Of a DNA stretch of 64,000 bases, positions 1 through 64,000 are shown in pieces. Every line of letters starts with the position of its first letter. Position 1 is the stretch's first letter. The translations under genes and the position numbers were made by a program. Source of the DNA: Selaginella tamariscina (taxonomy: Eukaryota > Streptophyta > Lycopodiopsida > Selaginellales > Selaginellaceae); the NCBI GenBank assembly GCA_003024785.1, contig PUQB01000320.1, forward strand, positions 91,970-155,969, in the 5' to 3' direction. The notes beneath the pieces are model-generated. The model saw nothing but the letters and a program-made list of their open reading frames with translations, did not search any database and was not told the origin of the DNA.

Positions 1-3000
1 TTGTGGTTTTGCATCTGACTATGTGGTGTAAAGGAGATAGTACACACATCGAGACCATACATGGCATGTGTTTCTTCGGTGGATATACAGTGTCTTGTTA
101 CGGAGGCCGGTTACTTGTGCACAACTCACATGTGTGTACGTCTCTCTCTCTCTCTCTATATATATATTTATTGGGGGAGAAGTAATAAATTGTGTTGCAA
201 CCCAATTGCGTAGGAGGAAGCTTGCAGAGGCGTGGGAAAGTGATGGGATCTTGTTCGAAGAACTATCAGCGTGGTTGCAAAGTAACTTACTTAAGTAAGC
301 ATCGTGACTTGTTGAAAACTGTCTGGGAAAATATCGAAATGGAATCAAAATTGGTGGGTAAGCAGTTATTTAAAAAAAGGATGTAAGTTATACATGAATA
401 CTAAATATATATATACATTGTGACGCTAGAATAAATACACAGAAGATAGAAAATTTCAGATGATATTCTTATTTAGGTCAGGATTTATATATACAACGAA
501 AAAAAAAGTATATTTCACACCATACTTAGATTGTCTTGTAAACCAGATTCATATTGTTTTGATTAGAGGATTACTCAGACCCCCGTTAATTAGCTTTAAA
601 ACATATTATGGGCATAAACAGAGGTTAACCTCTTAATTACTTAACTAAGATATATATATATTGAGGTTAACCTATGCATGTATACATGTTTTAAAAGTTG
701 TATAGAAGTGTGAGTAGAGATGTTTCCATACTTCACTTTTACTCATGCTTAGTATAGTGTTATATATAACATATGACACCAAAAACTTCGGAAATCTTCA
801 TGCACTTACTACACTCTCACTAGTGTTAGTCTGAAAAAATTAATAATCCTAAAATTAATGCTTAACCTTATATAGTAAAGAATGTGCCTTAATGAACTAA
901 ATATGATATTTGAATTAATTAGTGAACATCTATTTTCATCACAAAAGCTTCAACCATAAAACTATAAAAACTATAATTTGAATTTATAAAAACCATAAGA
1001 AATAATGTATTAATTATGCATTAGTGTGATGTTTGTTTTCATTATTTATATATTATTTTTATAATGGAGGTCCTTTTTCCTATTTGTTTCTTAAAATTTA
1101 ATTTAGTTAACATAGAATATTTAAGTTAACATAAAATATTTATTTTAATATAAAAGAACTAACTCATGATGACATAACATCATAATCATTGATATAATCT
1201 CAGATAATGAATGAGGTAAATAGACCAAAATAAAAGTTATTACAATATATATATATATATAAACACATGCTTATATACATGTTATGTATAAGTACATAAG
1301 CACATGCTTTTCCTTATATAAGTTCAATATTTAGCATATGGATTATCTCAATATAATGTTATATGTTATATATGTTAAATATTAGTATACACACAATTTA
1401 GATATTTACTATATATGTATATACAATTATATATATTTTCAATGTATATAATGTTATGTAGGTGCATGCTCCTTTATATATCAAGATTAACATATCTTAT
1501 ACCATATATATATATTATTAAACATATATGTTTGTGTGTGTGTGTGGATTTTCTAAAGATCTTTTTAATATCTGAGTTATAACAAAGGAATTCCTACATT
1601 ATAAATAGTGTTTTCCCTTTTACTCTAATAAAAACATACTTAAGTATTATTTAATCTTTAATCAAGTTAGATTTTATACATTATTATAAGTTACAGTTAA
1701 GATAAAATTTAAGTATATCAATGCATATGTAAATGCATGTGATGGACATGATTATATTGATTAATTTCATAGTGTTTTTTATAATAATTATTTGATTATA
1801 AAGTATTGTACAGATTTTAGAATTTATATAATGTAGATTTTTTTAATAATAATTTTATTAAATATTTATTATATATTATGTGAACTCATATTGTAATTAC
1901 TTAGGTATAAAGGAATTATGCAAATTACAAGATGCTTCTTTATTAAATATACACATATCATATATAATGGATTTAAGTTAGTATAAGTTTCCTTCTCGAA
2001 AGTGTAAAACCTTTGTCGTAAAGAGTCTGTGTTATAATTCTCCAAAATGCAATCAATCAAATATATATTGTAATATATATAATAACATTTCTTAGAATTT
2101 ACTAATGTTCTTTCAATTAGTTGTTATGAAAATCTTTTTATGACATATTTGTTTCATAATAACAAATTTACAGCTAATATGTCATTTCTTAATATTTGTC
2201 CACTCAATAATTTCATTACATTTCATTTTAAATATGCTATAATTTAAATATATATTTTTATTAGGTTATTATAAATTTTTAAATATGAAAATTTTATATT
2301 ACAAATTTTCAAGGTATATACAAAAATTTAAAACTTTCATCGGCACACACACACACACACATATATAAAGTTTAGGGGTATATATGAAATTTTTCCCTTA
2401 TTAATTTTAGTAAATTCATTACAAACCCATTGAATTTGCCATAAAACTGTTTAATGATATCTCTAAATGTATATACAGTTATAGTACTTTGTGCTGTTGT
2501 GTGTTTGTAGGAGTAACCTTAGTTATTAAAACAGAACATACACACATGCACTCAGCACACGAAATTACATCTATATGGTGCTCGTGGCATACATACATAC
2601 ATTATATATATATATATATATATGTTCTAATGAGATTCAAACCTTTGGAGATTTTATTAGAATCACATTTCATTAAATTGAAATTTTCTATAAAATTAAA
2701 ATTAAAAAGTATACATGTGTTAATATATATTAATGACACACAAAATATATATTATATATACATATAATTAATTAAATGAATTTTTAAGCATACCTTTATA
2801 TACACATATATATACACATGCATATACAAATATAAACATATTTTAAAAAATCTTATTTAATGAAAATTTGCTTCCAACTTTAATTTTACTACTTGCTTTC
2901 TACAACTTCAAAGCACTACTGGTTATTTTATATTTATGTTATTAAAATCACATGAAAATAGTAATCATGTGACTCCATAAAATGCTTATAGCTACTCGTT

Positions 3001-3120
3001 TTAGAACATACCATATGGTCAAACCAAATGGTAGAGTCAATTAAGCCAGTCTGAATGCGCCTAATTGGACTCAAGTAATACTTGACTTTCTGGTAGCAAA
3101 TGTCCAAAGCTCACCACGAT
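1..3120. other. AT-rich intergenic DNA, no recognisable gene
   Basis: About 3.1 kb of very AT-rich sequence with short (TA)n, (CT)n and (CA)n tracts, for example near 145-170, 1240-1260, 2343-2365 and 2600-2625. Short open frames exist at the left edge (roughly 19-386) but none shows a domain, a biased composition or a plausible splice structure. I see no tRNA, rRNA or LTR here. The last 100 bases are the likely 5' flank of the P450 gene. Confidence 0.7.
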
Positions 3121-3130
3121 ACATAGGCAT

Positions 3131-4688
3131 TTGCAAGGCGACAGTAAAGTTTCACACAATGAGTTTATTCTTTTGTATGCCACAATTTTCATAGCATTCA
3201 TACATTTGGTATGGAACTCTTTCTCAAAGAAGAAGAATTTGCCTCCGTCTCCAAGGGGTTTACCTTTGATTGGACACATTCATCTCCTTGGAAGAATGCC
3301 ACATCACGCTCTTCTGGCACTCTCTCAAAGATTCGTCCAATAATGTTTCTTAAAGCTAGGTGCAGTTCCTGCAATTGTCGTGTCAAACTCAGATGTAGCG
3401 AAGGAGATATTCAAAACAAATGATTTGACATTTGCTTCTAGACCGCGTCTTATAGCTGGGAAATACATTGGATACGATTACCAAGATATGGCCATTGCAC
3501 CATATGGTGAGCATTGGAGAAACTTAAGAAGGTTATGCAACATGGAGCTCTTCACACGAGGTGCCTTGAATCATTTTCATGGGTAAGATCAGGAGAGATT
3601 AAACAGATTTTAAGTTCTTTATACGTATCCCATCAAGCAAATCAAGTGGTAAATATGAGAAGCATCATTACAAGCTTCACGTTCAACGTCCTGAGTAGGA
3701 TTTTGTTAGGTAGGAGATTCTCAGTAGATGATAAAGAGGCTCGTGAGTTCAAGGACATTAACCAAGAAGCGGTCGAGTTGACTATAAAGTTCAATTTAAG
3801 TGACTTTGTTCCACCTTGGCTTGGCTGGCTTGACTGGAGAGTTCCCGAGTTTAAGAGAGTTCACCACAAGCAAGACAGGTTCCTACAAAAGATGCTTGAT
3901 GAGCACAAACGTAATGAGGCAGTGGAATCCAAAGATTTCATGGATCTCATGTTGACTTACTTTGAACAAGATGGTGACAGAGGAGAAACGATTGTCAAAG
4001 CCACTGTCATGGTAATGTTTCCATTTCTTATTTATCTTGCTATATATTGAGAATGGTTTAAACTGCAGGATTTGATTACAGCAGGAACAGACACAACTGC
4101 AACTGCAATAGAGTGGGCACTAGCAGAGCTTCTTCACAACCCACCTATGATGAAGAAAGCCCAGGACGAAATTAATCAAGTTGTGGGAAGTTCCCGCATG
4201 GTTCAAGAGTCAGACTTTGCAAAGTTAGAGTACTTGCAAGCCATTGTGAAGGAGACATTTCGGCTTCATTCTCCGAGTGTGATATTATTGCCTCGAATGT
4301 CCACCCAAGCTTGCAATGTTGCAGGGTATGACATTCCTAAGGGAACACAAGTTTTGTGAATACTTATGCCATGGGGAGAGATCCAAATGTGTGGAAGGAT
4401 CCTTTGCAGTTTATACCGGAGAGATTTATTGGGAGTCCCATAGATGTCCGAGGCCAGGATTTAGAACTGATACCATTTGGCTCTGGTAGAAGAATATGCC
4501 CTGGTATGCCACTGGCAATGAAAGCCATTCACCTCATGTTGTCCAACTTGATCCATGGTTTTGACTGGAGTTTTGCACCTGGAAAGAAGCATGGTTTGGA
4601 GGATGTTTATAACAGTGTTGGGATGTTAAAGACTCCGCTCGAAGTAGTAGTTGCCCCAAAGCTCTCAAAAGAAGTGTACATTTCTTGA
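3131..4688 (+). pseudogene. Cytochrome P450, A-type (CYP71 clan-like), frameshifted
   Basis: Haem-thiolate mono-oxygenase, normally ER-anchored. Visible in order: a hydrophobic N-terminal anchor, a proline-rich hinge (LPPSPRGLPLIGH), the C-helix WRNLRRL, the I-helix AGTDTT, the ExxR motif in KETFRLHS, PERF, and a complete haem loop FGSGRRICPG with its cysteine. One intron (about 4012-4069, GT..AG) lies just before DLITAGTDTT, the position usual for plant A-type P450s. The frame is broken near the start (one base missing in the anchor compared with the copy at 13796), at about 3334 (missing G), 3357 (extra G), 3583 (GGGG shortened to GGG) and 4356 (GG shortened to G). All catalytic motifs survive, so this is a recent pseudogene or an intact gene with assembly indels. 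The substrate cannot be told. Confidence 0.85.
4012..4069 (+). other. P450 intron
   Basis: The coding frame runs to ATVM, then GTAATG opens the intron and CTGCAG closes it, followed directly by DLITAGTDTT. About 58 bases, phase 0. Confidence 0.8.
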
Positions 4689-5450
4689 AATGTTTTCTTA
4701 ATACAAAATAAATTGCTGCATAAGCATAACTCATATCTTCCAAGGATGTATTTGACTTCTCATTAATCAGCGATATGTTCGTCAAGAGAGCATTAAAGTC
4801 CACAAGTGTGTGTGGTGGAGTTTACTTCATGTATCACAGATACTTTTCAAACCTGTTATAAGTTCAAATAAATATATTATTATTTCAATAATTCTTCATA
4901 GTGATTGACACGTTTCAAGTTAAAAGCTACAGTATACATATATATATATAATATATTAATATATAATATATATATTTCATTACAGCATTACTGTCACTCA
5001 ATAACGAATTGATCAGAAACTATGTACCATTAATGAAAATTTGAATGACTTAAAATTGTATTATGTCACTTGTTTTTAAAGTTATGATCCTGCCTCCAGT
5101 TTTCACTTCCAACACAATGCAAGGCCGTAGTTACATAACTTTTATAGCACTCGACAAATATAATTCTTATGTTCTACTAAAGTTTTGAAATATATTAAAA
5201 TATTATTAAGATAAACTATCACAAATACATCTAGAAACTCTTGAAAAATATTATTTGTCATGTGTTGAAACTACATGAATTCAAAAGGCATCATAGAATA
5301 GTCAAAATGTTTGTACCTCATCTAAAATGCCGTCTTCTACTTATTTCCTAGGAAAATGCGAACCAGATTATATACATTTTAAAAATTAATTTTAGTGAAA
5401 TACTTATGCTTAAGAGTTGTTCTAAAAGAATAGAAATTAGTGACAAAGAG
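4689..5450. other. P450 3' flank, AT-rich
   Basis: Downstream of the P450 stop. AT-rich with a (TA)n tract near 4938-4975. I see no gene here. It ends at the left LTR of element A. Confidence 0.6.
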
Positions 5451-5526
5451 TGTTAGGGTTGTAGTTAGTCATGTAGAGGTTTCTTAATTATGTTTATTTC
5501 TTTGGGCTATAATGGAAAAACACACA

Positions 5527-5571
<45 letters not shown>

Positions 5572-6016
5572 GTGAGAAAAACGAGAGTGGATGGAAATAC
5601 AAAAATACATTTACTATCGTAATACGATGCTTAGGATAGAGTATGGCACATCGGGATAAGGATAAGGAGTTACGATAACTGACAGGACAAAGTTAGAAGG
5701 AAGTTATGATAACCGTTAGTATAGGAACAAGAGAAAGGAAATAAATAGACTAGAATAGGACTAGGAAGCATCCCAAATATATTGTATATTGTACCATGTG
5801 CCATGTGTAGACATAATATAGCTTCATCTTATATGTCTTTACTTACTTATTACTTTGTTTTGGTATATATTCACTTCTCAGCACTGTGACGGGAGCTGCA
5901 GTACTGCTACCTGTTACATACCTTGCTATCCGTACTCTTTCCTGACTTTTTAAAGTCTGATTTGAATTCTTTCTTTATCTTTCCATATTCCGATAGTCCC
6001 TTAATATGGGCTATCG
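5451..6016 (+). repeat. Left LTR of element A
   Basis: Begins TGTTAGGGTTGTAG and ends CCTTAATATGGGCTATC. It contains a long (TA)n tract at 5529-5565 that is much shorter in the partner LTR. It aligns along its whole length with 38886-39458. The DNA transposon composite starts only three bases beyond its end, so the primer binding site is displaced or lost. Confidence 0.85.
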
Positions 6017-6019
6017 ATG

Positions 6020-6141
6020 GAGTCCCGACAAAAAGAGGGCTTTGGGCTTCCGGGCTTGGACCCGGAATATTCTAAAGAATCTACTAGAATATTCCTAAAT
6101 ATTCTTAGAATTTAGGATTTTGGCTCAGTCGGCAATTAACA
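6020..6141 (+). repeat. Terminal inverted repeat, left outer end of composite
   Basis: Matches the reverse complement of 21622-21743 almost base for base. Contains GGGCTT repeats, then several GAATATTC palindromes (around 6066-6108), then CAGTCGGCA at about 6126. Confidence 0.85.
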
Positions 6142-6205
6142 ACAAAAAATATTTAAATCATAGCCATGTTTATACTGTATTATTAAAGTTTTATTTCAAC
6201 ACTTG

Positions 6206-9200
6206 TCACTTCTTCTTACGATTGAGCAATGCTGCAATTCGTGAACCACCAGTCCTACTTGACGTCGCTATTGTTGGGTTGGGATTTCCTCTGGCTGGAT
6301 GTTCTCTTTAATCCTGTTCATAGCAATTCTCCCGAGCTCAGGGTTCTTCTCAGTCCCAACAATGTTTCTCCCCAGCTCGATAGCTGCAAGCATTGAGGAC
6401 CCCGTACCACTGCCTATATCCCAGATAAGATCACCTGGCCGGGTGAGTCGTTCTATCACGAGCTGCATCAATCGAGTGCTCTTCGGTTGGTAGTCCATCC
6501 TGCATGTGAAGATAATGGTAAATACTTAAATTGTTGAAATGAAATGCCTACCATGGTTCTTGGAACCGCTCAGGATTATCAACAAGAATTTTGATATTAT
6601 CGCGCAATCCTCTAGATGCATCTTGGAAGACAAGAAGGAGCAGGATGCTCTCCTGTTAAAACATCAAAAATCATTAATGAACTTCATGAATAAAGAAAAA
6701 AGTACCTTCATCTTGTTGCGGTAGCCCCAACCACGCCCTCTGTAGATGTAGTACGTTGCAGCAAGTTGAAGGTCCACCACACTTGCAGCTCGGACAACTT
6801 GATCCCAGGTGTTTGCTGCAGCAAACACAACCAACCAACCATTTGCAGCCATATGCATACCTGCAAACTGGAGTGCTTCATCGAACTTCACTGGATCAAG
6901 GTAGAGGTATGGCGTATCACTCGTTGTATTTCCTGGCAAGGTCCCATTTGGAAGGTCGAAGATCACCAAGTTGAAACCATATTCTCCCGCAATATGCTGG
7001 TAGCGAGTCTGGCTGTCAGCTGTATGGTACCTGGCCACCTGTGTCTGAACTTTTCTATAAGGAACCAGTCTAGCGTCAGGAACCTCCTCTTCCTTCTCAT
7101 CCGTGAGCACGGCCTGTTGCATCTCCTCGATGTCATCAATCGCCAAGAAATTATCACCTCGAGTTGTAGCAAGTGAAGGGACGAATGTGACCAAGTCATC
7201 CTTGATGTCCATGGTTCCCTGCGATGGTAGCACTTCAGATAAATTGAATAAGGCAGCTGGATCGCGAGTAGTGGAGGTGCCAGCTACTGTATCTGAGTTC
7301 TTCTTTGACTGCTGCACAGGCTGACCGCTTTGCCTTGGCCTTTGTCTTCTTAATGAAGTCGACCTCTGCCGGATCCCATGAGATGCATGGGAGATCTTTT
7401 GAGTGTTCATTGTAGAGATCCTTCTCCCATGTTGGTGGTTGCCCAGGTGGATAATCAAGCCAGAACGGTACGTTTACACGTTCGAACTCTGTCAGGCCAG
7501 ATCTTGTCTTCGACCACATGTGTGGTGCTTCCATGTAATCTGACCAGAATACCATAGTCTGTGTGTGAGGCACCTTTCTCGCTGCGACATACCTGTAATG
7601 AACATATAGTAGTGTCAGAATGTAACATGTCAAGAAGATCATCCTTACCTCCAAATCATCCTTCTTGCTGTCTCTTCGTGTTCGAGGAACTCTTTCGGCT
7701 CTATGGAGTAAGTGAACTTCACACACTCATGGAATGGCTGGAACATCACGTTCTTGCATTTTACCCGCACTTCATCGTACCAAGTCGTGAAATCTGTAAC
7801 CGGCCTGGTCCACTCGCCATCCTCGATGAGTCCCGTGAGAATCTGGACTGCCTCCTCTCTGATCGCTCGCCAATACAAATCGATAGTAAACCACCTTATC
7901 CACTCCTTATCCTGAACACCCGGCAATCCAAGTGTCTCTTGCTCTCTCTTCAGATCGAGACGTACCAGTTTATTGAAGTACATGATTCTCGTCTCGTTTG
8001 GAATTCTCGCCCTTGAAAGCGCGTACAGCTTTTCCAACCCCATCCATCTGCATTGTTTCCATGTGATTTGGGTCACCTTGTCGAACCACTCTTCACCCAA
8101 TGCAGGATCGATGATGGCTAAGATCTTCATCATGCGCTTGTCATGCTTAATGTAGACCTGTTGTTGCTCCTGGTATTTGTTGCCTTTGGATGCCCTTGCA
8201 GCCTTCTCAAGATCATCCTCAATCTCACTCTGTAATTCACAGACGTAATCAACTAAGTAATATAAGTGTGAGACGTGGTACCTCAAAAAAAATCTTTGCA
8301 CAGATCAAATTCGGAAGTGGATGCCAAGCTTGTTGTCCAGTTGCGCTTTCCTTCCACTTTCTTATGTCATCTCGTTCCTTGTCACTGAGCCTGGCCAAGA
8401 TCTTCGCTGTGCCCTCCTCACTGGTGCAACATGTCTTCACAGATAGCAGAAGATGTGGCAGTGTGGTTTGCACTGCCGTTGCGGAGGAACTGCATATTTG
8501 AAAATCTCGAAGTTAGTTAATCCTATGATCTAGAGGTCACTATGTTTACCTATTAATTTGCTGAAACATTGTCACAAGCTGAAGATTATCCATGACCCCA
8601 GCACGGATGAAGCCTGAACGCACTCTCACTGCCCACTGATTCTTATCTTCCGTGTCTTCTATGTACAGCTTCTGAAGCACCTTTAGCCTGTGATTACCAT
8701 CCCAACAGATGAACTTCTTCATCGAAAGCATTGGTGCCCATTGCCGGAACATGTCAGACTGAAGCTCCTCCTCAAAAGCCAAATGCTGAGCATACATCGC
8801 TTCATCGCTTCTCAATGCTGCCAGATCTGCATCTGTCATGGGGTCCCCAACTTGAAGGATGAACTGAGTGGTGTTGCGCAAATAACCAACTGCCTTCTTG
8901 AAACTCCTAGTCAAAGATTCCAGATCCGCTGGATTGACTCTCCGCACCTGTTCATTTCCCAGAATTCGGCAAATAGGGACATCCGGTGCCTCTCCATATT
9001 CTCGGATTGTGATCTTCGCGAGAAGACGCACTGCACTCTCCGAATGCATGCTGGCTGCAATGTTGTAAACTTCCTCATTATCTGGCACTTCTGCTTTACC
9101 CTTCTTCTTCTTCTTAGCAGCCTCTGAATCTCCAGCAGCTTTGCGTCGTCTCTTCTTGTTCTTGGGTTCATCCTCTTCGTCACTCGACAAAGTCACTGCG

Positions 9201-9508
9201 CATGAGGCTTGTGTGCCTTCTGTCTGCTCCTGTGTCTCCTGTGGTAAGACATCATCCTCAACTTCTTCAACAAAGTCTGATTGTTCTTGTTGGGGTTGAA
9301 CTACATCCTCTTGCTCTCCTGACCAGTCCTGCTGGCTTGCCTGTTCAACTGGAGCATCACTTGAAGGTCCTTGTTCCTGAACCACAGCCAGCTTCCTACT
9401 TCCTCTCCCACGACCCCGACGCCCTCTCTGAATTGCAGCTCTAGCTTCTGCTTCTCTCTCAGTAGGCTCCTTCATCTTCTTTTCTTGTAAACGTTGTGAA
9501 GAGCGCAT
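6206..9508 (-). pseudogene. ParB-like/DNA-methyltransferase-like fusion, family 1 copy 1
   Basis: Six exons fit GT..AG rules and are supported by the inverted copy: 9508-8550, 8489-8282, 8229-7649, 7591-6706, 6652-6552 and 6499-6206. The N-terminus is charged and low-complexity with a lysine/arginine-rich stretch (residues about 116-140) that could be a nuclear signal. Residues about 170-285 look ParB/Srx-like: ILGNEQVRRVNPADLESLT, then FICWDGNHRLKVLQ with the DGNHR signature near 268-272. The C-terminus has DLIWDIGSGTGSS (SAM-binding motif I) preceded by YQPKSTRL, placed after a motif IV-like FDLPNG, which is the beta-class order. The catalytic DPPY is not canonical. Two bases are missing at about 7324, and a one-base deletion near 6269 gives an early stop at 6268. 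Compared with copy 2, 15 bases are missing in exon 5. Methylation activity is unproven. Confidence 0.7.
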
Positions 9509-9589
9509 CTACAAAAGCAATAAGGTTTAACAAAAAACTGTAATAAATGTTCAAAGATGTTTAATAAAAATAAAAAAACATACTAGCCC

Positions 9590-9912
9590 TCACAGTCGGC
9601 GTGCCGACTGAGAGAGCAGTTTGTAAGTCCCAGTCGGCATGCCGACTGGGCCTGGCATCAAAGGGAGCCCAGTCGGCATGCCGACTGGGACTGGCAACAA
9701 AGGGAGGCCCAGTCTGGGACTGGGAACGAAGCGAGGCCCAGTCAAAATGCTAGGTGGGACTAGAACAGTCAACCCTAGTCAAAATGCTGACTGGGGCTGG
9801 AACAGTCAACCCGGTCAAAATGTTGACTGGATCTGGAACAGTCCACCCCAGTCGGCCTGCCGACTGGGACGGACAACGAAGTCAGTCCGAGTCGGCAGGC
9901 CGACTCGGATTT
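9590..9912. repeat. Palindrome array of family 1, copy 1
   Basis: Perfect 16-bp palindromes AGTCGGCATGCCGACT or variants (CGTG, CCTG and CAGG centres) recur at about 9594, 9631, 9670, 9851 and 9889. Degenerate CAGTCAAAATG.TGACTGG units lie between them. Spacers share GGACTGGCAACAAAGGGA. The array lies between the divergent ParB/MTase-like and transposase genes, so it probably overlaps both promoters. A role as a binding site for one of the element's own proteins is inferred from position and symmetry. Confidence 0.85.
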
Positions 9913-10390
9913 CTTGCAACTGTGAAGAGATGTAAAAAGATGAACAGATCATGAAAGATCATGAGCAGATCATGAAGAAATCAGAAAATACTCACCCCCT
10001 CAATGGAAGCCTATTGTGATTAATCCCTGGAGCCACACTTGCTCCACGCTATGCCCCAAATGAGCCCCTGCTCCACGAAAACCTAGCTGCCCTAGCCGCC
10101 CTAATTGCAAAACCCTAGCCGCCCTAAATCAATTAAAAACCAACCTAATTTCTGTAAACATATTGCATGCATGATCGCCACTTGTACATAGTAAAACTTT
10201 TTAATTTACAAAAAACCTACCCAGACGCAGTAAATTAATTTCACTCTTCTACCCAGACGCACGCAATTAATATTATTTTTAATATTTGTCAATGAAATGA
10301 TTGCCTCACGACTAACAAACACATTAACCATCGTGTGTAATATGTTCATTGTCTTTGAATTTTAACTTTTGTTTGTTCCATTTTTGCTAC
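9913..10390. promoter_or_regulatory. Divergent intergenic region upstream of the transposase
   Basis: A non-coding gap of about 480 bases between the palindrome array and the transposase start. It holds repeated GCCCTAGCCGCCCTAA units (about 10085-10125) and direct repeats of CTACCCAGACGCA (about 10217 and 10250). The same features are conserved in copy 2 (17207-17690). No clear TATA box or start site could be assigned. Confidence 0.5.
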
Positions 10391-13300
10391 ATGGCAAGAA
10401 TCAGCTACAATGGTGTTGACAAGGACTTCCCTGCAGATGAAGATGGTATTGCATTTGTCTTTGAAACAGATCTCAGGTCTGCATTTGACATTCCACCTTG
10501 GCAATCTTTTAAAGTGCTGCATTTGATGTCTGTTGTTGGTGGAGATGCTGCGAATGTTGAGGTAGAACCAGAAGGGGCAAGAGCTAGCAGTTTTGTGTAT
10601 TACACACTTCTTCCTTCCAAAGGACCACTATTCCGGTTGGAGACAACAGATCGGGACAATTCTATGGTAACAATACTTCGCAATAGTCAGAGATGTAGGA
10701 TTGGGAAGCAACTGGTGGTCTCGTCATCGATTCAGCAAGTTGCTGAGGTCCCAGAAGATTGCAACGGAAATGTGATTTACGAGTTGCCAGCACACGAAAC
10801 AATGAAGGACAAGTACAAAGGGATGAATAGGAAGGATGGGTGTGATTACTGGACTCAACGCTGCACAACACATTGGAATGTTCCAGCTCGTGTTAGTCGC
10901 AGTTCATGTATTGGCCACATGAAATGCGTAAAGGAAACATGTCCGTTCATCAGCTTAAGTAAGAAAGCAAATGACTGCCAATTTAAGGGCACCATTGATA
11001 AAGTCCAGTTATCTTCAGATGGTAGAGTGCTTGGAATGAAGTGTGTGCATTGCAACAATGAGCCCCTTCTAGTGCAGACATGCTCCGTTGTTGCATATTA
11101 CATAATTCCAGATGATATCACATGCACGAGGCTTTTCATCCATCTTGGAGAACATCAACATCCACGTAGACCACCCGAATCCATGGTCTCTAAAGACAGA
11201 GCTAAGGAGACAATCAACAAAGCAGTCGCTGCAACCCCAAGAACTAATCAACGTGTCATAGAGTTTCAAGCAGCACGCAATATAATTTTGGAAAAACTGG
11301 TAACAGATTCTGGAGATGTATCATACGACAAGGTTCTGTCAGATCTACTACCACTCACAAATCACCGCCGGTAAGCAAAAAAATTATTATTTCCTTTTGG
11401 AGATGCTTAACCTTTCCACTGTAGAACAAGAGAATGGATATCTCAGGCTAGAACAAGAGACACTCGTTTCAAAGAAGGTTACGAAGGACTTCTGCAGTTA
11501 AAGAAGAAGCTATCAATCCCATTCATACATGTTATCCACATACCCGGAATGGACCTCAACGGAGCTGAAGAGCAGCCTTTAATCTTCAAAATGACGGTTG
11601 CCGGCCCAGGATCCGGAATAGACTACATTAGAAGGTGTCAATCTGGAGGTGATCTCGAACAGCAGTGGGTGGTGCTAGACCACACATATCGTATTGATGA
11701 TTGGTGTACACTGGGAATACATCTCTATGATCCATTGTAAGTATTAACATATCTATGTTTTAAAATACTTACTAATATAATGCACTTATGTTTGTGTAGT
11801 TTAAGGTCGATGGTGACACTTGCTTATGGTGACATGATCAGGGAGGATAGTGTGGCGGTGATCAAATTTTTGAACACTATGCTTCAAGTGTGCAGCAAGC
11901 AAGGACTTCATAATGTGAACTTTGGGGTTCATGTCAGATGAGTCAGGTGCAATTTGGTTAGCATTGCGTCAAGTTTTCAACAATGGGTCAAAGATGAAGA
12001 GGAAGAGAAAGGAGTTGTTTGTTCCATTACATGCAGTCAGTGCGTCAAGTTACAAAGAAGTGGATACTTGAGGAACACAGGGAGGAGCACATGAACCTTG
12101 CACGCTCATGGCCTGCAGCACTAACCAACCAAAGTTGGAACGACGAGTAATGTTGGAGTCATTTTGGGAAGGTAGGTCCAGTAACGTTAGTGCTTTGCAA
12201 ACATGGCTGTCATGGTGGGCAAGACATGAAGATCATATTTCCATGACAGAGATAATTGACTTGACAGAAGATGGTGTTGCGAATGTGCCTACCACTAACA
12301 ACTCCGAAGTTGTTCATGCAAGAGCACGAAGAGCAAGGCTGACGAAGCGTGTTCCTTTGTTGGAGGCAACAATGTTAGATTTAACAGATGCTGTTTTCCA
12401 AAGTGCAAAGGTCAAGGCATCATTTGAAGGGAGATATTCAGGCACAGGTCCTTCCATGGAAACTCTTCTGAAACGTGCACAGCAGAAACTTTCAGCGGGA
12501 AAATCAGTGTCTCCAACAACTTTTGCAAATCTTGTTAGTGATGAAGAGCATCTTGCAAGTCCAGAGTTTGCCTCTACAACAAATTTCGTGTTCGAACCGT
12601 TCGTCAACGTCAACTGGGGACCATGGGATTGATGCACTTCGTACACATAGACATGACACACAATATGCAGAACAAGTCATCCCAAATGCACGCAGGAAAA
12701 AACTCAAGTTTCAAGATGTCAATGTCACTGAAAGAGAGACGTTGATGACTCAGTGGGCCATCAGACGCATTGGGGAGGCAAGTCAGGTGAAATGTCTAGG
12801 TCTCACTCAGGACGGTAACAGCAAGTGTGGCAGACCCATAGGATATCCACATCGTGTACCGGCACCAGGATTTCACGGTAGACGGCAATATACAAATGCA
12901 TTTGGGAACATTGAGTTCACTCATCAGATGTTATGGTTCTGCCCACGCGATTCTTGTTGCTTCAGACGACCATATGCAGGGATTCCTCCTGAGAGTATTC
13001 CAGAAGTTCCAGAGGTTTGGCCAGTTCAAAAAGGAACAAACTTGAATGCAAATGAGGTTGAAGCTCTTCTGAAAGCAGGATTCAAGTTGGAGGGATTTGA
13101 AGAAATGGTAGACGACAGTAGTAGCCGAATGGATCGAACACCATCACCACCAAGAGGAGAGGGAGCACATAGAGTACCAACATACCATGGACGGAGTGTG
13201 CGAACACCAACAAGAATGTCCAAGGAACATGAGAAACATTACAACCAGGCAAAGATTCTTCAAGGTCGGATCAACAACGTGGAGGTGGTTCAAAGAGGGA

Positions 13301-13557
13301 AGACTGAGGCCTTCATTGTCTCTGCAGGCATGCAATCTGCTAAGGTAACAATTTCTACTGTTCCGTCATGCACTTGTGCAACTTTTCAGAAAGCCAAGAA
13401 CTGGAGCCCCTGCCAACACATGTATTTTGTGTACACTCATGTTCTTGGATTGGACCCAACGATTACTTACTTCTTACAGAGGCGGACCCTTACTCCAGCA
13501 GAAGTGCATCGGTTATTGGTTGATTGCAAGCGCAATGTCGAACCTGCGACCTTTTAA
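10391..13557 (+). pseudogene. SWIM-domain DDE transposase (MULE/KDZ-like), family 1 copy 1
   Basis: Exons about 10391-11370, 11425-11736 and 11800-13557. I chose the start MARISYNGVDK; an in-frame ATG 14 codons upstream is also possible. The N-terminal half has a cysteine/histidine-rich region ending in GEHQHPRRPP, like the GCM/WRKY-type zinc domains of Mutator-like transposases. A probable DDE core follows: first aspartate in VVLDHTYRID, second in GFMSDESGAIWLALRQVF; the glutamate could not be assigned. The C-terminus has a textbook SWIM finger, CTC then CQH, at 13372-13422. Two SUMO-interaction-like motifs, EIIDLTED and MLDLTDA, lie in the linker at about 12250-12395. The frame breaks near 11925 (missing G), near 12070 and near 12615. 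Copy 2 is correct at the first break. Closest family is uncertain: both Mutator-like and Zisupton/KDZ transposases carry SWIM. Confidence 0.75.
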
Positions 13558-13750
13558 GTCCAGTCGGTATAGTAAAGTCTAGTCGGCAAATAATTAGCGT
13601 TTTTCACTTGTTGGTCGGCATTTTATATTGAAAGTTAAAGATAATCTACTTGGCAGAATATTCTAGAATATTCCTTTATTTGACAGAATATTCTGGATAT
13701 TCGGGAATATGCGAAAAGCCCGTTGTACGAAGCCCGGTTTTTGCTAATCT
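13558..13750. repeat. Right subterminal region and inverted repeat of family 1 copy 1
   Basis: Starts with three AGTCGGCA/GGTCGGCA half-sites (about 13561-13622), then GAATATTC palindromes (13660-13700), then AAAGCCCG and AAGCCCGGTTTTTGC. Read inward this resembles the left end (CAAAAA..GGGCTT, GAATATTC) but is not identical. It is absent from copy 2. Confidence 0.65.
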
Positions 13751-13764
13751 CCATATTAACCGCA

Positions 13765-14381
13765 CGCATTTGCAAGGCAACATAATGTTTACACAATGAG
13801 TTCTATTCTTTTGTATGCCACGATTTTCATAGTATTCATACATTTCGTATGGACCCTTTCTCAAAGAAGAGAATTTGCCTCCGTCTCCAAGGGGCTTACC
13901 TTTGATTGGACACCTTCATCTCCTTGGAAGAAATGCCACATCAACGCTCTTTTGGCACTCTCTCAAAGATTCGTCCAATAATGTTTCTAAAGCTAGGTGC
14001 AGTTCCTGCAATTTCGTGTCAAACTCAGATGTAGTGAAGGAGATATTCAAAACAAATGATTTGACATTTGCTTCTAGACCACGTCTTATAGCTGGGAAAT
14101 ACATTGGATACGATTACCAAGATATGGCATTGCAACATATGGTGAGCATTGGAGAAACTTAAGAAGGTTATGCAACATGGGGCTTTACAACAGGGTGCCT
14201 TTAATCATTTTCATGGGTAAGGTCAGAAAGATTAAACAGATTCTAAGTTCTTTATACGTATACTCTTCAAGCAAATGAAGTGGTAAATATGAGAAGCATC
14301 GTTAAAGCTTCACGTTCAATGTCCTCAGCAGGATTTTGTTAGGTAGGAGATTCTCAGTAGATGACAAAGAGGCTCGTGAAT
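13765..14381 (+). pseudogene. Captured 5' fragment of a P450 gene
   Basis: Collinear with 3126-3754 of the P450 gene: anchor, LPPSPRG hinge, FKTNDLTFASRPRLIAGKY and the DDKEAREF region, ending abruptly inside exon 1. It shares the missing G (after QRF) and the shortened G run of the gene at 3131, but has its own indels. It keeps the in-frame start MSSILLYATIF that the resident gene lost. It is the loop between the two inverted transposon copies. The right junction with copy 2 falls at a short TTC microhomology. The differences suggest a paralogue or an older duplication rather than a very recent copy of the neighbour. Confidence 0.85.
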
Positions 14382-17206
14382 TCTTTGTTGGTGTTCGCAC
14401 ACTCCGTCCATGGTATGTTGATACTCTATGTGCTCCCTCTCCTCTTGGTGGTGATGGTGTTCGATCCATTTGGCTACTACTGTCGTCTACCATTTCTTCA
14501 AATCCCTCCAACTTGAATCCTGCTTTCAGAAGAGCTTCAACCTCATTTGCATTCAAGTTTGTTCCTTTTTGAACTGGCCAAACCTCTGGAACTTCTGGAA
14601 TACTCTCAGGAGGAATCCCTACATATGGTCGTTTGAAGCAACAAGAATCGCGTGGGCAGAACCATAACATTGATGAGTGAACTCAATGTTCCAAATGCAT
14701 TTGTATATTGCCGTCTACCGTGAAAATCCTGGTGCCGGTACACGATGTGGATATCTATGGGTCTGCCACACTTGCTGTTACCGCCTGAGTGAGACCTAGA
14801 CATTTCACCTAACTTGCCTCCCCAATGCGTCTGATGGCCCACTGAGTCATCAACGTCTCTCTTTCAGTGACATTGACATCTTGAAACTTGAGTTTTTTCC
14901 TGCGTGCATTTGGGATGACTTGTTCTGCATATTGTGTGTCATGTCTATGTGTATGAAGCGCATCAATCCCATGGTCCCCAGTTGACGGTTGACGAACGGT
15001 TCGAAACACGAAACATTTGTTGTAGAGGCAAACTCTGGACTTGCAAGATGCTCTTCATCACTAACAAGATTTGCAAAAGTTGTTGGAGACACTGATTTTC
15101 CTGCTGAAAGTTTCTGCTGTGCACGTTCAGAAGAGTTTCCATGGAAGGACCTGTGCCTGAATATCTCCCTTCAAATGATGCCTTGACCTTTGCACTTTGG
15201 AAAACAGCATCTGTTAAATCTAAATTGTTGCCTCCAACAAAGGAAACGCTTCGTTAGCCTTGCTCTTCGTGCTCTTGCATGAACAACTTCGGAGTTGTAG
15301 TGGTAGGCACATTCGCAACACCATCTTCTGTCAAGTCAATTATCTCTGTCATGGAAATATGATCTTCATGTCTTGCCCACCATGACAGCCATGTTTAAAG
15401 CGCTAACGTTACTGGACTTGCCTTCCCAAAATGACTCCAACATACTCGTCGTTCCAACTTATCTTGGTTGGTTAGTGTAGCAGGCCATGAGCGTGCAAGG
15501 TTCATGTGCTCCTCCCCTGTGTTCCTCAGTATCCACTTCTTTGTAACTTCAAGCACTAACTGCATGTAATGGAACAAACAACTCCTTTCTGTTCCTTTCA
15601 TCTTTGACTCATTATTGAAAACTTGACGCAATGCTAAACCAAATTGCACCTGAACTCATCTGACATGAACCCCGCAAAGTTCACATTATGAAGTCCTTGC
15701 TTGCTGCACACTTGAAGCATAGTGTTCAAAAAATTTGATCACCGCCACACTATCCTCCCTGATCATGTCACCATAAGCAAGTGTCACCATCGACCTTAAA
15801 CTACACAAACATAAGTGCATTATATTAGTAAGTATTTTAAAACATAGATATGTTAATACTTACAATGGATCATAGAGATGTATTCCCAGTGTACACCAAT
15901 CATCAATACGATATGTGTGGTCTAGCACCACCCACTGCTGTTCGAGATCACCTCCAGATTGACACCTTCTAATGTAGTCTATTCCGGATCCTGGGCCGGC
16001 AACCGTCATTTTGAAGATTAAAGGCTGCTCTTCAGCTCCATTGAGGTCCATTCCGGGTATGTGGATAACATGTATGAATCGGATTGGTAGCTTCTTCTTT
16101 AACTGCAGAAAGTCCTTCGTAACCTTCTTTGAAACGAGTGTCTCTTGTTCTAGCCTGAGATATCCATTCTCTTGTTCTACAGTGGAAAGGTTAAGCATCT
16201 CCAAAGGAATAATAATTTTTTTGCTTACCGGCGGTGATTTGTGAGTGGTAGTAGATCTAACAGAACCTTGTGGTATGATACATCTCCAGAATCTGTTACC
16301 AGTTTTTCCAAATTATATTATGTGCTGCTTGAAACTCTTGACACGTTGATTAGTTCTTGGGGTTGCAGCGACTGCTTTGTTAATTGTCTCCTTTAGCTCT
16401 ATCTTTAGAGACCATGGATTCGGGTGGTCTACGTGGATGTTGATGTTCTCCAAGATGGATGAAAAGCCTCGTGCATGTGATATCATTTGGAATTATGTAA
16501 TATGCAACAACGGAGCATGTCTGCACTAGAAGGGGGTCATTGTTGCAATGCACACACTTCATTCCAAGCACTCTACCATCTGAAGATAACTGGACTTATC
16601 AATGGTGCCCTTAAATTGGCAGTCATTTGCTTTCTTACTTAAGCTGATGAACGGACATGTTTCCTTTACGCATTTCATGTGCCCAATACACGAACTGCGA
16701 CTAACACGAGCTGGAACATTCCAATGTGTTGTGTAGCATTGAGTCCAGTAATCACACCCATCCTTCCTATTCATCCCTTTGTACTTGTCCTTCATTGTTT
16801 CGTGTGCTGGCAACTCGTAAATCACATTTCCGTTGCAATCTTCTGGGACCTCAGCAACTTGCTGAATCGATGACGAGACCACCAGTTGCTTCCCAATCCT
16901 ACATCTCTGACTATTGCGAAGTATTGTTACCATAGAATTGTCCCGATCTGTTGTCTCCAACCGGAATAGCGGTCCTTTGGAAGGAAGAAGTGTGTAATAC
17001 ACAAAACTGCTAGCTCTTGCCCCTTCTGGTTCTACCTCAACATTCGCAGCATCTCCACCAACAACAGACATCAAATGCAGCACTTTAAAAGATTGCCAAG
17101 GTGGAATGTCAAATGCAGACCTGAGATCTGTTTCAAAGACAAATGCAATACCATCTTCATCTGCAGGGAAGTCCTTGTCAACACCATTGTAGCTGATTCT
17201 TGCCAT
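14382..17206 (-). pseudogene. SWIM transposase, family 1 copy 2, C-terminally truncated
   Basis: Same gene as at 10391, on the other strand. It starts at MARISYNGVDK (17206) and keeps the cysteine/histidine region, the VVLDHTYRID segment and the linker. The reading frame reaches GFMSDE correctly where copy 1 is broken, then fails one codon later through an extra T. Other small indels follow (near 16555, 15470 and 15000). The last coding part, including the SWIM finger, is deleted at the P450 junction, so no functional transposase is expected. Confidence 0.75.
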
Positions 17207-17697
17207 GTAGCAAAAATGGAACAAACAAAAGTTAAAATTCAAAGACAATGAACATATTACACACGATGGTTAATGTGTTTTTAGTCGTGAGGCAATCATT
17301 TCATTGACAAATATTAAAAATAATATTAATTGCGTGCGTCTGGGTAGAAGAGTGAAATTAATTTACTGCGTCTGGGTAGGTTTTTTGTAAATTAAAAAGT
17401 TTTACTATGTACAAGTGGCGATCATGCATGCAATATGTTTACAGAAATTAGGTTGGTTTTTAATTGATTTAGGGCGGCTAGGGTTTTGCAATTAGGGCGG
17501 CTAGGGCAGCTAGGGCGGCTAGGTTTTCGTGGAGCAGGGCTCATTTGGGGGCATAGCGTGGAGCAAGTGTGGCTCCAGGGATTAATCACAATAGGCTTCC
17601 ATTGAGGGGGTGAGTATTTTCTGATTTCTTCATGATCTGCTCATGATCTTTTCATGATCTGTTCATCTTTTTACATCTCTTCACAGTTGCAAGAAAT
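17207..17697. promoter_or_regulatory. Divergent intergenic region, copy 2
   Basis: Reverse-complement counterpart of 9913-10390, with the same AGGGCGGCTAGGG repeats (one extra unit here, about 17470-17522) and the GTCTGGGTAG direct repeats. No gene seen. Confidence 0.5.
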
Positions 17698-18146
17698 CCG
17701 AGTCGGCCTGCCGACTCGGACTGACTTCGTTGTCCGTCCCAGTCGGCAGGCCGACTGGGGTGGACTGTTCCAGATCCAGTCAACATTTTGACCGGGGTTG
17801 ACTGTTCCAGCCCCAGTCAGCATTTTGACTAGGGTTGACTGTTCTAGTCCCACCTAGCATTTTGACTGGGCCTTGTTCGTTCCCAGTCCCAGACTGGGCC
17901 TCCCTTTGTTGCCAGTCCCAGTCGGCATGCCGACTGGGCCTCCCTTTGTTGCCAGTCCCAGTCGGCATGCCGACTGGGACTCCCTTTTGCCAGTCCCAGT
18001 CGGCATGCCGACTGGGACTCCCTTTGTTGCCAGTCCCAGTCGGCATGCCGACTGGGACTCCCTTTGATGCCAGCCAGTCCCCAGTCGGCATGCCGACTGG
18101 GACTTACAGCAACTGCTCTCTCAGTCGGCACGCCGACTGTGAGGGC
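17698..18146. repeat. Palindrome array of family 1, copy 2 (expanded)
   Basis: About eight units of AGTCGGC(N2)GCCGACT. Five consecutive ones (about 17919-18105) are spaced by roughly 40 bases of GGGACTCCCTTTGTTGCCAGTCCC. Copy 1 has fewer units in the same place, so the array changes length by unit gain or loss while the palindromes themselves stay perfect. Confidence 0.85.
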
Positions 18147-18224
18147 TAGTATGTTTTTTTAATTTTTATTAAACATCTTTGAACATTTATTACAGTTTTT
18201 TGTTAAACCTTATTGCTTTTGTAG

Positions 18225-21200
18225 ATGCGCTCTTCACAACGTTTACAAGAAAAGAAGATGAAGGAGCCTACTGAGAGAGAAGCAGAAGCTAGAGCTGCAA
18301 TTCAGAGAGGGCGTCGGGGTCGTGGGAGAGGAAGTAGGAAGCTGGCTGTGGTTCAGGAACAAGGACCTTCAAGTGATGCTCCAGTTGAACAGGCAAGCCA
18401 GCAGGACTGGTCAGGAGAGCAAGAGGATGTAGTTCAACCCCAACAAGAACAATCAGACTTTGTTGAAGAAGTTGAGGATGATGTCTTACCACAGGAGAGG
18501 AGCAGACAGAAGGCACACAAGCCTCATGCGCAGTGACTTTGTCGAGTGACGAAGAGGATGAACCCAAGACAAGAAGAGACGACGCAAAGCTGCTGGAGAT
18601 TCAGAGGCTGCTAAGAAGAAGAAGAAGGGAAAGCAGAAGTGCCAGATAATGAGGAAGTTTACAACATTGCAGCCAGCATGCATTCGGAGAGTGCAGTGCG
18701 TCTTCTCGCGAAGATCACAATCCGAGAATATGGAGAGGCACCGGATGTCCCTATTTGCCGAATTCTGGGAAATGAGCAGGTGCGGAGAGTCAATCCAGCG
18801 GATCTGGAATCTTTGACTAGGAGTTTCAAGAAGGCAGTTGGTTATTTGCGCAACACCACTCAGTTCATCCTTCAAGTTGGGGACCCCATGACAGATGCAG
18901 ATCTGGCAGCATTGAGAAGCGATGAAGCGATGTATGCTCAGCATTTGGCTTTTGAGGAGGAGCTTCAGTCTGACATGTTCCGGCAATGGGCACCAATGCT
19001 TTCGATGAAGAAGTTCATCTGTTGGGATGGTAATCACAGGCTAAAGGTGCTTCAGAAGCTGTACACAGAAGACACGGAAGATAAGAATCAGTGGGCAGTG
19101 AGAGTGCGTTCAGGCTTCATCCGTGCTGGGGTCATGGATAATCTTCAGCTTGTGACAATGTTTCAGCAAATTAATAGGTAAACATAGTGACCTCTAGATC
19201 ATAGGATTAACTAACTTCGAGATTTTCAAATATGCAGTTCCTCCGCAACGGCAGTGCAAACCACACTGCCACATCTTCTGCTATCTGTGAAGACATGTTG
19301 CACCAGTGAGGAGGGCACAGCGAAGATCTTGGCCAGGCTCAGTGACAAGGAACGAGATGACATAAGAAAGTGGAAGGAAAGCGCAACTGGACAACAAGCT
19401 TGGCATCCACTTCCGAATTTGATCTGTGCAAAGATTTTTTTGAGGTACCACGTCTCACACTTATATTACTTAGTTGATTACGTCTGTGAATTACAGAGTG
19501 AGATTGAGGATGATCTTGAGAAGGCTGCAAGGGCATCCAAAGGCAACAAATACCAGGAGCAACAACAGGTCTACATTAAGCATGACAAGCGCATGATGAA
19601 GATCTTAGCCATCATCGATCCTGCATTGGGTGAAGAGTGGTTCGACAAGGTGACCCAAATCACATGGAAACAATGCAGATGGATGGGGTTGGAAAAGCTG
19701 TACGCGCTTTCAAGGGCGAGAATTCCAAACGAGACGAGAATCATGTACTTCAATAAACTGGTACGTCTCGATCTGAAGAGAGAGCAAGAGACACTTGGAT
19801 TGCCGGGTGTTCAGGATAAGGAGTGGATAAGGTGGTTTACTATCGATTTGTATTGGCGGCAATCAGAGAGGAGGCAGTACAGATTCTCACGGGACTCATC
19901 GAGGATGGCGAGTGGAGCAGGCCGGTTACAGATTTCACGACTTGGTACGATGAAGTGCGGGTAAAATGCAAGAACGTGATGTTCCAGCCATTCCATGAGT
20001 GTGTGAAGTTCACTTACTCCATAGAGCCGAAAGAGTTCCTCGAACACGAAGAGACAGCAAGAAGGATGATTTGGAGGTAAGGATGATCTTCTTGACATTG
20101 TTACATTCTGACACTACTATATGTTCATTACAGGTATGTCGCAGCGAGAAAGGTGCCTCACACACAGACTATGGTATTCTGGTCAGATTACATGGAAGCA
20201 CCACACATGTGGTCGAAGACAAGATCTGGCCTGACAGAGTTCGACGTGTAACGTACCGTTCTGGCTTGATTATCCACCTGGGCAACCACCAACATGGGAG
20301 AAGGATCTCTACAATGAACACTCAAAAGATCTCCCATGCATCTCATGGGATCCGGCAGAGGTCGACTTCATTAAGAAGACAAAGGCCAAGGCAAAGCGGC
20401 GTCAGCCTGTGCAGCAGTCAAAGAAGACCTCAGATACAGTAGCTGGCACCTCCACTACTCGCGATCCAGCTGCCTTCTTCAATTTATCTGAAGTGCTACC
20501 ATCGCAGGGAACCATGGACATCAAGGATGACTTGGTCACATTCGTCCCTTCACTTGCTACAACTCGAGGTGATAATTTCTTGGCGATTGATGACATCGAG
20601 GAGATGCAACAGGCCGTGCTCACGGATGAGAAGGAAGAGGAGGTTCCTGACGCTAGACTGGTTCCTTATAGAAAAGTTCAGACACAGGTGGCCAGGTACC
20701 ATACAGCTGACAGCCAGACTCGCTACCAGCATATTGCGGGAGAATATGGTTTCAACTTGGTGATCTTCGACCTTCCAAATGGGACCTTGCCAGGAAATAC
20801 AACGAGTGATACGCCATACCTCTACCTTGATCCAGTGAAGTTCGATGAAGCACTCCAGTTTGCAGGTATGCATATGGCTGCAAATGGTTGGTTGGTTGTG
20901 TTTGCTGCAGCAAACACCTGGGATCAAGTTGTCCGAGCTGCAAGTGTGGTGGACCTTCAACTTGCTGCAACGTACTACATCTACAGAGGGCGTGGTTGGG
21001 GCTACCGCAACAAGATGAAGGTACTTTTTTCTTTATTCATGAAGTTCATTAATGATTTTTGATGTTTTAACAGGAGAGCATCCTGCTCCTTCTTGTCTTC
21101 CAAGATGCATCTAGAGGATTGCGCGATAATCCGCTGCGTTTGTCATCAACAATTCTTGTTGATAATCCTGAGCGGTTCCAAGAACCATGGTAGGCATTTC

Positions 21201-21536
21201 ATTTCAACAATTTAAGTATTTACCATTATCTTCACATGCAGGATGGACTACCAACCGAAGAGCACTCGATTGATGCAGCTCGTGATAGAACGACTCACCC
21301 GGCCAGGTGATCTTATCTGGGATATAGGCAGTGGTACGGGGTCCTCAATGCTTGCAGCTATCGAGCTGGGGAGAAACATTGTTGGGACTGAGAAGAACCC
21401 TGAGCTCGGGAGAATTGCTATGAACAGGATTAAAGAGAACATCCAGCCAGAGGAAATCCCAACCCAACCAATAGCGACGTCAAGTAGGACTGGTGGTTCA
21501 CGAATTGCAGCATTGCTCAATCGTAAGAAGAAGTGA
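18225..21536 (+). pseudogene. ParB-like/DNA-methyltransferase-like fusion, family 1 copy 2
   Basis: Counterpart of the gene at 9508-6206, with the same six-exon structure and the same GT..AG junctions (for example AATAG/GTAAAC near 19178 and GATGAAG/GTAC near 21018). Exon 1 is broken twice: five bases are missing near 18497 and one near 18570. Small indels also hit exon 3 (about 19860) and exon 4 (about 20248). The ParB-like FICWDGNHR block (about 19015-19040) is intact. The C-terminal SAM motif WDIGSGTGSS (about 21319-21348) is intact, and this copy reads on to the natural stop through SRIAALLNRKKK, unlike copy 1. Exon 5 here has the 15 bases copy 1 lost. Between them the copies suggest a once intact protein of roughly 1000 residues. 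Confidence 0.7.
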
Positions 21537-21621
21537 CAAGTGTTGAATTGTACTCTTTGGTGTTGAAATAAAACTTTAATAATACAGTATAAACATGGCT
21601 ATGATTAAATATTTTTTGTTG

Positions 21622-21743
21622 TTAATTGCCGACTGAGCCAAAATCCTAAATTCTAAGAATATTTAGGAATATTCTAAGAATATTCTGGTAGATTCTTTAG
21701 AATATTCCGGGTCCAAGCCCGGAAGCCCTCTTTTTGTCGGGAC
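21622..21743 (-). repeat. Terminal inverted repeat, right outer end of composite
   Basis: Reverse complement of 6020-6141, ending CTCTTTTTGTCGGGACTC. The following base 21744 starts AGATGTAAGG, the internal sequence of element A. Confidence 0.85.
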
Positions 21744-21939
21744 TCAGATGTAAGGAGCAGTTAGGAGCATGAAGAGAGGTGCAACGACAATTGGAATACA
21801 ACAGGTCTACTAAAGAAGAGGACAACAACAAGGAATACGAAGATAGGGAAGTATGCATGCCGATGCGAGATACTGGGATCTACTTACGATTGAGGCCCTA
21901 GGAGGATGGGAACATTAACGATTACAAGGAAAGTAGTAC

Positions 21940-23060
21940 CCTATACCTTTTCAAGTTTGGAGAACGAGGATATGATCAGTATATTCAACAATTTGAAAAG
22001 GCATGTGAAGCAATGAATTCACGGATGAAAATGAGAAGCTCCGCATATTCCCATTCACACTTAAGGGAGATGCCAGTGATTGGTATTACGAGAATGCCAT
22101 CACAATTGATAAGTACGACACATTACTCGTGTCTGTTCAGGAACTACTATGATCGGAAGTATCACAAACGAGATCCAACAGTTTAGCTACAAGAATTATG
22201 CAGGGACCTATAGAAGTGGTTGAGGATTACACGCACAAATTCTGAAAGAATATACAATCGCTGTGAAGTGGGAAACGTTAGTGATAAATTGGTAAGAAAT
22301 GATATATCAACAGACTATGAGACAACCTGCAACTCCAAGTTCAATTGATGAAACCACATGACCTAAGAGATTGCAATAAAAGAGGCTGAACAAATCAAAA
22401 TACTAATACCGCCAATAAGTAGAGGATAATGAACGGGAACCACGAAGTCAGCAAAAGAAGGAGAATGAGATACGAGCACGACCAAGAGCAGTATTGTGCA
22501 CAACATGCAGAATGAAGGAGATACCCACGTGTCAGATGTGTGGAGGGATGAACATGAAGTAAGACAATGCTGAAATACGGGATACAAACCACAACCAATA
22601 AATGGGCTGAACGATACCCATCACCACCAAGATGGGAAAACACCAGGAATATGAACCCATATGACCCCAAATTTGGAATACCAACTCATAATGACTATCC
22701 ACAACGGCCGTATAATGGAGAATGAAGAAACGATAATGGAAGGAGATACCCTCGCAAACCGGGTCATATTATTGGCAAAACAACAATATCGAGATGCCAC
22801 AAGGAGGACAACTCTATTGTCAGCCCAATGCAAGCCAGACCACCTTTATTGCCGCCAATACCGGCTCCACAACACTACGTGGTCTGAATCCAAATGTGAT
22901 GTTTCAGACGTGGCAGAAAGGACATTATTTCACTAAATGTAATAGGCTAAATAATATTCGATGCTACAATGTGGAGAAATGGGACATTACTCACCGGAAT
23001 GTCCACAATGTGAAATAACATTGGAGTATCGCCCACAAAAACCAACAAACACGGAGGATT
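21940..23060 (+). pseudogene. Gag remnant of element A with zinc knuckles
   Basis: Structural capsid/nucleocapsid protein of a Ty3/gypsy element. Frames change often. Recognisable pieces are YIQQFEKACEAMNS (about 21981), then a capsid-like segment with GDASDWYYENA (about 22069-22101), and at least two CCHC zinc knuckles: a GHYFTKC remnant near 22920 and CYNxGEMGHYSPEC near 22961-23005, the latter reached after one missing T. The segment matches gag of element B in the ASDWYY region, so A and B belong to one lineage. Not functional. Confidence 0.65.
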
Positions 23061-23539
23061 GAAGTCCAATAAGAAAGTGATCAAGAAGAAGATTTGGAGG
23101 AACATAATCACGAATGCATGTGGGAAGAAGATACGGAGTTACTCAACAGAAGCATATGCAATAACACAAGCTAAATGAGTACGGGTAGAAACAAGTAAAG
23201 AAGAACTATATGCAAAAACTGGGAGAAAGAGAAAGCTATAGTACAAGAGTGGCAGATCAAATTCAAAAAAATACAACAAGACAAAATGAAAGATCTTGTA
23301 CTAACGAAGCAAGTGGGCAATCCCAAGAGTCCACATCAGCAGTACCACTTAGAGATCATATTGTCGTCGTCATATTATAACAACCCGTACAGCTAAATAT
23401 AAAGAGTTACTAACACTAGCACCGTTTTTATGAACTCAAATAACTAACGTCTTGAACACAAGCAATATTCAACATGAAACAGCTTGAGTGGAGGTCAATA
23501 TGACCAAAGTTCTTAGAGGAAGTTTCAATGATTGCTGCA

Positions 23540-26500
23540 CGCATCGGCAAAAACAACATTCGTAACATACCCATTGATGGGGCTTAGGAGTTAACATTAT
23601 CGAAGAGCAAACCTATAAGGACCTGGGTTTGGGTCCAATAGAAACTGCACCATTCTTGGTACAAATGGTTGATCAAAGGAAAGTACGACATGTTGGTATA
23701 ATTAAATTTGTATTTATGGAAATTGCAAGGATCAAGTTTAAAGTGTCTTTGGTCGTACTACGTATCGCACAAACTATCAAATACCAAAAGACCTTGTTGT
23801 TATGAGATGCCAAAGAACGGCATAATTAGGAAGATGATGAAATGGTACTCTACAAGAATGGACAAGAAGCAGTTATTAAAACACAACAAAAGAAACAAAT
23901 TGAGTGACTAACCCGACCCTTGCTAATGGAAGATTACGACTGGCACTATAAATACGGAAGAAGAAAAAGTTTTATTCATAAAAATAGCACAAGCTAATTC
24001 ATATCAAATGACACCAAAAGATGAAAACAATGTTAATCAAAGTGAAATTACGACCACCAATGATCAATAGCAAGACATATAGATATTCTTGGATTAAGTG
24101 ACAAGTTCAAAACAACACACACAACAGCAACTGCAATTTAAAATCAAGCGTAAACAATATCACGAACCCAATAGAAATTGAAAATTATGAGTAATGAAAA
24201 GACTGAGGAAGTAAAAATCAAAATAAGTGACCATGTACCACGCAAAGTACAAATAACAGTCGACCTCGAATCGGAATACCGAAGAAAATTGATGGACATA
24301 CTATGTCAAAATGCTGATGTCTTTGCTTGGAGTTACGAGGATCTCAAGGGGTTTCCACCAACAATTTTACTCACAAAATAGAATTATTATCACATGCAAT
24401 ATCTAGGAAAACAACAAGCCTACCATATGAACTCAACATTCCTGGCGAAAGTTAAAGAAGAAGTAGACAAGTTTTACAAGCCGGATTCATATATCCAATC
24501 GAAAATCCACAATGGTTATCACCATAGTCGTAGTATAAAAGAAAAAACGGCAAATTATGAATCTGCATCAACTATAAGAAATTAAATGACATAACTAAAC
24601 AAGATACATATCTAATATCCTTCACCAAAGAGTTGTTGGATACGTAGCGGGACATGACATGTATTCCTTTTAAATGGATTTTTAGGATACAACCAGGTAC
24701 AAGTGGAGCCAACAGATCAATTAAAATAGCATTCATTAGTCCTTGGAGTGCATAAACATATCAAGTTATACCGTTTGGGTTATGTAATGTGCCATTCACC
24801 TTCTAGCGTTTGGTTAATGAAACTTTTCAAGATTATGTGACAACATTTATGAAAATTTTCCTGGATGATTTAGCATTTACGGGACCAAGGACGATCATTT
24901 TAGATTGTTAGCGAAGTGTTTCGGGAAATGTCTATTGAACAATATAGCTCTAAATCTGGAGAAAGTGTGTTTTGTGTAAAATTAAGGCCACATTATATGC
25001 AAAGACAGGATAATGGTCAACCAAGATAAAGTCAGAGTAATACAAACTATGCAACCTCCTAAAGATGTCAGTGGAATACTGCGGCTACTTGGTAAAATGG
25101 GATATCATTGCCGATTTATCAAAAATTATGCCGCAATAGCAAAGCCATTAACTATGTTGTTAAGAAAAGGACAACCCTTCATGTGGAATCGGAATGTGAG
25201 CAAAGTTTTAAACGTTGAAACAAGCATTAATGAAAAGTGCCTATTCTTGCTAGCCAAATTGGACACAAGAATTTCATTGCAAGTAGACGATCTCTTAACA
25301 CCATCGGATGCATATTATGCAAACACAAGAAGACGGGAAAGATTGTCCGTTATTTATGCTAGTCGAAGATTAGCACTTGCGGAAGAGAATTACACAACTA
25401 CAAATAAAGAAGCACTCAGAATGGTCTATGCTGCCAAGAAATGTTGACATTATCTGCTAGCAAATAGGTAAAATTCATTGTGGATATCAAGCAGCTTATA
25501 CATTTATTAAGTAAGATGAAACTTGAAAGAAGGTTAGTACGATGATTTTTATTATTGCAAGAATTCCATTTTTAAATCATTCACAAACCAACATGCTACA
25601 CAACAAGCTAATTTCTTGAGTTGCATTACGAATAAGGAAGATGATGTTGGCATCAATGATGACCTACCAGAATGCAAATTTATTCCAATTGGAACAAGAG
25701 CAACCAAAATGGTACTACCAGCAAGGATATTTACAAGATTTTGAAACAATTTATAACTACTGGACTAGCACCAGAGAAATACCATCACCACAACAACAAC
25801 AAGTAACTAGTCTTACGATCCAAACCATACTGCATAATCATAAGCATACTTTACAAGAAGGGAAGAGATGAAGTCTTAAGAAGATGTGTACCAACGAAGA
25901 AATGCAACTCACATTACGAGCAGCTCACTTAGGAGAACTGGTGGACACTTTGCAAGAACATTAATAACATTATGGTGGCCAACATTATTCAAAGATGCTA
26001 TAGAATATTGCAAGAAATGTCTGAAGTGTAACAAACATTAACTAGCCCCACATCATCAAGTTCAACATTATACCAATAGTCCATTAGCACCATTTATGAA
26101 GTGGAAATGGATTTCATAGGACCCATCAATCCTAAACGCAGCAAGAGGAATCAATACATTTTGGTATTAACAGATTATATTAATAAATGGCCGAAGCTAT
26201 TGCACCACGGGATTGCCGTGAGACACGTGTGGCAAAATTTATCTATGAGAATATTTCATACGATTTGGTGCTCCAATGAAACTTATCAGTGACCAAGGAA
26301 CTCATTTTGTCAACAACGTCATCAAAGTTCTTTGTATAGAATACTTAGTAAAGCATTATGTCTTCACAGCATATTATCCACAAGGCAATGGACAAGTAGA
26401 TACTACCAATAAAATATTGAAGATTGTATTAACTAAAATAGTCAACACAAATCGCAAAAATTTGGATGAAAAACTCGCTTTCGCATCATGGGCGTACAAT

Positions 26501-26560
26501 ACTACCTATAAAGTGGTTACAAAATTTACATAATCTCAACTAACATAGATTGGAAGCAAT
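23540..26560 (+). pseudogene. Pol remnant of element A (protease, RT, RNase H, integrase)
   Basis: Order protease-RT-RNase H-integrase, as in Ty3/gypsy. Protease: a DGG..VNIIEEQTYKDLG segment near 23575-23625. RT: GFLGYNQVQVEPTDQ near 24675 and a FLDDL variant of the YxDD box near 24858. Connection and RNase H: GKMGYHCRFIKNYAAIAKPL (about 25087) and YASRRLALAEENYTTTNKEA (about 25357). Integrase: EMDFIGPINPKRSKRNQY (about 26104) and LISDQGTHFVNNV then PQGNGQVD (about 26280-26400). Many stops and frameshifts; old and dead. Confidence 0.75.
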
Positions 26561-27360
26561 TACACCCATTGAATACATCATACATCATTACAAATGTTAT
26601 TAAAATACGATATTGGCGAACCAGAACAAGTTAAACAAAGATTACTACAATTCAAAAAGCTTGATGAAAAGACAGCAAGCAGTCTATAACATTCAAGCTA
26701 TCCAAACTCACATTAAGGCATGGCATGATCAACTTCGAAGAGTACAACAATGACACATTTTTGAGTTGGTGAAATGGTATGGCATTACCGAGGAAATCTC
26801 AACCCATCGAACATAAGTTCAAGTCTAAATGGTATGATCCATACATTATTACTGATATACGATCTAAAACACTGTCACTCTTATGGACGATATGACATAA
26901 GTCCTACTTACAATGAATGCAAACCGCATAAAAGTACACCTCAAATAAGCAGAAGACGATCTCAAAAGCAAGTCGAAAGACAATCTCGAAGACACCAATT
27001 GCAATCACATAATCTAAACAACGTCGTAATGTAGCCTTAGGATGAAATCCACAGAAAGAAAAGAACATTCCAATTTGGAGGATAGACGTAAGCAAAATTC
27101 TCGAAACATCGACAAGAAATTCACATGAGTGGGATACGAATTCCAACAAAAAGGCAAAATTCGAGAAACACAATATCCAATGATAAGATCTTTTCTACAA
27201 ATCTACCGAAGACAAGGAGTTTACATAGCAGACAAATTAGAAATCGACACGTGTTACTACCAGAAATATCTACATGCCATAAATGTCAGAGTTTTAACCC
27301 AAAGAGCCAACATGTGGTTGCCAAGTGGCCATTTGGCGTCATCACCATGTGTGAGCAACG
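26561..27360 (+). other. Element A sequence 3' of integrase, no clear gene
   Basis: Lysine/arginine-rich short frames (for example 27129-27360, starting GYEFQQKGKIRETQ) continue after the integrase C-terminus. No domain is recognised. It may be the start of the extra 3' reading region that continues at 36961-38885. Confidence 0.35.
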
Positions 27361-27799
27361 CTAGTTTTCAAGATAACCCTAAGAGTCTAATTCATGGGCC
27401 TAATTAGGCAAAAGACTTAGAGTCCTACCCTAAGTCCCTAGAATGACCCCCTGAACCCTAGAGGATAACACGAGTAGACTTTAGGATCCTGTCTCAAAGA
27501 CCTAGACAAGCTCATGCCCTAACCCACAAAGGATATGTGTTTCACATATACCCCCGTGATAGAGCTAAGGCATTATCACTTACCCCTTGAGGAATCACCT
27601 CATCCGAGAGTACAACCCCTTTAGGGCGACAAGGGGTACCTTGAACCACGACTAACCCCTAAGGGTTTGGGTGGCCAAGTCATACCCTAGACCTAGGGCT
27701 AGTACTTAGTGAGAACACGAGTGTGCGCCATAGGCGGACATGAGTGTTTTACTAAGCAAACTCCCTAAGGTTAGGTTTGAAAAACCCTAAGTACATAAC
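27361..27799. other. Non-coding stretch left of element B
   Basis: Composition differs from the flanking element A sequence: many CCCTAA, CCCTTAGG and AACCCC words, like 35988-36960 on the other side of B. It was probably one block before B inserted, either the 3' part of A or an unidentified insertion. No gene seen. Confidence 0.4.
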
Positions 27800-28343
27800 T
27801 GTTAAAGGTAAAATATCAGGAGCATAGGAATCCTACTGTAGAGAGAATAAGGTAGGAAGGTCTGTAGTAAGTATGGAAGGAAGGTAGTGAAGGAGGAAAA
27901 TCCTTACAAGAGGAAAAGGAAAAGGAAAAGGTGAAGGAAAAGGAAAAGGTAAAGGAAAAGGAAAAGGTAAAGGATGAGTGGCAAGAGGAAGAGTATTTAA
28001 GGGGAGTTAGGGGCAACGAAGGAGGGTCTCCATTTGAAGTTCTAGCAGGAGATAAAGGTTCTCTACACTTTGTTTTTGTATTCATGTAGTAATGAAAGGT
28101 GCATATTATAAGATCTGTGTGTATGTATGTGTACTCTCAATGAATGGGTCTAGCAAGGCAATAGCCAAAATCCGTTCTTGCCCTTGACTTCGGAGACCAG
28201 TCATTGTGGCTTTGAGAGAAGGAGTTTTGATATATATATGTGTGGAGAGTTGAAGAAGAAAAGTGTGTAACCTTTCCTAAAGGTTAAGAGAAAGGAAACC
28301 GGTTAAACAGGAAAAGGTGAATTTCCGGTTTTCCTGTTTAACA
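27800..28343 (+). repeat. Left LTR of element B
   Basis: TGTTAAAGGT...CTGTTTAACA, with a short inverted repeat at its termini (TGTTAAA/TTTAACA). It contains a purine-rich GGAAAAGG(T/A)AAAGGAAAA repeat at about 27909-27975 that is shorter in the right LTR. Confidence 0.9.
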
Positions 28344-28362
28344 TTTGGCAACCACAGAGGGA
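28344..28362 (+). promoter_or_regulatory. Candidate primer binding site of element B
   Basis: TTTGGCAACCACAGAGGGA follows the LTR directly. TGGCAACC could pair with a tRNA 3' end, but the tRNA was not identified. Confidence 0.4.
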
Positions 28363-28499
28363 TTTCGCCATTGCAGTGTTAGCATTCATTGAGAAAAGAG
28401 GCTAAAAAGGATAAAATTCTCATTCTAAAAAGGCTCGGAAGGTGTAGAGCCGGATGTGTAAAGGAGAAGGAATGAATGGAACCGTGGAGGAACCATTGT

Positions 28500-30110
28500 C
28501 CTGATTCAGCCTTAGCTGATCAAATGAACCAAAGGCAGGCCAATAGAGTGGCTGCCTAACAGCAACCTGAAACTGACGAAAATAGACGTCAAATATCTTT
28601 GGTAAGATAGTAGAGGATATTGCAGAAACAATACAGAAATCTGAGGCTGATCCAGAGAATTGGAGGCAATATCAAACAGCTGGTTAGAGGAGACTGTGAA
28701 AGGAACGGAAGAGTGCCTGTTCATAGACCGAGATTGCAAGGAGAAGGATCTCCTGAGAAACTCCTGAAGAGAAAGGCAGGAAGGTGTAAGAGAAATACAC
28801 CAGAGCAAAGGTTATTACAAATATGGCACTTTTCCCGGGAAGTTTGGGGGTACGGTGATGTATCCCACATTCTCTGCAGGAAAGAAAGAAAATCCGAAAA
28901 GGCACTTACAACAGTTTGAAGAGGTAGTAAAACTTATAAGGTGACGGATGCAGAAAGGCTGCTTATATTTCCACATACATTGAAAGGAAATGCCTCTGAC
29001 TGGTATTATGATTAGAAAAGGAAGTCAGAGGAGGATTACCAAAAGGTTACTGATGCATTTAAGGAATATTTCAGAAAGGAGGAATTGCCGGAGGAATATT
29101 TAGAGAAGTTAAGGACTATCCTTCAAGGCAAAACAGAAAAGATAGATGAATATACACACCGTTTTAAGAAACATGAGAAAAGTGTAAGGCATATGAAAGA
29201 TGGATGCCTTATTGCAATGGTATAAGCAAGGGTTGCTAAAACCATATAGAGATCTAGCACTTACTATCAATGAAAAGGATAAGAGGATCATAATTAATTA
29301 AAATATATGAGAAGAGGAGGGCAAATAGAAAATATTGCAGAAGGAAAGCTGAAAGTATATGGAAGAAAGGAAGAACCTCTGATGAAGGAAGAGGAAGTGA
29401 ATGTAGTAAAGGTTCGTAAATATCCAATAATGAGAAAGCATTGGCTCAAATGATGAAAACCTTAAAGGGAATGACAGTTAAGGAAGAGATAAAGGCCATA
29501 CGGTGGAGGAATGTAGGCTGCAACTGCCTACATGCCAAATCTGCGGAAAGGAAGGACATGTAGCCCAAAACTGCAGACATTTCCTGAACCAGAATGTGGC
29601 TGGTATAGAGAGAGAAAGGAGAATGGATGAACGTCCACCTCCTAGAAGGTTCCCACCTAACAGGAATCGCGGGAATGATAGGAATGATAATGCCATTCCT
29701 TATGAGAACATGAATAATATATATGGCAAAAGGAATGAAGTTTCCTTATCAGAATAGGAACAATGGATATTATGAGAGAAGGAATGATGTTCCTTACGAA
29801 AACAGAGAGGATAGGTATATGAGAGAAAAAATGGTCCATACAATGGACGACAGAAGGATAGATCCTATACAGAAAGGAATGATAACAATATAGAGGAGAA
29901 GCACAACCTTATCAAGGCCAAAGAGGAGGAATGATCAATATAATCAGGTCAATGATAGACAAGGACCACAGGGTAGGAATTTTCCTTCCCAGGTTGTTAT
30001 ACATGTGGTGAAACAGGACATACTCTAGGGAATGTCCAAGGCGGAATGTACAACCTCCTACTTCACCAGAACGACTAATGTGCAGCCTACAACACGGCTT
30101 ATTCAAATAG
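28500..30110 (+). pseudogene. Gag remnant of element B
   Basis: Frameshifted gag. Capsid-like part: LQQFEEVVKLI (about 28910) and LLIFPHTLKGNASDWYYD (about 28960-29010), then a segment rich in E, K and Y. Nucleocapsid: a clean CCHC knuckle CQICGKEGHVAQNC at about 29536-29575, then an arginine/asparagine-rich stretch, and a second, broken knuckle CYTCGETGH..ECPRRN at about 29997-30045. Homologous to element A gag in the ASDWYY region. Confidence 0.7.
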
Positions 30111-30359
30111 AGGAGGAAAAGGATGAGTATCCACCGTTGCAAGGGCAGTTATAGCTCTTCAAGAGAAGAAGAAGGAATCTCTTGTTATGGAGAAGGTGAG
30201 GTAGTTATTATTCCTAACAAGAAGGAGAGCTTGTTACAGGAAAAGGTAAACGAGCAGGAGAAGGATCCTGACCAGAAAGGTCAAACTGATAACGAATCAG
30301 AAGGTATAAACGAAGGTGATATAGATAAGGTGAACAAAGTTTTTCATTATTACAATACA

Positions 30360-33200
30360 TGATAAAACAATGGACTCCATGTATCACCAAGCTATAAATC
30401 AGGAGATAAAGATTACGTTGGGACAGTTGATAAAGGTAGCTCCTTATATAAGAAATCAAATATTAAATGCAGTGAGCTTAGTTCAGCAAACACCACCTTC
30501 GAGTGAAGGATATACAGTTTGTAAAATGGATAAGGAAGTACTGTATGACGGTGATTTGATGGACAAGTTCCTTGCATTACAGTATATGTGGAAGAAATAA
30601 GTTAAAACGAGTGTTAATAGATGGGAGGTTCAGGTGTAATTTATTGAAGAAGGTGATGTAAAAGGATGGGTTTAGGACCAATCCAACCTGCTCCATTTAA
30701 CCTTAAAATGGCTGATCAACAGAGTGTAAGGCCATTAGGTATAGTAAGAGCGGTTACTATATCTGTGAAAGGACTTAAATTTAAAATATCCTTAATAGTC
30801 CTACGAATGGAAGGACATGATGTAACCTATACTATGTTATTGGGCCGACCATGGCTTAAAATTGCTTGCGTTGTGCAAGATTGGGGCTCAGGAAAAATGA
30901 CAATAGGACAAGGTGACATGAAGGTGGATATCTATACTCATGCTAAGAAGTATTTAGCAAAAAGGGATAGACCGGTTGCATTAGAAGGATATGATTGGAT
31001 GCAGGGCTTGGATGATCAGGAAGAAGAAGGATTATAACAGATACCTTTCGGAATACCTTTTAGACTTTTGAAAGTCTTTATGGATGATTCAATGTCTATA
31101 GTTCAAAGGAAGAACATTTGCATTGTCTGGAAAGTGTTTCTAGAAATGTAGGCAAAATTTAGTTGCTTTAAATCCTGAAAAATGTAACTTCTTTGTTAAA
31201 TCAGGAGTCCTTTTAGGACATATTGTTTTGTAAAGAAGGTATATTGGTGGATCAGGATAAGGTTAAGGTTATCCTTAGTTTACAACCACCAGAAGATATA
31301 AAGGAGTTACGAAGGTTTTTAGGAAAGATAGGGTATCATAGGCGGTTTATAAAGCATTATGCTGATATCGCAAAACCTTTAACAGATTTATTAAAGGCAG
31401 ATGTACCATATGATTGGACATCACAGTGTCAAGAGGCCTTTGACCAACTTCGGAAGGCTCTTATTATAAAGCACCAATATTAGTTAGTCCTAAATGGGAT
31501 CGAGATTCCATGTACAAGTAGATGCCTCTATATGGCAATCGGAGCCATCCTTACACAGATGCAAGGGGATGGAAAGGATCGTCCTATCTATTATGCTAGC
31601 CATAGACTAACACCTGCGGAAGTAAATTACACCACTACAAAAAAGGAAGTGTTGGGGATGGTATATGCTATCCATAAATTTAGACACTATCTTTTGGCTA
31701 ATAAAGTGAAGATTTTTGTCGATCATAAAGCTTTATTATATTTACTTAATAAACCTGTACTTACAGGAAGGTTAGCCAGGTGGTTTTTACTTTTACAGGA
31801 ATATAATTTTGAAATAATTCATAAACCAGGAAGGCAGCATGAACAGACTGACCATTTAAGTCGTATTAAAACAGGTGAAGTTCCTATACGTACTATGGAT
31901 GATTTTTCGGACGCGAATTTATTTCGTGTCGACATTCCATTAAGGTGGTTAGATCATATAAAACAGTATCTAGCACTGGAATAGTACCATCTATTATAGG
32001 ACAAAGATGAAAGGAAATTGTTTATCGTGAGGACACGACAATTTTCTCTCGGGGAGGACAGTTGTATAAATTGGGATCCGATGGGGTGTTACGGAGATGT
32101 GTAGACCCTGTAGAGGTCCGGAGGTTGTAAAAGAGGCTCATTCAGGCCTTGCAAGAGGCCATTTTGCAGAGGAAATAACATGAAGGAAAAATCCTTCAGG
32201 CAGGATTATGGTGGCCTACTTTATGGAGGGAGGTAGGTAGCTATTGTAAGGCATGTGATAAATGCCAACGTGCACAATTACCTCCAAAGAAACAAATACA
32301 ACCTTATAATCCAGTTCTCTCACTAGAACCATTTCAGAATGGGGAATGGATTTTATAGGACCAATTAATCCTATAAGTTCAAAAAGGAATCAATAATATT
32401 GGTTTTAACAGATTATATGACTAAATGGGTAGAGGCAGAGCCTATGAGAAGGGCCGATGCATATAATACAGCAAAGGTATATACAATATTTAATAGTACG
32501 TTATGGTATTCCGAAGGAAATTTTAGTGATAGAGGAAAGCATTTCCGTGAATGAAACGATAGAAATGCTCATGAAGGAGTTTGTGATAAAACACAGGAAG
32601 TCGACACATATTATCCACAGGGTAATGGGCAGGCTAAGTCGACAAATAAAGTCCTTAAGAACGTGTTTAAGGAAGGTAGTTCAGGATAATCGAAAGGATT
32701 GGGATGAAAGGTTACCAGAAGTTTTCTAGGCCTATAGGATAGCTTATAAAGTGACTACTAGTATGACACTTTTAAGCTCGCTTATGGCTTAGGCCATACC
32801 CAATGGAGTTTATTGTGCCGTCTTGCGGATAGCGGTATAATATAACATAGGAGAGAAGGACTCTATGGCAACTCGTTTAATAGAACTGGAGAAGCTGGAT
32901 GAGTTAAGAAGGTACGCCTTATGGACTATACAGGCCATTCAAAAGGAGAAGAAGGCTTGGCTCGATAGAAGAGAAGAGGAAAGGCGATAAGGAAGGGGAC
33001 TTGGTCCTGTGGTATAGAGGTAAGGTGGGAGAAATGAGTCAAAAGCTTGATTTAAAATGGATAGGCCCTTTTCGGATTAAGTTTGTAAAGGAAGGAGTGA
33101 TGCAGTTAGAAACGTTGGAAGGAGAGGAAGTCAAGGGAATGGTGAATGCTAATAAGGTAAGGAAGTATTATCACAGGGAACGTTGCAGGAAATGTATTTT
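30360..33200 (+). pseudogene. Pol remnant of element B with RT largely deleted
   Basis: Protease-like part near 30610-30900: a VLIDG segment, then PIQPAPFNLKMADQ and TYTMLLGRPWLK. Only the tail of RT follows: VFMDDSMS (YxDD-like) near 31078, so some 150 residues of fingers and palm are gone. Connection LRRFLGKIGYHRRFIKHYAD (about 31306), RNase H with PIYYASHRLTPAEVNYTTTK and VDHKALLYLLN (31585-31755), integrase zinc region and core (CDKCQRAQLPPKK near 32259, DFIGPINPISSKRN near 32350), and an integrase C-terminus ending NANKVRKYYHRE (33140-33181). Stops and frameshifts are frequent. Confidence 0.75.
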
Positions 33201-33339
33201 TATTGATTTGAGGAGCATATTCCTGTCTGTCAATGCACACGGAACAGGCTGTAGATCTAGGGTTTTACAGAGTGTGCAGCGAGAGAGAGATGTCGGCAAA
33301 GAAAGGAGGTGTGTCTATGAGGAATTGTCGTGAGTTGAT

Positions 33340-35451
33340 TAATCCTCCTGATGGAGAGAGATTGGGTCAGGTACAACTGGTACATACAAGGTGGGATTTT
33401 CCTTAGAAATGGAGAAGGTGTTGAGGGAACTTGGATTGTGGGAGTATGCGCAGATCTTGAAGGACGGAGAGCCGCATGATGAGTAGTGTTTCACACTAGT
33501 TATGCTAATGGAAAAGGTGGATAAGCCGGAGATAGGATTTGTAGCGTATTCTGAGGAGAGAGAAACTCCTTTTCACAGAGAAGCTCCTTGAAAAGGTTTT
33601 CCTGTTGCCAAGATCAGAAGGAGAGGTTAAGGCGGATAGATCTCACCTTACAGACTTCTTGAAAGAGGGGAAGCAGTATATAAGTAAGGTAGGTCTAAGC
33701 TTTCCGATCTCGTGGAGGAGACGCAATTGCAGTGAACTTCATTGTCAATGCTTTTGAGTTTCGAACATCACACATCACGGCGTCAAAACCCAGTGATGTT
33801 CTTGTATGATGGTCTGAAGGCAAAAAGGCCGGTGGGAGTGGCTCGGTATTTAATGAAGAGGTTGAGAGAGCACTTATGCGCCATGCAGGAATTGGAGAAG
33901 AAAGGAGAGCCTTCATTAATGATGGCGTTTACGTGGGTAAGGCAATTGCAGATTATGTGCACCTGCATGGAAGCCGGCAGGGCCGGAAATTGTGGCTCGG
34001 ATGAAACGTTGAGGAAGGAGACATAGCTGTTTCAGAAAAGCAGGGGAAGCGGAGGATCTGAAGCTAAAGGGAAAGAATTAGAAGAGGACCTACAAGGAGA
34101 GGAAGAGAAACAGGGAGAAAAGATGCACAGGAAGAAGAAGCGAAGGTGGAGAAGCAGGCAACGGTGAAGAGAATACAAGGTTGGGAGGCAAGACTGGAAA
34201 GCAGAAAGTGAGGGCGCAGAAGAACCGGAGCAGAGAGTGGTAGTAGATTTGGATGATGAAGAGGATGAACAGTCAGGGGGTATGATGCATGAAGATGAAG
34301 AATCATTGGAGCAAGGAGAAAAGGAAGAACTGAGGATGTGCAGCATGAAGAGGAGTCGCATGAAGTGGATAAGGAGTGGAGGACGAAAGCGAGGCAGGAG
34401 ATCAAGTCGAAATCTCAGAAGCAGGAGGAGCCTATGATGATAGTTCTGTTAGAAATATGGATTCCATTTGAAGCGAAGGTATGCGATAAGGATGGCAGTA
34501 AGGAATGAACGGACGGATGAGCAAGAAGGGAAACAGAAGGGGTTCGAGTCATATGCGGATACACCAGTTTCGACGGTTATGCCGTAACGACAGATGTAAC
34601 CGATGATGGGGTACAGAATTGCAAAGGAAGTGGAAGAGATGTGCGGGGATTGAAGTTCCGAGGCATCAATTCAACCCACCGCCATTCCAGTCATCACCAA
34701 GATCACATGGAGGTATGTATGGCAGGGGTATGTATCATGGGGGATCACAGGGCATGGCAGTCCCTGATTTCGCTTGGATGGAGGATATGCGACAGCAGCA
34801 GCAGGAGGTAATGTGCAGGGATATCTCCTTCAAGCGCAGAAGGCGTTTGCGTGGAAAGAGGTGCAGACTACAGACACGCAGATTCAGTTTGACAGGTTTG
34901 GCACAGCTTCAGTCTGAGATGGTGGAACAGGTCACTGGAGGAGGGAATGAGGCCTTGGACGCAACTCAGATGGCGGCAAGTCTATTTAATCATTTGTTCA
35001 ACGCTGGAACACTGTTAAGGATAGGGCAGACATTCAGAGGTTTGATTGTGCAGGCTGTGGAGAGCATCATGGCACCTAAAATGACCGCCATCAGGGAATG
35101 ATGAGTAAGAGCGTTCAGTGACCAGTTAAGCAGAGGACTCCAAGCCCGGTGGTGGAGCTTAAGCCCACGGTGATGTCACAGGAGCCGATGACACTGTTTT
35201 AGAGGTTAGTGCGAGCACGAGATGAACCCAGCAGACTGCCACTATATTGTTGGTGTGGTGACGAGTTCCAGCGTCTTCAGGAGGAGAACGAGCAGCTTAG
35301 GAAGGAGACGCAGGCGTTTCGCCTTCAGGTAGCAATGGTGCAGCATGAGCTTGACAAGGAAAAGGCAGAGTTTCAGAAGTATAAAGGATCAGGAGGAGGT
35401 GGAGTATCAGGATGATGCGCAGGATGTGTTGCCGTGAGGACACAGCACGAA
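33340..35451 (+). other. Extra post-pol region of element B
   Basis: About 2.1 kb between integrase and the polypurine tract, longer than usual. Broken open frames remain. 33742-34026 (with overlapping frames) has no recognised domain. 34237-34437 is acidic then basic, starting VVVDLDDEEDEQSGG. 34619-35101 is rich in G, M and Q. 35209-35415 has a short leucine-heptad coiled coil (FQRLQEENEQLRKE) before a glycine run. I recognise no envelope, RNase H or chromodomain. It could be an additional element protein or captured host sequence. Confidence 0.5.
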
Positions 35452-35465
35452 TAAGGAGGGGGCAG
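35452..35465 (+). promoter_or_regulatory. Polypurine tract of element B
   Basis: AAGGAGGGGGCAG directly before the right LTR: the plus-strand primer of LTR retrotransposons. Confidence 0.7.
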
Positions 35466-35987
35466 TGTTAAAGGTAAATATCAAGGAGCATAGGACATCC
35501 TACTGTAGAGAGAATAAGGGTAGGAAGGTCTGTAGTAAGCATGGAAGGAAAGGTAGTGAAGAAGGAAAATCTTTACCGAGAGGAAAAGGAAAAGGAAAAG
35601 GTGAAGGAAAAGGATGACGTGGCGAGAGGAAGAGTAGTTAAGGGGAGTTAGGGCAATGAAGGAGGGGTCTCCATTTGAAGTTCTAGCAGGAGATAAAGGT
35701 TCTCTACACTTGTCTTTTGTATTCATGTAGTAATGAAAGGTGCATATTATAAGATCTTGTGTGTATGTATGTGTACTCTCAATGAATGGGTTCTAGCAAG
35801 GCAATAGCCAAAATCCGTTCTTACCCTTGACTTTGGAGACTAGTCATTGTGGCTTTGAGAGAAGGAGTTTTGATATATATATGTGTGGAGAGTTGAAGGA
35901 AAGAAAGTGTGTAACCTTTCCTAAAGGTTAAGAGAAAGGAAACTGGTTAAACAGGAAAAGGTGGGATTTTCGGTTTTCTGTTTAACA
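35466..35987 (+). repeat. Right LTR of element B
   Basis: Same start and end as 27800-28343, about 20 bases shorter, mainly from loss of AAGGAAAAGGTAAAGG units. Point differences suggest a moderate age. Confidence 0.9.
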
Positions 35988-36960
35988 ATGACCTTACGAC
36001 GTGCTTTACGAAAAGGCTCGTGCTAACAAGCTTAGGTTGTTCAACCCTAGATTCCAAGGAGGACACTCCCCTAGCCAAGTGTGCCAAAGCACACCTGGTT
36101 ACGAGAACTAACCTCCCTTGAGCAATGCCCAAGGCTTAGCACCTTAGCGCGAGCACAAGCATGCTGTTTGTTAAAGTATCCAACCCCTTGGCGACAAACC
36201 CATGACATAACCCCAAAGGACATGCCTCGAGCGTTGTACCGTGTGACGTTTAGCCCAGTGTCACATCTCCATGTGACATTGCCTTCCCCGATGTGGGCTA
36301 TCATGCCAATAACCCTTAGATTCAAGAGTTGCAACCAAGTGTCACAAACGTGGCTCCTAAATGCCAACTCTAGAACCCTTTATTGAAACCCTCATGAACT
36401 GGTAATGTGAACCTGTCAAACAAAATCCCACACCCACAATTGGTCAAGGACACGGATGTGCCTTGTTGGCCATGAGTGCTACACCTAGCTGACGTGGAGG
36501 AGGAGGCTGGAGACACAGCCTCAACCTCGCCAACATTAAGGGTAAGCTACCTTGAAGGTGGGACGTACCCCTGTCATCTGGAAGTTAAGGCGGCAAACAG
36601 AGGATTGTGCCTTGACGACACAAGCTAGAGCTTCATTGGGAGAAGAGTAAACAAGCTCAGTCATGAACCTAGGAACCCTCACTCTTACATACTCTACCTT
36701 GTTTATGTGACGGAAACTCCCCCCCTCTTTTCCTGAATGTGTATGTGGGCTGGCACGAATTAGCTAGCCCCTTATTAATGAGAGAGGTTTAACTTAGCCT
36801 AACTACCCTAAAAACCCTACCCAAGGGGGTGGAGGTTTTTTAGGGCGTGGGTTAGGGCAACCCTAGGCGTGTTTCTAACCCTACTAAACACGCTGAACTC
36901 ATCTACATTAACCAATTAGCCTAACTGGGATGTCAAAATTGGGGGTGGGTTTTCTAGAAG
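35988..36960. other. Non-coding stretch right of element B
   Basis: GC-richer than the surroundings, with CCTTGG, CCCTAA and GTGACA words. Short frames on both strands (for example 36071-36386) mirror each other and look accidental. Probably the other half of the block at 27361-27799. Confidence 0.4.
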
Positions 36961-38885
36961 GTAAGTTCTAGCTTTGCTTAGATTTCCTGCAAATACCTAA
37001 TGACACCCGGCCGACCATCACCAGATACCCAAGTGCACTAAGCGGCTTGTTTTCTACTACATTTAGGGTCCATCAACATAGTATAGTAGATAACAACAAT
37101 CAACGTCCAAAGTAAAGGGTCGAGTCATAGTAAAAACTATGACAATAAATATAGCGAGCATAAAATGAATGAACACGATCGAACACACGCTTCCATTTCT
37201 CATGCACATCTTTCCATTCTTATACAGTCTACTTCTCAATCACTTTCTATATAGAATTCAAGTTCCACAAATGAACTCACTGACACAACGAGCACCTCTG
37301 CTATAGCACAGCATTCCGAGTTCCAATCTTAACCCACTTTACCAATCTCACTAGTGTTGTACCGTGTTCTTCACCCCATCACCAAACTCTAACCTCTAAC
37401 ATACAGGAATAGATACAATGCAAGCAACTGAAAAAGTATTTGACACATTCATTCATAAGTGATTGGATGAGCAAGGAGAGCAGTTAGTCAATCAAGCAAT
37501 TAAAGCTTATGCACCACAACTCAAAGCCTTACAACTCCACGGTGGGTCATTCGCATTTACAAATAAGCTCATTAGAGATGTGTTTGAATTACCAGATCAG
37601 GAAGCGTCTTTTGACCCAATTCCACACGTCCACACATACATTCAAGCGTACACTGACAACTACAACAGATTCCTCCAAAAATAGAGAACTGCCAACGCAA
37701 CACCAACATCCGTATTACGAGAGCCCCATAAGAATCGCATCAAGGCGATCACCACCACATTTGCTTTCTGACGGACTCCCAAAGATTCAACAAGGAAATT
37801 GGGTAGGATTGGGGAGAACTATCGTACTAGGATTGCAACACGAGCTACAAACTCTGCACAACCCCAAAAGCAAGGATAAGGAGACAACCATATTTCCAAT
37901 CCTTCATCAGATTCTAAACAACACTGCATACTACGCACATAGTTTTAGCACCATCAGGCACATGTCTTTTTGGTTAGGGCTCACCACACAATATCCGAAC
38001 AACATTTTTGACAGTCATAATTTGGATGCAATACTCCCAGTCAAGCCTAAGAAGTGACCAAGATTCCAAGCAAGGAAACTAGGATAGGCACAACTGTACG
38101 AACCAGCATACCAGTTTGTGGATGACGAGGATGAAGATGATCAAGTATTGTAAAGGAGACCGTTGCCATGAGGAGACATTCGAAGGACGCACACAAAGCA
38201 CACAACACCAACTCATGCAACACACATGGAATGTGACAACACAACACCAATAATCATCCCACTAGAAGACATCGCACATGAGGTACGAACTACGACCGAG
38301 GACCACATCAAGAATAGCATTCACTATCACTGACACCTGGACACCAAGCCAAGAATGACACTCACCATAAAGGCAAGGAGCAAGAAACCCCTCTCCGAAC
38401 CACAACACATGGGGCATCATGCTACAGACCGATAAGAGCGAGAACACACAGAAGTTCCAAGCATACATGGGATCAAACAGCTTCACCCACACTACGCACT
38501 CCGAATCAACCAATGTAAGACACCACAAATGACGTCAGTCTCGAGGGTCAGCTTTCACATCTACGCACCGTAGTTGACACCCTGATACATCTAGTAGATG
38601 TTCATCGCGGGGAGACAACACTCACACAACAACTCCATGATCCTTGTTAATTCCATGGACATGCAACTTCAGGAACAATCAAACATCATCTATTAGGGTG
38701 AGTAGATATGCAACATCAATGCTCTTCAACCCAACCAATACCACGGCTACAAACGGCATAGAAGAACTCCGCAAACTATGCAAGGAGAACCACAAGCTTA
38801 AAACCGTAGTAGCTTCTATCTGTGGGACAACAAAGGGGCCATCATAAGGTTGCATCGAGGTGATACAACAATTCTGGTCTGGGGA
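36961..38885 (+). other. 3' reading region of element A, unknown product
   Basis: Open frames at 37463-37684 and 37509-38057 join by frame changes into a segment of about 200 residues (starts EQGEQLVNQAIKAYAPQLKAL, later HSFSTIRHMSFWLGLTTQYP). No domain is recognised. Its place between integrase and the right LTR parallels the extra region in element B. CTGGTCTGGGGA before 38886 is a weak polypurine-tract candidate. Confidence 0.4.
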
Positions 38886-39458
38886 TGTTAGGATCGTAGT
38901 TAGTCATCTAGAGGTTTCCTAGTTATGTTTATTTCTTTGGGCATATAATGGGAAAAACACCAAAAATGTATATATATATTGTGAGGAAAACAAAAGTCGG
39001 ATGGAAATACAAAAAATACAGTCATTATCATAATACGATGTGCTTACTATATAATACGATGCTTAGGACAGATTACGGCACATCAAGATAAGGATAAGGA
39101 GTTACAATAATTGACAGGATAAGGCTAGAAGGAAGTTATGATAATCGCTAGTACGGGAACAAGAGAAGGGAATAAATAGACCAAAATAGGACTAGGAAAG
39201 CATCCCGAGTATACTGTATTTGTACTATGTGCCATGTGTGGACATAATATAAGTTTCATCTTACTCTCAATATGTCTTTACTTTACTACTTATTACTCTG
39301 TTTTGAGGTATACTATTCACTTCTCAGCACTATGACGGGATCGTAGTACTGCTACCTGCTACATACCTTGCCATCCTTACCCTTTCCACCTTTTTTAAAG
39401 TTTGATCTAAATTCTCTCTATCTTTCCTATTTTGATAGTCCCTTAATATGGGCTATCA
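38886..39458 (+). repeat. Right LTR of element A
   Basis: Aligns with 5451-6016 over its full length (TGTTAGGATCGTAG...CCTTAATATGGGCTATCA). The (TA)n tract is short here, and a small duplication around ATAATACGATG is present (39030-39062). Confidence 0.85.
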
Positions 39459-42400
39459 GTGGCGGCCACAGCTATGTTTTAGGCGTTTTCTTTGTTCAAC
39501 ATATTGAATATATATTATGATCTTGTTGAGACTATAGTAATTCATTATTAATTGTAACAAACCATTCTTCTTCTTAATGAAGAATATAAGTGCACCAATT
39601 GAAGACTTCAAATGATGAATAAATTTGATAAAGAAATTCTCCTCATGTACTTTCAAAAAGGTCTTGAGTTTTACTAAAGAAAGTCTATAAATGAGTTTTT
39701 AGGAAGTTTGAGCTTTTTCAATAAGATTGAGGGGACAATTATATTGTTGGTGCTTAATAAGTTTTACTAGCCTTGACCTTATTAAACACATTGGTGGTTA
39801 TTTGGTAAGGAGCTAGATAATGAACTTATTAAAATTGAGTTTAATGGTCAAATTGACAACAACTATAAAAACTTTAAAGAATCCTGTTTACCTTCCTAAA
39901 TAAACTCATCCAAAAAGATTGTGCAAATTTGTAATGACTCATTACTTAAGATTAAAATTGTAAGGTTCATGATTTTCTTTGGCAAACTAAAGCCAATCAA
40001 TACAAAGGTTAAGTAACTTGAACCAAAGTGTGCCAAGAGTGATTGGGTACTCAAGAGTATTAATCATGTTGAAAAAAATAGTATACAAAGTCTCTTCTAA
40101 TATGATTTACATTGGAATAACTTTAAATGTTACAGATTTAAAATCCATAATTGAAATTGAAACTTAGTATGAAATTATTTTTAAAAGATGAAAGTGTTGT
40201 TAAAGTAATGATTTTTAAAATAAGCATTGGCTTTAGAGTCTAAAAAGGGTCAAAGTTGCAATTTTATAAATGTGCATTATGAGTCTTAAATGTGGAAAAA
40301 AAAATAGCCACACATAAAACAAGGGTCCTAAGAAATAATTATCCTTTTTTTAATTGGTTAATGGGATAAACCTTATGGTTTATAAGGTCTTGAATTTAAA
40401 TCTTGTTCATACAACCTTAATATTACAGATTAAGAATAATGTGTTTAGTTATCCATCCAACAAACAATATGTGAAGTGATTATCATAAACAATTATGACC
40501 CTAAGGAGGTTCGCACTAGTATTGCCTATGTAAAGAACTTACTAACTCTAGGGGGGGGGTGATTTCATACATTTTGCCATGAGAAGTATTGCCTATATTA
40601 TAAAGGACTTACTAATTGTGGGATGGTTACTATAGATAGTTGTGACCCTGGAGGGAGGACTCACAACACATTTGCCATAAGAAGTATTGCCTATGTTATA
40701 AAGGACTATTAACTATGGGGTGGCTATTGTGGATAGTTGTGACCTAGGAGGGTTCACAACACTTTACCATGAGAAGTAGTAGCCTATGTTATAAAGGGCT
40801 TATTGACTCAAGATGATAAATAAAGTCAATAGTTTACAAGGATTCTTTATGCTTTGAGTTATCTAATTAAGTTGTTTTGACTTGTTAAAAATTTAAAAAT
40901 TATTATTTAACTCAAGGGTTTAAGAATCTCAAGATGATATGATTCATCATGACACTAGACGAACATGATTAATAACTTGCCTTGACTTATTTGGGCAATC
41001 AACTGTTATGTGACCAGGACCCGTGTAATAGAGAGACAAACTATTAGCCCTATAATGTTGCTTTTCAACTTGAGTCAAAGGATTAGAATGTTGAGCTTAA
41101 GCTACATCACACTCTATGGAATTAGACTTTGGGTCAATATTAAATAGGATTTATTATTGTGGTTTATTACACTACAGATACATAGTGTATTCTCGGATAC
41201 AACACAACTAATAGCTTTAAGAGAGACTTATTGGATCTTCATAGAATGTAAAAGGAAGTCCTTAACATTATTATGAAGCTCCTGATAAAATTGATTAATG
41301 GTTACCTTGTTAAAGTCAACAAATCCCAGTTGATTGTAGTTTGTATACTATTAATGTCTAAAGTAGTGGTGCTGATTCCTTTATGACAATTCAAAGTTGT
41401 TTATCATTCTCTAACAAATGAACAAACCAAGCATGTACGACGATACATGGACCAATTAAACTCACCTTTGAAGCATCTAGATCGTGCAAATATTTATATA
41501 CAGAACAAGTGCGTTGTCAAAGTTGTATATACAGGAGAATGTGTTGTCACTAGTCGTGCGTGTGCTTTACGTAATAATTATCAAAATAACGATTGGGGTT
41601 CATTTGGATAACCAAGAGAAGTTAGTTTATAAATTCAAAAATTGTGATCTCATGTTGCTAATCTTTCACACAAACTAACTTTACCTATGGAAGTGCTAAA
41701 ACTCAAGGCTTTATTATATAGTGCCTGGATTTACCTGGTAAGATTCCAGTTGCTGTTTTAACTTCTAACTCTCTTAGATCTATTATATGAGATCTACAAT
41801 TTGTTGTTATAGCTTTTGACATGATTGCTGTTGTATATTATTAAAATTACTTAAATCTTATTTCTCTTTTTTAACTAGTCGTTCTTATTACATAAAAGTT
41901 AAACTTTTGTGTCGAGTCCATCTAATTCCACCACCATTTAATCATACTATTACTAAAGAACCATTGGCATCATGATGGCATGAGAATAAGATTTATTTAA
42001 GAAAGCATTTTAATTTAAATTATTAAGGCCCAGACAAAATATAGATAAACTAGAAATGTACAAGATGTGTTATAAACTATTGAGCAACATGTGTGATTTG
42101 AATCACCAATCCAAGATATTTATATATTTTCGTTTTGAATTATTAAATTGAGATATTTATACTCTAGTGATCTAGATTATTAATTCAAGATTCAAAATAA
42201 TTTTATAATATGCTTCAGTATATTCTAGTGCCAGCATCAGCATCAACTTAATATATTTTAATACTTCATGATAATTATTTAAACTAAAAATACTTACATG
42301 CATCGTACAAACACAAATTAAAAAAAAGGTACAATTTAACAATTTTGTCAATGTCGTTAGAGTTGACTCTTCAACATTGTAACTTTACAACATGATGAAA

Positions 42401-42750
42401 AAGTGGCTAGCTGTATTGAAGACCACCAGATTTTGGTTGATCCCTATTTGCAAAGGGTAAGTGCATTGGGTATAATATTGAAGATTCCTTCTAATATGCA
42501 AGTTGTAACTAAAATGGGCATGGCTATAGTCCCATTTCTTAATAATTAACAATTTTAGCTATTTAATTAGCATTTTCTAATATTAAAGAAATATTCTTTA
42601 GAATATATGTTTGAAAGCAGAATATTCTTTAGAATATTCTATTTTGTAATCTACCCTTTAATAAATTATAGCATTCATTGAACAAAAATTAATAACATTA
42701 AAAAGTAGAAGGTATTAAATTATATAATATATTATATTTAAGATTGTATG
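39459..42750 (-). other. AT-rich DNA with decayed gypsy traces
   Basis: Near 39520-39620 on the minus strand, IGALIFFIKKKNGLLQLIMNY followed by SLNKI matches the RT start of Ty3/gypsy elements (normally VKKKDGSLR.VVDYR.LNK). The rest, to 42750, has only short frames and stops; it may be the remainder of that element, heavily mutated. Near 42588-42650 two AGAATATTCT-rich blocks resemble the terminal sequence of the family 1 transposon. Confidence 0.45.
40490..40810 (+). repeat. Tandem repeat, unit about 90-100 bp
   Basis: Three to four imperfect units containing GAGAAGTATTGCCTATGTTATAAAGGACTTA and TAGTTGTGACC.(T)GGAGGG, seen at about 40496, 40580, 40660 and 40740. A run of nine G lies at 40552-40560. 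No coding potential. Confidence 0.7.
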
Positions 42751-43139
42751 TGTCACGACCTTGTGCAAAGGGCGAAACCTTTAGAACAAGGGTGGAACCT
42801 TGAAAGGAGGAGATTGTATTCAAGAAAGAAATGAATACAAAATGAAACACAAGGCCGAAGACTGGTGTTGAATGATTCTGAGAAACCTGGAACTGGAACC
42901 CTGTTGGTCCTGAGAATTGTATGGTCCACAACTGGTCTGGAATGTGTGGTCCACAACTGGTCTAGAATGTGTGGTCCACAACTGGTCTGGAACATGCGTA
43001 TGAATATACGCCTTGCTGTTGATGGTGTAGTTCAGCATCCAAGATCATACGGACCAGTTGGTTAACACATGTGTGTGTTAGTCAAAAGGTCTCGGGTTTA
43101 AGTCCTATGAAAGGCAAAAAATAACCCATGATCCTTACA
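42751..43139 (-). repeat. 3' LTR of element C (left in the window)
   Basis: In plus orientation TGTCACGACC...GATCCTTACA. It has three copies of a 24-bp unit GTGGTCCACAACTGGTCTGG (about 42919-42992); the other LTR has two. Confidence 0.85.
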
Positions 43140-46100
43140 CTATCTCCCCCTTCGATGACGAGCAATGTGCGTCACTGGTTCAGGTTTTGCAGGATATCGT
43201 TGATGGAACTCAGCAACAAGATCAGGAGCATGAACAAGATGAGCAGCAAGCTTCCAAGTGCGTTCACCAGGTGGATAACCGATTTAGTCCACGAAATAGT
43301 GAAGCTAACCACGAACAAGTTTGGAGTCAAGAATTGCAGCAACCTCGAACTCAGGTTCACCAACAATTGTAACTGGAGGAGGTGGTGGAAAAAGTCGGCC
43401 AGGTTCAGAAGGAGCATGATAAGGCTCCAACAAAGAAACATGGAACACGGGGTGGATTTGGATGATTGGCGGAAGCTTGAGACGAAACGTCACCTCAGAG
43501 AGTTTTTTGATGATGCGAAATGGGCCCAAGTGTTGATAGTCCAGCTTGTCACAGGGACGTGTGGTTGGCCAATGACGCCGGAGGAGCCACACTTGGTCAC
43601 CAATTGTGAATGCTGGAGGAGAGGAACGGGAACGATCAGCAGCTTGTTGTTGCAAACGATCAGCAGCTTGTTGTTGCAAATCCAGCGCGTTGAAGATGAT
43701 GCTGCACTTCTTCATGGACCTGTCGAAGATGCTCAACACGATCATCGGCAGCATTAGTGAGGCCAGGAACCACGGGCAAGCTGTAGGACCAGCGAGGATG
43801 AACACCAGAGAACGCGAAAAATGGTGACACACCTATGGATGAGTGTGCCGTGTTGTTGTACGCGAACTCAGCAGCATGAAGGAGATCGACCCAATCATCT
43901 TGCAGATGAGAAATGAAACACCGGAGATATTGTTCCAGAGTCTGAATCGTGCGCTCCGATTGTCCATCTGTTTTAGGATGATGTGCAGTAGACAGCTTCC
44001 CGGTGATACGTAGCCGTTCTAGGAATCTCTGCCAAAATGCCGAAGTGAACTGGGGACCTCAATCCGTGACAAGTTCATCAGGAAGACCATGAAGACGGAA
44101 CACCTCCCGGTACACCAGATCTGTAGCATCAGGACCCGAACATGTCTTGTTGCAGGGAACAAAGTGCGCCATCTTAGAGAACTGATCAACAATGACTAGA
44201 ACAATCCAAACCCTCTAGAAGGCGGTAAATCCGTGAGGAAATCCATGGTGATGGATGACCATGGCCGCTGAGCAATAGGAAGAGGCTGTAGTAGTCCAAC
44301 CGGTCGATGACGAGGAAGCTTTGTACGCTGGCACGTGTCACAAGATCGCACAAATCTCTCAACATACACGCGAAGCCGAGGCCACCAGAACACCCGTTGT
44401 ACCAGCTCGATCGTCTTCGAATGCCAAAATGTCCTGCAGCTGTGTTGTCATGGCAGTGTTGGACAGCTCGCAACCTCAGTTCTCCGTCCGGAACATAGAT
44501 TTGGATGTGGTGGTACAGCAACCCATTATGAAGATGGAAAGCAGCATAATCTCGTAGTTGTGACCCTGAAGACAATGGCTGAACTCGTCGAACATGTGCA
44601 AGGACATCACGAGCAAACTCGTCTTGAGGGAGATTTTCTCGGATTAGATCCAAAAACGAAGTGTCAACTGGAGCAGAAGAACGGGAAAGCGCGTTTACCA
44701 ACAACTGGTCGGAGCTCAGGATGACTTGTTCTTGTTGATCAAATCGGATTTCACCTGGTACTGGAGCTAGGTAACTGCGACGAGATAAGGCATCTGCTTT
44801 GCCATTTAGACGACCGGGACGATGAATAATCTCGTATCGGAACCGGGACAAAGACTGTGCCCATCGCGCCTGACGTCGATTGAGAACTCGTGCTGTTGCC
44901 CAGTACTGGAGGTTCTTGTGATCACAATACACCTTAACCACATGCGGGGAACCTTCAAGGAATCTGCGCCACTCCTCAAAGGCATCGACGATCGCCAGCA
45001 GCTCCTTGTTGTAGACATCGTAGTTGATCTCAGGTGCAGTGAACTTGCGGGAATGGAAAGCAATGGGATGGAGAAGATGATCTGGACCTTCCTGGGACAA
45101 CACTCCACCAATGGCGAAGTCAGAGGCATCAGCTTCCACGAAATATGGCTTCGCAGGGTCAGGATGGATAAGAACAGGTGCCGAGGTGAACGCCTTCTTT
45201 AGGAACTCGAACGCCTCCTCAGCCTCAGAGGACCAGACAAATGGAACATCCTTGCCAGTCAACTTCGTCAATGGCAATGCAATCTTGGAGAAATCCCGAA
45301 CGAAACGTCGATAGAAGTTCGCAAACCCGAGGAAACATCGAACATCACGAACATTTGATGGTCTCTCCCACTCCAATACAGTCCGGACTTTTGCAGGATC
45401 CATGTGAACACCTTCAGCTGAAATGATGTACCCCAGGAACTCGACAGACTGCTGACTGAAAGAGCACTTCTCCAACTTGGCAAACAAGTGGTGCTTCCGG
45501 AGCCTCTCCAAGACTAACCGTACATGCCGTTCGTGTTCTTCTCGAGTCTTGGAAAATATCAGGATGTCGTCTAGGTACATGATGACAAACAAATCCAAGA
45601 AGTGGAAAATATCGTTAGCCATGTGCTGGAACACAGCAGGTGCATTTGTCAGGCCGAACGGCATTACTACGTACTCGAAATGTCCGTAGCGTGTACGGAA
45701 AGCTTTTTCCACTCGTCCCCTTCTCGAATTCGGATGAGATTGTACGCTCCTCTTAAATCGATCTTTGTGAAGTACCGGGCACCAGAAAGACGTTCGAGCA
45801 TGTCGGAGACGAGCGGGAGAGGATACTTGTTTGGAATGGTGACCTTATTCAGATCTCGGTAGTCCACCACGAGCCGGAGACTTCCATCCTTCTTAAACAA
45901 AGAATACTGGAGCACCAGCCGGTGATCGCGAATGACGGATAAATCCGGTGACAAGATTCTCCTCAATGTATTTCCTCAATGTCTCCAACTCTGTTGGTGA
46001 GAGACCGTAAATGGGACCGGAGGACGGCTGCTTACCCTCAACGAGATCGATAGGACAGTCGTACTCACGGTGCGGTGGCAAGGCAGAAGCTTTCTTTTTG

Positions 46101-46675
46101 TCGAAGACGTCTGCGAAATCGGCATACTGCTTTGGTAAGGCAGGAGGAACAGAAACATCCTTAGCAGAGCAGGGATAGACTTTGATCGCGAACACGGATG
46201 CTGGGTCATGTCGGCTATCTTTCTTGAACTGCTTCAAGGTGATATGCGAGACTCGAAGTGGAGGAGGAACTGGAACAGGATCGGAATCAAAGAGTGTGGC
46301 TGGAGTTGAAACAGCTGGGAAACTGTTCATGAAACGTTCTCTCCAACCAGGATCCACCAACTCGATCCACGGCAAACCAAGGATAATCGTAGAGTCTGGA
46401 ATAGAAACAACACTGAAGGAGATGTTGCACACAGCACCGCAAGCAACGACCTCAACGAACTCCGTGTCATTTATTACCGCTCCAGATTTGATATCTCGTC
46501 CATCAACGACCCGTACAGAACCAGGAGTCTTCAAAGGATGTAGACGGATCCCGTGCCTGACAGCAAAATTCTTGTCGATGAAATTTGCGTTCGCTCCGCT
46601 ATCCACCAAAGCTTTACCAGAGAACTCCACCTCTGGTGTCTTCAGCTGCACCGGAACATGGAACGGCTTGCACAC
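43140..46675 (-). pseudogene. Pol of chromovirus C
   Basis: Runs right to left. Retropepsin ALVDSGANANFID (about 46620-46580). RT from [17 protein letters not shown] (about 45890) through VIMYLDDILIF (YLDD, about 45585). RNase H-like EADASDFAIGG (about 45135) and VYCDHKNLQYW (about 44930). Integrase HHC-C region with [15 protein letters not shown] (about 44345) and core FWQRFLERLRITGKLSTAHH near 44035-43990. C-terminal GPFRIIKKLSE (about 43525) and a chromodomain remnant (AAILDSKLVRG, then HYFVD and IGYPPGERTW, about 43330-43230) that targets related elements to heterochromatin. 44186-45712 is open for 508 codons. An in-frame stop sits in the integrase D-G-P-Q segment (about 44070), two stops are in the chromodomain, and frames shift near 45700 and 44230. 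Confidence 0.85.
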
Positions 46676-46776
46676 CTTCGTGGATGGAATGGATCCAAGA
46701 TGAGGAAGGGAAGATGTTATGAGTGAAGAGCCTTGAGGAACATGAGTTGTTCCACGGCAATCCAGCCGGACGGCTC

Positions 46777-47676
46777 CTATTCGGGCTGGATCTTCTCGTT
46801 TCCCGGCAGCACAGCAAGGGCCACTTCACGAGCTTGTTTTGGACGTCGATGACAATTCTCCAACTTGTGGTACGGGTCCCCACAGTACAAACAAAGCTTG
46901 TACTGAATCCGCTTCTGACGTTCGGTTGGCAAAAGCTTGCCTCGGCGTGATCGCCCTAATTCCATCGGGGATGGTTCTACTGAGGAAGATGATGAATCAG
47001 CAGATGAGGGAACAGGGACTGCAGAAATGGAAGAAGACGGCACCAAGAAGAAAGAAGGATGCCGACGTTCTTGTTTCCGCTCGATCAACCGGTTGTCACA
47101 ACGAATTGCCAACTCGATCATGCTGGTGAGGGTTTGGAACCGCAAAATTCAGCAACATGTCTTTGACCTCGTCCTGCAACCCCGACCGGAAAACCTCCTT
47201 GAGAGCACGATCTCCCCATGTGACATCACAAGCAAGAAGTTGAAACTTCGATGCGTACTCTGCTACCGACATACCCCCTTGGTGAAGCTGACGGAGTTTG
47301 GTGATGGCAGCACTCTCACGATCCACGTCACTGAACATCGCCGTGAACCGTTCCACAAACTCGTCAAAATTCCCAAGGATCGGATCATTGTTCTCCAGCA
47401 AGGCTGAGAACCATGAAAGAGCAGAACCAGAAAGCAGCGACCCGATCAATCCAACCTTAATGGGTTCTGTGCTGTAGCGCCTCGGCTGCATCACGATCCG
47501 CAGACGAACTTGATTGAGAAAACCTCGGAACTTCGATCGGGTACCATCGAACTTTTCGGGCATGCTGATCTTGGCTCTGGAGAATTCGCACGCTGTCGGA
47601 GCTGATCATTCTCCATGTAGTTGTTGAGCTGCTGCTGGAGGGCAGCAACTTGCTCATGAAGAGCATGCTCGGACAT
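46777..47676 (-). pseudogene. Gag of chromovirus C
   Basis: Starts MSEHALHEQVAALQQQLNNY, a short coiled coil; the capsid-like region follows after a frame change (PEKFDGTRSKFRGFLNQVRL near 47560, then LRQLHQGGMSVAEYASKFQ near 47290). It ends in a CCHC knuckle, CLYCGDPYHKLENC, near 46855-46895. The YCG.P.H knuckle and PE.FDG capsid resemble the Sushi/Mart type of chromovirus gag rather than the usual angiosperm CRM or Reina type (from memory). Two frame breaks. Confidence 0.75.
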
Positions 47677-47835
47677 GATGAGTCGAAGAAGAAAAATCAA
47701 AAAGAAAAAGAGAAGAAAATCAAAAAGAAAAAAAAAGAAAAAATCGAAAAGAAAATTGAAAAGAGAGAAAGAAAGAAAATGGGATCGATGACAAGCGGAA
47801 ACAGAAGCTTGTCACTACCTCAGAATCATTCAAAC

Positions 47836-48197
47836 TGTCACGACCTTGTGCAAAGGGCGAAACCTTTAGAACAAGGGTGGAACCTTGAAAGGAGGAGATT
47901 GTATTCAAGAAAGAAATGAATACAAAATGAAACACAAGGCCGAAGACTGGTGTTGAATGATTCTGAGAAACCTGGAACTGGAACCCTGTTTATATATCTG
48001 AGGTCCTGAGATTGTATGGTCCACAACTGGTCTGGAATGTGTGGTCCACAACTGGTCTGGAACATGCGTATGAATATACGCCTTGCTGTTGATGGTGTAG
48101 TTCAGCATAGGATCATACGGACCAGTTGGTTAACACATGTGTGTGTTAGCCAAAAGGTTCGGGTTCAAGTCCTTGTGAAAGGCAAAAAATAAACCCT
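47836..48197 (-). repeat. 5' LTR of element C (right in the window)
   Basis: Near-identical to 42751-43139 except for one fewer 24-bp unit, an insertion TATATATCTGAGG (about 47991-48003) and a diverged outer end (AAATAAACCCTCCT). Confidence 0.8.
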
Positions 48198-48588
48198 CCT
48201 AATATAGGGTCTAAAATATTAATATTTAAATATAACATTATTAATTAAAAATTTGTAGTAGTAATAAATATAATAATATACAAATCCTATAATAATATAG
48301 TCAATCTTCCATATCGTTTTATAAATTTATATAGTTAAGTAAACAATTTGGTACTATTATTAAAGAGTTTATAATAATTATGAATATTAAATATACGATA
48401 TTTTATAATTTTGTAATTGCTTTAAGCTTTAAAAAACATACATTCTCTTGCAATTTTGTTAATCGTGACTTTATCAACGCTTTTGACATTCGAATGAATT
48501 TAACATTTATAAAACATGCTGGGTCTTTTTGATTGGGAGACCATGTTTTCTCTAGGCATCCATTATATCTTTCGCTCTCCTTCTCGTG
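48198..48588. other. AT-rich spacer
   Basis: Between chromovirus C and the family 2 transposase remnant. Short A/T words, no gene seen. Confidence 0.6.
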
Positions 48589-51505
48589 TCACCTTTTTTG
48601 TGGTTTGAACCATGCAACCTTAACCATACTATTTTTTATGATTACTTCAGGTGTGTCGATAATTTGACCCATCCAAATAGACTGATTATATGACACATCT
48701 GGAGTAATGAGAATCATCATTAGTTTTTGAAGATCCTTGCAGCAATCAAAGTATGCTTTAGGTTTTTGGTTCCTTTGTCCAACAAAGTGTGGGGTTTGCA
48801 CTTCCACATCACTACTAGCTTTTATGTCATTTGTGCTCAGTTATGTCATTTCAATCTCCTCTCGCCACCTTGTTTTAGGCTAAAAAGGGTGTTGCAATTC
48901 TCTACTTGTGACAGTAGGCCCTTCTAACTCTTGAACAACAGTCTCCCAATAGTCGACCATATGCTTATATAGTTCTGAGTTACCAGTTGCCTTATCAGAA
49001 TTCTTTGACATTGATTTTTGAAGCTCTTGTTCCTTGAGCTAGGCACTCAATGGAATAAGGTCTGGTTGTCCTTCTGGAGAAGTGGCTTTCCATCCTCTCC
49101 ACTTTTAAAGAGCATTAACCCCTCTTTTGGTAACCACTTCTGCTCTGATGGCCATAACTTGTACTGCATATAGGTATACCATCTCATATGGAGAAAAAGA
49201 ATTGTAGTGGCACAAGGTGACCAACTAAAGAATCACTCCCCTCTTTTATGTACTCGAGAAATTTTTTGAAGTCTGGCACCTCAGTCACAAGCAAAGCACA
49301 ACTTTTTTTGGAGATGCAATTTTCAAAAAAGATTCATCATATGCGGTAAGGTAAGTGCACTTGTCCTTTTTGTAGAGTTGGAGACCTTGCTGAAGAACGC
49401 ATCAATATTTTCATGAGTGTGACCAACCATAAGGAAACTGGGCGTGATTGTCTCAAACACACCTTTGGCAACAAGCATTGACAAGTATGCTAGCACATAT
49501 CTAGAAAATAAAAGTAAGTATGAGCTTAAGAAACCCTTAAGTAAAATGATTTACCTATTTTTGTTCTCGCCTGCACAATTATCCATCTATAAAAGCAAAT
49601 GACGAGGAAGCTTATTTTGTTAATGTTGAAAACACATGTACACTATTTGAGCTAGATCCCTCCACTAAACCAGAACTCTCAACAAGGCCATCTGTTTTTT
49701 TGTGCAAGCTGTTGACAATGCCTCTCATATTTCCCAAGTAGCCTCAAGTGCAGACGTGTTCATGAGAGCATTATGTAAAGGTTGAAGGTGTTGTTTCTTT
49801 ACTTTGAGATCACTGATAGGACTTGTCTGTGAGTGGGCTTCAAGGTTTCTGAAACACATGGCCAACGACCCAATAGTGAAATTGGAGTCGCTAGACCAAT
49901 GTGGAAGTGAAAAGTGTCCATATAACTCACAACTGTGTCTATGTTAACACACATGTCAATGAAATCGGAAGTTTCATGACATTTTCAAGGCACTTTGGTG
50001 TTGCAATGAGCTTTGGAATGCTGGTCTTTGAATGATCCATCTTGTCATGGATCATGCACAAGTACTCTGATGGGCGTGACACAGAAAGCATGCGGTGTGC
50101 ATAATACTGAGACTGGCAAGTTTGTTGTGCAATCATGTGGGCCTCCATCTTCTTTTGAATGGCAGTGATCACCACCAAGGTTTTTGCACAAGCCTCTGCA
50201 GCCTTCAATGATGTAAAGTGTCACACTTGGAAAAGCTAAAGTGTTTTGCAATCTCCACATCCTTAAAATGAAATGAGTATTCCATATGTTGTTGAAGGTA
50301 CCAGTGCAGATTGCTTGAAGCCCCATCAAACTGAGGCACTTGTTTACATGTTCACACATCTTCAATTGAGTGTAGATTGAAGGCAAAACTTTGAGATTTT
50401 CCCTGACCCCTGCATTTGTGGTTCGGCATTTGTGAGGCATCCTATCTACATTTGCTTCCACAAAAGCCTTAAGTATCTCTATGGCTGCCATAATGTGAGA
50501 GCGGGTTTTAACCAAGCGAGTGTTCCCATGTACTGAGGTTCGCGCTCCATCTAGCCACTCATCCCTCCGACGGTAGAACGTGGTCTTTGGGATCCCGTAT
50601 ATACTGTACCAAGCTTTGAAGCGATGGCCACCTTATTAAATACCATGGATGTACTCTGATAACCTATGTCCGAGGCCATTCCATCAATACACCCAGTTAG
50701 TGCAACATATATCATGCCTTTGCTTTTGGGTGAATGTACGAAAGACATGTCTACATTGGGTAATTTCATTCCGGTCTACCATCTAACAACACTTCTTCTT
50801 GCAACAATCAATTGTGGAAATGCTCGTAACACTTTCGGAAGATATAGGATCCATCTTCACCCTCTTACTGAAACTTGCAGGGGAAGATCTACAACCCATG
50901 AATCGCCTTTTTCTTACAATAAGACCAATGCAAGGAACCTCTTCAAATATGAGTTGTTCTTCCGGGTTGTTATTATTGAAATTCAACCCAGAATATGTTG
51001 AACCATCTTGTCGTCTTAATTCAGATATTCGCCACCTCACGAGGGATACAGGATGCAATGTGCCATTAGGTGAAACCTCTGTCACAATTATACCCACGAA
51101 GTCGGACCCTAGTTTCTTTGCTGACACTGCTTCCATTGGATTTATAGCTGTGATGATGCCTCTCCCAACCTCAATCTCATGAAGAAAGAGAATCACCTCA
51201 TCCATCATATCATGCAAGCCATCATTTTGTAAACTCGTGCTATTATTTGTTTATGACTCTGCATATTCTGTGTCAGCCTTGACTTCATGTAAATTCCACA
51301 ATACAGGAGAACCCTCCTCAAATTCCATTCCCAGAACCTCAACATACTTGTAAATGTTGTTCACCCATACGTACACACAAAATCCTTGGGCAATATTATG
51401 ACATGATGCATTATCATCTCGAACTTCCACAATTCCAGTGCCAACTATCTCGTTGTTCAGAAGAAGACATACTTTATCTCCAGTATTAAACATATTGTCA
51501 TGCAC
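48589..51505 (-). pseudogene. DDE-type transposase of family 2, broken
   Basis: Pieces read from 51505 leftward. Two related domains, GDKVCLLLNNEIVGTGIVEV (51480) and DEVILFLHEIEVGRGIITAI with LGSDFVGIIVTEV (51205-51080), resemble the domain called DUF8039 in plant transposase-associated proteins. Next comes a helix-turn-helix-like IPKTTFYRRRDEWLDGA (about 50605-50550), VEANVDRMPHKCRTTNAG, and a catalytic-core segment CMIHDKMDHSKTSIPKL (about 50055-50005) followed by SSDSNFTIGSL (about 49890). I remember I-H-D-K-M-D-H-x-K-T from uncharacterised transposases of mosses and lycophytes. A C-terminal part with EVQTPHFVGQRNQKPKAYFD lies at 48800. Frameshifts are numerous. The duplicate at 61990-62191 reads through the join between the two N-terminal domains, so they belong to one protein. 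Confidence 0.65.
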
Positions 51506-51639
51506 ATAAATAATTGTGTTATTTATGATATCTGTTTATGCAATATTTTTAAGAAATCTGAACTGCAGTTGCTTAATAATATGCATGTGCAATAATACAT
51601 AATTATGTATAGAGATAATATCTCATGCTTGATTAATAC

Positions 51640-52440
51640 AACTGATGGGTGGGATTAATCCCGCCCACAACTCCCTCCAATGAGGAATGGTGGGTGGGAT
51701 TAATCTCGTCGCCGATTCCCTCCAGCGAGGAAGAGTCGGCGGGATTAATCCCACTGCCGATTCCCTCCGCGAGGAAGAATCGGCGGGATTAATCTCACTG
51801 CCGGATCTTCCTCATCGGAGAGAGGCGGCAAGATTAATCTCGCCGCGGACTCCCTCCAACGAGGAAGAAGCAGTGAGATTAATTCCGTCGCAATTCCCTC
51901 CGACGAGGAAGAGGCAGCAGGATTAATCCCATCGCCGGATCTTCCTCGTCAGAGAGAGGCAACGGGATTAACCCCCGCAACTCCTCCGACGAGGAAGAGG
52001 CGATGGGATTAATCCCGCCCACAATCTTATGACGGGGAATAAGTGGCGGGATTAATCCCACCCAAACTCTCCGAAGCTATGATTTCAAAGAGATCTCGGG
52101 ATAAATCCTGTCCACAAATCTTTAAAACAGGGAATTGGTGGCGAGATTAATCCCGCCACCCTTCTCTGCCTCCTAGAATGGTGGGCGGGATTAATCCCGC
52201 CGACAACTCATTCTAATAAATTCAGGTAACTCTTCAGTTATCGGCGGGATTAATCCCGCCGCTCTTTTTCAGAGGCGAAGAAGCATTGCCCAAACTAATT
52301 CTGCTATGGAGAGATGGTGACGGGATTAATCCCGTCACCTCTTCTAAGAAGCAAAAAAAAAATGGCCAGATTAATCCCGCCGCCCCGACTAACCGAGAAT
52401 ATTAAGTTAGAAGGATATTTAAACGGGATAAATCCCTAAC
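51640..52440. repeat. Decayed GGCGGGATTAATCCCGCC array, left
   Basis: About 20 GGGATTAATC-type units every 35-45 bases. Most deviate at one or more CpG positions (TGGGATTAATCTCGTC and so on). Spacers share CTCC..CGAGGAAGA. Lies 5' of the minus-strand transposase gene. The CG-to-TG/CA pattern is what methylated cytosine decay would give. Confidence 0.8.
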
Positions 52441-52649
52441 AGAATATATTATAATCCTAATGCATTCCTAAACCCCTAAATTCTAATTTAAGAGAGAATA
52501 TAAGAGAGTGAATCTTTATATATATCTAAATTTATTTATAATACTTGTAAATAGCATTGAAGGCGCCATGCTTTTTTATAAACAATAACACCCAATTTAA
52601 TGTCGCTCCTGAGCTGATCATTATGAAGAAAAAGAAGATCTGAAGAGTT

Positions 52650-54048
52650 AAAAATACAGAAATGAAGAAACCCTTGTCGGAGAAAGAACCAGATCTGAAT
52701 TTAATAGGAAATTAAATGCATTTTCAAATTTACATATCAGACCGACAATACTTATGTCAAAAATTCAAATTTTTTAAAGAATAAAAAATAAAATTTAAGA
52801 TGAATTGACACAAATAACCAACACTTTGACATATATATTCTCCAATTCCAATAAGTGTTATAAAATTGCATTTAATGTTATTTAAGTGGTTCAAGCTGTT
52901 TAATATTACGAAATTTTAGTAATTATTTTACATTCTTAATGTTCAAGTATATATTATTAAGTTTATATTATATTATATATAATATATATATACTTATACA
53001 ATAAATAAATTGATATAATATTATGTATCATTTAAAATATATTCATAGTCTGTTTATTATTATTATTTTCTTAATTTCTTGAGTAATTAATTTATATTTC
53101 CTATTATTAATGGGATATTCTTTATTATTTTCTTAATATTTGAAGAATATTCCAATATTAAACATGATTATCATAATTAATTAGTCTTATTCTTAATTAT
53201 TTCAGTAATTAATTTTACATTTGTATATATTAATGGGATTTTCTCAATTAATTTCTTATTATTTTAAGAATATTCTTATGTTAAACCTTATTCAATATTA
53301 AATTAATATATATTATTAAAACTATATATGACTATATATTAGATAAAATGATGTATTATTATGTATAATTTAAAATATGTTCATAGTGTGTATTAATTTA
53401 ATATTGATAATAAGGTTTAACACATGAATATTCTTGAAATAATAACAAATTAATTGAGAAAATCCATTAATATATACAAATGTAGAATAATTACTGCAAT
53501 AATTAAGAACAAGACTAATTTAATTATGATAATCAGGTTTAATATTAGAATATTCTTCAAATATTAATAAAATATTAAAGAATATCCCATTGATACTAGG
53601 AAATGAAAACTAAATACTCGAGTAATTAAGAAAATAATAATAATAAACAGACTATGAATATATTTTAAATGATACATAATAATATATCAATTTATTTATT
53701 GTATAAGTATATATTTATATATATATATATATATAATATAAATATACTTGAATACTAAGAATGTAGAATATAGTCTAAAATTTCGTAATATTAAACAGCT
53801 TGAATCACTTGAATAACATTAAATGCAATTTTAAAATACTCATTAGAACTGGAGAGTATATATGTCAGAGTGTCGGATATTTGTGTCAACTCATCTTAAA
53901 TTTTATTTTCTGTTCTTTTTAAAAAATTTGAATTTCTGACATATGTATTGTCGGTCTGACATGTAAATTTGAAAATGCATTTAATTTCCCACTCAAATTC
54001 AGATCTGGTTCTTTCTCCGGCAAGGGTTTCTTCATTTCTGTATCTGTA
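52650..54048. repeat. AT-rich foldback, two arms of about 660 bp
   Basis: 52650-53316 and 53392-54048 are inverted copies. For example AGAAAGAACCAGATCTGAATTT on the left matches AAATTCAGATCTGGTTCTTTCT on the right, and the pair TTCAAGCTGTTTAATATTACGAAATTT also recurs inverted. The centre is near 53350. Multiple GAATATTC words occur in both arms. No coding potential. A third copy of the left arm runs from about 63640 to the window end. Confidence 0.85.
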
Positions 54049-54060
54049 AATTTTTTTTTA

Positions 54061-54200
54061 TTGATCTATCTCTCCCACACACACGCACACTGCTTTACAC
54101 ACACACACACACACACAATATATATATTATATATATATTATGTGTACCAGTATCTGTAAATTTTTTTTATTGATCTATCTCTCCCACACACGCGCACTGC

Positions 54201-54254
<54 letters not shown>

Positions 54255-54948
54255 ATCAATGCATATTAACAAATAGTATACAACACTAGTTTATATATAT
54301 GCTTATATATTCATATGGGTTATATATCTATATACACACATATATATATGTGTGTGTTTTCTGTATAATTTTATTTATTTATTAGTTTTATCTCTCGCAC
54401 ACACACGCACACTCCTGTGTATGTATATGTGTGTGTGTGTGTGTTTGTTTATCTGTATGATTTTATTTGTTTCGCTCACACGCATACACACAATATACAT
54501 ATACACATATATATATACCTATATACATATATACATACAACACTAGTTTATATATATGCTTATATATTCACAGACTCTCTCTCTTTCTCTATAGATTATA
54601 TATCTATATACACACATATATATGTGTGTGTTTATCTGTATAATTTTATTTATTTATTAGTTTTATCTTTCGCACACACACGCACACTCCTGTGTATATA
54701 TATGTGTGTGTGTGTGTTTGTTTATCTGTATGATTTTATTTGTTTCGCTCACACGCATACACACGATATACATATACACACATATATATACCTATGTACA
54801 CACATATATTAGGTGTACCAGTACTGTATAATTTTATTTATTTATCTATCTCTTGCACACACACGTACACTCCTATACATACATACATACATACATATAT
54901 ATATATATATACACACACACATATATATGTGTGTGTGTTTTTATCTCG
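54061..54948. repeat. Microsatellite block (CA)n/(TG)n/(TA)n
   Basis: Alternating CACACA, TATATA and GTGTGT tracts in three larger repeats of about 270 bp with shared CTCACACGCATACACAC and CTCCTGTGTATGTATATG words (54352-54545, 54600-54810). Translated frames here are low-complexity and not genes. Confidence 0.85.
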
Positions 54949-54957
54949 CTAAGCCCC

Positions 54958-56175
54958 TCGAGCGGCGGGATTAATCCCGCCGCTATAGGTTTATAGCCTC
55001 GGCGGCGGGATTAATCCCGCCGCTATATGGTTGGGGCCATGGCGGCGGGATTAATCCCGCCGCCGAGGCCCTTCACGCAGGCTATGGGCGGCGGGATTAA
55101 TCCCGCCGCTCTACGACAAACCGAAGAGCGGCGGGATTAATCCCGCCGCCCATGGCCTGCGTGAGGGGCCTCGGCGGCGGGATTAATCCCGCCGCTCACC
55201 CATGCCCTGCGCGGAATGCGGCGGGATTTATCTCGCCGGCAATGGCCTGTGTGAAGGTTTAATGGGCGGGATTAATCCCGCCGGATTCCGCGCAGGGCAT
55301 TTACAGGGATGGGCGGCGGGATTAATCCCGCCGCCGAGGCCCCTCACGCAGGCCATGGGCGGCGGGATTAATCCCGCCGCTCTTCGGTTTGTCGTAGAGC
55401 GGCGGGATTAATCCCGCCGCCCAGGGAATTCACGCAGGACATGAACGGCGGGATTAATCCGGCCCCACGCTCATGCCCTTCGCGGAGGGCGGCGGGATTA
55501 ATCCCGCCGCTCAGGCACTTCCGCAGGATATAAGCGGCGGGATTAATCCCGCCCCCACCCATCCCTGTTCAAAAATGCCGCAGCCAATATATATGTGTGA
55601 GCGCATGATTTACGAGAGGGCGGCGGGATTAGCCTCCGAACCTGGCATTACCCGCCATTGGTATGTTGAATCAATCCCGACTAACTCTGTCTGAGACGGA
55701 GAAGGTTTACAAAATACCAATGGAGGGAACTGAGAAGGGTGGTGGGATTAATTTCACCATCCCTTACATGGTGGGCGGGATTAATCCCGCCGCGTACGCA
55801 TGCCCTGCGCGGAATCGGGCGGGATTTATCCCGCCGCCATTGGCCTGCCTGAAGGGCCTAGGCGGCGGGATTAATCCCGCAAGATTTCGCACAGGGCATT
55901 GGCGTTCGGCGGGATTAATCCCGCCGACTAAGGCCCGAGTGAAGGGCCTGGGAGGCGGGATTAATCCCGCCGGACGCCAATTCCCTGCGGAATCGGGCGG
56001 GATTAATCCCGCCGCCATTGGCCTGTCTGAAGTGCCTAGGCGGCGGGATTAATCCCGCCCGATTCCGCGAGGGAATTGGCGTCCGGCGGGATTAATCCCG
56101 CCGCATAGGGACCGAGTGAAGGCCCTGGGCGGCGGGATTAATCCCGCCGAGTCTTCAATGCCTGTTGGAGGAATG
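54958..56175. repeat. Well-preserved GGCGGGATTAATCCCGCC palindrome array
   Basis: About 23 units of an 18-bp perfect palindrome, mostly extended to GCGGCGGGATTAATCCCGCCGC, spaced by 20-30 bases. Spacers recur in both orientations (CATGCCCTGCGCGGAATC, GGCCTGCGTGAAGGGCC, CTACGACAAACCGAAGAG), so larger inverted repeats exist, for example 55041-55194 folding around the centre at about 55118. It lies just upstream of the plus-strand ParB/MTase-like gene. Single weaker units follow to about 56510, and one occurs inside that gene's second intron (58262-58282). Length is variable in related arrays at 51640 and 62530. Confidence 0.9.
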
Positions 56176-56619
56176 AATCCCGCCACCCTTCCTTTTTTTT
56201 CCATTGGTGAGTCGGACCAATCCCAAACGTTTCTGTCTGAGACGTAGAAGGTTTTCAACATACCAATGGAGAGAATTGGGAAGGGTGGGGAAATTCATTT
56301 AACCATCACTTACATGGTGGGCGAGATTAATCCCGCCTCCTTTCTGGAGTCACTGAAGGGGTGTGAGAAATAAATCCTGCCCAGTTCTCTCTGAGACCGA
56401 GAAGGGTGGCAAGATTAATTCCGCACTCCCGTTCAAGGCCTCCAGAAAGGTGGCGAGATTAATCCCGCCCACTCTTTCAGGAGGCATTGAAGGGGTGGCG
56501 AGATTAATTTCCATGTGAATATATATGTGTATTAGTATATATAAGTTGCATATCTCATTTTATTTACTTTTATCATCTTATCATAATATTTCGAGTAAAA
56601 GCTAGGAATCTATGTAAAA

Positions 56620-56702
56620 CTGTCCAGAGCTCACATTTGTGGTGGTTCTAAAACGAAATGTTATCTTTCTTTTGCACTAACACAAATGTGAGCTTCGGAC
56701 AG
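56620..56702 (+). repeat. 22-bp stem hairpin upstream of the ParB/MTase-like gene
   Basis: CTGTCCAGAGCTCACATTTGTG (56620-56641) pairs with CACAAATGTGAGCTTCGGACAG (56681-56702), 20 of 22 positions, with a 39-nt loop. It sits 145 bases before the start codon, probably in the 5' leader or promoter. It could be a regulatory or small-RNA hairpin, or a remnant of an older inverted repeat. Confidence 0.7.
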
Positions 56703-56846
56703 TTAATTACGTCTACTTCTCTCTGTGTATTATTTTTGTATATTCGGGTTTATACAAGTGTGTGTGCGTTTTTATATAATTTATATTTATAGTGTATTAT
56801 TTTGCAGAAGGACGATTTGATCAAACAAGGAGATCGAGTCATTAGT

Positions 56847-59800
56847 ATGGAGTCGTCGTCAAATTCTGGGTAAGAATTAAAATAAAATCTGTTATACTCG
56901 GATACTTGAACTAATCATTTTTGTATTCAGATGTGGAATTGAAGTGACATTAAAGACAAGAGCAGGAGAAGAGATGGGCAGGGGGATTCTGGAATCAACT
57001 TGGCCATATTTTAAGATAAATGGGAAGCGCATTGGAGCAACCATGGTTGCTGTCAAATTAACCTCTGTCACATCTCATGGACAAGCAAAACAATGGAAAG
57101 TAGATTCGCTAGTCAAGCACCCGAAAGCAGGCTGCGAACCCAGATTGGACGATGCTCGACAGATATGCCTTGTTCCATCCAATGTCACGTTCTCGGATCC
57201 AGAGGTCGTCAGTTACAACATTAATCTCGGGTGGTTTTGTCGACTTGTGGATAATGACGTTCACGTGTTCACTAATGATGTTGACCTTGGAGTTCTTCTT
57301 CAACTCAACGAAAGCCCATCTATGGAGGGGATCCATCTGGATGTCTACTTCGAAGATCTTCAGACTCATCGAGTAGGTGTATTGTCAGGAGATATTGCTT
57401 CACAATACAGAAAATCAGCAAGTGGAGCAATCTTCCCTCTTCACATTGAAGAAGAACACAGCGACATCATAAGGAGATTGAGAGGTGGCTCGGTCTCAGG
57501 TTCTCTACAGATCACGTTCAATTTGCTTAGGAAGCTTCGGGAGCTGGAAGAGTGTGCCGAGAACACTAGAACAGCTGCAGTCGGGGATCACACATGTTGA
57601 TTCGGATCGCAAAAGAAAATCATCAATCGTTTTGTCAGCTGCACCTGTGGCATCTCATGCTGCAATAAGTCACAAGGAAATGATGTTGGATGATAAGATT
57701 TATCCTTGTAGGGTTAAATATTGCAGCGTCAACCCAAACTTCAATTACAGGCCACTCAACCAGGAACGTGTAGCTGAGCTCATGGAGAAGATGAAGGACG
57801 ACAATTCTTATACCGTTCCACATAATGCTGTTTTGTGTCCATACTATGAAAGAAGGAAGGGTGCTGACAAAGTCTGGATCACAACACCAGAACAACTCAT
57901 GAAGATTCAGACGGAGAATAAAAGATCTATCAAGTACTACATCATTAGTGGCCAGCACACAATAACGGCAGCCCAACGACTTCTCGATGAACACAACAAA
58001 GGAACGATGGCAACAAAACTTTCCGAGCATACCCGTGAGAAGCTGACAAAAAGATCGGCGTTTTTAGCTAAGCCGAATCTCACAATCGAGCAGTACCATA
58101 AGTTATCGGCGGAATGGGACGCTGCCGACACCAACCACTACAACAGCAAAATATGGGAGAAGTTTAAACACACGCGAGCCGTGTGGGAATCTCTTCAGCG
58201 ACCACAAAGAGCTACCGCAGGGAATACACAATCTGCGGAATACCGGGTAAGCAAATTGTTTGGGCGGGATTTATCTCGCCGGTATATTAATCTGTCTTTT
58301 TCCTCAGAGAGTTGAAGAAATTGCAGCAGTTGATTTTGCCCAGGTGGGCGGGAAGGAAACATCATTTCTGATGATGTTGATTTCTTGCCCCGAAGATAGG
58401 ATCTTTGCCAAATGGTTGGGGATTATGGAATCCTTTTCAAAAGGAACACTGAAGAAGAAGCAGACAAGTGAAGGGGAGCCCTCAGAAAAGTCTGCAAAGA
58501 AACCCAGTAAGACGCCGAAGGCTAAGTCTGTTCAATCTACAAAGGATGTAGACAACGATTTCAAGCTCACATGGTTGAAGCCTTTAAATGGAACAACGAT
58601 GGAGGAGATGGAAGTCTTGGCTGATTTGGTGATCGATGGCAAACTACAAATTAATAACAGCAGCCCAACCTCTCCTTTTCATCTCAAGGCAATGGAGTTG
58701 AAGACGGTCAGGCATTTCAAGGAGTGGTTGGGAATACACTGCCACAAACTGGGTTGGACCTCGACTTCAACATATGAAGAGGTTAGCAAATATTTGCATG
58801 TGACGAACGATGATATGCTTGTCGAATGGGTGAACCAATCGGAAGATCTAGGCAAGAATCTATTGCACGCCAACGCCAAAAAGGAGAACATTGGGATGAC
58901 GCCTTCTCTTATGGCAGTCCTTCAGCAGCGGAGAACCGAATTGAACCTTATAAAGGAGGATGCTACGAATCACGACAAGCCCTACAGATGTTTGTTGTTA
59001 GATTCGGAGACTTTATGGGGTAACATCACTGCTTGTAGGAAACCGTTTCAATTGTTCGTGATGGATCGGCGGGTGTCAAAAAATCTTTCGACAGATAGGG
59101 CACTAGAGGATCTGGTGGAGAAACTTAGCCGTGCAAGCATATACATAGAAGGTATTTATTATTGAATTCATGCTTGCGCTCTTCACTGATACCTACTTTT
59201 TCAGGTATTTATTTCTTGATTCTTGCTCATGTCACCGATACTTTTGCCTTCGCCTTCGCCAAGAAGAATAGACATCGTTGGACAGGATTTTATATGAACG
59301 ATGCTAATCCCAAGTGCATTGATACTGTTGTTCACTTGGTTGTTAGGAATGCGCCAAACAATTTCAAGCTTCCAAATGACTGGCCAGGCATCTGTTTGCA
59401 CTCCAACGGCCCTGAACCTCCATCCGATACACCGATAGGTATGAGTGACGTATTCGGCAATGTACGTTATCCAAACATTACAAGTCAAGCGGCACGGAGC
59501 ATCGTCAACTTGATCAGGGGTCCTCACAGTGATGCGTGGGTTTTTTGACTACTGCACTAGGGGGTCCGTCTTGAAGGAGTGTTACCTTCGGCATACATGT
59601 GTGTTTGCCGTTGAGAAGGATAAGACCATGGTTGAGGACCTGAACAAGTGGATAGATTGGGTCTCAACTGAGTACCCCAACGAATCCATAAAGGCGTATT
59701 TGAGAAAGTTCCCTCCAGATAAGTGCGATAGCTCTGAAGGTGAATCTGGTTCAATCTCGGAGTCTGAGAACGAACATCAATCAGATATTAGACCGGAAGT

Positions 59801-59951
59801 TATCTCGAGGAGTACAGAACATTCGCACACTCCAGGACCCATGGAAACATCAATAGAAGATGCAGAAGATCTTGAACCATCTCACAAGCGGCTTAGACCT
59901 TCTTCGCCTCATTCAGAAGGTAATAGCGAAGAAGAATTGATAATGAATTGA
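56847..59951 (+). CDS. ParB-like/DNA-methyltransferase-like fusion, family 2
   Basis: Exons 56847-56869, 56931-58246, 58308-59151 and 59205-59951, all with GT..AG introns. Only two one-base surpluses interrupt the frame: an extra G in GGGG near 57585 and an extra T in TTTTTT near 59541. Without them the model is exactly divisible by three, about 975 residues. Residues about 9-110: a DUF8039-like domain (EVTLKTRAGEEMGRGILEST), also found in the neighbouring transposase. About 255-365: ParB/Srx-like (SVNPNFNYRPLNQERVAELM, then YYIISGQHTITAAQRL with SGQH near 350). A lysine-rich linker follows, then an MTase-like region: FQLFVMDRRVSKN near 693 where DPPY is expected, and WVFDYC then GSVLKEC..FAVEKD near 838 at the SAM motif. 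Acidic C-terminus. Catalytic residues are not conserved, so binding is likelier than methylation. Could be functional if the two indels are assembly errors. Confidence 0.7.
58247..58307 (+). other. Intron 2 of the family 2 ParB/MTase-like gene, containing one array unit
   Basis: GTAAGC...TCCTCAG, 61 bases. It holds GGGCGGGATTTATCTCGCCGG, a near-perfect copy of the element's palindrome. Confidence 0.75.
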
Positions 59952-60208
59952 TAGAGTGATGAATAGTTGTAAATGAGTGTAACATAAGGCATTTTTGTAT
60001 ATTTCTTTTATATTTGTACAGAAAATAAATTCTCAAGGATTAATGAAGCTTTTAGTTCAAACATGGGTCACACATTAACAAGGTAAATAATATACCTTGA
60101 TAATTTTAAGGTCAGCTAATTATCATTTTGCAGATGTAATGAAATAATTGAGAACATGGATTTTCAGCATTGCCATGAGGTAAGAGAGGGGTTTGGCGAC
60201 AATTTCTT

Positions 60209-61399
60209 GTGCCACATGTCAGAATGACAGAGTTCATGCAGGAAATGGATAATAATGCAGCTCAAAACATCGTTACCATGGGGGCCACTTCAGTTTTTGC
60301 ATCATCATTTTTATTGGCTTCAGTTCCGAAATCAATTTCTTCAGCGCATGCAATATCTGAATCTTGTAAGGATGATGTACAATTAAATGATGAAGGGATA
60401 GGCAACGAAATAGTGGCAACGGATAAATGTGAAAGGGAGCAAACAAGTGATTTGCAAAGTATTCAAGAGGCAACGCTATCTCATGTTACTCATGGCCATA
60501 TTGTGTTGTTGGATGTCAATGGTGTTCTGCTTCATCGACAAAGGCCCAGGATAGAAAAACAGAAATCAAACAAGGAGATTTCATTCCTTGTCATGGTAAA
60601 TTTCGATATGATATTATTTTTCGTCCAGGGTTGGATCGTCTCTTTCAAAAGCTTAAGGAGATGGGTGCGCTTGTGGGGATTTGGTCATGCATGCAGATTC
60701 ATAACTTAACACCGCTGTTGAGTTTACTTAAGAAACATTGTAGTGTTGCAGAAGAGGTGATTCGTAAAGATTGGATTTTTGACCAGCGAATGTGTCATAA
60801 ACCTCTCGAATTTCACAATATAAGAAAGGAAAGCAAGCCATACTTCTTCAAGAATGAAAGAATAATTGGGACTCATGGGGGAGATCAGTCGCTTAAAGGA
60901 TACGAAGAATGCACAGATTTAGTAGTAGACGACTCTCCTCAGAAGGCTATGCTCAACCAAAACATTGCTTGTATTCATCCAAATCACTTTCGATCCATAT
61001 TCTGATACCGATATTCTGGATGAGCTAGTGAACTACTTGGATACGTGCCTCAGAAAGAAGAATCTCGAAAATTTTTGTGAGCAGTATCCACCGTATCATA
61101 CATTTCCTGAAGCTTTTCTTTCTCGTGATATTGAATTTTATAAAATGAAGGATAGCAACCGGGCGCTTTATAATATTATTCTTAAGGAACGTCAGTTTTT
61201 AGATGAGCCTTTATGCAGACCTTCTCTTATCACATCTTATGTATTAACAAGGATGGCAACTCCCAATTGCATTCGTGAGAGTGTTAAGTGGTGGCAACAA
61301 CATCAAGATATTGACCAAAATGATTTGATTAATCCGGAGAGTGATGATTTAGACAAAATGAAAAGATTTCTTTGTATGATAGAAAGAAAGTATTTATAA
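60209..61399 (+). pseudogene. HAD-superfamily FCP1/NIF-like phosphatase, frameshifted
   Basis: Protein phosphatase fold of the FCP1/SCP group. Motif I is IVLLDVNGVLLHR (about 60500-60538), the D-x-N-G form I remember from a plant family, with the second catalytic aspartate replaced by asparagine. Motif II region: FRPGLDRLFQKLKEMGALVGIWSC. Motif III lysine in CHKPLEFHNI. Motif IV is VVDDSPQKAMLNQ (about 60921-60960). The C-terminal part, to KRFLCMIERKYL, has no recognised domain. One frame change lies near 60550-60575 and another near 60990 (an extra C). The first ATG at 60209 gives a 90-residue N-terminus of unknown role; upstream exons at about 60130-60180 are possible. It follows the ParB/MTase-like gene in the same direction and may be element cargo or a host gene next to it. 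Confidence 0.7.
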
Positions 61400-61690
61400 A
61401 AAATTAACATGTTGATAAGAAAATGATTTCATTTGTAATTATGTTTGATAGTATTTCTTCATTATTGTAAACTATTTTTAGAATAATATGAATATTCTAA
61501 GATATTTTAGGAATATTCCTTACTAAGTAAGGTTATTGAAGGATTAATTAATTAATTAATTAATATTTAAGGCTTAATTACATATTAATTAAATGATTAA
61601 TTAATAATTAAAACTTAAGTATTAATTAGTAATTTATTTTATATTCCCATTTTCACGTATCATGCCCACTTTAGTTACAACCGTGCATAA
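61400..61690. other. AT-rich spacer with GAATATTC motifs
   Basis: After the phosphatase gene. 61484-61520 has GAATATTCTAAGATATTTTAGGAATATTCC, like the ends of the family 1 transposon, then TTAATTAATTAA runs. A candidate right end of the family 2 element; not proven. Confidence 0.4.
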
Positions 61691-61699
61691 CATTCTTTT

Positions 61700-62420
61700 T
61701 GCAGTAATCAATTGTGGATACACGTAACACTTCCGAAAGATGTAGGATCCATCTTCACCTCTTGCTGAACTGCAGGGGAAGATTGCAACCCATGAATCGC
61801 CTTTTTCTTACAATAGGACCAATGCAAGGAACCTTTCAAATATGAGTTGTTCTTCCGGGTTGTTATTATTGAAATCCAACCCAGAATATGTTTGAACCAT
61901 CTTGCCGTCTTAATTCAAATGTTCGCCACCTCACGAGGGATCCAGTGATGCAATGTGCCATTAGGTGAAACTCTGTCACAACTACACCACGAAGTCGGAC
62001 CCTAGTTTCTTTGCTGACACTACTTCCATTGGATTTATAACTGTGATGGTGCCTCTCCCAACCTCAATCTCATGAAGAAAGAGAATCACCTCATCCATCA
62101 TAGCATGCAAGCCATATTGGTAAACTCGTGCTATTATTTGTTTATGACTCTGCATATTCTGTGTCAGCCTGACTTCATGTAAATTCCACAATACAGGAGA
62201 ACCTCCTCAAATTCTATTCCCGGAACCTCAACATGCTTTGTAAATGGTGCTCACCCATACGTACACACAAGATCTTTGGGGAATATTGTGACATGATGCA
62301 TTATCATCTCGAACTTCCACAATTCCAGTGCCAACTATCTCGTTGTTTCAAGAAGACATACTTTATGTCTAGTATTAACATATTGTCATGCACATAAATA
62401 ATTGTGTTATTTATGATATC
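61700..62420 (-). pseudogene. N-terminal remnant of family 2 transposase, second copy
   Basis: Two DUF8039-like domains. 62191-61982 is open across the region that is broken in the first copy (LHEV..QSHKQIIARVY, then DEVILFLHEIEVGRG) and ends at KKLGSDFVV. No DDE core is present here: the copy begins at about 61691 inside the gene. Confidence 0.65.
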
Positions 62421-62529
62421 TGTTTATGCAATTTTTTAAGAAAATCATAACTGCGGTTGCTTAATATATATGCATGTGCATAATAATACATTATTATGTA
62501 TAAAGATAATATCTCATGCTTGATTAATA

Positions 62530-63380
62530 CAACTGATGAGTGGAATTAATCCCGCTAACGACTCCCTCCGACGAGGAAAAATGGGCGGGATTAATCCCGC
62601 GCAGACTCTACCCTTTAGAAGGAGTCGGCGAGATTAATCCGCCGTCGACTCTACCCCATCGAAGAGAGTCAGCGGGATTAATCCCGTCGCCGATTTCACT
62701 CTCCGCGAGAAAGAATCGGTTGGATTAATCCCGCCGTCGGACTCTAACCCCATCGAAGAGAGTAGGCGGGGATTAATCCCGCTGTCGATTCCCTTCGAGA
62801 GGGAAGAATCGGCGGGATTAATCGCCGTCGGTACTTCCTCGTCGGAGAGAGGCGGCGGATTATCTCGCCCGCGGACTCCCTCTGACGAGGAGTACCAGCG
62901 GGATTAATCCTGCCGTCGGATCTTCCTCGTTAGTGAGAGTCGGCGGGATTAATCCCGCCGCAAATCCCTCCAACGAGGAAGAGGGGCAGGATTAATCCGC
63001 CCACAACTCTCCGACGGGGAATTAGGCGGCATGATTTAATCCCGCTCATAACTCTCTCCGAAACTATGATTTCAAGAGATCTCGGGATAAATCCTGCCCA
63101 TAATATTTAAAACAGGGAAGTGGTGGTGAGATTAATCCGCCACCCCTTCTCTGCTTCCTAAAACGGTTGGCGAGACTAATCCCGCTAACAACTCTTTCTA
63201 ATAAATTCAGGTAACTCTTTATCAGTTGAGAGAGTTTATAAGCGGGATTAATCCCGCGCTCTTTTTAAGAGGCAGAGAAGTATTGCCTGGACTAATTCTG
63301 CCATAGCTATCAAGAGATGGTGGCGGGATTAATCCCGCTACCTCTTTAAGAGGGAAAAAGAAATGGCCGGATTATCTGCC
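62530..63380. repeat. Decayed GGCGGGATTAATCCCGCC array, right
   Basis: Counterpart of 51640-52440 with about 20 units, some perfect (62941-62962), most altered. Spacers again CTCC..CGAGGAAGA. Frames translated here repeat GLIP and are not genes. Confidence 0.8.
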
Positions 63381-64000
63381 GCCCCGGCTAACCGAGAATA
63401 TTAAGTTAGAAGGATATTTAAATAGGATAATCCCTAACATAATATATTATAATTCTAATGCATTCCTAAACCCTTAAATTCTAAATTTAAGAGAGAATGT
63501 AAGAGAGTGAATTTTTATAACTATATCTAAATTTGTTTATAATACTTACTTATAAACAGCACTGAAGGTGCCGTGCTTTTCTATAACAATAGCACACCAA
63601 TTTAATGTCATTCATGTACTGATCCAATGAAGAAAAAAGAAAAATCTAAAGAGTTGAAAATAAGGAAATTAAGAAACCCTTGCTGCAGAAAGAACAAGAT
63701 CTGAATTTGAGTGAGAAATTAAATGCATTTTCAAATTTACATGTCAGACCGACATACTTATGTCAGAAATTCAAAATTTTTTGAAAAGAACAGAAAAGAA
63801 AATTTAAGATGAGTTGAAATAAATAACCGACAATCTGACATATTACTCTCCAATTCCAATGAGTTTTAAAATTGTATTTAATGTTATTCAAGTGATTCAA
63901 GCTGTTTACTATTACGAAATTTTGTAATTATTCTACATTCTGAATATTCCAGTATATATTATTAAATATATATTATATATATATACTTATAAAATAAATA

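Follow-up and report, generated by a model that had tools for sequence, protein, structure and literature searches.

The locus described here raises the question of what perfect palindromes are doing between the genes of two transposon families. In the window, a stretch of 64,000 nucleotides of the Selaginella tamariscina genome, each family carries an array of its own palindrome between two divergent genes. The first-pass annotation had suggested a parS-like system inside transposons, with unrelated-looking transposases perhaps sharing an exchangeable module of a ParB/methyltransferase-like gene and its array. Perfect palindromes (arms of at least 7 bp, G+C of at least 25%) number 43 in the window, 7 in family 1, 28 in family 2 and 8 others, against a mean of 3.06 and a maximum of 8 in 50 per-kb Markov shuffles. 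The arrays of both families occupy the regions between divergent start codons, and none of the sites found at up to 2 (family 1) or 3 (family 2) mismatches falls in a modelled exon. The two-family layout is real: 100 shuffles for each family gave no site, and the layout is present in all eight family-1 loci fetched from the genome.

The 7.7 kb family-1 element copy A lies at 6020..13751 on the plus strand, with ends GAGTCCCGAC...GCTAATC[C]TC that were set by alignment against 8 other genomic copies. Copy B (14380..21745, minus strand) is inverted with respect to copy A, is 97% identical to it and is truncated at 14380. Target duplications of 9 bp, read by eye, flank 6 of the 8 copies with both ends visible, copy A and L024 being the two at which none was seen; L021 (right end not seen) and copy B (right end missing) were left out of the count. 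Mutator-like elements make target duplications of 8-11 bp, a range that includes the 9 bp of family 1. Across the host genome the perfect family-1 palindrome occurs 1142 times and the reversed pattern 0 times. The eight fetched array loci, the first listed among these 1142 places, are all family-1 elements with the order transposase, array, P1. The high number of palindromes and the exactness of the target duplications suggest recent activity of family 1, which may make the system accessible to tests in living cells. A single distant relative was met, on contig C639 (63137-65766; 38-40% identity in the transposase matches, 43% in the P1 match); it was tried as a source of palindrome/protein co-variation and set aside, the fetched DNA beside it being without an array of G+C-containing perfect palindromes.

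The family-1 transposase gene (10391..13554, plus strand) is Mutator-like by eye, with visible D-x-T-Y and C-x-x-H motifs and a C-terminal SWIM-like finger that scores below the Pfam cut-off (E 0.0077). A 542-aa composite of the protein gave no Pfam match, to the MULE transposase domain or to any other. The divergent gene P1 of copy A (6261..9508, minus strand) has exons at 9508-8550, 8489-7649, 7592-6706, 6652-6552 and 6499-~6261 in the splice model, and that of copy B lies at 18225..21533 on the plus strand; frame breaks are present in both. A ParB-like motif region is followed by a methyltransferase domain, and exon 21216-21500 of copy B matches PF01555 (N6_N4 DNA methyltransferase) at E 5.8e-10, over profile positions 165-220 of 221 only. 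An HMM built from five bacterial enzymes, with P1 left out, scores P1 at 1.2e-21, which is not independent because the five had been selected for resembling P1; independent evidence comes from the Pfam match. The SAM-binding motif of the C-terminus aligns with those of the beta-class enzymes M.MboII, DpnA and CcrM. The catalytic motif of N6_N4 methyltransferases is [DNS]PP[YFW]; that of P1 aligns as DLPN, with D and the second P kept and the aromatic residue replaced by N. Judged by its sequence, P1 is related to DNA methyltransferases and has an altered catalytic motif, and no Pfam family other than PF01555 matches it at E<=10. Protein-database searches gave no relative of P1 at E<=0.1, under length limits that would miss single-exon fragments, and none of its ParB exon at E<=1. 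The 'ParB' label of P1 rests on a motif resemblance (DGNHR) seen only by eye.

The family-1 palindrome, AGTCGGC-NN-GCCGACT, recurs with a period of ~40 bp between the transposase gene and P1. At up to 2 mismatches there are 13 sites in the window, at 9594-9905 and 17701-18138. The copy A array (9594..9905) has 5 sites at <=3 mismatches and a degenerate unit at 9777, and is flanked by P1 (minus strand, starting at 9508) and the transposase gene (plus strand, starting at 10391). The arrangement is repeated in the inverted copy B, whose array (17701..18138) has 8 sites at <=3 mismatches and a degenerate unit at 17815. Unit number turns over, from 5 to 13 per array across copies, and one half-site is common to the 10 copies compared. 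Among 88 sites at <=3 mismatches, a set that excludes degenerate units and whose cut-off itself favours constancy, 87 have identical half-sites and 30 differ in the centre. Each of the 10 copies also has one degenerate unit with 4 mismatches. A lone half-site, AGTCGGCA, lies near both ends of copy A (6127..6134 and 13581..13588, plus strand). Outside the arrays this 8-mer occurs at three places in the window, each near family-1 ends, and it was found nowhere in the compared family-1 loci besides arrays and ends.

The family-2 element (42495..61689, plus strand) spans 19.2 kb including a nested gypsy element; its terminal inverted repeats (42502-42522 and 61661-61681) are identical at 20 of 21 positions, and no clear target duplication was seen at its ends. 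The transposase gene (48406..51535, minus strand) contains a DUF7869 exon at 49326-49550 (PF25273, E 6e-20) and an N-terminal domain exon at 50786-51250. That N-terminal domain is common to the N-terminus of P2 (56848..59948, plus strand, exon model), with a blastp E of 7.8e-6 in a one-sequence comparison; the score was reached by 0 of 2000 shuffles for P2 1-120 and by 1 of 300 for whole P2. A third gene (60179..61399, plus strand) is FCP1/NLI-type phosphatase-like (PF03031, E 3.6e-6) and has a relative in a second family-2 copy. A further, truncated copy (61689..64000, minus strand) consists of a transposase N-terminus and an array at 62539-63339, and is 82% identical to 50788-53007. P2 carries SGQHT, which resembles a ParB-superfamily motif by eye only. 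Whole P2 gave no Pfam match at E<=10, no phage tblastn match and, with filters off, no match to the methyltransferase HMM; a protein-database search gave no relative at E<=1, under length limits that would miss single-exon fragments. Its ParB-like part had no NCBIfam or PADLOC match, and a ParB/Srx-like domain was found in neither P1 nor P2 by Pfam, NCBIfam or PADLOC. Single-sequence AF2 models of the two putative ParB regions (pLDDT 38.6 and 47.4) were too poor for use. The earlier label of 'ParB/MTase-like' genes has support in the methyltransferase part of P1 and none in P2.

The family-2 palindrome, GGCGGGATTAATCCCGCC, has a period of ~45 bp and forms two blocks between the DUF7869 transposase (minus, 51535-48406) and P2 (plus, 56848-59948). 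At <=3 mismatches 49 sites were found in the window, at 51648-52381, 54964-56469, 58263 and 62584-63339. Block 1 (51648..52381) has 16 sites at <=5 mismatches, 2 of them perfect, and block 2 (54964..56469) has 28, of which 19 are perfect. A palindrome with 2 mismatches lies inside a P2 intron (58263..58280) and is identical in the second family-2 copy. The array thus consists of two blocks 2.6 kb apart and a single intron site, which corrects the first reading, as do the element extents and the further truncated copy given above. The second copy has the same palindrome; its P2 exons are 95-96% identical at the DNA level, and array DNA has diverged faster (80-82%) than the flanking genes (93-96%). 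In a separate comparison linker identity is 79%, lower than in the transposase region (95%) or on the opposite flank (87%). ATTAAT, the core, is unchanged at 92/93 positions, compared with 189/228 linker A/T positions (87/88 and 176/229 in the other direction); at G/C positions the outer arms are scarcely more conserved than the linkers (p 0.04, 0.50). C>T/G>A changes make up 32/39, 11/18 and 22/45 of the changes in arrays 1, 2 and 3, and because ATTAAT has no C or G, the constancy of the core may be partly mutational. Compensatory changes were tried as a sign of dimer binding and gave a negative result, with 4 symmetric double changes against 3.5 by chance (p 0.47).

Each family keeps its own palindrome in every copy seen (10 of family 1, two of family 2), and the two transposases look unrelated as first proposed, the parts set against each other showing no similarity (z 0.43). 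The notion of one shared, exchangeable module is not supported, since no relationship between P1 and P2 could be detected. Free variation of palindromes within one protein clade was not seen in these copies, a weak check because the copies are close relatives, and co-variation of palindrome and protein has a sample of two families. A scan of viral and prokaryotic genome contigs gave no relatives of P1 or P2; single palindrome matches occurred in 4 and 1 viral contigs in two palindrome scans. CpG o/e is 0.73-1.08 in family-2 array linkers and 0.20-0.34 in family-1 linkers. CpG retention was dropped as a sign of protection because the families disagree, a disagreement that counts against reading the arrays as docking sites.

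We tentatively favour, at somewhat short of an even chance, a reading in which an element's own protein docks on its array, in the manner of VANDAL/VANC anti-silencing. Each array would then group binding sites for a product of the element that carries it, and the family-1 site, two 7-bp AGTCGGC half-sites facing over a free 2-bp centre, has the form expected for a dimer. P1 or P2 would be the putative binder, concentrating on the array in the divergent promoter region. As VANC does for VANDAL, the bound accessory protein might counter silencing by keeping its own element transcriptionally open, or might mark it, in family 1 conceivably through methylation by P1; the unlike palindromes would stop either family from acting on the other or on host DNA. 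A broader claim, which we think rather improbable, is that a single eukaryotic genome contains at least two transposon families, unrelated to each other, which came independently upon one design for self-recognition. In it, a ParB-like/methyltransferase-derived accessory protein would nucleate on a palindrome array private to the family, in the divergent promoter, and would mark or de-silence the element that encodes it. If true, it would be a second, prokaryote-derived answer to the problem that VANC solves in Arabidopsis.

The main rival, unlikely but to be taken seriously, is that the transposase binds the palindromes and terminal half-sites, drawing the ends together and acting on its own promoter as repressor or activator, in the way that maize En/Spm TnpA does through a repeated subterminal motif. 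The lone half-sites at both family-1 ends fit a transposase equally well: they lie near the left end in 10/10 copies and near the right end in 8/8 copies with a visible right end, although shared descent means that these ends are not independent. Given their common N-terminal domain, the family-2 transposase and P2 could also both read one site. The arrays, however, are internal, thousands of bases away from the element ends; no clear core is seen at the family-2 ends; and the 7-mer AGTCGGC occurs at five other places in the window, four of them in or beside family-2 arrays, with no excess of shorter forms of the half-site. It is distinctly improbable that a host transcription factor uses the arrays as promoter or enhancer sites and drives both divergent genes from them. 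The position of the arrays in both promoter regions would suit this, as would GATTAATC, which resembles a homeodomain-type site, but the sites of the two families are unrelated, and elsewhere in the 64 kb neither palindrome has a near match. The 8 of 8 fetched palindrome loci that proved to be family-1 elements were the first listed of 1142, and some of the others may lie near host genes.

We give a slim chance to the view that the palindromes are satellite units, selfish or neutral, which multiplied through slippage or hairpin-mediated duplication and are bound by no protein. Perfect palindromes at the same place in two unrelated families argue against it. So do the near-fixed half-sites around a free centre in family 1, and in family 2 the ATTAAT core kept while linkers diverge and the P2-intron site kept in both copies; variable unit number among closely related copies, tolerated degenerate units and the lack of excess compensatory changes speak for it. 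True partition, with a ParB-like protein loading on the palindromes and spreading, and a role in element inheritance or clustering, is very improbable. DGNHR in P1 and SGQHT in P2 resemble ParB-superfamily motifs by eye. ParB reads parS with a helix-turn-helix domain, and its CTPase motif is of the GERRxR type; P1 and P2 have no such motif, no helix-turn-helix Pfam match and no ParB family match at E up to 10. No ParA-like gene was found in the ORFs scanned, which are part of all ORFs, one ParM match in the family-1 transposase being sub-threshold (E 0.11), and an integrated element needs no partition. The parS argument of the first-pass annotation is weak.

Compared with known systems, the docking reading has partial precedents. 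ParB-MTase transposon genes are already in print, and no report of arrays of this kind was found in the literature. Ectocarpus Sola1-1_Ec32 is reported to have a ParB-like/MTase gene on the strand opposite the transposase, similar red- and green-algal genes are cited there, and the authors suggest that the accessory protein binds and modifies its own transposon (PMC12477816). By description rather than sequence comparison, the accessory protein resembles P1 in its N4C/N6A-type methyltransferase domain and strand, and differs from P2, which has no detectable one; the transposase families differ from families 1 and 2, and 'palindrom' is absent from the text (PMC12477816). If the arrays are docking sites, they offer a candidate target sequence for such accessory methyltransferase-like proteins of algae. 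The beta-class methyltransferases share the SAM-binding motif with P1, which has DLPN in place of DPPY and a long N-terminal extension. In ParABS systems (e.g. phage P1 ParB/parS) the putative binder's gene likewise has repeated sites next to it; families 1 and 2 are, in contrast, integrated and eukaryotic, with no ParA seen and no recognised parS-binding domain. VANDALs are Mutator-like elements, as family 1 appears to be. P1 and P2 have no Pfam match to the VANC domain, and the two VANC papers do not describe the motifs as palindromic ('palindrom' occurs 0 times in PMC5735166 and PMC10398659). The VANC targets are reported to be tandem arrays in noncoding DNA, made of family-specific motifs and quick to change (PMC5735166, PMC10398659). 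VANDALs share with families 1 and 2 an accessory gene and noncoding, family-specific motif arrays. As docking sites, the arrays would also allow a clean test, by palindrome swap from one family to the other, of how a transposon recognises itself and keeps apart from the host and from other elements.

Each of the two transposon families carries, between its divergent genes, tandem runs of a palindrome of its own: AGTCGGC-NN-GCCGACT in family 1 and GGCGGGATTAATCCCGCC in family 2. The window contains 13 family-1 sites (up to 2 mismatches) and 49 family-2 sites (up to 3 mismatches), and neither pattern was found in any of 100 shuffles. With arms of at least 7 and a G+C content of at least 25%, the window has 43 perfect palindromes, of which these two families supply 35; the shuffle null for all such palindromes has a mean of 3.06. 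Within the window, family-1 units follow each other at regular intervals of 38-40 bp, once 45 bp; in family 2 the interval is mostly 40-50 bp. The family-1 arrays lie between both start codons, with that of copy A 86 bp upstream of the accessory gene P1. In family 2, one block adjoins the transposase start and the other lies upstream of the accessory gene P2, together with one site in a P2 intron.

The window (C639:91970-155969, part of a 300.7-Mb genome that its spliced genes mark as eukaryotic) holds family-1 copies A (6020-13751) and B (up to 21745, truncated at 14380), which are inverted relative to each other. This large inverted pair (6020-21745) differs mostly by single-base changes and indels, and could have originated by nested insertion, rearrangement or an assembly effect. 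A cytochrome P450 gene (3127-4685) and a partial second copy (13766-14383) directly adjoin the family-1 elements; gene pieces were matched at 3511-4047 (E 4.2e-14) and 4341-4685 (E 8.6e-23), and they appear plant-like. The family-2 element (42495-61689) contains a nested gypsy retrotransposon (42751-48195) and is followed by a further, truncated family-2 copy from 61689. Pfam searches placed LTR-retrotransposon reverse transcriptase/RNase H remnants at 25013-25444, 31484-31981 and 44186-45712. Repeats of GAATATTC, which resemble a heat-shock element, are concentrated near the element ends in both families (6065-6094, 13656-13693, 42620-42639 and 61490-61518); nine of the 17 in the window lie at those ends, three at the end of copy B (21667-21707), four in the foldback and one at 63942.

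The perfect family-1 palindrome occurs 1142 times in the genome and the reversed pattern 0 times. Transposase, array and P1 were present in divergent order at all eight fetched loci (L020-L027), a non-random sample taken around the first-listed arrays; the transposase of L027 is degraded. Two further family-1 copies were found on C639 outside the window, one of them incomplete because the retrieved DNA ends within it. Ten copies (A, B and L020-L027) carry 5-13 sites each, 88 in total (up to 3 mismatches), a count that leaves out one degenerate unit with 4 mismatches in each of the ten. The seven outer bases per side are identical in 87 of the 88 sites. At the centre, 58 sites have the dinucleotide AT and 30 have another one, with three such units per copy. 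With near-constant outer bases and a variable centre, the site pattern is that of paired half-sites separated by a free spacer; the variable centre also speaks against a need for methylation of the central A.

Outside the arrays, the 8-mer AGTCGGCA was found at three places in the window, all near family-1 copy ends. Among the ten copies it is present near every left end (10 of 10) and every right end that is visible (8 of 8); these are not independent events because the copies share descent. The 7-mer AGTCGGC occurs at five further places in the window, four being within or next to family-2 arrays; forms shorter than this 7-mer showed no excess over the null in the window. Read by eye, 9-base target duplications lie beside six of the eight family-1 copies with both ends visible, and none was seen at L024 or copy A. 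A degenerate distant relative of family 1 (L033, C639 63137-65766) shows transposase matches of 38-40% and a P1 match of 43% identity; no array was seen alongside it. A perfect 20-bp palindrome, GTGTTTGCTGCAGCAAACAC, lies in the P1 coding region of both window copies (6809-6828 and 20898-20917) and in two more copies on the contig.

A second family-2 copy, from contig position ~176846, has the same gene order (transposase, two arrays, intron site, P2, phosphatase gene); a pattern search did not locate its right terminal repeat. DNA identity between the two copies is 95-96% in three P2 exons, 93% in the transposase exon and 80-82% in the arrays, and site numbers are 16 and 28 versus 16 and 17 with the palindrome unchanged. 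Comparison of array 1 with the truncated copy gave 79% identity in the linkers, 95% in the adjoining transposase region and 87% in the opposite flank. A/T positions of the ATTAAT core were kept in 92 of 93 cases versus 189 of 228 in linkers (reverse direction 87 of 88 versus 176 of 229), with sites called by similarity and repeat units possibly aligned out of register. Retention of outer-arm G/C positions was barely above that of linkers (p 0.04 and 0.50). Among site changes in arrays 1, 2 and 3, 32 of 39, 11 of 18 and 22 of 45 were C>T or G>A; the constancy of the A/T core is to be read with caution, since that core is immune to such changes. Symmetric double changes in family-2 sites were not in excess (p 0.47). 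A 1.4-kb inverted repeat (52648-54049, 88% identical to its own reverse complement) lies between the family-2 array blocks and probably belongs to the element, because the truncated copy also has part of it (63665-64000). An FCP1/NLI-type phosphatase-like gene (60179-61399), with a relative in the second copy, is a possible third accessory gene.

The first-pass annotation had called both accessory genes ParB/methyltransferase-like, a description that fits P1 in part. P1 has frame breaks at different places in both window copies, so a composite was used in searches. Its C-terminus matched PF01555 (E 5.8e-10) and, among solved structures, M.MboII (E 4.1e-4); an HMM built from five bacterial enzymes, all found by similarity to P1, gave it 1.2e-21. 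By these matches the C-terminus is assigned to the relatives of beta-class DNA methyltransferases. The ParB-like region (DGNHR) shows resemblance at the motif level only. P2 carries a motif that looks alike (SGQHT) but passed none of the domain tests applied to it, including the methyltransferase HMM with filters off. No significant similarity was found between P1 and P2 (highest z 2.5 among 12 block comparisons; 3 of 200 shuffles). P2 shares an N-terminal domain with the family-2 transposase (blastp E 7.8e-6, a one-sequence comparison), a score that none of 2000 shuffles of the P2 N-terminus reached, against 1 of 300 when whole P2 was shuffled. This domain, covered by no Pfam family, is a candidate for a binding domain, for DNA or a partner, used by both proteins. 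The family-2 transposase matched DUF7869 (E 6e-20); that of family 1 is Mutator-like by eye, with a sub-threshold SWIM match only.

The arrays show properties of putative element-specific protein-docking clusters, as suggested by their position in both promoter regions, a sequence private to each family, units and linkers that turn over around a constant core, and a symmetry of the dimer type. The accessory protein would bind the array of its own element in the divergent promoter region; it is the likeliest binder, an assignment made tentatively. Binding by the transposase is rather unlikely and is the main rival because of the terminal half-sites at family-1 ends and the N-terminal domain common to the family-2 transposase and P2. 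P1 might methylate its own element; catalysis is doubtful because its motif is DLPN (family norm DPPY).

Accessory genes of this kind are already known: in gene content, the ParB-like/methyltransferase accessory genes found in algal transposons come nearest (PMC12477816, in whose text 'palindrom' is absent). The literature searched, mostly without subscription papers, yielded no description of palindrome arrays in transposons of this kind. The nearest functional parallel is the VANDAL/VANC system, in which the noncoding target motifs of VANC are fast-diverging tandem repeats (PMC5735166, PMC10398659).
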